64,000 nt of DNA from Mya arenaria (taxonomy: Eukaryota; Mollusca; Bivalvia; Myida; Myidae), in contig NC_069130.1 of the NCBI RefSeq assembly GCF_026914265.1, forward strand, positions 13,171,886-13,235,885, read 5' to 3'. Below the pieces are notes generated by a model. It had not been told where the DNA came from. It worked only from the letters and a program-made list of their open reading frames with translations, and did no database searches. Below, in pieces: positions 1 through 64,000 of this stretch; position 1 is the first letter of the stretch; every line of letters starts with the position of its first letter. The position numbers and the translations under genes were made by a program.

Positions 1-199
1 GCTGGGTAAATTGTCGTCTGCTCAAAAATGTTGTCTGGTTTATTCTAAATTTCTTTCAATTTACTTAAAACTATGGGTATATATTGACTGAGTGGCAAAC
101 AGCTTGGAACCTGACCAGGCGCCGAGTTACTCGGCGTCTGGTCTGGTTCCAAGCTGTTTGCAAAGCCTTTAAAATCGCCATCAGCAGCTTAAGGGTTAA
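1..199. repeat. MITE-like hairpin repeat, copy A (left-truncated by window)
   Basis: It contains a near-perfect 67-nt inverted repeat (about 95-161, GCAAACAGCTTGGAACC and its complement) and ends in AAGGGTTAA. A second copy with both ends lies at 4802-5013. Confidence 0.75.
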
Positions 200-453
200 G
201 GTATTATTTAAGAATTGTTTCCTTCTTTAAGGGTTTTTAGACTTCAATAAAGAATGATCTTTTTTATATAAAAAAATACAATAATCCATTTTCCATTTAT
301 CAAAATCAAATTTAAGTATGCATTTTAGCAAATTGAAATAACTTACTTTAGCTTAAGGATTATTGAGAAATTATGGACTGAGAAGTGTGGAAAAAAGAAA
401 ACAACCATTACAAGTCTGAAAGTCTATTACTCAAGATCAAATCCTATTTTCAG

Positions 454-2144
454 GTACGGATCCAGCTTCACAGCCTTCAAGTGGCTATAGCCATCCGTCA
501 GCAGGTTCTTACAGTGGCTATAGCCAGTCCCAGGATCAGTCTAGCAGCAGTGGCTATAGTCAGCCTTCCAGTGGATATAGCCAGCCATCCAGTGGATATA
601 ACCAGCCATCCAGTGGATATAGCCAGCCTTCCAGTGGATATACACAGTCCCAGGGACAGTCTAGGGGCAGTGGTTATAGCCAACCATCCAGTGGATATAG
701 CCAGTCCCAGGGGCAGGCTAGCAGCAGTGGTTATAGCCAGCCATCCAGTGGATATAGCCAGTCCCAGGGACAGAATAGTAGTAGTGGTTATAGCCAGCCA
801 TCCAGTGGATATAGCCAGTCCCAGGGGCCGAACAGTAACAGTGGTTATAGCCAGGGTCCGGGCAGCAGCAGTGGGTACAGTCAGCCATCTAGTGGATATA
901 GTCAACCAGCAGATCAGGCCGCTAGCAGCTCATATCAACAGCAATCCAGCGGGTATGACAACCAGGGAAAGTCCAGCTATGGGGGAAGTGGGTCAGGCTA
1001 TTACAATCCAGATCAAAACAAGTTTAAATCAAGTGGCTCATATGAACAGGGAAATAATCAGCCTAAGAGCTATAACAGCAGCTATAGTCAGCAGTCGTCT
1101 CAGAAAACTGAATATGGGAAGACATATGAACAGAATGAATATGGGGGGAGTGGTAGTGGAAGTAACAAGGGTGGAAATTACACAGGTTTGAACACTGGCG
1201 TTCCAGGAAAAGGATTTAATCCACAGGATGGTGGAAGTAGGGGATTTTCTGGCTCGGACAGGGGGAGGGGAGGGTTCGGGCGAGGGGGATCTGGGGGGAA
1301 TAATTACCAAGATAGGGGAGGGCGAGGGGGATTTAGGGGGAATATGAGAGGGGGAGGCGGTGGTAGAGGGGGATGGGATAATAATGATTCAGGGGGATTT
1401 GAAAGAGGATCTAGGGGTAGAGGATTTGATGATGCCGGAGGGAGAGGCAGGGGTGGGTTTGATAGGGGAAGGGGGAGAGGCGGATTTGGTGGAAGAGGGA
1501 GGGGAGGAGATTTTAGTGGAGGGGGAGGAAAGGGTGATTGGGGAGAGTCAGGGGGAGATGGGGGTGGGTTCGGAAATAGGGGTGGAAGAGGGGGATTTGA
1601 GAGGGGCAGAGGTGGTGACAGGGGAGGTTCCTTCAGGGGAAATAGGGGCAGGGGAGGATTGGGCTTTCAGAAGGATGGTAAAACAGACAATGGTAAAGAG
1701 GTTGATAGTCAGCAGAGTAAACCTTGGGTAAATATTGGAGAAAACAATGAACTGAAGAGAAAAATGGAGCCATCCGAAATTAGTCCTCCTAAGAAGAAAA
1801 AGGAGGAAGAAACAGTTGATGTTCAGCCCTTCATTCAAGCTCACATTGAAGAAAACTGTGGTGCCAATCTTGAGCATAGAAAACTGGCCGAGGAGTCACT
1901 GAAGAAAATGATGCAGCCCATGTATTGTCTGCTCTGCAACGCGAGAATGAGTGGTCCGCCCCAGGCTCTAATGCATTACCAGGGGAAAAATCATCAGAAG
2001 AAGATCAAGAACTTCATAACAACAGGTATGCAGAAATACGCAGAAAAGGTGAAAAATGAAGAAACAAAGTCGGACGAGCAATTAAAGCGTGAAAAGCTTG
2101 AAGAGGAAGAAAGAAACCGACTTCTTGATGAGAAAGTCGCTCAG
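454..2144 (+). CDS. Large exon: SGYSQ repeats, RGG region, zinc finger 1
   Basis: The acceptor is a pyrimidine-rich stretch ending in AG at 452-453. The donor is CAG|GTTTGC at 2145. The reading frame that gives SGYSQ (454-1130) runs without a stop into the RGG region (about 1240-1665) and then into finger 1. Finger 1 has Cys codons at 1926 and 1935, then His-X5-His in an HYQGKNH context. The exon enters in phase 1 and leaves in phase 0, which matches the next exon. DNA-level 60-66 bp repeats at 481-900 underlie the protein repeats. Overlapping open frames on both strands here are shadows. Confidence 0.85.
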
Positions 2145-5100
2145 GTTTGCAACAAATATACTCACTTGTACATTGTACACTGAATGGAAGCACAATGTTA
2201 TAATAGCTAGCCCGGGTTCTGATATAAAGCATTTTCATTTAAGCTTGTCTGGTTTTCAAAGAAAGTCACAAAGTTATTAAAATTTACATTGTTACATGTG
2301 TGTTTATAAAAAACACACAATAAAAAAAATTAGTTTAATTAACAGAATTTGCGTATATATTTATATATATTTATAATGTTTATTTATATAGTATTTTTTA
2401 AGTCTTATTAGGGTAAATTTATAAAAAAAACAAAACTATGTTTAATATCATGATATAATTTTTCCGTTGTTTGGGACAAAATCCAAAATGAATGTGCAGT
2501 GAAAGAATTTGCAAGAAAATTCACAACTGCAAATTCATGTTTTAAAATTTTGTCTACATAAAAACATAAGGAAATGAATCTCTCAAGTATATTTTGCTTT
2601 ACTGCAACTTATATTACTGGTATACATGTATACATGACTGGGTCAATAACTAAATCTGGGTCTTTCATGAGCTTTGATGAACTTACAATAAGATACCAAG
2701 CCATTGTGTCTTCAATCAGTTTACAATTGACAGTTCTGCACTTTGATGTAAAATATGTCTGTTACATAGTATGTACTGCTACATCTAAACTCTAAATTAA
2801 GGACTATCTTAGAAATATTAACTTGAACCATCATCTTGGAGTTTAATACAGATCTATGTAGATTTAGTTGTCAGTTTTATGTGCACTATAAATTTCTAGT
2901 CAGTTGATTTAAATCATTTTAATGATTTTTAGTGAACACCATTTCAAACATAATAATTGAAAGAAACACATACATACATCTATATTATTTTCCGTGATTT
3001 GAACAAGAAAAAATGAGAATAAAATCTGCAAATGTAATTCCATGTTCAAGGCAAGTATTCATAAAAAAACATCTTTTCTTTTAACTTAAGTCATTTTCTT
3101 TAAGTATCTCACTGACCATTTGATAAAATAACTGAATAATATTGAATTACTTTATTTTCATTGATTTGATGAGATATACACACTTTGTGTTAAAAACACA
3201 AGGGCTGTTACTCATAAAACATCTTAAGTCATTTCTTAACTTAAGTCAAATTCTTAAAATTTTCATTGTCAAGAAAAAGAAAAGTATAAGTAATTTTAGA
3301 ATAAAATTATGTAAATATTTAATAACATCAATAAAAAAAGCTGCATTCTCACAGATTGAATGCTTTGACAACTTTTTTATTTTTTGTCTTGAAACGAGCC
3401 AATTTTTGAGAAAATCCATGGAAACCAGTTATATTAGACTGCTGACAAAAGATCAGATTGCAGATTTTTATATTTAAGCTAAAAAAAATAATGTTTTTTT
3501 GCATTTTTCTTAAACCGTTAGTAATGGTTTAAGCCATGAAACATTAATTTTCGAACGGAAATATGAACAACTACGATCAGATTTTTTGTCAGCAATCTTA
3601 TATCATTGGTTTGCAGATATTTACGCAAAAATTTGCTAAAAAAGTTGTTAAACTAGTAAATCTGTGAGAGTGCAGCTTTAAGCTTTTATGTCAAATGACT
3701 AGTAAGATACTTAGCTCAGGAAAATGAAGTTAAGAAATGATTAATGATGTTTTATGAATACTGTCCCAGGTTGATAAAGAAGATGTTTCGAGTCAATATC
3801 TCTAAAGTCTGTCTGACAGATATTTGAGTAATCTGTTCTGTGAAACCATTTATTTTGATGGTAAATTTCATTGAAATCTGAATGTTTATTTTTATGAAGT
3901 GGTGGAGTTTGTAATAAAAAAAAGCTTTGTTTTTTTACAACGCAAAAACACATTTAATGCTTTCTAATATTAAGAAAATGAATGGTTTCATAGGATTGAT
4001 TTTACTGTATACAGCTTTAATTAAGAGGTCCCTTTATTCACAAATGTTTGGTTATGACTACAAAACAATTCTGATCAGTCCTTGCTTAAGATATATCTTG
4101 CTCTAAAATACATGTTAATTTTTATATATATCTATACTATTTTAAACAAGCTTACATTCAAATTTGCAATGAGATGGAATTGTGAAAATTAGCGAAAATG
4201 AAGCCCTCTTCAAATTAAAGCAGGCTACAGTATACACATACATACTTGATCAGCCTCTACAACATCATAACTTTTAAATTGCAAATTTTTTACCGCCCCC
4301 TCTACCCTGCAGGCACGGGTGACCTTGAACTTACAGGACTCTGATTTCTGCAAGCTTTGTTGTGTGGAGTTCTCATCACAGCAGCAGGCTGAACAGCACT
4401 ATAAGGGCAAAAACCATCAAAAACGGATACGAATGGCCAGCGCTCCCGAGGAGGAACTGTGAGTGATGACCTTTGTATTTTATCGACTAGTGCTTCTAAC
4501 ATTCAAGATCAATACTGAAATCAAGATTGAGGGCTTTTAAATTTAGAATATTGTACAGTTGTAAAGATTGTGGTTTTTTTTAGCTCTGACATATACAACA
4601 TGTACAGTGGTCGAAATGAGCACAAGCCCGCAAGCCCTTCACTGGTAAAATGTCTTCCGGGCTTGCTCAAATTCTGAATTTTATATAGCAGGGCTTGTTC
4701 AAAAATATGATTCCATGCAATAGTATAAGAATTCGGGCTTGTTCATCTGAAAGTCTAATTTCGATGACTGCATGTACATATCAAAAACTGTAGGAAGTAC
4801 CTTAACCCTTTGCATGCTGGGTAAATTGTCGTCTGCTCAAAAATGTCGTCTGGTTTATTCTAAATTTCTTTCATTTTACTTAAAACTTTGGGGATATATT
4901 GACTGAGTGACAAACAGCTTGGAACCTGACCAGGCGCCGAGTTACTCGGTGTCTGGTCTGGTTGTAGCTGTTTGCAAAGCCTTTAAAATCGCCATCAGCA
5001 GCCTAAGGGTTAAATAAGCAGAAATGACTTTCAAATTGGGTCTAAGCCTCTTTGTATATTGGGTATGAATCCCTCATACTCGGATATTTTAATTTATATA

Positions 5101-8100
5101 TAAATATTAATCATTATTATAAAATTAGAACACCAAACATTTCAGTTCAAACTTGTCTAAACCTTATGTCTTATCTTCATGAGAGTGTATCTAATATAAT
5201 TGAAGTTATCCTTTATTATTTTGCAGAGGTGGATTCTTATGCGATGTCTGCAACGTACGAGTGATGTCACAAGAGATACTCAATGTCCATCTTGCAGGAC
5301 AGAAACACAAGTCAAAAGCAGCTAGGGACAAACTACTTAGTCATAAAGGCAGAAAAGACGAAGATAAAATCATTCCTCAGGGTGGATTGTTGGTCGAGGG
5401 CGGGACTCGACTTAGGCCCGGTATGTAAATGGTTTATTGTTTCAAGTATTATACAGGGGTTCTAAAGTTCAGAATTTTGAGCTTTCAACTGCAGATTACT
5501 GTGCATTTAAAAAAAAATATGCTCATTTGCATTAAAAAAAGGAGGAAGTACCTTTAAATAAATAGATATAATTTAGGTCTTTGGGCATGAATGATTGAAT
5601 CCATTGTTATCAAACAGTAGGCATGAATCCTTTATTCTTAGACAGAACCATGGCTATTTTTTTTTTATTGACAATCCTCAGCTTTTAGAACCGGTGATTG
5701 AAGAATCACCCCTGGTAGTTAGGCAGCATCTACCAAAGATCTCTCCTCATTCAATCTTTAACCAACTTGGTTAAAATGTTCATGGGCATAATATCTTGAT
5801 TATGACCATTACCTGCCTGATCATTTTTTACCTATTGCATTATGGCTCTAAAATTGTCCAAATTTTCCCACATTCTCCTTGTCTGCCCTTGTAATTGACT
5901 GTTAAATATTAAATCAATACCAAACTCCTTGATAGTATTTATTGGTACAATATACTAGTGGGGAAAAAACCCTGTTGTTTATATGCTCTTTTTCTGAAAG
6001 TATCCCATGTCATTTTTGTGATTAAATGTTGTAAACCTCAATTATTTAAAACTTTAATGTAACTTTGATACAGAGTAGTGTACAGGCTTATGTCATGTGA
6101 CAGCTTTTAAGAAATTTATAATTTCCTAAAAGATGTGACTTCACTTGTCATTTAAGAATCAGTATGTGATTGTATGTGATTGTATGCACAGTAAAGAGGG
6201 TCATCCCAAAATAGCATAGAATTGTTATTTTAGAAAATGGAATAGCGAGAAAATGATAAAAAGCTAGGAGCATGTTTTAACATGATTTTTTGTAGATAAT
6301 GTCTGAAAATATCAAGGATATATATACATACAATGTTAAACTTTTGATGTAGATTAGAAAGACATAATAGGCTGTGTCGAGGCCAACATTACATCAATCT
6401 CAGTTCGGTCAGTTTCAGAACAATATTATATTGCAAAATAAATTTATTTAAGATAAATACGCTATTTTGGGTCAACCCTCATACTTTTTCCTGTTGCAAA
6501 ATTAATTTATTTAAGATTAATACGCTATTTTGGGTCAACCCTCATACTTTTTTCTGTTGTTTGTCTTTGAAAGTTTTACTATTCACATTGACATTAGTTT
6601 TCTTTGTAGGTTTATTGCTGATAATTATTGATTCTATTTTCCCAGGATGATGTCCTTGTATTGCATCAAAATCATGAAATATACCATGTTGAAGTAATGC
6701 CTGTAATTGTCAGGTTTAAAGGGAGTCGCTCATGTTTTGGGTTAAATTTGATGTTTAGCAATAATGCGTCAGAAAACACTAATATTTTAATTATTTTACT
6801 CTTTGGTACTAAAATTGCAGAAAACAACAACAAAGCATTAAAAAAACCTGGTTTTAGTTTGGAACAAACCCGAGCTAGTACGGTTAAGAAAAAATAGAAA
6901 ACTGACAACAGAACCACTCACCTACGAGATTTCTAACATAAACTGATAAATTATTTAACCTTTAAGCATATTTGTTAAAAAGTGTTTCTATGCTTCATGG
7001 ACTTCAAAGACAATATTTGAGCAAATATTAACATTTGTTAAAAGTTTGCAGCTAGTATCTTAGTTTTTACAATCCTAATGATTCCCCACACTTTATTTCG
7101 TCATATCATAAAGAGTGCTATTAACGAAACGTGAGGGAGTCTCTTTAAAGAGTGAAAAAATACTGGTGAAAATTACTTCATTTACCATTTGAATTTTAGC
7201 TAGTCTCCTTTTTGCTTTTTTTCAAAGAAAAGATGATAAGGTTTTGTCTTTGCCATGGTGTCCGCCATGTTGTTACAGTGCAAAACTGGATACTTTTCTG
7301 TAACTAAGAAAATATTTGAAGATATTTGAATGAAACTTGGTTCACATTTCGCCAGAGACAGAACACACATGTCTACTATTAAGGCCTATAATTCTGTGAA
7401 TAAAAGTTGCTGAGGTTTGCCCCTTTTTCAACTGAAAAGACAACAACATATTACCATTGATGTTCCCTCTGTGGCAACAATATTTCATGCTAAAAAATCA
7501 CAAAAGTGCTTTAATTCAAACAATTTAAGGTTCCTTCCTTTCTGGATTAAGTATGATACACATAATTATTGCCAAGAAATGTTTACAAATTGTTTTTATA
7601 AATCTTTCTGAGGAATCAACTTATCTCATGGCATTACTACAAAATGTTTTCTAAGCTAGAGAAGGTGGCCTGTTTTTAGAGACAGGGATCACAACTTTTA
7701 GCTCAATTCAAATGAAATTCTTCAAGTATTAAACATTTAGAATTTTCCTAAATAAATGTTGAAGAGTAGTGATTATAAAAAATACATAAATTGACTTTAG
7801 TTTCTGATTTTGAAATTGACTTTATTGTCTGATTTTGAAATTGACTTTAATGTCTGATTTTGAAATTGACTTTAGTGTCTGATTTTAAAACTGGCTTTAG
7901 CGTCTGATTTTGAAATTGACTGTAAAGTCCAATTTTTCATAATTTTGTAACATTCTTCTAATATCAATTTCTTATCACTGAGAGATAGCTCAAGTTCTGT
8001 TTTTTGTTTGTAAGTGAACAGTTACGACATGGTATGAATTTTTTGTGCTTGTGTATTTTTTAGCATCAATTAAAACTACCAGTGATCCAGGTTTCCAAAC

Positions 8101-8931
8101 AGGTCATTTTCTCTATCTTATAGGTCAGCGTGTACCGGACGGCTTTGTTGTCAAACCTTATAAGGAACCAACAAAAAACGAGGCTTTTACCAAGAGATTT
8201 GAAGGTCCAGATGGTTTTTTTGGAGACAATCCTACACCGATTGAAATTATCAACGAAAACGAAGAGAGACCTCTCTCTAAGAATCAGAAAAGGAGACAGA
8301 AGCAATACAAAGGAGAGGGAAAAGACTATAACATCATCTGAGAGTCATATTGCATTTTCATTATATAATTAGCTAGACATGAAGGCTTGGCGCAAGAAAA
8401 GTAATGTGTTTAGGTCAGCATGGAACAGTTGACTGTGTTCTCTAATGTTCTAAAGTGCAATTTCTTTTTCTGGCGAAAATCCAAAGTATTAAAACAGATG
8501 TAAAGCCATTTTAAAGTTTAGAAAGTATCAAACAATTCCATAAACATGGAAAGTTTTACAGCCCAAAACTTACATACTGACTTCTAAGCCAATTTTGTCA
8601 GTCTTGCCATGGTTATTGATTGTAAAGCATGAAAAATAGTTATGGTAATAATCAAATTATTCTCGGATACTGTTCATGTAATAATTGACAAAAGTCCTGA
8701 CTTGTTTTGCTAGGGGGTTGGAACAAGAACCCAGGTGAGATCTCGTACCAACCACGCACAAGACCCAACATAGACTACAGCAATTTTCGTACACCAAGCG
8801 GCAAGTTCTACTGCCCCATGTGTGACGTCACAATGAACACTGAAATCCAGTTTGCTCAACATAGCCAAAGCAAGCCGCATAGGCAAAAACAGATGGAGAA
8901 AAAGTATCAAGAACTTAATAATAAAACTTGA
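454..8931 (+). CDS. SGYSQ/RGG low-complexity protein with JAZ-type zinc fingers (5' end missing)
   Basis: Four or five exons join in frame: 454-2144, 4313-4458, 5227-5420, then 8124-8341 or 8714-8931. The protein begins with a tyrosine-rich SGYSQ/SQGQ repeat region, continues through a long RGG/GRGG region and a basic stretch (PPKKKK, near 1789), and ends in zinc fingers spaced CX2CX12HX5H. That spacing is typical of U1/matrin/JAZ fingers, which in ZNF346- and ZNF385-like proteins bind double-stranded or structured RNA. The N-terminal composition recalls FET proteins (FUS, EWS, TAF15), but no RRM is visible. A nuclear RNA-binding, condensate-forming role is an inference. Exon 1 starts with two bases of a split codon and has no in-frame ATG, so the start codon lies upstream of the window. 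The gene converges on the sugar transporter at 14551. Confidence 0.8.
2145..4312 (+). other. Intron of the zinc-finger gene
   Basis: AT-rich sequence with a foldback MITE at 3337-3680. I see no other exon: candidate frames are short and lack finger motifs. Confidence 0.7.
3337..3680. mobile_element. Foldback MITE, family 1
   Basis: The ends are inverted: AAAGCTGCATTCTCACAG on the left and CTGTGAGAGTGCAGCTTT on the right. The interior arms are also partly inverted (GACAAAAGATCAG against CTGATC...GTCAGCA). Related copies lie at 13110-13472 and, as a right half, at about 22775-22963. Confidence 0.75.
4313..4458 (+). CDS. Exon with zinc finger 2
   Basis: The exon follows a C/T-rich tract ending CTGCAG and precedes a strong donor GTGAGT at 4459. 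In phase 0 it encodes 48 codons plus two bases. The finger reads CKLC, 12 residues, then HYKGKNH. It was found by extending the frame from the upstream exon; no long open frame marks it. Confidence 0.85.
4609..4780. repeat. Dispersed repeat, copy 1
   Basis: It shares CACTGGTAAAATGTCTTCC, GGGCTTGCTCAAATTC and the following AGCAGGGCTTGTTC with segments at about 55497-55640 and 57182-57370. It is non-coding and unclassified. Confidence 0.6.
4802..5013. repeat. MITE-like hairpin repeat, copy B
   Basis: It begins TTAACCCTT and ends AAGGGTTAA, with an interior closely matching 1-199. The right arm of the hairpin has lost several bases (GGTTGTAGCTG), so it folds less well. It lies in the intron between fingers 2 and 3. 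Confidence 0.75.
5227..5420 (+). CDS. Exon with zinc finger 3
   Basis: The acceptor is TTTTGCAG at 5219-5226 and the donor is G|GTATGT at 5421. The first base completes the Leu codon begun in the previous exon, and 64 codons plus one base follow. The finger reads CDVC, 12 residues, then HLAGQKH, followed by a Lys-rich linker. It ends in phase 1 (Pro, then G), which is compatible with both candidate last exons. Confidence 0.85.
5421..8123 (+). other. Intron of the zinc-finger gene
   Basis: Contents: a 65-bp direct duplication at about 6430-6558 (the TACGCTATTTTGGGTCAACC segment twice) and 25-bp tandem repeats at 7790-7926. Nothing protein-coding is recognisable. Confidence 0.65.
7790..7926. 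repeat. 25-bp tandem repeat (about 5.5 copies)
   Basis: The unit is AAATTGACTTTA, three variable bases, then TCTGATTTTG, repeated head to tail with few changes. Confidence 0.85.
8124..8341 (+). CDS. Candidate last exon A (charged tail, no zinc finger)
   Basis: The acceptor is CTATCTTATAG ending at 8123. In phase 1 it encodes GQRVPDGF... through a Lys/Arg-rich segment (KNQKRRQKQ) to a TGA at 8339-8341. I see no strong internal donor that would join it to 8714 (GAAG|GTCCAG is weak), so it looks like an alternative terminal exon. Confidence 0.65.
8714..8931 (+). CDS. Candidate last exon B (zinc finger 4)
   Basis: The acceptor is TTTTGCTAG ending at 8713. In phase 1 it encodes GGWNKNPG..., a finger CPMC, 12 residues, HSQSKPH, and a short Lys/Glu-rich tail with stop TGA at 8929-8931. 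AATAAA at 9292-9297 is a plausible polyadenylation signal. It can splice directly from 5420. Confidence 0.75.
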
Positions 8932-9514
8932 CTTGATATTGTTCTTTGTAAAAATAGGTGATGTGATAACTGTTCGTTTTGTTTTGGGTTTTAAACCTTA
9001 ATGATAACAATTGTGGTGTAATTGCTGTCTGAGGGTTTTTCTTTAAAGAAAAATGTTGAATTACATGCGATTGAGAAAAAATGTTTAAGTTTGAATGACT
9101 ATTGTTTTTGATAGTGTTTGTTATTATGTTGTAAAATTGTTAAGAAATATTTGTATTACCTTGCCATTAAGTTTATTGAGAAGATAACTTGGGTAAATGT
9201 ACTCCGTTAACAACTTCAGTTTCACAATCATTGACACTACATGTATATATATATGATTAGAAAAGTGAAGTCATTTATTAGCTCTTCTGGAAATAAATCA
9301 TCTTCGTCCTATAAAAACTTGACCCTGGGCCATTATTCTAAAAATGTTCAAGATGTGCAAATAAAACGCCGTACAATCAGATATGTATTGTAAAAAAAAA
9401 AATATGCACATGTATAGCAGGACCGATGACTCAGGCTTTAATAATTGTTTCATCATGCCTTCTTTGCAAAAAACAACAGACAAATATTTGTTTTCTCTGC
9501 AGCACTTTTGTAAC

Positions 9515-9910
9515 GCAAGTTATGGGCAATGTTGCATTACTGGCTCTGTTGCTTTATGGGCTTAATGGGCTCTGTTGAATTATGGACTTCATGGGCTCTA
9601 ATGCATGATGGACTTCATGGGCTCTGTTGTGTTATGAGCTATGTTGCATCAGGTGCTATGTTGCATCATTGGCTCTGTTGCATGAGGGTCTCTATGGCCT
9701 CTATAGCCTTATGGGCTCTCTGTTGTATTATGGGCTTTGTTGCATAATGGGCTATGTTGCATTATGGGCTCTGGGCTGTGTTGCATTATGGGCTGTTACA
9801 TTTTGGGCTCTGTTGCATTATAGGCTCAGTTGCATCATGGGTTTTGTTGTGTTATGGGCTCTGGGCTCTGTTGCATTGTGGGCTATGTTGCCTCATGGAC
9901 ACTGTTGCAG
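9515..9910. repeat. Degenerate minisatellite (TTGCATTATGGGCTCTG-like)
   Basis: Units of about 15-24 bp based on GTTGCATTATGGGCTCTG are repeated imperfectly. The Cys/Trp/Leu-rich open frames across it are products of the repeat. Confidence 0.85.
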
Positions 9911-11039
9911 AAACTTTGATACCAATATGCTTTTTGTTCAGTCACAAAATATGGTATGTTGTGTTCATTCCTTTGCATGTTTTTCTTGTTGTTCAACCAT
10001 TGTTTACAAACTATTCAATATAGTTCCATTATGGCTTAGCCGCTATTTGTGCTTGTGTTAGTTGTATTAGGAATATTGCTTTCAAAGATGATGAATTGGA
10101 AATATTTATTACATTCTTATCAGTAATGTTTTTGTATTGATAGATATGGGATCCTGCTTTCGTAAAGCAATGTCTTGTCTGACTAACATTGTTAAAATAT
10201 AAAAATACAGAATGTTATTGTTGTGTAACATTGATCATTCAAAAAAGTCATTCCTGTTAAAGACTGTATTGTTGGATATCAAGTTCTTTGTAAAATATGA
10301 CCATGCAAATAAAAAATCCAAAATCAGCGCTTTGGTGTTATTTACTAATGGCAGTGATTTTTTAAAAGTATTTTTACTGCCTGTTCCTTGCAAATTGGGG
10401 AAAAAAGTCGACTTTTGGAAAAATGCAAAATCAGGCCAAAATAGCTAATATAATGGCAAATATACGTTTTCAATTTTTTATGCATACATTATGCTGTGAT
10501 AGAGTTATTACTGTCAAGATTTTGTTTATTTTTTCAAGAAATTCATTACTTTTTTATTCATTAATGTATTCTTCATTCATCAAATTGGGAAAAAAATATA
10601 ATTGTTTGGGAAAAATGTACAATTTTTAAGCAAGGGGAAACAGGCTTTAGAAGGCAGTAAATTGCACCAAAAAATCACTGAATGGAGTCCAACTTACAAT
10701 GCCTGGTGACTCCATAATATTTTGGTATCATTTGAAAATGATGTGTACAAAAAAAAAAGAAAATATAAAGGCTTTACCAAGAACAATTATAATGGGATAA
10801 ATAATTAGGTCTAGCCTTCAAAGATTCCAAAATGTGTCTTTAACGTCTGGTTTCAGTCGAAATTAAGAGAAAATATACAAACTTTGATAAATTTATGTAT
10901 GAATTAATTCTGGTAATTTGTTTGACAATTGGTAATAGCAAGAAAATACCTAAATGGAAGAGGTCAGGCGCCATCAAAATTTAACCAAGGTTAAGGGAGT
11001 TATTTGAGAACTAATCTATTATTTATAACTGATGGACAC

Positions 11040-11640
11040 CGTTGCGAAAATCTTATATTTATAACATACCTCGAAGGTCAAGGTCGAACACAACTTTTAA
11101 AGGTCAGAGTACACATGCTGGTGTCCGCGCTATAACTTACTAATGCATTGATGGATTACCCTATACTTTGGTACAAATGTTGTCATTATTAAGACAATGC
11201 TCAGTGACTTTCACCTGGGTCCATAACTCAAAAGGTCAAAGTCACACAAGACATTGAAAGGTCAGAGTACACATGCTCGTGTCTGTGCTATAACTTACTT
11301 GCGCATTGATGGATTACCATATAACTTATTACAAATGTTAACCTTATTAAGACTATGCTCAGTGACCCTGACCCATGTCCATACCTCATAGGTCAAGGTC
11401 ACACTAGTCATTTAAATGTCAGAGTACACATGCTCGTGTTCAAGCTATAAGTTACTTATGAACTTATGGATTACCATATTACTTATTACAAATGTTGTCC
11501 TCATTGAGACAATCTGCAGTGACCTTCACCCGGGTCCATACCTAGAAGGTCAAGGCCAAGCAAGACTTAAATGTCAGAGTACACATGCTCGTGTCCTTCT
11601 CCGGACCCGGGTCTATCCTCGAAGGTCATGGTCACATTGT
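11040..11640. repeat. ~155-bp tandem repeat, about four degenerate copies
   Basis: Each copy carries AGGTCAAGGTC, GTCAGAGTACACATGCTCGTGT, TATAACTTACTT, ATTGATGGATTACC and CAGTGACCTTCACCCGGGTCC in the same order. Confidence 0.75.
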
Positions 11641-13109
11641 TATATATTTGATTGCACTTTATTGAAATGGCATAGTATACTTTTCATAAACCAGAAATAA
11701 GAAGTGGCACCCTGTTGCTTGTGATTCACCTTACATGAGGGGTGTAATGGGTTTTTCCAGCACTGGTCACATAACCGCAAATACATGTCTAATATGCATG
11801 AAAAGTTCTAGTTATGAATAAGGAATTGAGCTTCTTCATCACATTGACATCGTTATTTTACTTTACACATATTCGTCTGAATAGAAAGCTCTATAGAGCT
11901 TATGTTATTTATTAATTGGTCAAACAAAAAATATATCATTTGGCCAATTGTTAAGAACTTCATTCAGGTTTACAACAATGCAAAAGTTATCCTTGTTAAT
12001 GCTCTTAAAGACTCTTATGATCCACAGTTTTCCTAATAAGAATTGAGACAACTAGCTGTTTCAGCGCATACTTGTTTAATTTAATTAGATGAGCACATCA
12101 TAAAATAGTTCGCCTTTAAAAGGTTACAATGTCGTTAATCACATTGTTAACTTTAACAAAGTTCTGACAGCCTTTTGAAGGTCCTGCCTTCACCTCTCTC
12201 ATTTCTATTTATCGTAACCAGTGGAGTAGTGTCTTTTAAAAAAAGAGAAATTTAAACTGATTTTTTGTGTGTTTATTTTTTATAAACAAAGTTATCATAC
12301 TACCTATATAATGTTATATGTATATAAATAAACAAATATATTGATATCACAGCAATTGCACCCTCCCAAAATATGCAGGTGTATACTAGTCACCAAGTAA
12401 AATACATAAAACAAAGCAAAGCTGGAAAATATATGCACGAGTAGAGGTATTATCAGTATTCATTTCTAAATATTTACATTTACCTTGTCCTTTTTATAGG
12501 TGAAAGTTTACTTTTATATTGTATAACATGTAAGAAGATATGATGTCATTGTTTGTTTCAATATTGCACTCTGATTGGATTTAATAGCGTGAGGTCACAT
12601 AACGAATGATATATGGCGTAACAAAAGTCAGCTATTCATTAAAATTTCATTTATACAAACGTGTGTTATTGGTTACATTTCTTTTAGAACAAATACTCAA
12701 CTGAAGAAGATGATGGCTCATTTTTAATTGTAATGAAAAATTATTTAAAATGTATTAAAATATAATTATTGATAGCATTTAAACTGTATGAACCCTGTAG
12801 GGCAAGCAAGCATATGACCAAGAAATGCTATCATGTTTCATGGAATATTTCCTCGTGTGCCCTACTGCATTCACATAGGACATAAACAATACAAATTATA
12901 AATATAAATTTTGTTATCAAAAAAAATAAATAAAATTGTGACAAATGGTGCAAACATGTTAAAGATATGATATGCATTTTTCCAAGAGGAGTTACCACCT
13001 AAAAGTTACTGGTTTAATGTTTTTATCACATGATCTTATGCAAATTCAATCATGACCATCAAAATATGTACAATAACATAAAAAAAATACAAAGATAAAT
13101 GCAAACTTT

Positions 13110-13472
13110 TAAAGCTGCACTCTCATAGATTGACATTTGACAACATTTTTTTGTCTTGGAATGAGCAAATATTTTTGTACTGTAAAATGTCTAAAAACCA
13201 GTGATATAAGACTTCTGACAAAAGATCAGATATAAATTTTTCAAATTTACATTCGAAAATTGAATTTTTTCAATGGCAAAACTCGTTACTAAAATTTTCA
13301 GGGAAATGAAATATTTGGCAATTTACCAAACAATTGAGATTTGTTCTATTATGAGTTTCCAGTATCTGATATGACTGAATTGATGGGATTGATGCCAAAA
13401 TCAGCTGATTCAGAGACCATTTTTTTTTTTTAAAAATGTCACAACGGTCAAGCTGTGAGAGTGCAGCTTTAA
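13110..13472. mobile_element. Foldback MITE, family 1, second copy
   Basis: The left end is AAAGCTGCACTCTCATAG and the right end is CTGTGAGAGTGCAGCTTT. The interior shares GACAAAAGATCAGAT with the copy at 3337-3680. The 71-aa minus-strand frame inside it is not a gene. Confidence 0.75.
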
Positions 13473-13659
13473 TATTTACAATCAAATCCCCTGAGCCAAT
13501 AATTTATAACATGAAAGCAAACTATATCTGATAAATGAGAATTAACCAATAGGTTATGAGTATTATTATTTATCAACCCCTGATCATAGAAAATATATAT
13601 TCACAAGCACAACAACCTGTGAAAAGACTACTTTTTGTGATCACTCTGTGTGATTATAA

Positions 13660-14220
13660 GTATCTTCCATGGCCGAGAGTGTAAGATAGGTTCATTCCGA
13701 CCCGAGCGTAGGGTGTTTTGCGGAAACGAGGTTTACCAGGATGAACCTATCTTACACGAGCGGCTATGGTAGATGCTTTTTCTCCCACCTCAGTTAAACA
13801 AAATTAAGTAAAAAATTTAATTTTTTGCCGGAACTCTTTTGTGCTTAGTGATACGTACGGATATGCAATAATTCGTGGTTGTCATGGATATTCGCGTAGT
13901 GATTCAGAGTATGTAAATGGTCTGATCGGTCTTTAAATAGTTCTAAGTAGAGTGAAGCATTATTTCTTGAAAAGTGCGTAAAAACTGTTTTCTGGTGACA
14001 TTTGAAGCGAGAAATAATTAACTCGCGTTCTAAATATTGCCACCAGACAAGGTTTCCATGATGCGCTACAGACGACAGTCTTCAACAAGGGAGGTAATTA
14101 AAATGTGGTGACCATTAAAGAAGTTCCATACGGGCATTTTATCTTTGCCCGTGGGCAAGATAAGAATTTCTAGCATGGTTAAATTAATGGATCTACTTAT
14201 CTGAGGTGGGAGAAAATTTC
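13660..14220. repeat. Palindrome-containing repeat, probable MITE
   Basis: Arms GTGTAAGATAGGTTCAT (about 13680) and ATGAACCTATCTTACAC (about 13741) are perfect inverted complements inside a longer imperfect palindrome. CTCCCACCTCAG (13783) and CTGAGGTGGGAG (14201) form an outer inverted pair. Confidence 0.6.
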
Positions 14221-14550
14221 TTTCTAACACCCAGCCCAAATTTCTCAAAAGTTCTTAAACAAAATAAGCTTAAGTAGCTTATTTCCTTTAGCCAAATTTC
14301 TTTTTTAATCTTACTTAATCTATATGTTACTAAAAAATAGTATATGGTGATAATCATAAAGATATTTTCCAAATTTATAAGTCCAAAAACTCTAAAAAAG
14401 AAATTATAACATAAATTATACCAAACAAATATAGAGATCTTAGCTTAACTTTGTTATTAGTTACTAGAATGTTTGAAGAAATTGGGTCCAAAATTCAATA
14501 AATATACAGTATATGTTTACTATGTCAAACCCATACATCTATCATCATTT

Positions 14551-14739
14551 TCACTCCGTCTCATCACCCGAGTCATTCCTCCGTATCTGTCGATATCGTA
14601 CATGTCGCTTGGTCTGAAACATAGCTGTAATTTCCTCAATCCTCCTCCCCTTAGTTTCAGGAACTTTGAGCAATGTGTACGTCCAGAAAATGGCCAGTAG
14701 CACCACAAACGGTACAAAGGAATATGCCTTGATCTTTTT
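14551..14739 (-). CDS. SLC2A: Sugar transporter exon 12 (TM12, C-tail)
   Basis: 62 codons plus TGA encode span 12, VPETKGRR and an Arg-rich tail ending GDETE. The open frame continues upstream to 15048, but that part is intron: the acceptor TGTTTCAG sits at 14740-14741. Confidence 0.93.
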   Translation of the reverse strand, partial: KKIKAYSFVPFVVLLAIFWTYTLLKVPETKGRRIEEITAMFQTKRHVRYRQIRRNDSGDETE

Positions 14740-17700
14740 CTGAAACAGACAAAAAAGTTTTTGGTATTTAATGTAGAATATATTTACAATTACAGCAAAA
14801 AATAAGCTGAATTGGAAGGAAAATAGGAAATTGACCATATCACCATAAAAGTAAAATACAAGAAAATGTATAAAAATGTTTGAGAATTGTTTCTTTAGCA
14901 GCACTGATTTAATGAATGCTCTGAGCAACAACAACATGAACAAATGCTTTGGTGATACTATTACATAACTGCAGCATGACAAAGAACACAGTAAAATAAA
15001 AGTTATATTGGACAATCTTGGAGGAGACAAGGAAAATATATTTATCATTATACATAAAAAGTTTTCAACTTAATAGCACATCAAAAAATTCAATAAGTAT
15101 TTTGGATTAATGAACATACAGTTGAATACTAAATATTAGGGATGGCAACGAGTAGTAAAATTAATACTAGAGTACTCGGACGATCGTTCGATAGAGTACT
15201 CGGGTACTCGATTACTCAGAAAAATTGAATATGTGTTCGCAAAGACAAGATTGTGTATACATGTATCGTCAATGACGTATATTGTGCGTTGGTCGTATTA
15301 TTGGTCATTTTCACCTTTAAAGTAAACTTTCATTACGTATTTTTACTATTTTAACAAAAAATGATATTAAAAGAAAACAAATGTTGTATCAGGCTTTAAT
15401 TTTGTCTTATTCGTTTCATTTTATACAAGTATGCACTGCGGAAATGAACAACAATCAGAATTACAATGAACGAAAATTTATAATAGCATACATAAAAATA
15501 GTGAACTAAATTCAATACGAAGTTCAGTTGTTGAGTTGTTAACTCTACAATTTTTATTTTTTTTAAATGATAGATTTTCGTACTGTGTAATTGTTGTTTA
15601 CCTCATTAATATTCATAATTCTTGATTTAATATCAACCAATCAATTGTGATAATCATTGCAAAAATAGTTAAAATACGCCCATTAAGAAATCAATTCTCG
15701 TAACGGTCTCTAATTGAGATAAAATAGAATAGTGTAGGTGAAAGTACCGCTATCAAAACTTCGCTAATTGACATCAGTGCTAATTTGAAATAGGGGTCCT
15801 TTGTTGACAGTTTGCAACTATCACAACAACTGTCAACTAATTGATTGAGGTCAATTGTGTATATAGCGGGGATTAGAGGGACCGTTAATTGTCCTCTTGG
15901 CAACTAACCAGATCTGATATTTTGTCTTTAAATCGTGTATTTGGTGATTTTTATAGATTTTTTTATTTTTTTTTCCGAGTACTCGAGTAGTGATTTGGTA
16001 CTCGAGTACTCGGACGTTCGATCGAGTACTCGGATACTCGTTGCCATCCCTACTAAATATTTATGATTAACAATATGGTGGTACAGGTTGTACCATTGGA
16101 AATATTTGGCGTAACTTTTCACTAGCATAAAAGTAACAGAATACTATCCCTTGCTGAATAAAAACACCAACGGTATAAATAATTACCTCAAGGAATGGAT
16201 ATGTTATGCCAACAATAGCGTTGGCCGCCCAGTTAACAACAACGCCGATACTGACTGCTGCTGATCTTGGACCTTGGGAAAACAGCTCCGCAGTGAAAAA
16301 CCATGGAATTGCACCTGCAGTGGAGGCGGAATACATGCATTATGGTTTTAAATTGACACAGGCCTAGAAATAATAATCTGAAGTTTGTAATGCACATTTA
16401 AAAAAAGAGGGAGCAGGGTTTTTTGGGTTTTTTTAAAGTTGTTTTTTTTTAAGAGTTGTTTTCATTATTATGGCCTTAAATTGATACATATGATTTATAT
16501 AAAACAATAGGCATTTATGAGAATGATCTCAAAATAATTTAATGGAAACATTTCTCAAAATCATTATTTTTTGCAATAAATATGGCTATTTGCTTGAAAA
16601 CCAGTAGGCAGTACCTGAAATGAATTAATGTCTATGGAAACAATTTCAAAATTGGTCTAAGCCATTTAATCCTGCTTTGTGCATGAATCTGGTGTACTCA
16701 CCCAGACCCCCAGCTGTTTTTCAGAATTGCCTATCAGCTATTAGAACACTTGAAAACATTTCAACGTTTTATAGTTACTTTTCTTTACTCAGCAAATTGA
16801 ATCTTCTGAATCAACAAGCTAAATTTGACACTACAACAAGCCAAAAGTTAGCCATAGGTATATTTCAAACTCAACCACTGAATCTTAATTTATTGTGTGT
16901 CCTTTATATGCTATTAGTGGTATTAAGTTTTTTTGCCTTGATTTTTCTTGTATTTTTTTGCCTGCGTCCTACGAAAGCATCATATACACAATGATTTACT
17001 GTAAGTAATACACAGTTACATTATATTTACCTGGCCCTGTTGCGAATGATATAATGTATCCTATCACAGCAACCACACATATTATACCCAGCCATGTGTG
17101 CTTGTCATATTGCTGGAAATAAAAGAAAAAAGGGTGTGACTGACAGATGGAAGGATGCACGAATGCACCAAAATTTATGGTTTGGAACAGTGAAAATATC
17201 GAAGTGATTTTTAGCTTGCTTTCAGCAAATGGGCCCCGGGGTGCGGAAGCATTTGGCGGATTTTACCAGCAGTTTGTCCACGCAGAGCGGGGATTTTACT
17301 CGGGTTGGCTGGACCAAAAGTAAAGTCCCCGCTATACCCCGGGTCTGGGGGAGCCATGGTTACAATTGATTGGTGCATAATGAATATCCAAATGTTAAAA
17401 AAGTTCCCTTAATGCCCATTACTGTGGCTAGTTGTCACCTTAAAATGCAAGAACTCAGTTACGGCTCAATTTCAATACGTGTTCTTGAGTTCTTCTAGGG
17501 TGATAATGTGTTGTTGGTCAAGATTTAGTAACAAATGGTCAAGCTAGAGAGGAGCCTTGTTTAACAGTCAATTTTTTGCACTTAAAGAACCATAACTTAG
17601 GAGAGACTGAAACAAACAGAATGGTTATCAAACTAAACAAAAGCAGTTTTTCCTTAAAACATGCGAGTTACTGGTAGCCTACTTTGGTGGACACTAAATG

Positions 17701-20700
17701 CCCTTCCACCTTCCACTATGGGTAATCCAAGAAATGACACAATTTTTAAATGGGTGTATAAAAATTGTGTGTATGTGTGTTTTTTTAAATGCAAAAGTAC
17801 CTACCTCGTATATCTGTCCTAGAGTGAGTATATAACTGAAGATGAACATTCCTCCCAGCCCAGTGAGATGTAATGTCCGTCGGCCCAGCTTATCCATTAT
17901 GAGGGCTGATACAAAGGTCATGGAGGAGTTAACTGCCCCTGTTGCTAAGGTCGCGAACTGGGCACCTTTCTCAGACAACCCTGCAGACTCAAATATACTT
18001 GTTGAGTAGTAGATCACCTGAAACATAAATAATACTTAAAATTTCAGTACATAATTATATTTTAATTCAAAATACAATCAAATGTTAAGTCAATCAAATC
18101 AAATGGTGAGCTCTAAAGAGTTACTCACCCTGTTGACCTAAACACTTACTCACCCATTTCACCAACAGAGTTACTCACCCATTTCACCTACAGAGTTACT
18201 CACCCTCTTGAACTAAAGACTTACTCACCCATTTCACCTACAGAGTTACTCAACCTGTTGACCTCAAGAGTTACTCACCCTGTTGACCTAAAGACTTACC
18301 CACCCTGTTGACCTAAAGACTTACTCACCCTATTGACCACAATTAAAGTTCACTGTAATAGCTGTAGTACATAAGTAAACGTGCAGTAGGTAGCGGCCAA
18401 TCTAAGAATCATAACGTTGCTAATTAAGACACCGATTAAGAGCAGTGTGCTGATAATAGATTAAAAGAACAACCAAATATCATCTAAAACAAGTACATTT
18501 GATGCAGCTATAATGATGGCGCCATCTTATTGTTTAAAAGATCAAAAATAAATGCCACTTAGTAGTCTTTAGTCGAAATTAATAACTAAAATTGGCGGTT
18601 GTGTACTTAATATTAGACAAAAGGATTAAGTGCACATTCTACCAAAACCATAGGCTGAGACATAGTAATAGCATAGAATCATAGTAATATCAATTCTTCC
18701 ATCACAAGCATGGAAGTTAGATTATAAAAAAAGGAAAATAATGTTGAAATAATAAAGAAATATAGAACCATCTTGCAGTTGTTTATTAGCTTGTTTTATT
18801 TTTTTTCAAATTTATACTGTTAAATTAGGATTTTTAGGATTAAGTTTACTTCTAAACTTTCATGCTTGTGTCGAAAGCTGCTTCAAGTAGCCAAAAGAAT
18901 GATGTCCCATTCCTAGCCTGGATGGAGGTCAGCGGACAAGTTGGTTTTTCTTTGTGCCCATAGCACAAGGCAACATTCTAGGGCAACATCGTGCAAACGC
19001 CAATGATGTTTCACGTAAGTTAATATACATTTCTTCACAATGGTTGTAAAAATAAATAAAATTTACCTAAGCTTTTAGATGCATTCTACGGTTTCCTTCC
19101 ATTGTAGAAACCAGTGTCCATTGGTTTAAACAGTATTTAATTAGATAAGATAAAAAATACAAACATAAAGCATAATCAAACTAGTACAAGTGAAAATGCA
19201 AGCTTTAGTACATAAAGAATGCATAATTTTGGTCGAAATGTATTGATAGAATTGAGAAGAAAGCTTAAAGCTTTAATACAATGCGTCCTTTCTGGAACCA
19301 GTGTCCATTTTGACATGCCAAAAGATGGCTCAAACCAATGACCTCTATGATGAGAGACAGACCACCATTCTCTCATGCATGTCTTGTTGCAACATTATTA
19401 CATATAGATGTAATGAACTTACAGCATTAATGCCAGATAGCTGTTGAGACAGATGCATCACAATACAGATAAACAGCGGCTTCCGTAGTTCCTCACTGTT
19501 GAATAAATCGCCAATCGTGAACTGCAAATATATACAATAAAGAATATTAGTTCACAAAAGTCTGTTTCGTTTACAACTACAAGAGCAAAACTTGTTCAAC
19601 AACTGGTTCCTTTCAGTAACAAACAACATTATAATATATACAGTGTACTGTACTTTGTAGACAACAGCCTGCAAAACATATCAATTATAAAGCCCTTTTA
19701 GTCCTTTTTTCCTCAAATTTAATGATACAGTTATTTTTGGTGACCGACAGGATTGTGCTACCTTTTTCCTCACATTTCACTCTCTGAGTCAAAAAAAGGG
19801 TAAACCGCGACTATTGATGAAGCCCAAGTTGTATGATTAAGAGGCATAACTTGACTGTTGATGAAGCCAGAGTCACATGATAAAGGGGCATAACTGACTA
19901 TTGATAAAACAAGAGTTATATGATATAGGGTCATAACTCGACTTTTGATAAAGCCAGAGTTATATGATAAAGGGGCATAACTGACTATTGATAAAGCCAG
20001 AGTTATATGATAAAGGAGCATAACTGACTATTAACAAAGCCAGAGTTATATGATAAAGGGGCATAACTGACTTTTGATAAAGGCAGTGTTATATGATAAA
20101 GGGGCATAACTGACTAATGATAAAGCCAGAGTTATATGATAAAGGGGCATAACTCGACTTTTGATAAAGCCAGAGTTATATGATAAAGGGGCATAACTGA
20201 ATATTGATAAAGGCAGTGTTATATGATAAAGGGGCATAAATGACTAATGATAAAGCCAGTGTTATACAATAAAGTGGCATAACTGACTATTGATAAAGCC
20301 AGAGTTACATGATAAAGGGGCATACCTGACTATTAACAAAGCCAGAGTTATATGATAAAGGGGCATAACTGACTTTTGATAAAAGCAGTGTTATACGATA
20401 AAGGGGCATAACTGACTATTGATAAAGCCAGTGTTATACAATAAAATGCATAACTGACTATTTATAAAGCCAGAGTTACATGATAAAGGGGCATAACTGA
20501 CTATTGATAAAGCCAAAGTTACATGATAAAGGGGCATAACTGACTATTAACAAAGCCAGAGTAATATGATAAAGGGGCATAACTGACTTTTGATAAAGGC
20601 AGTGTTATACGATAAAGGGGCATAAATGACTAATGATAAAGCCAGAGTTATATGATAAAGGGGCATAACTCGACTTTTGATAAAGCCAGAGTTATATGAT

Positions 20701-23700
20701 AAAGGGGCATAACTGACTATTAACAAAGCCAGAGTTATATGATAAAGGGGCATAACTGACTTTTGATAAAGGCAGTGTTATACGATAAAGGGGCATAAAT
20801 GACTAATGATAAAGCCAGAGTTATATGATAAAGGGGCATAACTCGACTTTTGATAAAGCCAGAGTTATATGATAAAGGGGCATAACTGACTATTAACAAA
20901 GCCAGAGTTATATGATAAAGGGGCATAACTGACTTGATAAAGGCAGTGTTATATGATAAAGGGGCATAACTGACTAATGATAAAGCCAGAGTTATATGAT
21001 AAAGGGGCATAACTCGACTTTTGATAAAGCCAGAGTTATATGATAAAGGGGCATAACTGAATATTGATAAAGGCAGTGTTACATGATAAAGGGGCATAAC
21101 TGACTATTAACAAAGCCAGAGTTATATGATAAAGGGGCATAACTGACTTTTGATAAAGGCAGTGTTATACGATAAAGGGGCATAAATGACTAATGATAAA
21201 GCCAGAGTTATATGATAAAGGGGCATAACTCGACTTTTGATAAAGCCAGAGTTATATGATAAAGGGGCATAACTGACTATTAACAAAGCCAGAGTTATAT
21301 GATAAAGGGGCATAACTGACTTGATAAAGGCAGTGTTATACGATAAAGGGGCATAAATGACTTATGATAAAGCCAGAGTTATATGATAAAGGGGCATAAC
21401 TCGACTTTTGATAAAGCCAGAGTTATATGATAAAGGGGCATAACTGACTATTGATAAAGCCAGTGTTATATGATAAAGGGGCATAAATGACTAATGATAA
21501 AGCCAGTGTTATACAATAAAGTGGCATAACTGACTATTGATAAAGCCAGAGTTACATGATAAAGGGGCATAACTGACTATTAACAAAGCCAGAATTATAT
21601 CATAAAGGGGCATAACTGACTTTTGATAAAGGCAGTGTTATACAATAAAGGATTATAACTCGACCATTGATAAAGCCAGAGTTATACAATAAAGGGGCTT
21701 AAGTTGAATATTGATAAAGCCAGAGTTATATGATAAAGGGGCATAACTGACTATTGATAAAGCCAGAGTTATATGATAAAGGGGCATAACTGACTTTTGA
21801 TAAAGCCAGAGTTATAAGATAAAGGGGCATAACTGACTATTGATAAAGCCAGTATTATATGATAAAGGGGCATAAATGACTAATGATAAAGCCAGTGTTA
21901 TACAATAAAGTGGCATAACTGACTATTGATAAAGCCAGAGTTATACGATAAAGGGGCATAACTCTCCTATTGATAAAGCCAGAGTTATATGATAAAGGGG
22001 CATAACTGACTATTGATAAAGCCAGAGTTATATGATAAAGGGTCATAACTGTCTATTGATAAAGCCAGAGTTATATGATAAAGGGGCATAACTCGACTAT
22101 TAATCATGCAAGAGTTATATGAAAAAGGGTCATAACTGGAATGTTGATAGAGCCAGATTTATATAATAAAGGGTCATAACTGGACTATTGATAAAGCAAG
22201 TGTTATACAATAAAGGATTATAACTCGACCATTGATAAAGCCAGAGTTATACAATAAAGGGGCATAAGTTGAATATTGATAAAGCCAGAGTTATATGATA
22301 AAGGGGCATAACCTCATAAATGATAAAGCCTGAGTTAAATCTACTGAAAAGTATGAAGACCCCAAGGCTACAATAATAATTTCCACTTTTTTCCTTAAAA
22401 AAACAAGAACAGACAAGCTAATGCACACCCTGCCCTAGGTCAAACGTATGCATGGATAGGCAGTGGTACCTTTGTCATATCTTTGGCAGCTTCTCTTTCT
22501 TGAATCATCTCGGAAATTTCATCATCAACATTTTCAGAATCCCGCAACCACACCAGCGCTGAAAAATGAGGTTAAAATTGTTAAAATGCTGTGAATTTGT
22601 GATCTTCAAAGATTGCTTGATTGCAATGAGCTCAACCAAACTTTTTTCAATGAGTCAGTATAAGGTCAGCCATTATTTTTTATGTCTGTTAGATGAAAAA
22701 ACCAAGAGCGCAAAGCTAAAGGCTAAAGCTCTTCTTGATTTTTTTACATCGGAATATAGGCAATAATTGTTTTTCTTAAAGCAATAGTAACGCTTTTAGC
22801 CATAAAACATTAATTTTCAAACGTAAATATGAAAACTGCGATCTGCTCTTATGTCAGCAGTTTATATCACTGATTTCCAGATATTTATACAAATCTTGGC
22901 TCATCTGAAACCAAAAAATAAAAAAGTTGCCAAACCAATTAACCTGTGAGAGTGCAGCTTTTATTTATTATTTTTAATATTGCAAAATGTTCTTCCCACA
23001 AATAAGCTGCTGATACTTATGACACTACCAGCAACAACAACAACACTTAGGCTATGGCCATATTCTTTCAACGCAAATAAAATATAAAAACATAGTATCT
23101 ACCTGTAAACATCTCTGCAATATTATATAAGCCAGACCATACAGTATTAAATAATCCCTACTGAGATTATAATCAGCTGCAATTATCAGCAGTAAGTGAT
23201 CTCTCCGGGAGCCCTCCAGCCACATTGGGGCTTATCAGGAAATGTTTGCAACTGAGAGGAAAGCTTGTGTCAACATTGGGGGGAATCTGGCATATATTGG
23301 GCTTAACGATTGCACCTGTCTGTTCAAAGCAACAAAAACAACTAAAGAGCTGTCATGGGCTAAAAGTCATTCCGAATGAGGCGAGTTTTCAGTAGGACAA
23401 GTCAAACACCTGATTTCAGCCAGTGGTTACAGCAGTAAGGCATCTCAAAACATAGCATCCAATAAGAGCCAGTGACACATATGGGCTGAAAATTACAAAT
23501 GAAGTGAATCAAGAAATTTTAACTTACAAATTGTACTTTTTCAACCTGATGGCCAAAGAAACCTGCATAGGAATATATTTTCCACTTTTTCACCATAAAA
23601 TATTGAAGAGAAATACATTGTTTGACTACACACATAGAGACAAAAATACCATATATATGTGTGTGATTTATAACGGTCTGCATCAGAGCATGATCTGGGG

Positions 23701-26700
23701 TTCAACATCATGACTGTCACACTAGATGTGTGAGACTTGAATGGCTTGTGTCTTATTTGATGTCTATATGTTATAGAGAGTACAGCATTTGAAAGCACAT
23801 TACTACTCGTCTTACAGGACAGACGTTCAATGGGGGTCCTAGGTGAGAGCAATAATCTGTTCCATGTTAAAGAACCAGGGTAGCTCTAACCAGGGTTACA
23901 TTCTGTGTACTATGGTCCAAAAACCTAAAATGACTAACAATCTTATCGGAGCACTCACCGCATGGGTCTTGAGTGAGTATAAATAAACTCATAACCACCA
24001 ATGTAAAGACATTTTGTAGAAAAAACACAAATACTTTAAAATTACTCCAAGCTTGAACGTGATCTTTTCTGAGAACATTTAAACCACATCTCAGCTCATC
24101 AAAGTGGGTTTTCGGACTGTTAGCAAACTGACTGCTAATTAGGCAATGCCAAATGTATTATATGTTTAGTGACATGGTTGGGTTTGACAAATATCTATAT
24201 TAGGTGTGAAAATGCTAAATTGATACTTTGTTTCACAAAAAAAAATATGGCAGATTTCACAAAAAAGGCAATTATTTGGCCCATTTGCTTTCATTTATTG
24301 TTATTGCATGTCAACGTCATATATACAGCAATTGCCTTTCCCAACCCAATAAGAACACCTAATAGAAGTGATTTGTATTAAAATAATGAAAATATTGTGT
24401 TAAATAAGGTAAAAAATGTAAAAATATGCCGATATTTAGGACAAAAAAGACAGAAAATCTTCCCGGTACCAATATACCACTTTTTTGAGGATGCTTTTCA
24501 GTAACATCTGGTAAGTATTTTATTCTTGTCTGTTGAATAATGTTTGCAAGAAATGTTAATTAAAACAATAATATATCTAAAATGATTGCATTTCGTTCGT
24601 AATATACTTAAATTTTCGGTAATTGCGCATGGTGATAACGTTACGGTAATCTGTCCTCGAATTGTTGTGTAACATTAGCAGACATGATCCACTGCTAACT
24701 GTTTTAAGCCTAAACACACCTTTATTAAATCACTGAAAACAAAGACTACGTGTCGTATAAAACCAGTATTGCATGTAACAAGAAATTGGTCATTCCCGAT
24801 CATAAAGTTTTTTAGGTCTAAAAATGTGTTAATGTTACTCAAAATCGATTCTGTCCCATTTTAGCATGACGATAGCACCTTTTCTATTCGTGAATAATTT
24901 ACACCGACTGAGGGTTAACATCCGGGTAGCGATTACTTTTATATTGGACTGGTTCACAGTTGACATTGAAATGATAAAAATAGTGGTGAATACCGTTGAT
25001 AAAAACTTAATCCAAGTTTGGCTCATTCTGTCCTTCGATGTAACGTTAACATTATGTCACGCTAGCATTAAGACAAGCGCTTAATAAAGCAAGAAAATCG
25101 TTGATTTGATGACTTTCCCAGAGTCAATTATTCGAACATAACAATGTCGTCTGTAAACTATCGTTTGTAAGTATTCATTCATTAGGTACGTAGTTTATAT
25201 TGAATTCATACCGCTTTTGTGTTTGATATCGTTATTTATTGGACAGAATTAAGAATTTTTGTGATTATCAATTGACCGTGTTTATCAATCATTTATATAG
25301 TTTGTTTTATACTGTATCAAGCTCAAACAGTCTGTGGTAGGTCTGTATTTTAATTTGTTGTGAAACATTCTGTCCAACTGCTAATGTGACATACTGCTAA
25401 TGTTACTCATTCTGTTTTGTGGTAACACTAGCACATACTCGCAATTAGCAATTTATAATATATATGTTTAATATCAAAGGTAATGATAATTGCACCATAC
25501 TAGAGACATTTATATTACCACAACAAAACATTTATGTTTATAGCTTATCTGATCTGATATAAAAAGAAAACCTATGTTTGCAGAAAACATTTTCTGTCTT
25601 GTTGTCCAATTAGGGTTTGTTTCAATAAATTTATTTGAGAAAAACGAAACAATCTTTATTTTTTGTCTGTACAATCTGTTTTATAGATAAATGAACCATT
25701 TAGTGCAAGACAAAATACTTCTTTGGATCAAAATATTAAAAAAAACAAGTTTTTACCGGCAATATTGTAACACTAGCACAAATGGTATGGTGATACAAAA
25801 TTCTTTTTTTTATAAAAATGCATGAATAAATCATTGCAAATGTTCTAAAATAAGATAGATAAGAAATTGCTGTAAAAGATTATGTTGAAATCACAAATCT
25901 GCAATAAATTTTAAAAATCAATATTCGCCGGGAACTTTTTGGTCACCAAAACGTGAAATCTGCCATTTACCAAAACTTTGTTCAGAAAAAAATATGATTT
26001 TTCGAGAGGTAAATAATTATAATAGCACTGAGTATTTCAAGAAATATCACATAAAAATGATTTTGTGTTGCTAGATACACATACCTGCAAATGTAAATGA
26101 TCATGCTTTATTTGTGATCTTTAAATGTGAAATAATCTATCACGTGATATTTTTTGTAGAGATCTTTTGATTTTTTCTATACCATTTTGATTGTTCCTTC
26201 ATGCCCTGTAGGTAGGCTTTAAAAATGAAACTTCATAGAGAAAAAAATTGGTATGGCCTTTACTGTAATTGCAGCAACATTAGGAAACCTGGCATGGTTC
26301 TAACTCAAATTTAAATCAATCTTGATACATGCTTTATATTCTAATAAGGGACATGTTTATCAATCAAGCAATCATTACTGCAATATACTATTGCTTGCTA
26401 TGTTTGTATGAACATGTAAATTTGTCATTTCATTTGGATTATAAGTCACAGTTCAGTCATAATTACACAATGCAATTAACAATGAATTATAAGACCACAG
26501 TAAGGAGGAGGCTTATAAGCACATATTACCACAGTGGGATAATGTGTCAATAGTGTCAACACAGAGGTGTGGTATTGTACACAGGAGGGGGCAGGAAAAC
26601 ACAATGTGGGTGTGGATGGTCTGGGCTAGTAGGGGAAATAGTAAAGTAGGGAAGACAAACAATATGTGCTGTTGTTAATTTAGAATATAAGGGGTTCATG

Positions 26701-29700
26701 TCTAGTTAAATAAATATGGTTGTTGTTGACAGTAAACAGTTTGCCTTCTTCCCATTACCTGTATGCATATGAGAAGAAATCCAAATGAAAACCATAACAT
26801 TTTACATTGTTTTAAATGCAAAAGAGAGAGTGAGACTGGAAAGTAAGGGAATGGGGCTTAGGGGTTGAAGCAGGAATGTTAGCAAGAGAGAATACTGCTA
26901 GATTTTCAACACAAAATATAATTTCAATTAAAAATTAAAAGACATACAATACTTAACATGTTGAAAATTTGTATAATGAGACAAAGATCAGTCATAATAA
27001 AACAATATCCCGAAGCAATTAACAATAAATTATCAGACCACTGTTAGGAATGTCTACTAATCAGCCTAAGAGGCTTATAAGCACATGTTAGCACAGTGTG
27101 ATAATGTGTCAACATAGCAGTGGGGTATTGTATACAGGAGGTGGTGGCAGGCAAAACACACTGGTGTGGGACATTTGGGGAAATAGTGAAGTAGGGAAGA
27201 CAAACAATATAAATATGGTGTTGTTAATATACAATATATGGTGTACATGTCCAGTTAAATAGATATTGTTGTTGTTAAAAGTAAACATAATGCTTTTTGT
27301 AACTGTATATACTGCTAGGTTTTCAACACAAAACATGATTTCCATTAAAAATTCAATAACATGGGTACAATATTTGTTTTGAAAAAGTATTCCCTAATTT
27401 TTTTTATGTCATTCATTTGAGATTATAAGAGCCCTTGCAGTGATTCAGTTTAAAATCTACTTCCATACATCATCCCCTGTCCTCCCATATTTCACAACCA
27501 TGGGTCCTGAGGGAAAATCTGAGAGTCCCAAGCATTACTTTGTGCTCATACTTAAAAGAGAGCATCTCAAGGATTCTGATATACCGTATTTTTTATTTAG
27601 GGATAATGGGTCCCTTGGGGAAAAAAAGGGTTTAGGACTTCACATGCATAAATATATCACTGCCCTTAAAGTCTTAAATGCGTAAATGTGAAATAAATTA
27701 TACAAGAAGTTTGAAACAAAGAGTTTTAAAATAGATATTTTTCTCACTGTATTGAAAACAACATCAGGGAAATAAAATAATATTTCATTGAAAGACATAA
27801 AACATAACCCTTTTTTTTATCCCCTTTATCAATACCTTTGGATAATACGCATCTAATTTTGAGCGCTTGTAAAGATCGATGAAAGCCGAGATAAATCACT
27901 CTTCCTAGGAAGAAATCATGGAAAACGGACAAAAGCCCTCCCGGACAAAAGCCCTCCCGTCCAAAAATGACAAGGCGGACAAAAGCCCTCCCATGAAAAT
28001 GACAGGGCGGAAAATCATTGCTCACTGTGTCCTTTTTGACATGAGAAAGTACCCCTATTGGGGGCTTAAGACCACAACCTCTTGGGTGAGAGGCCGCCAC
28101 CTAAACCATTAGACCATTCTCACCTTTATGTGCCTCTTCCTGAGAGTGTTTTGTTATGAACAGAAATCGAGGGCTCTCCGGACAGAACGAGAGAGTCACC
28201 AGCTGCCAGACTACCAGAACCAGGGGGAAGGCTGAAAAAATGAAGTCATTTTTTGAAAATTCCTTCACCAATAATTCCTAGCTTAGTGCAAAATTGTTGT
28301 AATTGACTTTTTGAAAAATAGGCCCACACATATTGCTCAAAGAAAAATTTATGTCTCTAACCAATAAAAAATTGACATACTGTAAATAAGATCACTTTAT
28401 CTCTTAAATTTAGATGTTCACTGTATCTCTTAAAATTACAGTTTTTGTTGTATCATTGATGTAAAAAAAACATCAAATAATAGTCTTGTATATCTTTTTA
28501 TTATAAGATAACTTTTTATAATAAGAAACATACTAAATAAACAGATAATCATAAACAAGATAATGCTGCACAAAATATAATCTAGTCTTCTTGTTTCAAA
28601 AATGCCTACCAAAGGCATATTGCCACAAATCTGGTGTTCCAAGAACAGAGTCAAGGCCCATAATTGTGGAGACTAGAACGCCGAGGGTGATACATAGCTG
28701 GTTGAATGTCCCGCACAGGCCACGTAGGGAAATGGGGGAAATCTCAGACAAGTACATCGGTGCTATTCCTGTGTTGATACCTAAAATGTAATAAATATAT
28801 TCATATATATAACTGTTTAAATCTCCTACTCAATCACAGATGAGAATATCCAAACAATTGCATCGGAGCTGCAACTGTTGTGGTTCCTCATACATCAACA
28901 CAAACAATCACCAAGAGAATTTCCCGACGAAGGCATTGCGGGCTAGTCCCATGTTGATGAGTGAAATATACAAGCTATGTGTTTTTTTCTTTCTATTTGG
29001 TAAAGCATAATGTTATTTTTATTATTGTTATATTTACTAAAATGCAAATATCAATTTCTATATTTCACTGCATTAAGGGTCCCCGATTCACGATAAAAAT
29101 TTGTTTATTAAATCATACTAGTTTTAACGTTTTACATTGGATTAAATGCAATTAAATGTTTAATGATAAATATATGTGTTGACTCGACGTATTCTCTTAA
29201 TTACTTTTAACTAAATGCTTTAAGATTAACAGATTAGTGCAGTTTTGCTCTTGTTTTTGACAGTATGGTGTCAGGGTGGATTTTATCTGTAGCCCTAAAT
29301 TCTGTGATAACACAGAGAAATAAATTCATGCCAAATCTTGAATCTTATTAATGATTTGTCAATCATTTCTAGATTTATTTCTTGTGTATGTTTAGATACA
29401 ACACTTTACCAAACTTTAAACGTTTTAGGAAAGGACTTTCAAGTTGTTTACCATCTTCCAGTCCAATATATGGCCTTCCATACTTTGTTGCTTTCAATAA
29501 TAAAATATGTTTTAAAAAAAAATCTTTAATTGTTTAAACACAAAAGTATCTGATAAACCATGACTTTATGTAGATTTAGTTAAAAAAAAAAACATTAATT
29601 AAGTTTTGTGTTGCTTTTTTAAGCAAAGAAACAACTGAATATATATGACGGAATGAAAAATTAGTAATTTTTCAGTTAAAATATGCTAAATTTCTTCAAA

Positions 29701-32700
29701 GTGTTTTGATAAATGAATTTGTATTTCTTAACTGAATACAGAATTTTAATAGAAATTATTGATTTTTTTTCTTTTAGCTTTTATTCTTAGGTACAGCAAC
29801 AATACATACAGTAGGGGGGGGGGGGGGGGTGAATTATCTTCAAAGAGCATTTAAAAAAATGAATTAAATAGATCATATACTAAAGGCATTAATATTCTAA
29901 GTCATAAAAATAGTTATCTACATCATGTAAAACATTGTAAGATATTAAAAACATCAAGAAATCTACACTATCAATGTAGTATAAGGCCCTAAAATTTTCA
30001 AACATTTTTCAATCATAAAATATAATAAAAAACATGATTTCACTAAATGACAATGATTATAAAGCAATAGAATAATAATGACATCCTTTTTCTAATAATC
30101 AATACCACATTATTGTAAGTGTCAACTTTTTAAGCACCTGAATATTATCAGCCCATCAGCATTTGTGCCTAGGCAAAAAGTATGTTATCAATCTAGGCAT
30201 CTTGGTATAGAAAGGATATACTAATTATATATTAATTCCTACCTAGGTGGGTCCAATTAAGGGGCCACACTTTTAAACAGTGTAGGAAGTGACATAGATG
30301 ATACTGAACAGATAAGGCCAATAATTATTTAATATGATAGGTGTGAAACTTGGCCCCTGGCTTGATGCCACTGATAGTTATGGCCCCTAAATAGCAATTT
30401 AGGGGCCATGGACCAATGGAATCAACTGTTATGGGTAAACATTGTAGGATGTTGGTAATTATATGTTTTAGGGTCCTCATATGTAAATTATTGAGGAATC
30501 ACAGAGCTGAAACTTGGTATAAAGTTTCAGCCTTATCAGTGGTCCTCATCAGATAGTGATTGAACTTGATACCAAACACATCTCTCTAGCAATATTAGCA
30601 AATATATATTACAAACATTGATCATTTCTGATTATTATAAGATTATCTTGTTTATGATTATCTGTAAATGTATGATCAATAATTCACATTTTGTGTAATT
30701 TTTCATAAGTTAAAAAGTGCACAAGTGCTAGGGTTGGAGTTTGAACATTTGCCATTTGCAGTTTGTGTTAACGGTAACAAAAATTGTTGAATTTCACAAA
30801 TGATTGGACATATACCAGGGAAATACTAGATAAAAAAGGAACAGCAGAAAAAATTGCCATCATTTTGGACATAAAAGTGGCAAATACACACAGTAGTGGA
30901 AAACCAGTGACACATAAACAAGTGATCAAATACCCTAAACAGGAAGCACATTTCACAGATGGAGTTAGTCCACAACAGGGAATACACAGGAGCTGGTCAG
31001 AGAGGATGGCCTGACATGGGTAGACTTGGTTACTATGGTAACCAGGCAGGGAGTGACCATCAGGATGAACTGACCGCTGCAGCCAGATTGTACAGACCTG
31101 GCAATCAGACACACTCATCTATGCCTGCTGGATACACTGAAGGTATGGATTTTTAAGATGATTTGTTCAATTTACAACCTCATAGTAATGGTATATCCTT
31201 GATTATAACTCTTAAAGCTTTTTTTATTTGAGTTTTACAATTTTAAATCATTAAATGTTATTTTAATTGAAATGTTCTGGATACAAATAGGTTTTCTTGT
31301 ATTTTATGCATTTTTTTAATACATTCACCATAATAAACTTACAAGAACTACAAAATTAATGTTTTCAAAATAACTGATTTCTAATTTCTCTTTATTTATC
31401 TTTAACCATTATAGTTTTATTTAGTAATGCAATGATTTCAAAGTCAATAATGATATATTTTAAATACTCTGAAGGTCTTTTTTACAATTATTTTCATTTT
31501 TTGATTTCTTATGTTAATGGTAACAACATTTAAAATAGTGATTTCAAAACCTTATGTTAAAGGAAAAATAAAAAATCCTTAGTGTATTTTGAAACACAAG
31601 GATTTTTTTATTATTATTATTATTAATATTTACGTATTATTTATACAAGAACTTAATTTTCTATATTTCAAATTCAAAATTCAGTCTTTAAATTTTGTGG
31701 TTACCAATATTTTCTACATTTGATTCATTTTTAGAAACTTTACCCATGACAATTCTATCATTCTTCTAAAATTTAATAAAACACTGTTTTTGCATAGAAT
31801 TTTTATGAGTTTTATAATCTCCCATTTCACAAAAGAAAAACTGTAATCACAAAAAATGTAACTGTTATATATCTAACAACTCTGAAACTTCATTTTTGGA
31901 ATCATTTTGGAAAATGTTTTACTAACAATAAGGTAGAATGAATATAAAATCAAATTCAAATTTTGGTTGTGCCATCTAATTTGTCATTCAAATTTTTTTA
32001 ATAAAATAATGTTTCTTTTCAGGTTGGAACCTCTACAATCAGTTTGCAAGTCAGCCCAGCAAAGCCATGTTTCCAAGCACATTTGCTCCTACGGCAGTAA
32101 ACCTTTCCACTGGGGGCAATCCTGCATACAACTTTCCCTCCAACCCACCTGACGAAGATGATGACAACCAGGGGGGTAGTCATAGCAACCGTAACAGCCT
32201 CGACTTTGAAGTTGGTTCCCTTTTCAAGCAGGAGCCTACCAAGGTTGACCGCTACTCTGTCTCGCCTGTGATGGGAACTGCGCATTCTTCATCAGTGTCA
32301 CAGATCACTCCTCCAAACCAGTCTATGAGTTCTGCTATTTCACCGATAATGAGAACCAGTCAGAATATGAACTCTTCAATCTCCCCTGTGATGGTAACCA
32401 CTCAGGCACAAAATGGCTCCTTGTCTGACTCCAGCAAATACCCAAAACTTGAGAACAGCTACCATCTACTCACCAATGAAATGCAAGACTCTTTGAAATA
32501 TCATGAAGAGAAACTATCGAGGGATTATGAAGCTATGAGATCAAGCTATGACAAATCTGAGATGGATTTTAACCCAAATATAAAGCATGAAATGAACAAT
32601 TATGACATCAACCAGCATAATATGAACAGTATGAATCACTCTCCTGAGCCCAGTAAGTCACCTGAGGGCTCTGATTACCAGTTCAACACATCTCCTGACT

Positions 32701-35700
32701 ACGGGCGTGCCAAAGATGAGCTCTCTCTATCTGCCTTTCTGCCAACACACGACTCTCCAGTAATGCCAAAGTTTCCTCCACAGTTTGGCAATGACTTTCC
32801 CAGTCTTGGTGATAACAAACTGTCAGCATCCAAACATGAAGAGGAGAGCCCACAAGACAACAAAGACACAAGCGATAAACCGAAGACAACCAAGGACGGT
32901 CGTGAGTGTGTTAACTGTGGAGCTACGTCTACACCCCTGTGGCGCAGAGACCCTAATGGACACTTCTTGTGTAACGCATGTGGATTGTATGCTAAAATGA
33001 ATGGAACAAACCGACCTCTGACAAAACCAAAGAAGAAATCGACAGCAGGGAAACAGTCTGGTATCACCTGTACTAACTGTTCTTCAACAACGACAACTCT
33101 CTGGCGACGTAACGCAGCTGGACAGACAGTCTGCAATGCCTGTGGCTTATACTACAAACTTCACAAGACTGACCGCCCTCTGAAAATGAAGAAAGATGGA
33201 ATTCAGACCAGAAACAGGAAGATGTCAATGAAAGGCAAGAAGAACAAGAAAATGAACCTCACAGTTTCGGATGCAGATATCTTCAAGAACAACCTGATCC
33301 CAAGCTTCCATCACCAGAACTACAACCAGACCTATCATCCATCTCTCTCCAACTACATGAGCCCAATGGAGCAGGGGTATGCCAACATGCGAGATGCAGC
33401 ATACATGAACAGCCAGTACATTCCCAACGCCCATGTTACGACGCCATCAGCAAGCTCCCCTATCAACCAAAGTATCTACAATTACACTCTCAACAACTTC
33501 AGCTCTTCTCTACAGTCCAGTTTTTCCCCAGTGACCAGTATGGGTGGAGCCGCAATGTCGGGGTATTCGAATGGACTCATGCAAGGAATGACCTTTCCTT
33601 CATCAAACATGCTCAGCTCAGCTTTAGCTCATGGTTAGAAAGGAGTGACATTGTGAATAGATAATAGGTTTATAAATAACTGTACAGACATGTAATATAT
33701 AATCTGATAGCAAAAATGTATGAATTCCACACAGTTATTATTGTGAAATAATATATGAAATAATGGTTATAATGTGATAAAGAAATGGTATTAATTCCAC
33801 ATAGTTATACATATTTTTAAATAATATATGAAAAAATGGTTATTTAAGTGTTAAGTTAAAATATAATGGTGCAACATGTTTTGTGTGACAATGGGAGTTA
33901 TTTGCTGATGAAATATTATTATAATGGATTACCCAAAATCTGTTGTTTTTTTAAAAACAACAAAATAAACATAATCAGCTATGTTTATACCTAAGTTCTT
34001 GTATATCATTTATGCAAAATTATATGATAAGAATATCATTTTTGAAAGAATTTTACATTTTTATCACTTACTGGTGTGTGGTGTGTATCTTGTTTTTGAT
34101 AAACTTACAATAACGCATGTATTAAAACAATTTCAAATATTTCTTGTATATGTTTTTAAATGTTATTACTATTTATTATTTATGAATATTTGACACTTAA
34201 GTACATTGATTGTATAAACAGTAGAAATATGATAAATGTTTGCCTTGCAATAAATATTGTTAAAAATCAAGACTTTCTTATTTGTGTGAAAACTTAAGTT
34301 TCTGATTTTATGTATAATTATATATATATATAAATACACATGTATCTTATTTTACATGTAAAATACTGAGATTTAAGCTCACTTGTATATATTATTTAAA
34401 AATGATGCTTACACAGAACGTTTAGGTTTAAGTCGGAAACACAGACATACTTTAAGAGCCATCACAGGATGTGATATGGGCCCCCAATGTTAACATTTAT
34501 GATAGGAGCAATATATGTTAAGTAAACTGGGCTTACTCATCCAATATGGGTCAGCAGTAAAATATTGCACTTATATTATCACGAACATTTTCTCTGAGAT
34601 ATTTCATTTGTATCAAAAAATTATCTTAAGTACCGGTAAACTGACCACGTATTAAATTTAAAGGGGCTCACTCTTGTTTTTAGGCAAATTTTATTTTTCA
34701 TATTAATGCATCTGAAAATACTAATATTATTGGGTTATATTTACTCTGTGACACCGGAAGAACAAAAAATATACAATATAAGGATTAGGAAAATACTTCT
34801 GTTTTTGTGGTGTGTGAATCACCTCACTTAAGTCAAGAAAAAATAAGCCACTAGGCAACAAGGGCTAATATACAACAGTTGATGGATATTTTGACCTTTT
34901 AAGAATACATTGATAACATCACATGATAATGTCAATCAATCAATCACACAACAACCAATCGGTGAATCCCATTAAAAATGGTGTTCAAATTTGTGGTCTT
35001 CAAAGATGATATTTGTGCAAATTTCAACATTTGCTGAAGGGTTCCACCTGTCAGTGTCCAAGATTTAACACTCCAAATGATTTGCCCCACATTGCTAACA
35101 AAACCAGTAGCCATTTTGACATTCCAAAGTTTAACTACATTTGTCATGTGTAACTTTAACTAAAGATATGAAGTAAAAAAAGTTATTTTTTAGTAGCAGA
35201 CTCTAGGTGCACAATTATACAAGCAGACTCACACCAATACTATCATCTAAGTGAAGGTGACTCAAATACTCTTTTAGATATTTTAAGTGTAATACTACAT
35301 TCCATACTCTTATAATGCCTAATTTTAATAATAGCAAGGGCTTAACATGGCAACAAACAAAACCCCTGATACACAAGTTCACATGTAGACAAACATCACA
35401 TGTACACCAACATCACAGTGAAGATTTATGACTCTAACTCAAATACCCTATTAGATAAGTGTTATACTTAATTCCATGCTCTTATGCCTAATTTTAATTA
35501 TAACAAGGGCCATAACCTTATTGGGCACAGCTACAAAAAAAGCCCCTGATGCACAAGTTCACATGCTTGTTTACATTCCTTAAAAGTTTCACGACTTAGT
35601 CAAGGGCCATAACTCTACCCTTATTGAAGGATAAACACTATAAAACCCAGGTACACACCTCCACATGCTGGTTAACATTTCTGCAAAGTCTCATGACTCT

Positions 35701-38700
35701 TGCTCTCATACTTTTGGAGATATGCCCAATTGCAAGCACAATATGCCATGTTTTCAAATCAAGGTCCATAAATCTGCACTTAATGGGTGTAAATTTCTGA
35801 GACAATGCCATGGCTGATACACATTTGGAGATAAGCGTGTCACAAGATTGCATTATATTTATGCTATTTTAAAACTACATCAAGAGTCATAACTCTGCAA
35901 TTACTGGGTTCATCAACAAACCAAACCAAAACCCCTGGTGCACATATTTCTCGTTCTGCTTAACATTAAGCTTTACTATTCAGGCTATTATTTTCATGCA
36001 GATATGCGTAACACAAGGTTTCGTGATGGACAGACACAATGATGAACGGACAGGAGTAGATCCATTCTTTCAATGGAGGCATATAAATTAAAGATCTCAT
36101 CTTGTGTACAAGTTCACAATGGCATCTTGTCAATTCCAAGCAAAAGTAACATCAATTTTTCTTAAACATAGGGAATATCAAGGGTGTTAACTTCAAGACT
36201 ATAAATCAAAGAGTTATGGTTTTAAACAAGAGCTGTCACACAGAAAAATGAAGGGATGCAATTTTGTAAAAATGGGTCCAAGAGTTATAATTCTTGTTAA
36301 ACCCACACTATCACATTTAAGCATCTGTCTTAAACAAATAATTATGTATATCAAGGGAGACAATTAGGGAACAATGGGCCACATAATTATTTTTCCTGCA
36401 AAGTGCATGAAGTCAAGGGAGGCAATTTGTTAACAATGAGTTATAGCTTTAATACTACACACATGTTAACATTGCCATAATAATAAGAGGGAGCCTTGTA
36501 ATGTAAACAAACTTATAAAGTATTTCATATCTTCAAAAGTCTTAAAGTTATTTAGAACAAGAGCGTCAACTGTGGCAAAAAACGCCTGTCCTATCTTTAG
36601 GACACCAAGTTTGGTGGAAAGTGGTTGTACATAAAGCCGTATTTAGACAGAGGACATTGCATATACAGTTTTTGCCATTTCAAGGGTTATTACTCTGAAT
36701 GATGCAACATGGCTGTTAACATGATCCAGTTATTCTGTCCAAACAGAATCTGACACAATTTGTAGGTGATTGGATAGAGGCTTCTTATGTCATTAATTGA
36801 ACAAAACCAGAATTCCAGGTAATTTCTTTAATTAAAGGGCAGTAACTCTCGAGTGGCTTGAGCAATATGGCTGTTTTTCAAACTTGTATGAGATATTAAG
36901 CCCATCACTCTGAACAGATTTGGTGATGATTGCACAAATGCTTCTTAAGATATTGATCAGACAACGTACTGATCAGACCAGCCGTCTTAAATTATAGTAT
37001 ACCTAAATTACAACTATCACTGCTAAAGTGAACCAATATAAAATTTTATTGAAGAAAAGTTTCTAGCATCTACTTTGATACTTTTGAAACTTTTGCAAAC
37101 TAAACAAGAGAGTGGTTTATGCCATCTGCCCATTTCAATTTTTAATCTTTATGAAGCCACTCTTAATCATGTTAATGCTGTTTTGAACTTCTTATTTTAA
37201 TCTGTGTCTTTATATGACTGAAAATTTAAGTTTGTATATAATATATATATGTTTAAGCTCTTGATGATTCTCTTAGATCTTCATTCAATTTTGAATTAAA
37301 CAATTGTTTGTGCTTAATTTAAAGATGTGTAAAAAATATGTAAAAAATATTTATAATCCAACCTCTTGTTAAGCTATACAACAGCAAAATCCTTAGATTT
37401 TAATAAAATGTTTTAATTCTGATTGCAAAGTTGGTTTCTGCTGTATTATTTTATACATCAACTAACATTGAGTTATACATTAATTAATGTTGGTTTGATC
37501 AGTTTTCTTTCTGCTGTCATTGTTATTTTTAACCAAAATTGGATGGTGGATGGGAAGCGATTTACATTTAATGGAATTCAACCCCATATCCCATTCATAG
37601 AATTATTCTATGTTGAAAGTTTTATGCCTCAATGAAGCTGAATTTTCTCAAGTTCATCTGCTTTGGAAAACCCCCTTACTTCTGAACCATAATTAAGTAT
37701 CTGAAGGCATTAGTAGGTTATGTCATTTGACTCATTTATAATTTTATGTTTTTATCTATATTGTGATAAACATGACAAGACAAATAAAACTTCATTATCA
37801 ATATATTGCATGCCCTTATAATTAAAACAAAAATTCAATCATAAAGTATAATAAAACAAGATTATAATAAAAGACCAGTGATTATGAAGCAATAAAACAA
37901 TAATGACATCCTTTTCTTATAATCAATACCACATTATTGTAAGTGTCAACTTTTTAAGCACCTGAATTTTTTTAGCCCATCAGCATTTTGTGCAAAGGCA
38001 AAAAGTATGTTATCAATCTAGCCATCTTAGAATAGAAAGGATATGCTAATTAGTTATTAATTAATACCTAGGTGGGTCCAATTCAGCATCCACACTTTTA
38101 AAAATGGAGGAAGGGACTAGTATGATATTGAAAAGATAAGGTCAATAATTATAGGTGTGAAACTTGGCCCCTGGCTTGATGTCAATGATACGTAGGTACC
38201 CTAAATGGCAATTTAGGGGCCAAGGACCAATTGAAATAATGATGATGGGTAAACATTGTGGGATGTTAGTAATTATATGTTTTAGGGTCCTCATATGTAA
38301 TTAGTGAGGATGCTGGTGTAGAAATCACAGAGCTGAAACTTGGTATAAAGCTTCAGCCTTATCAGTGGTCCTCATCAGATTTTGATCAAACTTGATACCA
38401 AACACATCTCTCTAGCAATACTTGCAAATATATTACTAACATTGATCATTTCTGATTATAAAATAAGATTATCTTGCTTATAAATATCTGTCATTGTACA
38501 GACAATAATTCACATGTTGTGTCTTATTTTCATGAATAAAAAAGTGCACAAGTGCACAAGGTTGGAATTACAAAACAAATGAATTTGCAGTTGTGTAAAT
38601 GATAACGAAATTTGTTGGAAATTCACGAAGTTCTTTGAATTTACCAGAGATATACTGAACAACAAGTGGACAAATAAACAGGATAAGCATAAACCAGAAA

Positions 38701-41700
38701 AAGTTGACATTATAAACACAGGGAAGATACAAGTGGACAGTACACACAGTGACATAATACCAGAGTGACAAATAAACTAGTGACCAAATATACAGGAATT
38801 TCCAGACACGAAACACCTTACACAGATGGAGTTAGTCCACAACAGGGAATACACAGGCGCTGGTCAAAGAGGAGGGCCTGACATGGGTAGACTTGGTTAC
38901 TATGGTAACCAGGCAGGGAGTGACCATCAGGATGAACTGACCGCTGCTGCCAGATTGTACAGACCTGGCAATCAGACGCACTCATCTATGCCTGCTGGAT
39001 TCACTGAAGGTATGGACTTGTGTTTTTCTTCTATCTTAAAGGTCTATCAGTAAAATTTACAAAAATGATGACAAGTTATTAATGCTCAGTATAATTGTGT
39101 GCTGGTGTATTCTCTTTCTTCTTTTTTTATTTTAAATATTATTTTTACATTATTATGACTTCATTTTAATGGAAAATTTTGCATACCAAAATGTTTGCTG
39201 CTACATTTTTGTTTTATTTTCTCCCTCTTTATTTAATTTTCTTAAAAAATGCAATGACTTCAAAATCAAATGATGTGTTCTGGATTATCTTCAAACATAT
39301 ATGTATTTAAATCTATTTCAGTATTTTTTGTCTTTTTCTTCTTTTTACACCAAAAATAAACACCAATATCTATTTTATTGATAAAAATATATTATCTAAT
39401 GAAATATCATGATTACATTAGTGTTTCCCTTTTTCTTAGCATTCATTGTTATTAAATTAATTATAAAATATCAGTGTTCTTCAACATTTTCTACTAATTC
39501 ATATTCTAAAATCTAAAAACAACATCAATTCTTTTACAATCAGTGTTTTAATTTGTTTAAGAAATAAAATTTTCTTCATTTGATCAATTTTGAGAAATTC
39601 CTGTAATATTTTACCTTGTCAAATGAAAATGATGAATTTTGGCATATATTTATTTTCCTGTTTCTGAGAAGAAAAAAACAATTTGTACTTTTCAACATTT
39701 ATACATGATAATTATAATATTGATATAGAGTTCTCTTTATATTTCATATTGCAATATGTTTTTTATTCATTTATTTAACAGAAGGTAGATCAATTTAATT
39801 TCAATTTTGGTTGTACCATTTCATTTTTTTTTATACAATATTCTTATCAAACTTGATCAATGTATTTTCAGGTTGGAGCCTCTATAACCAGTTTGCAAGC
39901 CAGTCCAGCAAAGCCATGTTTCAAAGCACATTCACCCCTGCAGGAGCTAACCTTTCTACTGGTGTCCAGCTCCCATACCACTCTCCCCTGACCCCACCTG
40001 ATGAGGATGACACCACCCTGGGGAGTAGCCATAGTAACCGAAACAGCCTTGATTTTGAAGTTGGTTCCCTTTACAAACAGGAGGCTGCCAAAGTTGACCG
40101 CTACTCTGTCTCGCCTGTGATGGGAACCAGACATCCTTCATCAGTGTCGCAGATTACTCCTCCAAACCAGTCTATGAGTTCTGCTATTTCACCGATAATG
40201 AGAACCAGTCATAATATGAACTCTTCAATCTCCCCTGTGATGGTAACCACTCAGGCACAAAATGGCTCCTTGTCTGATTCGAACAATTACCTCAAACTTG
40301 AGAACAGCTACAATCTACTGGCCAGTGAAATGCGAGACTCTTTAAAATATCAGGAAGAGAAACTTTCTAGGAATTATGAAGCCATGAGATCAAGTTATGA
40401 CAAATCTGAGATGGATTTTAACACTAATCAAAACAGTGACATGAACAATTACACCAACCAGCTGAATATGTACAGTAAGAATTACTCTCCTGAACCCAGT
40501 AAATCACCCGAGGGCTCTGAATGCCAGTTCAACACATCTCCTGACTACGGGCGTGCCAAAGATGAGCTCTCTCTATCTGCCTTTCTGCCCACACACGACT
40601 CTCCTGTAATGCCAAAGTTTCCTCCACAGTTTGGCAATGACTTCCCAAGTCTTGGTGAACACAAGTTGTCCGCATCCAAACATGAGGAGGTGAACCCAAA
40701 AGGCAACAAAGACACAAGCGATAAACCGAAGACAACCAAGGATGGTCGGGAATGTGTTAACTGTGCGGCTACCTCAACACCCCTATGGCGCAGGGACCAG
40801 AATGGACACTTCTTATGTAACGCATGTGGATTGTATGCTAAAATGAATGGAACAAACCGACCTCTGACAAAACCAAAGAAGAAATCAACCACAGGGAAAC
40901 AGTCTGGTATCACCTGCAGTAACTGTTCTTCAACTTCGACAACTCTCTGGCGACGTAACGCAGCTGGACAGACAGTCTGTAATGCCTGTGGCTTATACTA
41001 CAAACTTCACAAAACTGACCGCCCTCTGAAGATGAAGAAAGATGGAATTCAGACCAGAAACAGGAAGATGTCAATGAAAGGCAAGAAGAACAAGAAAATG
41101 AACCTCACAGTCTCTGATGCTGATATCTTCAAGAACAACCTGATTGCAGGTTTCCATCACCAGAACTACAACCAGACCTATCATCCATCTCTCTCCAACT
41201 ACATGAGTCCGATGGACCAGGGGTATGCCAACATGCGAGATGCGGCATACATGAACAGCCAGTACATTCCAAATGCCCATGTTACAACGCCATCAGCAAG
41301 CTCCCCTATCAACCAAAGTATCTACAATTACACTCTCAACAACTTCAGCTCTTCTCTACAGTCCAGTTTTTCCCCGGTGACCAGTATGGGTGGAGCTGCA
41401 ATGTCAGGGTATTCAAATGGACTCATGCAAGGAATGACCTTTCCTTCATCAAATATGCTCAGCTCAGGTTTAGCTTAAGGTTAAAAGGAGTAAAAATGTG
41501 ATAAGATTATAGTTTTGTAAACAATTGAGTGTACAGTCATATGTGATAATCAAATTGTACAAATTCCCAGGCACATAGTTATGCAAATAGAAACTTAAAA
41601 TGTAAAAATAATTATTATTTAAGTGTATTAGAAGATTATTGTGAAAGGAATGACATTTTGAAATATTTATAATTTACTAATTAATATACAAAGTTTTCTG

Positions 41701-44700
41701 TTATGACACTGTAATCATGATTTTTCATAAAAACGCTCCCGTATATTATAAATGAAGGATTCTTTAATGAGAATGTAAATTATGAATCAAATTGACATTC
41801 ATATCACTAACTGATGTGACATGTTCATCTTAGATAAACTTACAATAATGCATGTATTGAACTGAATTAAAAAAATATATTTGTATATAAATGTTATTTG
41901 TATATAAATGATACAGCTATTGATTATTATTATAACATTTTGTTGCATGAAATAATAAATGCCAATGATTAAAGTGCATTGATTTATATATTTGTTAAGA
42001 GTAGATATTTTTTAAATGTTTACTTAGCAAAAAATACAGTTATCAATCAAGACTTTCTTATTTGCATGACATTTTAGAGGCAAATCTAAGTACCGTATCC
42101 CTAGTTCTTTAATGATTATAGATGAAGTGTTTTATGATTCTAAAGGGTTTTATGAAGCTAAGCCATCAGCATATCACATAGACTCTAGAAAAGGAAAATG
42201 GCAAAACTACAACTCATAAAAAAAGCAGAGAAAAAATATTCAAACAAGAGCTGTTATAGTATGTGACGAATGCCCCCAAATGTGACATTGACCTACGAAC
42301 AAGGTCAGTACATGAAAAGTTGATCTTGCCTTTATGTGTCAAATACATATGGCAAGTTATTATAAATTGCCTCTGAACATAAAAAATACCACCCATACTT
42401 GACAACCTACACTGTTATGTCCTTATATTCAGAATTCCCTTGTGAATAAACACTTAGTGTATCTTTCACCTTAGAGGTAGGGACATGGGTCTTGCACACG
42501 ACACGTCGTCTTCGTATGTGGAACACATGTAGCAAGTGATTTTAAAATCTGTCCATACAAGGGAAAGTAACAGCCCGGACACGACAAACTATACTCTATG
42601 TCCTTATATGCAGCACTCCATTGTGAATAAACACTAAGTGTGACCTTGACCTTTGAGGCAGGGACACGGGTCTTGCACGCCACACGTCGTCTTGGTATGT
42701 GGAACACATGTGGCAAGTTATTTTTAAATCTGTCCATAAAAGGGAAAGTTACAGCCCGGACACGACAACCTATACTCTATGTCCTTATATGCAGCACTCC
42801 ATTGTGAATAAACACTATGTGTGACCTTGACCTTTGAGGCAGGGACATGGGTCTTGCACGCGAAACGTCGTCTTGGTATGTGGAACACATGTGGCAAGTT
42901 ATTTTAAGATCTGTCCAAACAAGAGAAAGTAACAGCGCGGACACGACAACCTATACTCTATGTCCTTATATGCAGCACTCCATTGTGAATAAACACTAAG
43001 TGTGACCTTGACCTTTGAGGTAGGGACACGGGTCTTAAACACGACACGTCGTCTTGGTATGTGGAACACATGTGGCAAGTTATCTTAAAATCTGTCCATA
43101 CAAGGGAAAGTTACAGCCTTGACACGACAACCTATACTCTATGTCCTTATATGCAGTACTCCATTATAAATAAACACTAAGTGTGACCTTGACCTTTAAG
43201 GTAGGGACACGGGTCTTGCACACGACACGTCGTCTTGGTATGTGGAACACATGTGGCAAGTTATTTTAAAATCTGTCCATACAAGAGAAAGTTACAGCCC
43301 GGACACGACAAACTATACTCTATGTCCTTATATGCAGCACTCCATTGTGAATAAACACTAAGTGTGACCTTGACCTTTGAGGTAGGGACACAGGTCTTGC
43401 AGGCGACATGTCCTCTTGGTATGTGGAACACATGTGGCAAGTTATTTTAAAATCTGTCCATACAAGGGAAAGTTACAGCCCGGACACGACAACCTATACT
43501 CTATGTCCTTATATGCAGCACTCCATTGTAAATAAACACTAAGTGTGACCTTGACCTTTGAGGCAGGGACACGGGTCTTGCACGCCACACGTCGTCTTGG
43601 TATGTGGAACACATGTAGCAAGTTATTTTAAAATCTGTCCATACAAGAGAAAGTAACATCCCGGACACGACAACCTATACTCTATGCCCTTATATGCAGC
43701 ACTCCATTGTGAATAAACACTAAGTGTGACCTTGACCTTTGAGGTAGGGACACGGGTCTTGCACGTGGCACGTTGTCTTGGTATGTGGAACACATTTGGC
43801 AAGTTATTTTAAAATCTGTCCATTCAAGGGAAAGTTACAGCCCGGACACGACAAACTATACTCTATGTCCTTATATGCAGCACTCCATTGTAAATAAACA
43901 CTAAGTGTGACCTTGACCTTTGAGGTAGGGACACGGGTCTTGCACGCGTCACGTCGTCTTGGTATGTGGAACACATGTGGCAAGTTATTTTAAAATCTGT
44001 CCATACAAAAGAAAGTTACAGCCCGGACACGACAACCTATACTCTATGTCCTTATATGCAGCACTCCATTGTGAATAAACACTAAATGTGACCTTGACCT
44101 TTGAGGTAGGGACACGGGTCTTGCAGGCGACACGTCGTCTTGGTAAGTGGAACACATGTGGCAAGTTATTTTAAGATCTGTCCATACAAGGGAAAGTTAC
44201 AGCCCGGACACGACAACCTATACTCTATGACCTTATATGCAGCACTCCATTGTGAATAAACACTAAGTGTGACCTTGACCTTTGAGGTAGGAAAACGGGT
44301 CTTGCACACGACACGTCGTCTTGGTATGTGGTACACATGTGGCAAGTTATTTTAAAATCTGACCATATAAGAGAAAGTTACAGCCCGGACACAGCAACCT
44401 ATACTCATGTCCTTATATGCAGCACTCCATTGTGAATAAACACTAAGTGTGACCTTGACCTTTGAGGTAGGGACACGAGTCTTGCACGCCACAGGTCGTC
44501 TTGGTATGTGGAACACATGTGGCAAGTTATTTTAAAATCCGTCCATACAAGGGAAAGTTACAGAGCCGGCCGGACGGACGGACAGATGGACAGAAGGTGC
44601 GATTTTAATATGCCCACCTTCGGGGGCATAAAAATTCCAAGCTCCTCAAACTGTAACAAAGCATGGAGACTGAAACATCCCGAGAATTAGGATTAACATG

Positions 44701-47700
44701 GCACTCGAACACAAAACCTCACATAAACACAATGCATGGAGACTAAAACATCCCGAAGAATTACAATATACATGGCACTCGAACACAAAACCTCACATTA
44801 ACACAATGCATGGAGACTAAAACATCCTGAAGAATTACAATATACATGGCACTCGAACACAAAACCTCACATTAATGTAATGCATGGAGACTAAAACATC
44901 CTGAAGAATTACAATATACATGGCACTCGAACACAAAACCTCACATTAACACAATGCATGGAGACTAAAACATCCTGAAGAATTACAATATACATGGCAC
45001 TCGAACACAAAACCTCACATTAACACAATGCATGGAGACTAAAATATCCCGAAGAATTACAATATACATGGCACTCGAACACAAAAAAACTTATAATCAC
45101 TGTAAACTTGGTTTCTGATGACTTAATAAATATTTCAGACAAAATGACTATAAAGCCCACTCAATCATGTCAAATACTTAAAACACATCTAAGATGAAGA
45201 GAGGACAGGTTCTTTTTTTAAATAAACAACCACATGACCAACTAGTTTCAAACTATTCCAAGATTTCATTGAGGCATTCTGATTAAGTTTCATGAAAATT
45301 AGAGCAGATGTATTGCCTCTAGAGTGTTCCCAAGATTTCTGCAAGATATGACCTAATGACCTAGTTTTTGACCCATATGACACACTTTTAAAACGCAGTC
45401 GAATTTAACCCAAGAGAACATTCTGACCATGTTTGAACTTAATCAGACCAATCACCACCATAAAATAGTTTCAGACAAGATTTTTGAAAGATTTGACCTA
45501 GTGGCCTAATTTCACATGTGACCCAGTTTGAATCCTGTCCAAGAGTTCAACAAGGAAAACATTCTGATCCAGTTTCATGAATATTAGACCATAAATATTG
45601 CCTCTAATGTGTTTCAGATTTTTTTTAAAGATTTGACCTAGTGACCTAATTTTTGACCCCATGTGCCCCACTTTTACAAGCGGTCCATATTTCATCAAGG
45701 GGTACATCATGACCAAGTCTGAACATAATCCGACCAATCGTTTCCATTCCGGACAAAATAATTCTAAGATTTGACCTTGTGATCTAATTTTCGATCATAT
45801 TTGACCCAGTTTTAAATTAGTCCAAGATTTCATCAAGGAAAACATTCTGATTAAGTTTTATGAATATTTGACCATGTATAATGCCTCTAGCATGTTCCAA
45901 AGATTTTTCTAAGATTTGACCTACTGACCTAGTTTTTGAACCCATGTGACCCACTTTAAGTGGTCTATATTTCATCAAGGGGTACATCAAGACCAATTTT
46001 GAACATAACTTGACCAATCATTCCCATGATAAGGTTCTGTACAATATTTAAGATTTGAACTAGTGACCTAAGTTTTGATCATATAGTCACAGTTTTATTT
46101 ACGACAAAGAGTTCATCAAGGAAAACATTCTGATTAAGTTTAATGGATATATTTGACCATGTATAATGTCTCTAGTATGTTCCAAAGAATTTTCTAACAT
46201 TTGACCTAGTGACCTGGTTTTTGACCCCAAGTGAGCCACTTTTAAAAAGGGGTCGAGATTAGATCAAGGACCAAGTTTGAACATTTTCTGATCAATGCCT
46301 ACCAAGATATGGTACTGGACGGACGGAAGGACAGACGGACGACAGACAGACAACGCCAAAACAATATCCCCCTCCTGAAATCTTCGATTCGGCAGGGGAT
46401 AATAACTCTGTCTTATTAGACCCAACTTGTCAAGTCAGTATTAAAACTAACATAGAAGATACGATTAGTAATAACACAGAATACCATGTTAATCTTTGAC
46501 CAGCCCAATTGCGTTCATATCCCCGATAATGACATCAACCCCACAATTAATTCCTTATATTTAAACCAATAGTTAATTATTTCATTCAAGAATTGTTAAA
46601 AAATACTTCATTTCATTTAGGATAACCTTTTAGTAATCCTTTCTTACCCATTCTGTAAATAGAACGACCCGACTGTAACCAGAAACATTACATATTTTTC
46701 AAATGACGTCACAATAAGGCGGGAAAAGATCCACCACTTGAAATCTCTTTTAAACGTAAAATTGAAACCCTTTTGGCAAAAATATGTTTAAAATATAATA
46801 ACTTAACACTTTCTAAAATGTTGATGTATATTTTATGGGACCTGCTGACACAATACAAACAATAACAAGATCAATAGTTTTCATGTATATTATTATGCGA
46901 TGAATTGCTATCCGAACATATCCAAAGAGGTTGTGTTCATCAATTGATAACACAATTGCCGGAAGGCAGTTCATTTAAGGTTTTAAAATCTTTGAATATT
47001 CACAAAAAAAATAAACTAGAACTCTTACTTTTTGCCGACTTTGCTAAAGCTTTTGACAGTTTAAACCACAGTGTTATCCTTGTATGCATACAATCATTGA
47101 AGTCAGGACCGTTTTTAGTTTTAAAATGGGTAGCTCTGATCTACAACAATATATGGAATCTGATAATTAATAATGGACATATATCAGTCATTTGGACTAG
47201 AACAAGGTGCTCAGCAGGGTTGCCCACTATCGGCCACATTGTTTATAATTTGCTTACAAACACTATCTAACTATACACTAAACAATGACATAACAGGAAT
47301 AAAAAATAATGGCAAAATGATAAAGCAAACTTTTGTTGCATATGTTTCAACATTTTTCAATAATTGCAACAAAAGTCCTTTGAAACACTGGTGCAAACCC
47401 TTGAATTGTTCTCTAAATGCGCAGGCCTAAACTTGAACACCAATCAATTAATAATTATGTGGATTTCTTTTAAAAATATGAATAAAATAAACCACACAAA
47501 CAAGTAAATGTTATTATCTTCAACATTTCGGCGTAAGGCCTTCATCAGTGGCTATAAACAAAACATCTATTTTGTTTTCCTACCATTACAATTTTTTTTA
47601 AAGAATTTAGAAACATATTAACACAATGGCAACACTGAAAACTGACACTAATGGGAAAAGTAACAGTTATTAAATTGTTTGCTTTATCTAAGCTCTTTTT

Positions 47701-50700
47701 CCATTTACTGTACTAGCTAATCCAACTAAACAAATGATAGATGATACTTAATGTGGGATGGGAAACCAGATGAAATAAAAAAAATATCCATTACCAAAAC
47801 TATGAACAAGATGGACTTTAGCTGACAGATAAAGAATCAGTTTTAAATTCAATTAAAGCATTATGGATAAAAAGATACATGGACCCGTCAAATAATGGAG
47901 ACTGGAATGTGTTCTTTCATAGAACTACTTTTACTAGTATCAGATATTGATTAAACAGTTATAAATTATATTCCACCAGACAGAACTTTCCTAAATGATG
48001 TACTCAGGTCTTGGTTAAAAATAAGAACCACATATTAAGAAGTCAAGTCAAAAACAAACGTAAGTAAAACAATAATTAGGGATAATAAAGTGATAGAACA
48101 AAATTAAACCAAGCCTCAAAAAGTTACAGATAAGATGAAAGAATCAAGGCAGACAAACCAATTTCTATATTCAATACAACAAAACAAAATATCAACCCTT
48201 CATTAGAAACTAAATGGCAACTAACATTACCAAACATAGAAATATCAATTTTAAAAATATTGGTTAGAAAAATATATATAATACAATTATATATTATATG
48301 ATATTGATATGATTCCCACACTCTTAAATGGAATGTATTGAAATTATGATTTTAAATAACTACACTATTGGAGTGTATAGGAAACCATGATAGTATGTTT
48401 GTAAATGGTACTTTTCTCTTTACACAAACATACACTAAAAACAAAAAAAAAGAAAGGGATCGTGTGTGTGCGTGTTTGTGTATTTTGATTTTCAGAATAA
48501 AAATGATACAACATAGACATGTTCTGATTTATACTGTGATAGATATTGTTTGTTATTCAGTAATTATTATATCTAAGTTCAAAATATATGAGAGAATAAA
48601 GCATATCCCATAGATTCTAAGAATTTTTATTTCTGGTTTTCTGTAGGTTTCTACTGCATTAGTTTGTAGTTTAACTTGAGTTATATGTGGGTTTGATTAA
48701 TTTTTCTTTCTTTTGTAATTGTTATTTATTTACAAAATCGGAGGGTGGATTGGAAGCAATTGACAAATAATGGAGATCAACAAAATTTCCCATACATAAA
48801 ATTATTCTGTGTTGAAAGTTTATTGTCTGACATTGTTTTAAAAAAAATGAAGGTGAATTTTCTCAAGCCCATCTGCTTTGGAAAAAGCCCATACTTCTGA
48901 ACCATAATTAAGTATCTGTAGACACTAATAATCTTTTTCATTTAAATTATTAACAGTTATCTATTTTTTGTAAAACAAGGCAAGACAATAAAATACATCT
49001 ATAAACCTTCATTATCAATGTATTACAGGCCCTAATAATTCAATCAAAGATTCAAAAATAAAAGATAATAAAACATTATTTTAATAAAAGACTGTGATTA
49101 TGAAGCAATAAAACAATAATGACATCCTTTTCTTATAATCAATACCACATTATTGTAAGTGTCAACTTTTTAAGCACTTAAATATTATCAGCCCATCAGC
49201 ATTTGTGCAAAGGCAAAAAGAATGTTTTAAATCTAGCCATCTTGGTATAGAAAGGATATGCTAATTAGACATTAATTAATACCTAGGTGGGTCCAATTAA
49301 GGGGGCACACTTTTAAGCAGTGTAGGAAGCAACTAGGATGATACTAAACAGATAAGGCCAATAATTATAGGTGTGAAACTTGGCCCCTGGCTTGATGTCA
49401 GTGATAGTAGTGGCCCCCTAAATAGCAATTGGGTAAACATTGTGGGATGTTGGTAATTATATATTTTAGGGTCCTCATATGCAATTATTGAGGAAACTGG
49501 TGTAGAAATCACAGAGCTGAAACTTGGTATAAAACTTCAGCCTTATCAGTGGTCCTCATCAGATTTTGATCAAACTTGATACCAAACACATCTCTCTAGC
49601 AATACTTGCAAATATATATTACAAACATTGATCATTTCTGATTATAAAATAAGATTATCTTGCTCATGTATATCTGTAAATGAACAGACAATAATTCACA
49701 TGTTATGTTTGACTGCCATAAGTGGAAAAAAATGCATTTATGCTAGAGTTGCATTTAAAAAGTTTAAAACCAGAGATATACTTAACAACAGGAGGACAAA
49801 TAAACAGGATTAGCATTCAACAGTAAAAAGAGGACAATACACACAGGGAAGAAGTACCAGAGTGCCAAAATACCGAAAATTTCCAGACAGGAAGCACATT
49901 TCACATATGGAGTTAGTCCACAACAGGGAATACACAGGAGCTGGTCAAAGAGAAGGGCCTGACATGGGTAGACTTGGTTACTATGGTAACCAGGCAGGGA
50001 ATGACCATCAGGATGAACTGACCAGTGCTGCCAGATTGTACAGACCAGGCAATCAGACACATTTATCTATGCCTGCTGGATACACTGAAGGTATGGACTT
50101 GTGTTTTAAAAATATATATATTTATCTGTTTGATTAATTTACTCAATAAATAATAGGTTATTGACACTCTGAATATGTTTGCTGTTCATTTCTGGTGTTT
50201 TATTTTACCATTTTAAAGGATTGAATTATTTCAAATATATTATTTCAATTGAAAACTTCTGGATACAAAAAGGTTTAGTTATATTTTTCAGTGTTTCTTT
50301 TCTTCAATTTTTTGTTACCCTTTTATAATAATAAAGTAATATACTGATTTCAAAACAAATGATAAATTCTGAAAACTTGTTTTTTGTCTGGTTATTCAAA
50401 ATTTACCATTTAATCTTTGAGAAGAAAATGATTGATTCCAAAATAATCTATGAAAAGGCATGCACTTGAATTTTCTGACTTTATATTGGGTTTTAACCAT
50501 TTAATTTAAGTATTCTTTTAATAAGAATTTAAATCATGCCTTCAGTGAGAAATTTCTGTAATGTTCCTATCATATGTTAGAAATCAAATAAAAATGCTGT
50601 TGTTGGTTTTTGCATATCATTTTTTATGAGTTTATATTCCATTTACTGTAAAAGAAAATCCAACTGCAAAATAACTTGTTATTTTCTATATTGATATTAC

Positions 50701-53700
50701 AACTTTAAAACACCTTATACATGATTTCATATAGGATCATAAATTAAATATAATATCAGAAATAAAAATATAAATTTTGCAATAAAATAAATTCATGTCA
50801 ATGATATCTATATAGATCTCTCTTTTTATATTTCATTTTGAAATTTGCATTACTAACGATTTAAGAGAAGGTTTTCAAATTTTTGTTTGTACAGTTTTCA
50901 ATTCTTAATACAATATTTTTATAATGAATTTTCAGGTTGGAGCCTCTATAACCAGTTTGCAAGCCAGTCCAGCAAAGCCATGTTTCAAAGCGCATTCACC
51001 CCTGCAGGAGTCAACCCTTCTACTGGTGCCCAGCTTCCATACCACTTCCCCCTGACCCCACCTGATAAGGATGACACCACCCCAGGGAGTGGCCATAGTA
51101 ACCGAAACAGCCTTGATTTTGAAGTTGGTGACCTTTTCAAACAGGAGGCTACCAAAGTTGACCGATACTCTGTCTCGCCTGTGATGGGAACCAGACATCC
51201 TTCATCAGTGTCGCAGATTACTCCTCCAAACCAGTCTATGAGTTCTGCTATTTCACCGATAATGAGAACCAGTCATAATATGAACTCTTCAATCTCCCCT
51301 GTGATGGTAACCACTCAGGCACAAAATGGCTCCTTGTCTGATTCGAACAATTACCTCAAACTTGAGAACAGCTACAATCTACTGACCAGTGAAATGCGAG
51401 ACTCTTTAAAATATCAGGAAGAGAAACTATCGAGGGATTATGATGCTATGAGATCAAGCTATGACAAATCTGAGATGGATTTTAACACTAATCAAAACAG
51501 TGACATGAATAATTATGCCAACCAGCTGAATATGTACAGAATGAATCACTCTCCTGAACCCAGTAAATCACCCGAGGGCTCTGAATGCCAGTTCAATTCA
51601 TCTCCAGACTACGGTCGCGCCAAAGATGAGCTCTGTCTATCTGCCTTTCTGCCAACACACGACTCTCCAGTAATGCCGAAATTCCCACCTCATTTTGGCA
51701 ATGACTTCTCAAGTCTAACTGATAACAAACAGATGGAAGAAGCAAACCCACAAGCCAGCAAGGATGTGAGCACTATTCCCAAGGCTACCAAGGATGATCG
51801 TGAGTGTGTTAATTGTGCTGCTACGTCTACTCCACTGTGGCGCAGGGACCCAAACGGACACTTCTTGTGTAATGCATGTGGATTGTATGCTAAAACAAAT
51901 GGATCCAACCGCCCTCTGACAAAAGCAAAGAAGAAATCAACCACAGGGAAACAGTCCGGTATCACCTGCAGTAACTGTTCTTCAACTAAGACAACCCTAT
52001 GGCGACGTAACGCAGCTGGACAGACAGTCTGTAATGCCTGTGGCTTATACTTCAAACTTCATAAAACTGACCGCCCTCTGAAGATGAAGAAAGATGGAAT
52101 TCAGACCCGTAATAGGAAGATGTCAATGAAAGGCAAGAAGAACAAGAAAATGAACCTCACAGTCTCTGATGCCGATATCTTCAAGAACAACCTGATCCCG
52201 AGCTTCCATCACCAGAACTACAACCAGACCTATCATCCATCTCTCTCCAACTACATGAGCCCAATGGAGCAGGGGTATGCTAACATGCGAGATGCAGCAT
52301 ACATGAACAGCCAATACATGCCCAACGCCCATGTTACGACACCATCAGCCAGCTCTCCTATCAATCATAGTCTCTACAATTCCACTCTCAACAACTTCAG
52401 CTCTTCTCTACAATCCAGTTTTTCCCCAGTGACCAGTATGGGTGGAGCTGCAATGACATCGTATTCGAATGGACTCATGCAAGGAATGACCTTTCCTTCA
52501 TCAAATATGCTCCATTCAGCATTAGCTCATAGTTAAAACTAGTGAAAATGTGAATAGAATACAGTATTGTTAATAACTGTACAGTCATATGTGATAATGA
52601 AATTATTCTAATTCCATAGCTATGTAAATTGTGACGTAATATATGAACATATTGTTTATCAAAGGATTATCTAATGAGAATGTAACTAATGAATTAAATT
52701 TACATTTATATCATTGACTGATTTGAAATGTTCATCTTGTCTTGGATAAACTTACAATAATGCATGTATTAAAATGATTTAGAATCTCTTTTCTATTTGT
52801 ATTTAAATTATATATTTATTATTTTTGAATATTCTGTTTAATGAAATAATGAATGACAATGATTAAAGTGCATTGTTTCAAATATTTGTTAAGAAAAAAT
52901 AATTAAATGTTTAACTTGCAATTAAAATTATGTTACCAACCAAGACTTTCTTATTTGCATGGCAATTGAGGGGCATAACTAATAGTTCTTAAGCAGCTAG
53001 ACAACAGCTCATGACCATTCATTTCAATTTACCCGAAATATTCCAGTTCTCCTAGATTCTAATCTAGATGTAGCGTTTGATCATGATGGAACAGCAGATG
53101 TTTTCCCATCAATGTAGTCAGCCCTGAACATCATTTGAACCAATTTACCGAAGTTTATTCAACAAGATTTGTTATTTTTATGTCAAAACTATGCAAACTT
53201 CCCGAACAACCAGCGTACACTTCCTAACCTTTACTCGGTACTCAAGGCGTAAAATGCAATTTTAAACATGTAAACCAAGTTTCGTGATGATATTTTAAAA
53301 GAATTATATACAATGTTAAAGTTTATGCAAGACAATGGGCCGATTGTTCAGAACTTTGTTGAAGTAAACAACATTGTTAATGACACCGTGCCAACTTTCC
53401 ATTCTTTACTCCTCTGGAAGATTAATGGATGTGATCTGCAGTATTTCTTACAAGATTTGGGAAAACTGTTTTAGCAGTACATGTTTTTTATTTAAGTAAA
53501 TTCATATATTTATTTTATGTTTTAAAGTTAACAACAATCATCATATTGTTAACTTTAACCAAGTTCTGAACAATCAGCTTGATGACAATAATTCTGACTA
53601 TGAAACCAAGGGTATAACAATACTGTAACCGTTTTCTACGATATAGACATATACATTGTTCTTGAGTTAGTCTGATTACCTGCATTAATACCAATCAGTA

Positions 53701-56700
53701 AGCGGCCAACAATCAGAACCTCATATGCCTTCAGATATTTGGATGAAAATTCCACAGCCACTGCTACTATCATCAAAATATTGTTTAACATCAGTGTCTT
53801 CTTTCTGAAATATAGAAATTATTAGCAATTCATAGCTTTCCCATACAAACTGTTTGACAGTTTTATAAAAAAATAAATAAAATAAGCATTAAGAGAATGA
53901 CTATGGAAAAATTGCATATAAAGAATTCAAAGCGGTTTTATTTGTGATTATGGTATACATTGGATTTAATATCATTTGCACAATCATTCAATCAAACAAT
54001 CAATCAATCAATCTGTCGTTCAATTAATCAACCAACAATTACAGAGGTAATGGTCCAAATCTGCTTGATGTTGATAGCAACAGAACTATGACACCACAGA
54101 AAACAGAGGAGTCGAAAACTAACATGATTTGCATATTTATGGAGTATTTTGGGAAAATTACTAAAAAATATCAGGCAAGAAAATACATTTTTAGATTCCT
54201 GTCCAGGTTTTTAAATGAAAATTGGCCCGATTTCCGTTAAGAAAATGTGTGAGGTTTGTTTATAATTATTTTTGCCCCATTTTTCTATTTTCAATCATTT
54301 TGTGGCAATTTGTAGTTTAATAATAAAAATAAAAATTGTCAGGGACTTGAATTCAAAGAAATATTTTCAAAGGTCATCAAGCAATCCATTCTACCGGCCC
54401 CATCTGTTCGCGAGGTTTCCTGCAGAGAACCCGCCAATCATTCCTCCAATAGCGTACAGCGCCACGGTAATCGACCATAGAAACAGAAGCTTGTTACAGT
54501 GGGATGGGTGTTCACCGTCACAGCTCATAATATTCCCTGTACGATTGTAGTAGGTCTCATTGTAAAACTGCTTCAATACCTTTAAAATAATAAGGATTAT
54601 ATCCTGTAATATTACAATTCATCGAATGAGATGTCAATATTTTTACTTACAATACATGCAAAAATATTTATAACTCAAATTCAGGGTCCGATTTTAGACT
54701 CGCATACTTGCAAAATGTGAGCGACATTTGCAAATTGCGAATGACTTTTATTCAAGCTCACAAAATTCTGCGAGTGGCTTTTTCTAGACCACCAAATGTT
54801 AAAAGAAAAGTAGAATAAACATGAATCTTTCAGGGATGCTCTGAGGCGTGCATAATACAAAGTGAATACAAATGACGTAATCACCTAGCTGAATCACTGG
54901 CTAAATTTAGCGCTTTCGCGCCCTATATGAAAACCCCATCAACCTTTGAATATATTTCCGCCCAACCGTCCAAGTGAATAGACTTCGTCGATCAATATAA
55001 TTCATGGTCCAAAGCATCCAAGCTACATTTACTGTTGCTTTTATTTATTTTAAATTTATTATGATATCGTTTTTAATTCTTATAGACTTAATGAAATCTG
55101 TAGCGTGCTGCCAATTGGGTATAACCCGATGGCGAGGGTAAACATACAAAGTGAACAATGTCAAATTTTTTGGACAGCTTTGTCATCAAAAAGCGGACAG
55201 CATCTGATGAGTCTTTCCGTACTCCCCAGAGAAAAAGCCATCAACAAGTTCTAGTAGTCGAGTCACTCAAGATTGATACTTTTTAATATTCATAGTATGT
55301 CTTAGGTGTAAATTTCTACTTTAATTAGACAATATTATAAGGGAATAAAGCAAATTATAAAACTGCAAGTTTTTCATTCTGCGAGTTGCCTCAAAAAGCA
55401 CTCGCAAAATTTTGCGAGTGCTCCTCAAAGTTAAATTAAATCCCTGAAATTTAAACTCATATAATTTTTTCATCTTAAACATTCGCTATTACCAATGGTC
55501 GAAATTGGCACAATCCAACAGGCCTTTCACTGGTAAAATGCTTTCCGTGCTTGCTCAAGTTATGGGTTTAATACAGCAGGGCTCGTTCAAAAAAAGTAAT
55601 GCCAAGCAGTAGTATAATTATGAATTCAGGCTTGTTGATCAAGAGACAATTAATGACAAAGTGATATTCATAATAATTATTGAAATTAACAACATTGTTT
55701 TATTTTCAGAAAAAAACATTTGAATAAACGAAATGACGCTTTGATAAATACCGGGTACAATAAACCTCAAATACATATGTACCTTCTCTGGAGCATTAAC
55801 AATACCAGTGTTGTATCCAAACTGAAATGATGACCCCAGTGTGCAAGCTGCCATAGACAAAGCTAGCTTCCATGTGAAGTCCTGAAAAAATATTGAACTC
55901 AGAACCATACATGTGATAATTTCTTGGGTCGATTCCGGGACACTGGTCGTAATGTCAACGCACACTAGGGGGGTCCGGGGGCATGCTCCCCCGTAATTTT
56001 TTTTAAATGGGGAACGTCTGTGGTGCATTTTATAGCATATCTGGGGCTATTTTAGTCATTTTTAACGTCGGGAAAATGTACCTATTTTGACTGCCAAGAC
56101 ATATTTTTTACTTGACATGGTTGGTTTTTCTCTGCATTTTCTTGAAAAATAAAACCACCAGATCTTTTCCCATGCTTTAAATGAAGTGCTAACCAGGAGG
56201 ATATGCAGTCTACTTTCGGTTTCATCAAAACAGGAAATAAACAACTATACGGGCACCTGTTTTCCCGCGCTTTTGAGAACATGCATTACAAAATATTTAT
56301 TTTTTCACCACATTTAAAACGTTTGCAATTTATGACACACAATATTTTCCAGACGATAAAGAAGATTTTCCAGTCGATGAGCTTTTTTCCATTTGGAGAT
56401 GCATATAATTTTGATAGAGGGACGTGTCAACAATCGGCTGTATAAAGCGATCACGTGACTTACCATGGTCACGTGATTAAAGCACTCTATATAACCACCT
56501 GTAAACCCCATATTGTCAGTTTTATTTCGGCATAAAAATACACACGATAGTTCGGAAAAAAGGTAAAAACACTAAAATTCCTTATGGACGCGTAAGTTGT
56601 TTTAAGTATAACGACGTATCGACTTTGAAATTTGAAAGGAATATGGGATGTTTTCCGTGTTTTAATTTTGTTTTTTTACTCATTTTGTCACTTTCTTTGA

Positions 56701-57654
56701 ACTTACCTTCATGCTCGTTTGTTGGTAAAATGTGTGAAAAATATCAATTCATCAATTAAAAGCTATCATTCATAAGACTAAACAAATCCATATGAAAACA
56801 ATGAATTTGTATACAAGAACCCTCCCCCACTAGTTAAGCACAACGATAGGCCGATAGATCATTTATCGGGTGATTGACGATGACCTCGACGACACACGTA
56901 CCAATTAACGGATTAGTGTCAACATGTCCTGTGTTTTACGACCAGTGTCCCGGACAGGCAAAATAGCTGACTTACATTGGTAAAATTAAGATAATCGATT
57001 CCGATTCCGAGATTTTTTTTCGTTTTTTTTTTATGACTTTCCGGGACAAACATGCACCCTCCGTGACTCCGTGACAGAGATACGATTTCCGGGACAATCC
57101 CGGACGTCCGGGACGATATCACATGTATGCTCAGAACTATGGCATTTTGTACTTATAACCATCAGTGGTTGTACTTATAACTATCAGGGGTTGAAATTAA
57201 CAAAAGCCCCCAAGCCCTGCACTGGTAAAATGTCTCCCAGGCTTGCTTAAATTCTGAATTTTATATAGCAAGACTTGTTAAAAAAATTGATGCCAACTTG
57301 GACCAATGTAAAATATATAATAATTCAGGCTTGTTCTTCCAAAGGTCAAATTTCAAAGACTGAACTATACTGATACCTTAGCTTCATAGAATATTTGTTA
57401 TATCTTTGGACTTCAATTTATGGGTATTTATCTTCTGTCGATTTGGTATAATATTGAACGGAGTAGAGGAGATATATGTCCTACCGTAAGGCACAGAGAA
57501 TATTAAAAACGATAAAAAAACGGTTTTATACCGTTTTCATGTTATGATTTGCAATGAGATCAATTGACTCCACGTTTCTCTTTGGAACATCCTCTGATGT
57601 GACACTTTCCCGTTGAACATTTCTTCTCGACTGCAACAGTGGTTCGTCTTCCAT
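14551..57654 (-). CDS. SLC2A: Facilitated sugar transporter (SLC2/GLUT family, class I-like), 12 exons
   Basis: Twelve exons with GT/AG borders join in phase into 536 codons plus TGA: 57654-57532, 55881-55783, 54579-54395, 53804-53680, 28780-28610, 28231-28124, 22558-22470, 19521-19423, 18017-17805, 17112-17031, 16314-16187, 14739-14551. GLUT hallmarks appear in order: NRWGRK in the loop 2-3, PESPR (252-256), QLSGINA with the QLS motif (327-329), YYSTSIF, DKLGRR, GPGAIPWF with the conserved Trp at 436, and VPETKGR (PETKGR at 501-506). NETYYNRT at 81-88 offers two N-glycosylation sites in the first outer loop. QLS is characteristic of glucose-carrying class I members. Twelve membrane spans and plasma-membrane sugar uptake follow from the family. 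An EDEPLL acidic dileucine signal sits at residues 2-7. Three GATA genes lie inside intron 4 on the other strand. The donor of exon 1 (GTATAA) is the least certain border. Confidence 0.92.
15137..16052. mobile_element. Non-autonomous hAT-type transposon
   Basis: It begins TAGGGATGGCAACGAG and ends with the complement CTCGTTGCCATCCCTA. It is flanked by a perfect 8-bp duplication CTAAATAT (15129-15136 and 16053-16060). The inverted ends extend about 80-100 bp with repeated GAGTACTCG motifs. No transposase frame is visible. It lies in intron 11 of the sugar transporter. Confidence 0.92.
16187..16314 (-). CDS. SLC2A: Sugar transporter exon 11 (IPW motif, TM11)
   Basis: It encodes [16 protein letters not shown] and span 11 with NWAANAIVG, the best-conserved C-terminal GLUT block. 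The acceptor is CTGCAG and the donor GAG|GTAATT. Confidence 0.93.
17031..17112 (-). CDS. SLC2A: Sugar transporter exon 10 (TM10)
   Basis: This 82-bp exon encodes a hydrophobic span ending FATGPG just before the conserved IPW. The acceptor is ATTTCCAG and the donor CCAG|GTAAAT. It was found by linking exons 9 and 11. Confidence 0.9.
17200..17360. repeat. GC-rich island in intron 9
   Basis: GGGCCCCGGGG (17232) and TACCCCGGGTC (17334) flank a GC-rich core that contrasts with the AT-rich intron. It is probably an inserted repeat and is not otherwise classified. Confidence 0.4.
17805..18017 (-). CDS. SLC2A: Sugar transporter exon 9 (TM7b-TM9)
   Basis: 71 codons in phase 0 begin [13 protein letters not shown] and include [10 protein letters not shown]. 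The donor is GAG|GTAGGT. A 25-bp tandem array lies about 90 bp upstream. Confidence 0.93.
18100..18345. repeat. 25-26 bp tandem repeat (about 9 copies)
   Basis: The unit is AGTTACTCACCCTGTTGACCTAA, alternating with ACTTACTCACCCATTTCACC variants, in intron 8 of the sugar transporter. Confidence 0.85.
19080..19385 (-). mobile_element. tRNA-derived SINE, copy near exon 8
   Basis: On the minus strand the head reads GAGAATGGTGGTCTGTCTCTC..., with a B-box-like GGTTTGAGCC and then CATGTCAAAATGGACAC. The same order of motifs occurs at 27810-28123. The head lies about 40 bp beyond the exon 8 donor. The 66-aa frame across it is not a gene. Confidence 0.6.
19423..19521 (-). CDS. SLC2A: Sugar transporter exon 8 (TM7, QLS motif)
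   Basis: 33 codons in phase 0 encode IGDLF and then span 7 with [10 protein letters not shown], including the QLS sugar-selectivity motif. The donor is GCT|GTAAGT. Confidence 0.93.
19810..22340. repeat. 43-bp satellite array in intron 7 (about 58 units)
   Basis: The unit runs GATAAAGCCAGAGTTATATG then ATAAAGGGGCATAACTGACTATT. Each unit usually carries two TGATAA motifs. Parts are organised as four-unit higher-order repeats of 172 bp: the variant TATTAACAAAGCC recurs near 20541, 20713, 20887, 21101 and 21273. The minus-strand frames across it ([10 protein letters not shown]...) break every few units because 43 is not a multiple of three. Confidence 0.97.
22470..22558 (-). CDS. SLC2A: Sugar transporter exon 7 (cytosolic loop)
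   Basis: 29 codons after a split Ala encode [14 protein letters not shown], matching the GLUT loop between spans 6 and 7. The acceptor is TTTTTCAG and the donor AAG|GTACCA. Confidence 0.9.
22775..22963. mobile_element. Foldback MITE, family 1, right half
   Basis: It shares AACATTAATTTTC and the terminal CTGTGAGAGTGCAGCTTT with 3337-3680. The left arm is missing. Confidence 0.65.
23780..23960 (+). mobile_element. SINE central domain (no clear tRNA head)
   Basis: GACGTTCAATGGGGGTCCT, a shared gap, then GTTAAAGAACCAGGGTAGC matches the body of the SINE at 58045-58215 in the same order. Confidence 0.65.
24240..25985. mobile_element. Possible decayed transposon with inverted ends
   Basis: TATGGCAGATTTCAC at about 24246 and GTGAAATCTGCCATTT at about 25961 are inverted complements. 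The interior contains scattered CTGCTAATGTTAC-like motifs in both orientations. No coding sequence or clear target duplication was found. Confidence 0.4.
26455..27355. repeat. Local tandem duplication (~540-bp spacing)
   Basis: Blocks AGGCTTATAAGCACAT, GATAATGTGTCAA, GTAGGGAAGACAAACAATAT and CTGCTAG(A/G)TTTTCAACACAAAA occur in the same order in 26455-26935 and 26990-27355. Confidence 0.75.
27810..28123 (-). mobile_element. tRNA-derived SINE abutting exon 6
   Basis: On the minus strand the sequence directly after the exon reads GTGAGAATGGTCTAATGGTT (A-box-like), then CCTCTCACCCAAGAGG and CATGTCAAAAAGGACAC. A GGGAGGGCTTTTGTCCG motif is repeated three times at 27925-28000. Confidence 0.6.
28124..28231 (-). 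CDS. SLC2A: Sugar transporter exon 6 (TM6, PESPR loop)
   Basis: This 108-bp exon supplies the end of span 6 and [10 protein letters not shown], the start of the large cytosolic loop. It was found by searching the intron for the missing PESPR segment. Both borders are phase 1 and match exons 5 and 7. Its donor GTGAGA lies in or directly against a SINE. Confidence 0.9.
28610..28780 (-). CDS. SLC2A: Sugar transporter exon 5 (TM4-TM6 region)
   Basis: It encodes [15 protein letters not shown], the LRG motif and GTFNQL, then GLDSVLG and DLW, all conserved GLUT positions. It is phase 1 at both ends. Confidence 0.92.
29980..30690 (+). promoter_or_regulatory. Conserved upstream block, GATA copy 1
   Basis: It aligns closely with 37800-38545 and 49050-49715, although the introns between have diverged. 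Shared motifs are TAATTA, CCTAGGTGGGTCCAATT (30242), AGATAAGG (30310-30317), CCTTATCAG (30531-30539) and AAGATTATCTT (30639-30649). The last three fit GATA-factor sites (WGATAR or its complement). A promoter or enhancer role is inferred from position and conservation. Confidence 0.6.
30959..33638 (+). CDS. GATA1/2/3: GATA1/2/3-class zinc-finger transcription factor, copy 1
   Basis: Exon 1 is 30959-31142 (61 codons plus one base, donor GAAG|GTATGG). Exon 2 is 32023-33638 (acceptor TTTTCAG). The joined protein has 599 residues. The start MELV is kept in all three copies, and an upstream in-frame stop supports it. Two GATA fingers of the form CX2CX17CX2C lie at 357-381 and 411-435, followed by the basic arm [13 protein letters not shown], which is typical of the GATA1/2/3 rather than the GATA4/5/6 class. 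A WNLYNQF segment and a Pro-rich N-terminal region match the conserved N-terminal blocks of that class. It is a nuclear DNA-binding protein recognising WGATAR sites. Both fingers lie in one exon, with no intron between them. AATAAA at 34249-34254 may end the transcript. A non-coding first exon upstream cannot be excluded. Confidence 0.95.
31143..32022 (+). other. Intron of GATA copy 1
   Basis: AT-rich, 880 bp, phase 1. It is poorly alignable with the introns at 39010-39871 and 50091-50935 away from the splice sites, in contrast to the near-identical exons. Confidence 0.8.
33639..37430. other. 3' UTR and spacer between GATA copies 1 and 2
   Basis: Shared 3'-UTR blocks occur at 34098-34125 (GATAAACTTACAATAACGCA) and 34264-34285 (CAAGACTTTCTTATTTG). 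After 34300 the sequence is degenerate repeats (34890-36100) and SINE-like fragments starting ACAAGAGC at 36234 and 36559. No gene is seen. Confidence 0.6.
34890..36100. repeat. Degenerate tandem repeat block
   Basis: Segments with CAAGGGCCATAACTCT, AAAACCCCTGATGCACAAG and TTCACATG recur at roughly 175-200 bp spacing. The block ends in GGACAGACACAATG...CGGACAGG, like the other GGACGG-tailed elements here. Confidence 0.55.
37800..38545 (+). promoter_or_regulatory. Conserved upstream block, GATA copy 2
   Basis: AGATAAGG at 38134-38141, CCTTATCAG at 38357-38365 and AAGATTATCTT at 38465-38475 keep the order and rough spacing of copy 1. TAATTAG/ATTAATTAAT and CCTAGGTGGGTCCAATT are also shared. 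The duplicated segment extends left to about 37430, shared only with copy 3. Confidence 0.6.
38826..41478 (+). CDS. GATA1/2/3: GATA1/2/3-class zinc-finger transcription factor, copy 2
   Basis: Exon 1 is 38826-39009 and exon 2 is 39872-41478, with the same splice phase as copy 1; the protein has 596 residues. The N-finger is at 356-380 and the C-finger at 410-434. In the N-finger CVNCG has become CVNCA, and in the C-finger TTTTLW has become TSTTLW. The Pro-rich block reads [10 protein letters not shown], closer to the vertebrate TPPKD motif than copy 1. A C-to-T change makes TAA two codons early, so the C-terminus ends GLA. A long open frame runs upstream of the acceptor into the intron, but the splice site and the paralogues set the border. 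AATAAA lies at 41954-41959. Confidence 0.95.
39010..39871 (+). other. Intron of GATA copy 2
   Basis: 862 bp, phase 1, very AT-rich. Nothing else is recognisable. Confidence 0.8.
42240..44640. mobile_element. Element with a 181-bp tandem-repeat core (about 12 copies)
   Basis: The left end reads CAAGAGCTGTTATAG...GCCCCCAAATGTGAC. The core unit contains CCTTATATGCAGCACTCC, AGTGTGACCTTGACCTTTGA, GGGACACGGGTCTTGCA and GGAACACATGTGGCAAGTTA. The right end is CGGACGGACGGACAG then CCCACCTTCGGGGGCATAAA. Terminal sequences around a satellite core resemble the plan of non-autonomous Helitron-like elements of bivalves; that class is an inference. Confidence 0.7.
44645..45090. repeat. 74-bp tandem repeat (about 6 copies)
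   Basis: The unit contains CAATGCATGGAGACTAAAAC, GAAGAATTACAATATACATG and GCACTCGAACACAAAACCTC. Confidence 0.9.
45180..46400. repeat. ~285-bp tandem repeat with GGACGG-type tail (about 4 copies)
   Basis: GCCTCTAGAGTGTTCC-like motifs recur near 45316, 45601, 45885 and 46170, with GATTTGACCTAGTGACCTA in each unit. The block ends GGACGGACGGAAGGACAGAC and then TCGGCAGGGGATAATA. Confidence 0.75.
46870..48120 (+). pseudogene. Dead LINE (non-LTR reverse transcriptase remnant)
   Basis: The first frame gives [13 protein letters not shown], an RT motif with the catalytic Asp region. A shifted frame then gives [17 protein letters not shown], the next RT block. The expected (Y/F)ADD is degraded to FVAYVS. 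Further remnants follow, including [18 protein letters not shown] (about 47644-47700) and [14 protein letters not shown] (about 47868-47910), broken by stops. The order resembles L1/Tx1-type LINEs. Confidence 0.8.
49050..49715 (+). promoter_or_regulatory. Conserved upstream block, GATA copy 3
   Basis: AGATAAGG at 49350-49357, CCTTATCAG at 49551-49559 and AAGATTATCTT at 49651-49661 are shared with copies 1 and 2. TAATTAG/ATTAATTAAT and CCTAGGTGGGTCCAATT precede them. TATTATCAGCCCATCAGC is shared with copy 1 but altered in copy 2. Confidence 0.6.
49907..52536 (+). CDS. GATA1/2/3: GATA1/2/3-class zinc-finger transcription factor, copy 3
   Basis: Exon 1 is 49907-50090 and exon 2 is 50936-52536; the protein has 594 residues. 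The fingers lie at 352-376 and 406-430. This copy differs most in and before the N-finger: the linker is shortened and rewritten ([19 protein letters not shown]), [12 protein letters not shown] has become [12 protein letters not shown], and KPKKK has become KAKKK. The C-finger reads TKTTLW and GLYFKLH. The C-terminal half returns to near identity with copies 1 and 2. All zinc ligands are intact, so DNA binding is expected. The CACAG before the ATG in copies 1 and 2 is CACAT here, which argues against a splice acceptor at that point. Confidence 0.95.
50091..50935 (+). other. Intron of GATA copy 3
   Basis: 845 bp, phase 1, very AT-rich. Nothing else is recognisable. Confidence 0.8.
52537..53679. 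other. 3' UTR of GATA copy 3 and end of host intron
   Basis: Shared 3'-UTR blocks lie at 52745-52772 and 52939-52962. A MITE at 53338-53582 precedes exon 4 of the transporter. No other gene is seen. Confidence 0.6.
53338..53582. mobile_element. Small MITE with ~28-bp inverted ends
   Basis: GATTGTTCAGAACTTTGTTG on the left and the near-complement CCAAGTTCTGAACAATC on the right, with GTTAACAACAATC inside. A related fragment, GTTAACTTTAACAAAGTTCTGA, is at 12146. Confidence 0.65.
53680..53804 (-). CDS. SLC2A: Sugar transporter exon 4 (TM3-TM4)
   Basis: It completes the Arg codon, then encodes KKTLMLNN and spans 3-4, ending [11 protein letters not shown]. It is the last exon before the 24.9-kb intron that holds the GATA cluster. 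No long open frame marks it. Confidence 0.92.
54395..54579 (-). CDS. SLC2A: Sugar transporter exon 3 (outer loop 1, TM2)
   Basis: It encodes the glycosylated loop (N81, N86) with two Cys residues, then span 2 (GGMIGGF) and NRWG. It ends in phase 2 within the Arg codon of the GRK motif. Confidence 0.92.
54682..55446. mobile_element. Possible transposon in transporter intron 2
   Basis: It begins CAGGGTCCGATTTTAGACTCGC and ends in GCGAGTGC...AAATCCCTG. Both ends are rich in ACTCGCAAAA motifs in opposite orientation. No clear target duplication is visible. Confidence 0.45.
55497..55640. repeat. Dispersed repeat, copy 2
   Basis: Same family as 4609-4780: CACTGGTAAAATGCTTTCCG, GCTTGCTCAAG and CAGCAGGGCTCGTTC. 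Confidence 0.6.
55783..55881 (-). CDS. SLC2A: Sugar transporter exon 2 (TM1)
   Basis: 33 codons in phase 0 encode membrane span 1, ending [12 protein letters not shown], the usual GLUT TM1/outer-loop motif. The acceptor is TTTTTTCAG and the donor AAG|GTACAT. Confidence 0.92.
55906..57129. mobile_element. 1.2-kb transposon with perfect 8-bp target duplication
   Basis: The ends CATACATGTGATA and TATCACATGTATG are inverted complements. CTCAGAAC is duplicated exactly at 55898-55905 and 57130-57137. Sub-terminal CCGGGACACTGGTCGTAA and TTACGACCAGTGTCCCGG are also inverted. The 8-bp duplication fits a hAT-type element. The frames inside are short and unrecognised. It starts 25 bp from exon 2 of the transporter. 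Confidence 0.88.
57182..57370. repeat. Dispersed repeat, copy 3
   Basis: CACTGGTAAAATGTCTCCCAGGCTTGC and ATTCTGAATTTTATATAGCA match 4609-4780. Confidence 0.6.
57532..57654 (-). CDS. SLC2A: Sugar transporter exon 1 (N-terminus, 41 codons)
   Basis: The start ATG (57654-57652) is followed by a hydrophilic cytosolic tail beginning [11 protein letters not shown], with no membrane segment. The length and phase fit exon 2. The donor ACG|GTATAA is imperfect. The acidic dileucine EDEPLL lies at residues 2-7. Confidence 0.75.
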
Positions 57655-58770
57655 TTTGATTGATCACATGACTGTCACGTGCATACGTATTTAGTCAAAA
57701 CGGCGATCGGTGATTAGGTTAATAGATAGTAAGCAGTGATCTCCCTTAACGGGTGGGATCCCGAAACATGGCATGTAATATAGATCTAATTTATCGATTA
57801 AGTTAAACAGAAATTATTAAAACACCGATAAACATATTGCAATCATAATTAATTTAATGAGAAGAGTATGTACGAATAGAAATTATTATTTTCGGGAAGT
57901 AACTTGCATTATTTAAATTGTCATACCTGAGGTAGTTTTTTTTATGAAAAATGGCCGGGATCGTCCTATCTTTTTAAAAAAAGGTCTAATTCTTTTTTCA
58001 TGAATACAGCGTATAAATCGCGCGAAATGTATCATCCTTGTCGTTGTGTTGGATCCGTGGTCTAGTGGTAACACATTTCACTATCATCCAGAGGTCACAG
58101 GTTCGAATTCCCACCGCACCACTAAAATACTAATCGTCTTCCGGGAGGTACGTTCAATGGGAACCCGTCTAATAGTGCTATAAAATGGTGCACGTTAAAG
58201 AACTAGGGTAGCTCTAACATAAATTGCCAAACAAACATATGGGAACATTCGCAAAATAGGCAAGGCGAGTGAGAGAGTATGAAAAAGCTTACAGCACCCC
58301 CGTCTACCCCCACCCCCTCCTTACCGTAGCTGATTTAATCGAATAAGCACCGAATGGATTTACAATTAGGAAGCTCTACTTATATTGTGTAAAATTTTAT
58401 ATCTGTCACCTTCATAACCTTTGTAAAAATGCCTTGTCTTGATAATCTATTAAAGCCTAGCATAAGCAGTAGCGGATCTTCGACATCCTGTAGATCGACC
58501 ATACGTATATTGTACTAAACTTAAGAAGTCTCGGTAAGAAGTGCCTTGTCTTATGCCCGAACACGACCACATTTTAAAAGGAGACATTAAATCCAATAGA
58601 AAAAGAGGAAATTAACCTAGACTAATTTAATACGGTGATTACTTTTCCTCATCAACATGAGCTTAATCAAAAGTTGCTAATTTAGAAATTTTGTGAATTA
58701 GGGTTTTTAGAATAATTGTTATATAAGTATTGGTTACCAATCAAAAGTCCAATAGTCCGTAAGAAAATTA
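57655..58770. other. Region upstream of the transporter start and before the tRNA array
   Basis: The transporter promoter should lie at its left edge, but I see no clear core motif. A SINE occupies 58045-58215. The rest is unassigned. Confidence 0.5.
58045..58215 (+). mobile_element. tRNA-derived SINE with intact head
   Basis: The A box GTGGTCTAGTGG and B box GGTTCGAATTCC are intact, but the presumed acceptor and anticodon stems do not pair. The body (GTACGTTCAATGGGAACCC, then GTTAAAGAACTAGGGTAGC) matches 23780-23960. Confidence 0.75.
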
Positions 58771-58833
58771 TATATAAATTTTCCACTGATGTTTGTATTA
58801 TAGTGTATTGTCACGAGGGTGTACACTCATCTC

Positions 58834-58905
58834 TCCCAAATTGTCTAGTGGTTAGGATTCCGCGCTCTCACCGCGGCGGCCGGGGTTCGATTCCCCGCTT
58901 GGGAA
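58834..58905 (+). tRNA. tRNA-Glu (CTC), unit 1
   Basis: 72-nt cloverleaf with anticodon CTC in the loop CTCTCAC. It starts TCCCAAATT instead of TCCCAAGTG, so position 7 no longer pairs with C66. Function is less certain than in units 3-6. Confidence 0.85.
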
Positions 58906-59074
58906 AGTGTTTTGCTTTTCCCGCTTCACTCTTTTATACTCTGGGCCTAAGGATACACACTAAGTGTACTGTCGGTTTCTTGGTGCGTTTCTTTGACGGC
59001 CTGTCCAGCGAAATTTAGACTTCATTAGTCAAGAAACTATTTTCGAAATGCACAGGTAGTCAAAACGAATATTG

Positions 59075-59147
59075 CATCCCCGGCGGGATTCGAACCCGCG
59101 ACCTCTGGATTAGAAGTCCAGCGCGCTATCCACTGCGCTACGGGGAC
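59075..59147 (-). tRNA. tRNA-Arg (TCT), unit 1
   Basis: 73 nt; anticodon loop CTTCTAA, T arm GCGGGTTCGAATCCCGC, acceptor GTCCCCG with CGGGGAT (G1 against U72 is a wobble). Confidence 0.93.
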
Positions 59148-59365
59148 ATGAAAAATGGTGTCGCGTGCTTACTTAATAATTTGGTAAACCGTGTAAAGTG
59201 AATTGAAAGTACTTGTAAAAGTACAACTCGTAAACTATACTAAACATATTCGCGAATTCTGGAACTACCGATTTGAACGCCAGATGCCCAATGTTCAAAA
59301 CGATGTATACACAGACGTATACACTCCAGTTCCACAAATGCATGAACATACAATAAAAGGAAATG

Positions 59366-59437
59366 CTCCCCGACGGGGAATCGAACCCCGGTCTCCCGCG
59401 TGACAGGCGGGGATACTTACCACTATACTATCGAGGA
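59366..59437 (-). tRNA. tRNA-Asp (GTC), unit 1
   Basis: 72 nt; anticodon stem-loop CCCGC-CTGTCAC-GCGGG, T arm CGGGGTTCGATTCCCCG, acceptor TCCTCGA with TCGGGGA. Confidence 0.95.
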
Positions 59438-59583
59438 AGAATACAGTGTACGCTAGTTGGTATCACAAACATTGGTCAAAATCGACTTTCAGCTGTTAGT
59501 CATATATATATATATACCTATCCAATGGAGTTCTACTAATGTATGTATTATAGTGCATTGCCACGAGGGTGTACACTCATCTC

Positions 59584-59655
59584 TCCCAAGTGGTCTAGTG
59601 GTTAGGATTCCGCGCTCTCACCGCAGCGGCCGGGGTTCGATTCCCCGCTTGGGAA
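59584..59655 (+). tRNA. tRNA-Glu (CTC), unit 2
   Basis: Intact apart from CCGCAGC in place of CCGCGGC, which breaks one pair of the anticodon stem. Confidence 0.88.
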
Positions 59656-59824
59656 AGTATTTTGCTTTTCCCGCTTCACTCTTTTATACTCTGGGCCTAA
59701 GGATACACACTAAGTGTACTGTCGGTTTCTTGGTGCGTTTCTTTGACGGCCTGTCCAGCGAAATTTAGAATTCATTAGTCAAGAAACTATTTTCGAAATG
59801 CACAGGTAGTCAAAACGAATATTG

Positions 59825-59896
59825 CATCCCCGGCGGGATTCAAACCGCGACCTCTGGATTCGAAGTCCAGCGCGCTATCCACTGCGCTACGGGGAC
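59825..59896 (-). pseudogene. tRNA-Arg variant with anticodon TCG, unit 2 (probable pseudogene)
   Basis: The anticodon loop reads CTTCGAA, giving TCG (codon CGA) instead of TCT. The T arm has lost a base and the loop TTCGA is TTTGA, so the fold is damaged. Confidence 0.75.
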
Positions 59897-60114
59897 ATGA
59901 AAAATGGTGTCGCGTGCTTACTTAATAATTTGGTAAACAGTGTAAAGTGAATTGAAAGTACTTGTAAAAGTACAACTCGTAAACTATACTAAACATATTC
60001 GCGAATTCTGGAACTACCGATTTGAACGCCAGACGCCCAATGTTCAAAACGATGTATACACAGACGTATAAACTCCAGTTCCACAAATGCATACACATAC
60101 AATAAAAGGAAATG

Positions 60115-60186
60115 CTCCCCGACGGGGAATCGAACCCCGGTCTCCCGCGTGACAGGCGGGGATACTTACCACTATACTATCGAGGA
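60115..60186 (-). tRNA. tRNA-Asp (GTC), unit 2
   Basis: Identical to the unit 1 copy over the mature region. Confidence 0.95.
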
Positions 60187-60336
60187 AGCGATGTTAAAGT
60201 GTACGCTAGTTGGTATCACAAACATTGGTCAAAATCGACTTTCAGCTGTTAGTCATATATATATATATACCTATCCAATGGAGTTCTACTAATGTATGTA
60301 TTATAGTGCATTGCCACGAGGGTGTACACTCATCTC

Positions 60337-60408
60337 TCCCAAGTGGTCTAGTGGTTAGGATTCCGCGCTCTCACCGCGGCGGCCGGGGTTCGATTCCCCG
60401 CTTGGGAA
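60337..60408 (+). tRNA. tRNA-Glu (CTC), unit 3
   Basis: Full cloverleaf: acceptor TCCCAAG with CTTGGGA, anticodon stem CCGCG/CGCGG, T arm CGGGG/CCCCG. Confidence 0.95.
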
Positions 60409-60577
60409 AGTATTTTGCTATTCCCGCTTCACTCTTTTATACTCTGGGCCTAAGGATAAACACTAAGTGTACTGTCGGTTTCTTGGTGCGTTTCTTTGAC
60501 GGCCTGTCCAGCGAAATTTAGACTTTATTAGTCAAGAAACTATTTTCGAAATGCACAGGTAGTCAAAACGAATATTG

Positions 60578-60650
60578 CATCCCCGGCGGGATTCGAACCC
60601 GCGACCTCTGGATTAGAAGTCCAGCGCGCTATCCACTGCGCTACGGGGAC
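60578..60650 (-). tRNA. tRNA-Arg (TCT), unit 3
   Basis: Same mature sequence as unit 1. Confidence 0.93.
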
Positions 60651-60868
60651 ATGAAAAATGGTGTCGAGTGCTTACTTAATAATTTTGTAAACCGTGTAAA
60701 GTGAATTGAAAGTACTTGTAAAAGTACAACTCGTAAACTATACTAAACATATTCGCGAATTCTGGAACTACCGATTTGAACGCCAGACGCCCAATGTTCA
60801 AAACGATATATACACAGACGTATAAACTCCAGTTCCACAAATGCATGGACATACAATAAAAGGAAATG

Positions 60869-60940
60869 CTCCCCGACGGGGAATCGAACCCCGGTCTCCC
60901 GCGTGACAGGCGGGGATACTTACCACTATACTATCGAGGA
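60869..60940 (-). tRNA. tRNA-Asp (GTC), unit 3
   Basis: Same mature sequence as unit 1. Confidence 0.95.
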
Positions 60941-61090
60941 AGCGATGTTAAAGTGTACGCTAGTTGGTAACACAAACATTGGTCAAAATCGACTTTCAGC
61001 TGTTAGTCATATATATATATATACCTATCCAATGGATTTCTACTAATGTATGTATTATAGTGCATTGCCACGAGGGTGTACACTCATCTC

Positions 61091-61162
61091 TCCCAAGTGG
61101 TCTAGTGGTTAGGATTCCGCGCTCTCACCGCGGCGGCCGGGGTTCGATTCCCCGCTTGGGAA
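61091..61162 (+). tRNA. tRNA-Glu (CTC), unit 4
   Basis: Same mature sequence as unit 3. Confidence 0.95.
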
Positions 61163-61331
61163 AGTATTTTGATTTTCCCGCTTCACTCTTTTATACTCTG
61201 GGCCTAAGGATACACACTAAGTGTACTGTCGGTTTCTTGGTGCGTTTCTTTGACGGCCTGTCCAGCGAAATTTAGACTTCATTAGTCAAGAAACTATTTT
61301 CGAAATGCACAGGTAGTCAAAACGAATATTG

Positions 61332-61404
61332 CATCCCCGGCGGGATTCGAACCCGCGACCTCTGGATTAGAAGTCCAGCGCGCTATCCACTGCGCTACGG
61401 GGAC
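61332..61404 (-). tRNA. tRNA-Arg (TCT), unit 4
   Basis: Same mature sequence as unit 1. Confidence 0.93.
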
Positions 61405-61622
61405 ATGAAAAATAGTGTCGCGTGCTTACTTAATAATTTGGTAAACCGTGTAAAGTGAATTGAAAGTACTTGTAAAAGTACAACTCGTAAACTATACTAA
61501 ACATATTCGCGAATTCTGGAACTACCGATTTGAACGCCAGATGCCCAATGTTCAAAACGATGTATACACAGACGTATACACTCCAGTTCCACAATTGCAT
61601 GAACATACAATAAAAGGAAATG

Positions 61623-61694
61623 CTCCCCGACGGGGAATCGAACCCCGGTCTCCCGCGTGACAGGCGGGGATACTTACCACTATACTATCGAGGA
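61623..61694 (-). tRNA. tRNA-Asp (GTC), unit 4
   Basis: Same mature sequence as unit 1. Confidence 0.95.
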
Positions 61695-61840
61695 AGCGAT
61701 GTTAAAGTGTACGCTAGTTGGTATCACAGACATTGGTCAAAATCGACTTTCAGCTGTTAGTCATATATTTATACCTATCCAATGGATTTCTACTAATGTA
61801 TGTATTATAGTGCATTGCCACGAGGGTGTACACTCATCTC

Positions 61841-61912
61841 TCCCAAGTGGTCTAGTGGTTAGGATTCCGCGCTCTCACCGCGGCGGCCGGGGTTCGATTC
61901 CCCGCTTGGGAA
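61841..61912 (+). tRNA. tRNA-Glu (CTC), unit 5
   Basis: Same mature sequence as unit 3. Confidence 0.95.
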
Positions 61913-62083
61913 AGTATTTTGCTTTTCCCGCTTCACTCTTTTATACTCTGGGCCTAAGGATACACACTAAGTGTACTGTCGGTTTCTTGATGCGTTTATT
62001 TGACGGCCTGTCCAGCGAAATTTAGACTTCATTAGTCAAGAAACTATTTTCGAAATGCACAGGTAATCAAAACGAATATTGCA

Positions 62084-62141
62084 TCGAACCCGCGACCTCT
62101 GGATTAGAAGTCCAGCGCGCTATCCACTGCGCTACGGGGAC
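62084..62141 (-). pseudogene. Truncated tRNA-Arg (TCT), unit 5
   Basis: A 13-bp deletion removes the 3' acceptor strand and half of the T stem. The anticodon arm and D arm remain. Confidence 0.9.
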
Positions 62142-62359
62142 ATGAAAAATGGTGTCGCGTGCTTACTTAATAATTTGGTAAACCGTGTAAAGTGAATTGA
62201 AAGTACTTGTAAAAGTACAACTCGTAAACTATACTAAACATATTCGCGAATTCTGGAACTACCGATTTGAACGCCAGATGCCCAATGTTCAAAACGATGT
62301 ATACACAGACGTATACACTCCAGTACCACAAATGCATGAACATACAATAAAAGGAAATG

Positions 62360-62431
62360 CTCCCCGACGGGGAATCGAACCCCGGTCTCCCGCGTGACAG
62401 GCGGGGATACTTACCACTATACTATCGAGGA
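62360..62431 (-). tRNA. tRNA-Asp (GTC), unit 5
   Basis: Same mature sequence as unit 1. Confidence 0.95.
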
Positions 62432-62581
62432 AGCGATGTTAAAGTGTACGCTAGTTGGTATGACAAACATTGGTCAAAATCGACTTTCAGCTGTTAGTCA
62501 TATATATATATATACCTATCCAATGGGGTTCTACTAATGTATGTATTATAGTGCATTGCCACGAGGGTGTACACTCATCTC

Positions 62582-62653
62582 TCCCAAGTGGTCTAGTGGT
62601 TAGGATTCCGCGCTCTCACCGCGGCGGCCGGGGTTCGATTTCCCGCTTGGGAA
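62582..62653 (+). tRNA. tRNA-Glu (CTC), unit 6
   Basis: The T stem has one C-to-T change (TTCGATTTCCCG), leaving a G-U wobble. Otherwise as unit 3. Confidence 0.92.
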
Positions 62654-62823
62654 AGTATTTTGCTTTTCCCGCTTCACTCTTTTATACTCTGGGCCTAAGG
62701 ATACACACTAAGTGTACTGTCGGTTTCTTGATGCGTTTCTTTGACGGCCTGTCCAGCGAAATTTAGACTTCATTAGTCAAGAAACTATTTTCGAAATGCA
62801 CAGGTAATCAAAACGAATATTGC

Positions 62824-62882
62824 ATCGAACCCGCGACCTCTGGATTAGAAGTCCAGCGCGCTATCCACTGCGCTACGGGGAC
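62824..62882 (-). pseudogene. Truncated tRNA-Arg (TCT), unit 6
   Basis: It carries the same 13-bp deletion as unit 5. Confidence 0.9.
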
Positions 62883-63100
62883 ATGAAAAATGGTGTCGCG
62901 TGCTTACTAAATAATTTGGTAAACCGTGTAAAGTGAATTGAAAGTACTTGTAAAAGTGCAACTCGTAAACTATACTAAACATATTCGCGAATTCTGGAAC
63001 TACCGACTTGAACGCCAGATGCCCAATGTTCAAAACGATATATACACAGACGTATACACTCCAGTACCACAAATGCATGAACATACAATAAAAGGAAATG

Positions 63101-63172
63101 CTCCCCGACGGGGAATCGAACCCCGGTCTCCCGCGTGACAGGCGGGGATACTTACCACTATACTATCGAGGA
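63101..63172 (-). tRNA. tRNA-Asp (GTC), unit 6
   Basis: Same mature sequence as unit 1. Confidence 0.95.
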
Positions 63173-63316
63173 AGCGATGTTAAAGTGTACGCTAGTTGGT
63201 ATCACAAACATTGGTCAAAATCGACTTTCAGCTGTTAGTCATATATATACCTATCCAATGGATTTCTACTAATGTATGTATTATAGTGCATTGCCACGAG
63301 GGTGTACACTCATCTC

Positions 63317-63388
63317 TCACAAGTGGTCTAGTGGTTAGGATTCCGCGCTCTCACCGCGGCGGCCGGGGTTCGATTCCCCGCTTGGGAA
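63317..63388 (+). tRNA. tRNA-Glu (CTC), unit 7
   Basis: It starts TCACAAG rather than TCCCAAG, so position 3 mispairs with G70. Otherwise as unit 3. Confidence 0.85.
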
Positions 63389-63557
63389 AGTATTTTGCTT
63401 TTCCCGCACCACTCTTTTATACTCTGGGCCTAAGGATAAACACTAAGCGTACTGTCGGTTTCTAGGTGCGTTTCTTTGACGGCCTGTCCAGCGAAATTTG
63501 AACTTCATTAGTCAAGAAACTATTTTCGAAATGCACAGATAGTCAAAACGAATATTG

Positions 63558-63630
63558 CATCCCCGGCGGGATTCGAACCCGCGACCTCTGGATTAGAAGT
63601 CCAGCGCGCTATCCACTGCGCTACGGGGAC
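63558..63630 (-). tRNA. tRNA-Arg (TCT), unit 7
   Basis: Full length, same mature sequence as unit 1. Confidence 0.93.
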
Positions 63631-63848
63631 ATGAAAAATCGTGTCGCGTGCTTACTTAATAATTTGGTAAACCGTGTAAAGTGAATTGAAAGTACTTGTA
63701 AAAGTACAACTCGTAAACTATACTAAACATATTCGCGAATTCTGGAACTACCGACTTGAACGCCAGATGCCCAATGTTCAAATCGATATATACACAGACG
63801 TATAAACTCCAGTTCCACAAATGCATGAACATACAATAAAAGGAAATG

Positions 63849-63920
63849 CTCCCCGACGGGGAATCGAACCCCGGTCTCCCGCGTGACAGGCGGGGATACT
63901 TACCACTATACTATCGAGGA
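63849..63920 (-). tRNA. tRNA-Asp (GTC), unit 7
   Basis: Same mature sequence as unit 1. Confidence 0.95.
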
Positions 63921-64000
63921 AGCGATGTTAAAGTGTACGCTAGTTGGTATCACAAACATTGGTCAAAATCGACTTTCAGCTGTTAGTCATATATTTATAC

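Follow-up and report, generated by a model that had tools for sequence, protein, structure and literature searches.

Three tandem GATA1/2/3-class genes, probably descended from an RNA-derived copy, lie antisense in an intron of a GLUT-type sugar transporter gene of Mya arenaria

The survey of Gillis 2008 (PMC2383905) describes a three-exon finger domain as ancestral and present in all the lophotrochozoan GATA genes analysed. It reports one GATA123 copy for almost every protostome genome surveyed, setting apart the nematodes and a leech whose GATA genes are 13 in number and divergent. For protostomes, this agrees with the original prediction for this DNA, that one GATA1/2/3 gene is usual outside vertebrates. 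Several arrangements resemble the locus described here. In arthropods and Lottia, triplets of linked GATA456 genes bring three protostome GATA genes within tens of kb (PMC2383905); the LRRTM genes occupy large introns of alpha-catenin genes on the opposite strand after translocation (PMC3933685); and a further known case is a host with a set of mutually related but foreign genes inside a single intron, one member of the set being a single-coding-exon retrogene. In the stretch of 64,000 nucleotides that was analysed (the window), three GATA123 genes are contained in one intron of a sugar transporter gene. The reading that we consider quite probable is that the trio represents an RNA-derived GATA123 copy that was inserted antisense into an older GLUT intron, was then duplicated twice in tandem and was kept by selection.

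The gene model of the host describes a full-length GLUT/SLC2A gene of 12 coding exons on the minus strand, from 57654 to 14551, with 536 codons and GT..AG borders in all 11 introns. Its parts, of which exons 2 to 12 are supported by the gene model and by the alignment to GLUT1, are as follows:
57532..57654, minus strand: host coding exon 1 (41 codons including the start codon, ending in phase 0), predicted from its ATG, open frame and GT splice donor only, without homology support
55783..55881, minus strand: host coding exon 2
54395..54579, minus strand: host coding exon 3
53680..53804, minus strand: host coding exon 4 (ends GINA-G, phase 1)
28781..53679, minus strand: host coding intron 4 (gene model), 24,899 bp, phase 1, which contains the GATA trio
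28610..28780, minus strand: host coding exon 5
28124..28231, minus strand: host coding exon 6
22470..22558, minus strand: host coding exon 7
19423..19521, minus strand: host coding exon 8
17805..18017, minus strand: host coding exon 9
17031..17112, minus strand: host coding exon 10
16187..16314, minus strand: host coding exon 11
14551..14739, minus strand: host coding exon 12, including the stop codon

The host protein matched the Pfam family Sugar_tr (3.2e-129), and human GLUT1 (5eqg_A) was aligned collinearly with residues 3-475 of the 495-residue query formed by exons 2-12 (E 2.7e-127). Given this collinear alignment, both flanks of the cluster are halves of one gene and not two partial genes; the presence of two half GLUT genes was ruled out, since the exons form a single full-length transporter. 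The best match among solved structures was GLUT1, followed by GLUT3, GLUT4 and GLUT5, a rank order that by itself suggests a class I GLUT. The exons that flank the cluster (53804-53680 and 28780-28610) show the borders tttcag/gtaatc and ttttag/gtaggc, respectively, and join in phase 1 (GCA G|GT ATC, giving INAG|INTG). The placement of the cluster inside intron 4 of the transporter, as had been predicted, is borne out by these splice borders, by the phase-1 join and by the full-length host model, and so is the antisense orientation, the trio being on the plus strand and the host on the minus strand; at the level of gene models, an intact host gene thus contains complete genes within a single intron. 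In three GLUT paralogue loci (C3:51.81, C9:26.47 and C9:2.85 Mb) the downstream exon starts at the same phase-1 site (3/3), and at the C3 locus, where both borders are visible, the intron is of about 180 bp; from these three loci, it follows that the host intron is older than the GATA insertion.

The three GATA genes, A (30959-33638), B (38826-41478) and C (49907-52536), encode proteins of 599, 596 and 594 residues and form tandem units of approximately 4-5 kb each with partly collinear flanks. In every copy the first coding exon is of 184 nt and the second, which carries both fingers with no internal stops, of about 1.6 kb; they are separated by a single phase-1 coding intron (GTATGG..TTTCAG) of 880 (A), 862 (B) and 845 nt (C):
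30959..31142, plus strand: GATA copy A, first coding exon (gene model)
32023..33638, plus strand: GATA copy A, second coding exon, which encodes both zinc fingers (open frame, gene model, Pfam)
38826..39009, plus strand: GATA copy B, first coding exon (gene model)
39872..41478, plus strand: GATA copy B, second coding exon (open frame, gene model, genome search)
49907..50090, plus strand: GATA copy C, first coding exon (gene model)
50936..52536, plus strand: GATA copy C, second coding exon (open frame, gene model, genome search)

The open frames of the second exons extend for 542, 559 and 559 codons in DNA of 35% GC; these lengths, together with the strong GATA matches, rule out that they are chance open frames. 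In copy A, which was the one scanned, Pfam PF00320 was found in two stretches (1.5e-29), and this copy is identical to human GATA1 (3vd6) in 82/113 residues and to GATA3 (4hc7) in 83/110. Two type-IV fingers, CX2CX17CX2C each, are present in every copy (six in-frame matches), with all the ligand cysteines retained. The residues that we take to contact DNA in the C-finger (L17, R19, N29, L33 and L37 in the numbering of the chick GATA-1 finger) are identical across the three copies, which are probably ordinary two-finger transcription factors binding WGATAR, as judged from their sequence. A tree of 10 rows and 115 columns, built from loci and with few reference rows, grouped the trio with 100/100 support and separated the GATA123 side from the GATA456 side also with 100/100; membership in GATA456 is therefore ruled out, and the predicted GATA1/2/3 class was confirmed. 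In this tree the trio is a separate fast-evolving clade; given its long stem (0.34), its place within GATA123, beside GATA1 rather than beside the GATA123 gene of contig C14 (see below), is weakly supported (82/81).

Pairwise dN/dS between the copies was 0.20, 0.22 and 0.21 for the whole coding sequence, with bootstrap limits within 0.14-0.29, and 0.08-0.10 for the finger domain, while pairwise dS was 0.25-0.34. These whole-sequence values rule out that the copies are pseudogenes and, with the intact frames and the conserved upstream sequence, make all three look functional; the site patterns also suggest gene conversion among them. Over the first kb upstream of the ATG, the copies differ by 0.14-0.19 per aligned site, below their dS, and a piece of 331 bp from this region matched only three places, the copies, in a genome search that skips simple repeats. 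The number of WGATAR sites conserved in 3/3 copies is five, compared with a mean of 1.27 and a maximum of 3 for 22 core-permuted motifs; the number of WGATAR sites in copy B (5 versus 3.2 in shuffles, p 0.214) is not above that of shuffled sequence. The conserved regions, whose limits are approximate, are:
29914..30690, plus strand: conserved upstream non-coding region of copy A, which contains a TATAAA and 5 GATA-type sites common to all copies
37752..38560, plus strand: conserved non-coding region upstream of copy B, with the same sites
48957..49720, plus strand: conserved non-coding region upstream of copy C, with the same sites

The evidence on the origin of the trio comes from the comparison with an ordinary GATA123 gene that is also present in this genome. 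This gene, on contig C14, has five coding exons and 465 residues, and its zinc-finger exons are split by introns at RSSA|EGREC, KRRL|SAARR and KLHN|VSRPL. None of these three introns is found in any of the window copies (0/3 present in 3/3 copies), and the alignment is ungapped at these places, so that the ancestral three-exon finger domain is missing from the trio and, in the alignable part, the introns of the parent type are precisely absent. Division among separate exons is also seen at the other GATA1-6-type loci of this genome: at C10:45.787-45.791 Mb and at C10:49.895-49.897 Mb, both treated as single genes, and at C10:45.75 Mb, judged on its readable part. The trio also lies apart from the parent type, on C9. 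The split exons of the C14 gene and the lack of the three introns in the window copies point to the entry of an RNA-derived copy into the older GLUT intron. The source would have been a retrocopy of a GATA123 gene resembling that of C14, which would have landed antisense in the pre-existing phase-1 intron of the GLUT-type SLC2A gene and gained or retained a 5' region bearing GATA sites; two tandem duplications would then have given three copies, maintained by purifying selection and seemingly exchanging sequence via gene conversion, whose transcription probably starts from their own upstream regions, with auto- or cross-regulation perhaps acting via the GATA sites there. We infer reverse transcription as the agent, as well as the transcription, DNA binding and autoregulation of the copies. 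Synonymous change between the trio and C14 is saturated; for this reason the insertion cannot be dated, and a poly-A remnant or a target-site duplication is unlikely to have survived. However, the copies are not fully intronless, since one phase-1 coding intron persists.

This intron is relevant to an alternative that we regard as unlikely but deserving of weight, in which a DNA-level (segmental) GATA123 duplicate still carrying introns entered the GLUT intron, and its three downstream introns were later lost via cDNA recombination while the first was kept. The persisting intron is indeed the first coding one and is in phase 1, like the first of the four introns of C14, and the missing introns are all downstream; recombination with cDNA leads to this 3'-biased kind of intron loss. 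Nevertheless, this explanation requires two distinct events, a move and a loss, a weak pairing of GW[NS]LY with GWGLY would set the window intron within a C14 exon, and neither the intron of copy A nor the 331-bp upstream piece matched C14 in genome searches made from the window side. The N-terminal half aligns too weakly with C14 to decide between a new and a kept intron: scores as high as the observed one were obtained in 12/1000 shuffles for the whole pre-finger part, in 86/1000 for the pre-finger part of exon 2, in 914/1000 for exon 1 against the pre-finger part of C14, and in 0/1000 for a sub-stretch that was chosen afterwards, and a profile comparison gave a match of only 11 columns. In a genome search that skips very common words, the intron of copy A matched only itself and 51 bp of the intron of copy C, which rules out that it is a copy of a dispersed element.

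A different proposal, compatible with the retrocopy origin, is that the nesting is regulatory, in such a way that antisense transcription of GLUT and GATA would interfere and couple sugar uptake to GATA output. By geometry, the GLUT transcript must traverse all three GATA genes, and interference by nested genes has been reported for human genes (PMC3192792). In contrast, the nested TipE genes of insects are poorly correlated with host expression (PMC3240667), and the conservation upstream of the GATA copies suggests that they have promoters of their own. Transcriptional interference between the GATA copies and the transporter may occur, and regulatory coupling as the meaning of the nesting seems doubtful to us. 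A further and equally doubtful idea is that the old RNA-derived lineage forms a self-sustaining regulatory island in the GLUT intron, with GATA-rich upstream regions, gene conversion and split cofactor use, tuned by the antisense host transcript. At the position of G208 of human GATA1, where human changes weaken FOG1 binding, the residue is Ala in copies B and C, and Gly in both copy A and the C14 gene.

Simple tandem triplication of the GATA123 gene of the bivalve inside the transporter intron, as the original prediction had it, describes well the three tandem units, their partly collinear flanks and their class; it is incomplete, given that C14 carries a GATA123 gene of ancestral exon structure, far closer to human GATA3 in the fingers (104/110 identities, versus 83, 80 and 76 for copies A, B and C), and that the finger-domain introns are missing from the trio. 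As a full account it is very improbable. That the cluster was misplaced by the assembly between host exons 4 and 5 is hardly credible: tandem repeats, a setting where misassembly can occur, are abundant in the region, but the window contains no N (count 0), the exon phase is exact, all host exons are in order, and the dS between the copies is too high for haplotype duplicates, which are thereby ruled out as their source.

On the RNA-derived reading, this bivalve genome would have three additional GATA123 genes, apparently made from RNA, which reside within another gene and have been preserved by selection. They are a natural experiment on whether a retrocopy can give rise anew to a developmental master regulator, on how such a copy acquires regulatory sequence, and on whether nesting couples regulatory and metabolic genes; should other bivalves have the trio too, it would be a rare genomic change usable as a phylogenetic marker. 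A literature search covering titles and the opening lines of abstracts of open-licence PMC articles returned no description of retroposed or multiple bivalve GATA123 genes in such an arrangement; every element has precedents, and their combination was not found in that search.

Compared with GATA123 factors, the trio has in common the two GATA fingers, the basic tail and the position on the GATA123 side of the tree, and differs in its long stem, in a change of H to A after CGLY of the N-finger, in the single exon that holds the finger domain, and in an N-terminal half that is barely alignable. The known nested group with a retrogene belongs to other families and has its retrogene beside multi-exon relatives, whereas in the clam none of the three copies has finger-domain introns and the parent type lies on a different contig. 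For LRRTM there is one nested gene per host, which multiplied with the host (PMC3933685), in contrast with three tandem genes in one host in the clam. Likewise, the arthropod and Lottia triplets are of the GATA456 class, with the ancestral finger-domain structure that the survey reports for lophotrochozoans (PMC2383905), whereas the trio is of the GATA123 class and lacks this structure.

The original prediction, made from the sequence alone, placed three GATA1/2/3 genes in antisense within an intron of a sugar transporter gene; the exon models of the host on the minus strand and of the trio on the plus strand confirm this arrangement. The host gene has 12 coding exons on the minus strand, from 57654 to 14551, with GT..AG borders in 11/11 introns, and its product has 536 residues; exon 1 is predicted from the ATG, the frame and the donor alone, and exon 7 was located by a phase-constrained scan. 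The protein matches Pfam Sugar_tr (3.2e-129), and residues 3–475 of the 495 encoded by exons 2–12 align to human GLUT1 (5eqg_A, 2.7e-127), with GLUT3, GLUT4 and GLUT5 scoring below it. The intron and the units that it contains are as follows.

53679..28781, minus strand: host intron flanked by coding exons 4 and 5 (24,899 bp, phase 1)
roughly 29909-34284: repeated unit of copy A (plus-strand gene, 30959-33638)
roughly 37383-42089: repeated unit of copy B (plus-strand gene, 38826-41478)
roughly 48600-52982: repeated unit of copy C (plus-strand gene, 49907-52536)

Each gene model consists of a first coding exon of 184 nt, a phase 1 intron of 880, 862 or 845 nt (A, B and C, respectively; GTATGG..TTTCAG) and a second exon of ~1.6 kb that holds both fingers; the proteins, of 599, 596 and 594 residues, have no internal stops. 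The GLUT paralogue at C3:51.81 Mb has a phase 1 intron of ~180 bp at the same site as the host intron, and in those at C9:26.47 and C9:2.85 Mb, where only the downstream border was seen, the site is identical; therefore, the host intron most likely predates the GATA copy, which entered an already existing intron. Another GLUT-like gene (G000:C12:27403974-27405149) shows one open frame over query residues 115–519 with 35% identity, and is perhaps an intron-poor transporter.

A search for the GATA family over the whole genome, which comprises 18 contigs and 1.216 Gb (the window corresponds to C9:13171886-13235885), gave 16 matches: six are the fingers of the window, two lie at C14:6.63 Mb, three at C10:45.75-45.79 Mb and two at C10:49.90 Mb, and three single hits of lower strength, on C13, C3 and C11, were looked at by tblastn. 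A GATA123 gene made up of five coding exons lies on C14, with 104/110 of its finger residues equal to those of human GATA3. In the tree, the trio, the C14 gene, GATA1 and GATA3 are separated from GATA4 and the C10 genes (100/100); the three window copies group together (100/100) as a clade with a long stem (0.34), placed tentatively beside GATA1 within GATA123 (82/81). According to an excerpt of Gillis 2008 (PMC2383905), the usual protostome set has a single GATA123 gene and three or four of the GATA456 class, nematodes and a leech being exceptions; the set of this genome resembles it, plus three extra genes of the GATA123 class. The locus G000:C10:49895041-49897350, separate from those at 45.75-45.79 Mb, holds a GATA456-like gene that has diverged very strongly (end branch 0.41).

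The finger domain of the C14 gene is split by three introns: one of phase 1 ahead of EGRECVNC, and two of phase 0, following KPKRRL and YKLHN, respectively. In the positions aligned to them, all three copies of the trio read on uninterrupted and with no gap. In the remaining GATA1-6-type loci of the genome the domain is likewise divided among exons, as far as the sequence is readable, and the same excerpt describes a three-exon finger structure as ancestral and found in all lophotrochozoan GATAs analysed. Because three introns were precisely lost and the chromosomal place is new, the trio probably derives from a copy made through RNA.

Each copy retains one coding intron, which may be either new or the first intron of the C14 gene. 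The latter has the same phase; on the other hand, pairing GW[NS]LY with GWGLY of C14, in a weak alignment, would put the trio intron within a C14 exon. Exon 1 aligns to the pre-finger part of C14 no better than shuffles do (914/1000 score as high), the pre-finger part of exon 2 is equalled by 86/1000 shuffles, and the whole pre-finger part, weakly aligned, by 12/1000; a sub-stretch chosen afterwards is equalled by 0/1000. A comparison of N-terminal profiles matched 11 columns only. A genome search with the copy A intron found no relative elsewhere, save 51 bp in copy C.

Judged from their coding sequences, the three copies are kept by selection. Pairwise dN/dS is 0.20 (A-B), 0.22 (A-C) and 0.21 (B-C), and the codon-bootstrap limits all fall within 0.14–0.29; by region, it is 0.08–0.10 in the finger domain, 0.06–0.15 in the tail, 0.27–0.30 in the pre-finger part of exon 2 and, with few changes, 0.13–0.40 in exon 1. 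The introns align poorly (50–59% identity). Sites at which two copies agree against the third are clustered: among 240 informative sites, 138 adjacent labels are equal versus 86.3 expected (a value reached in 0/5000 permutations). Agreement is greatest between B and C at about codons 51–250 and between A and B at 301–400, with a mixed pattern elsewhere. Such clustering is as expected under gene conversion and suggests it, in which case the triplication would be at least as old as dS indicates.

Upstream, the 1 kb before the ATG is 0.83–0.87 identical over aligned sites, and this divergence (0.14–0.19 changes per site) is lower than the dS of the coding sequence (0.25–0.34). In 100-bp bins, with gaps counted as differences, identity is 0.74–0.94 at 900–600 and 500–300 bp before the ATG, 0.57–0.81 at 600–500 bp and just 0.25–0.73 in the final 300 bp; a 331-bp piece of this region matched the genome only at the three trio places. 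Five WGATAR/YTATCW sites and one TATAAA occupy the same alignment place in 3/3 copies, versus a mean of 1.27 and a maximum of three conserved sites for 22 control motifs with a permuted core. Compared with dinucleotide shuffles, WGATAR is enriched upstream of A (10 versus 3.6, p 0.001) and C (8 versus 3.0, p 0.013), and not significantly upstream of B (5 versus 3.2, p 0.214); it is not enriched over shuffles in the three GATA introns (p 0.135–0.882), and two other stretches of the host intron gave p 0.45 and 0.056, the latter near the line. Auto- or cross-regulation by GATA proteins through these upstream sites is therefore a reasonable, though unproved, suggestion.

The ligands and basic tail of the C-terminal finger are intact in the trio, and each copy would be expected to bind WGATAR sites by this finger. 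In the N-finger, A replaces the H that follows CGLY in 3/3 copies. At the position that we matched to G208 of human GATA1, B and C carry Ala, whereas A and C14 carry Gly. In humans, G208R and G208S reduce the binding of FOG1 (excerpt of PMC9600848), so the copies may differ in their use of cofactors. As for the host, transcription of GLUT has to pass through each of the three GATA genes in antisense. Nested genes can disturb their hosts (PMC3192792), yet in the TipE cluster the correlation between nested genes and host is poor (PMC3240667); transcriptional interference between GLUT and the trio is possible.

Several other features were seen in the window. Long tandem arrays lie at 19809-22337 (43-bp unit, 58.5 copies; in the host intron that separates exons 7 and 8) and 42401-44563 (181-bp unit, 12 copies; between copies B and C), and a reverse-transcriptase-like fragment, with an RVT_1 match of 2.5e-4 that is below the Pfam cut-off, lies upstream of copy C within the host intron, at 46878-47270. 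About seven repeats of ~750 bp at 58834-63920 carry genes for tRNA-Glu(CTC), tRNA-Arg(TCT, once TCG) and tRNA-Asp(GTC), 19 by ARAGORN with 21 Rfam matches. Plus-strand exons at 382-2183, 4271-4462, 5204-5428 and 8701-8931 likely form one gene that encodes zinc fingers together with a long part rich in Gln/Ser/Gly/Tyr and in RGG; zf-met was detected in both pieces tested, and the remaining pieces were judged by eye.

A nested cluster with retrogenes is already known from TipE, and antisense nesting from LRRTM in alpha-catenin (excerpt of PMC3933685). Linked GATA triplets are also known, but those in the excerpt of PMC2383905 are of the GATA456 class, whereas the present trio is GATA123. The literature searched contained no description of three RNA-derived GATA123 genes lying within a GLUT gene.
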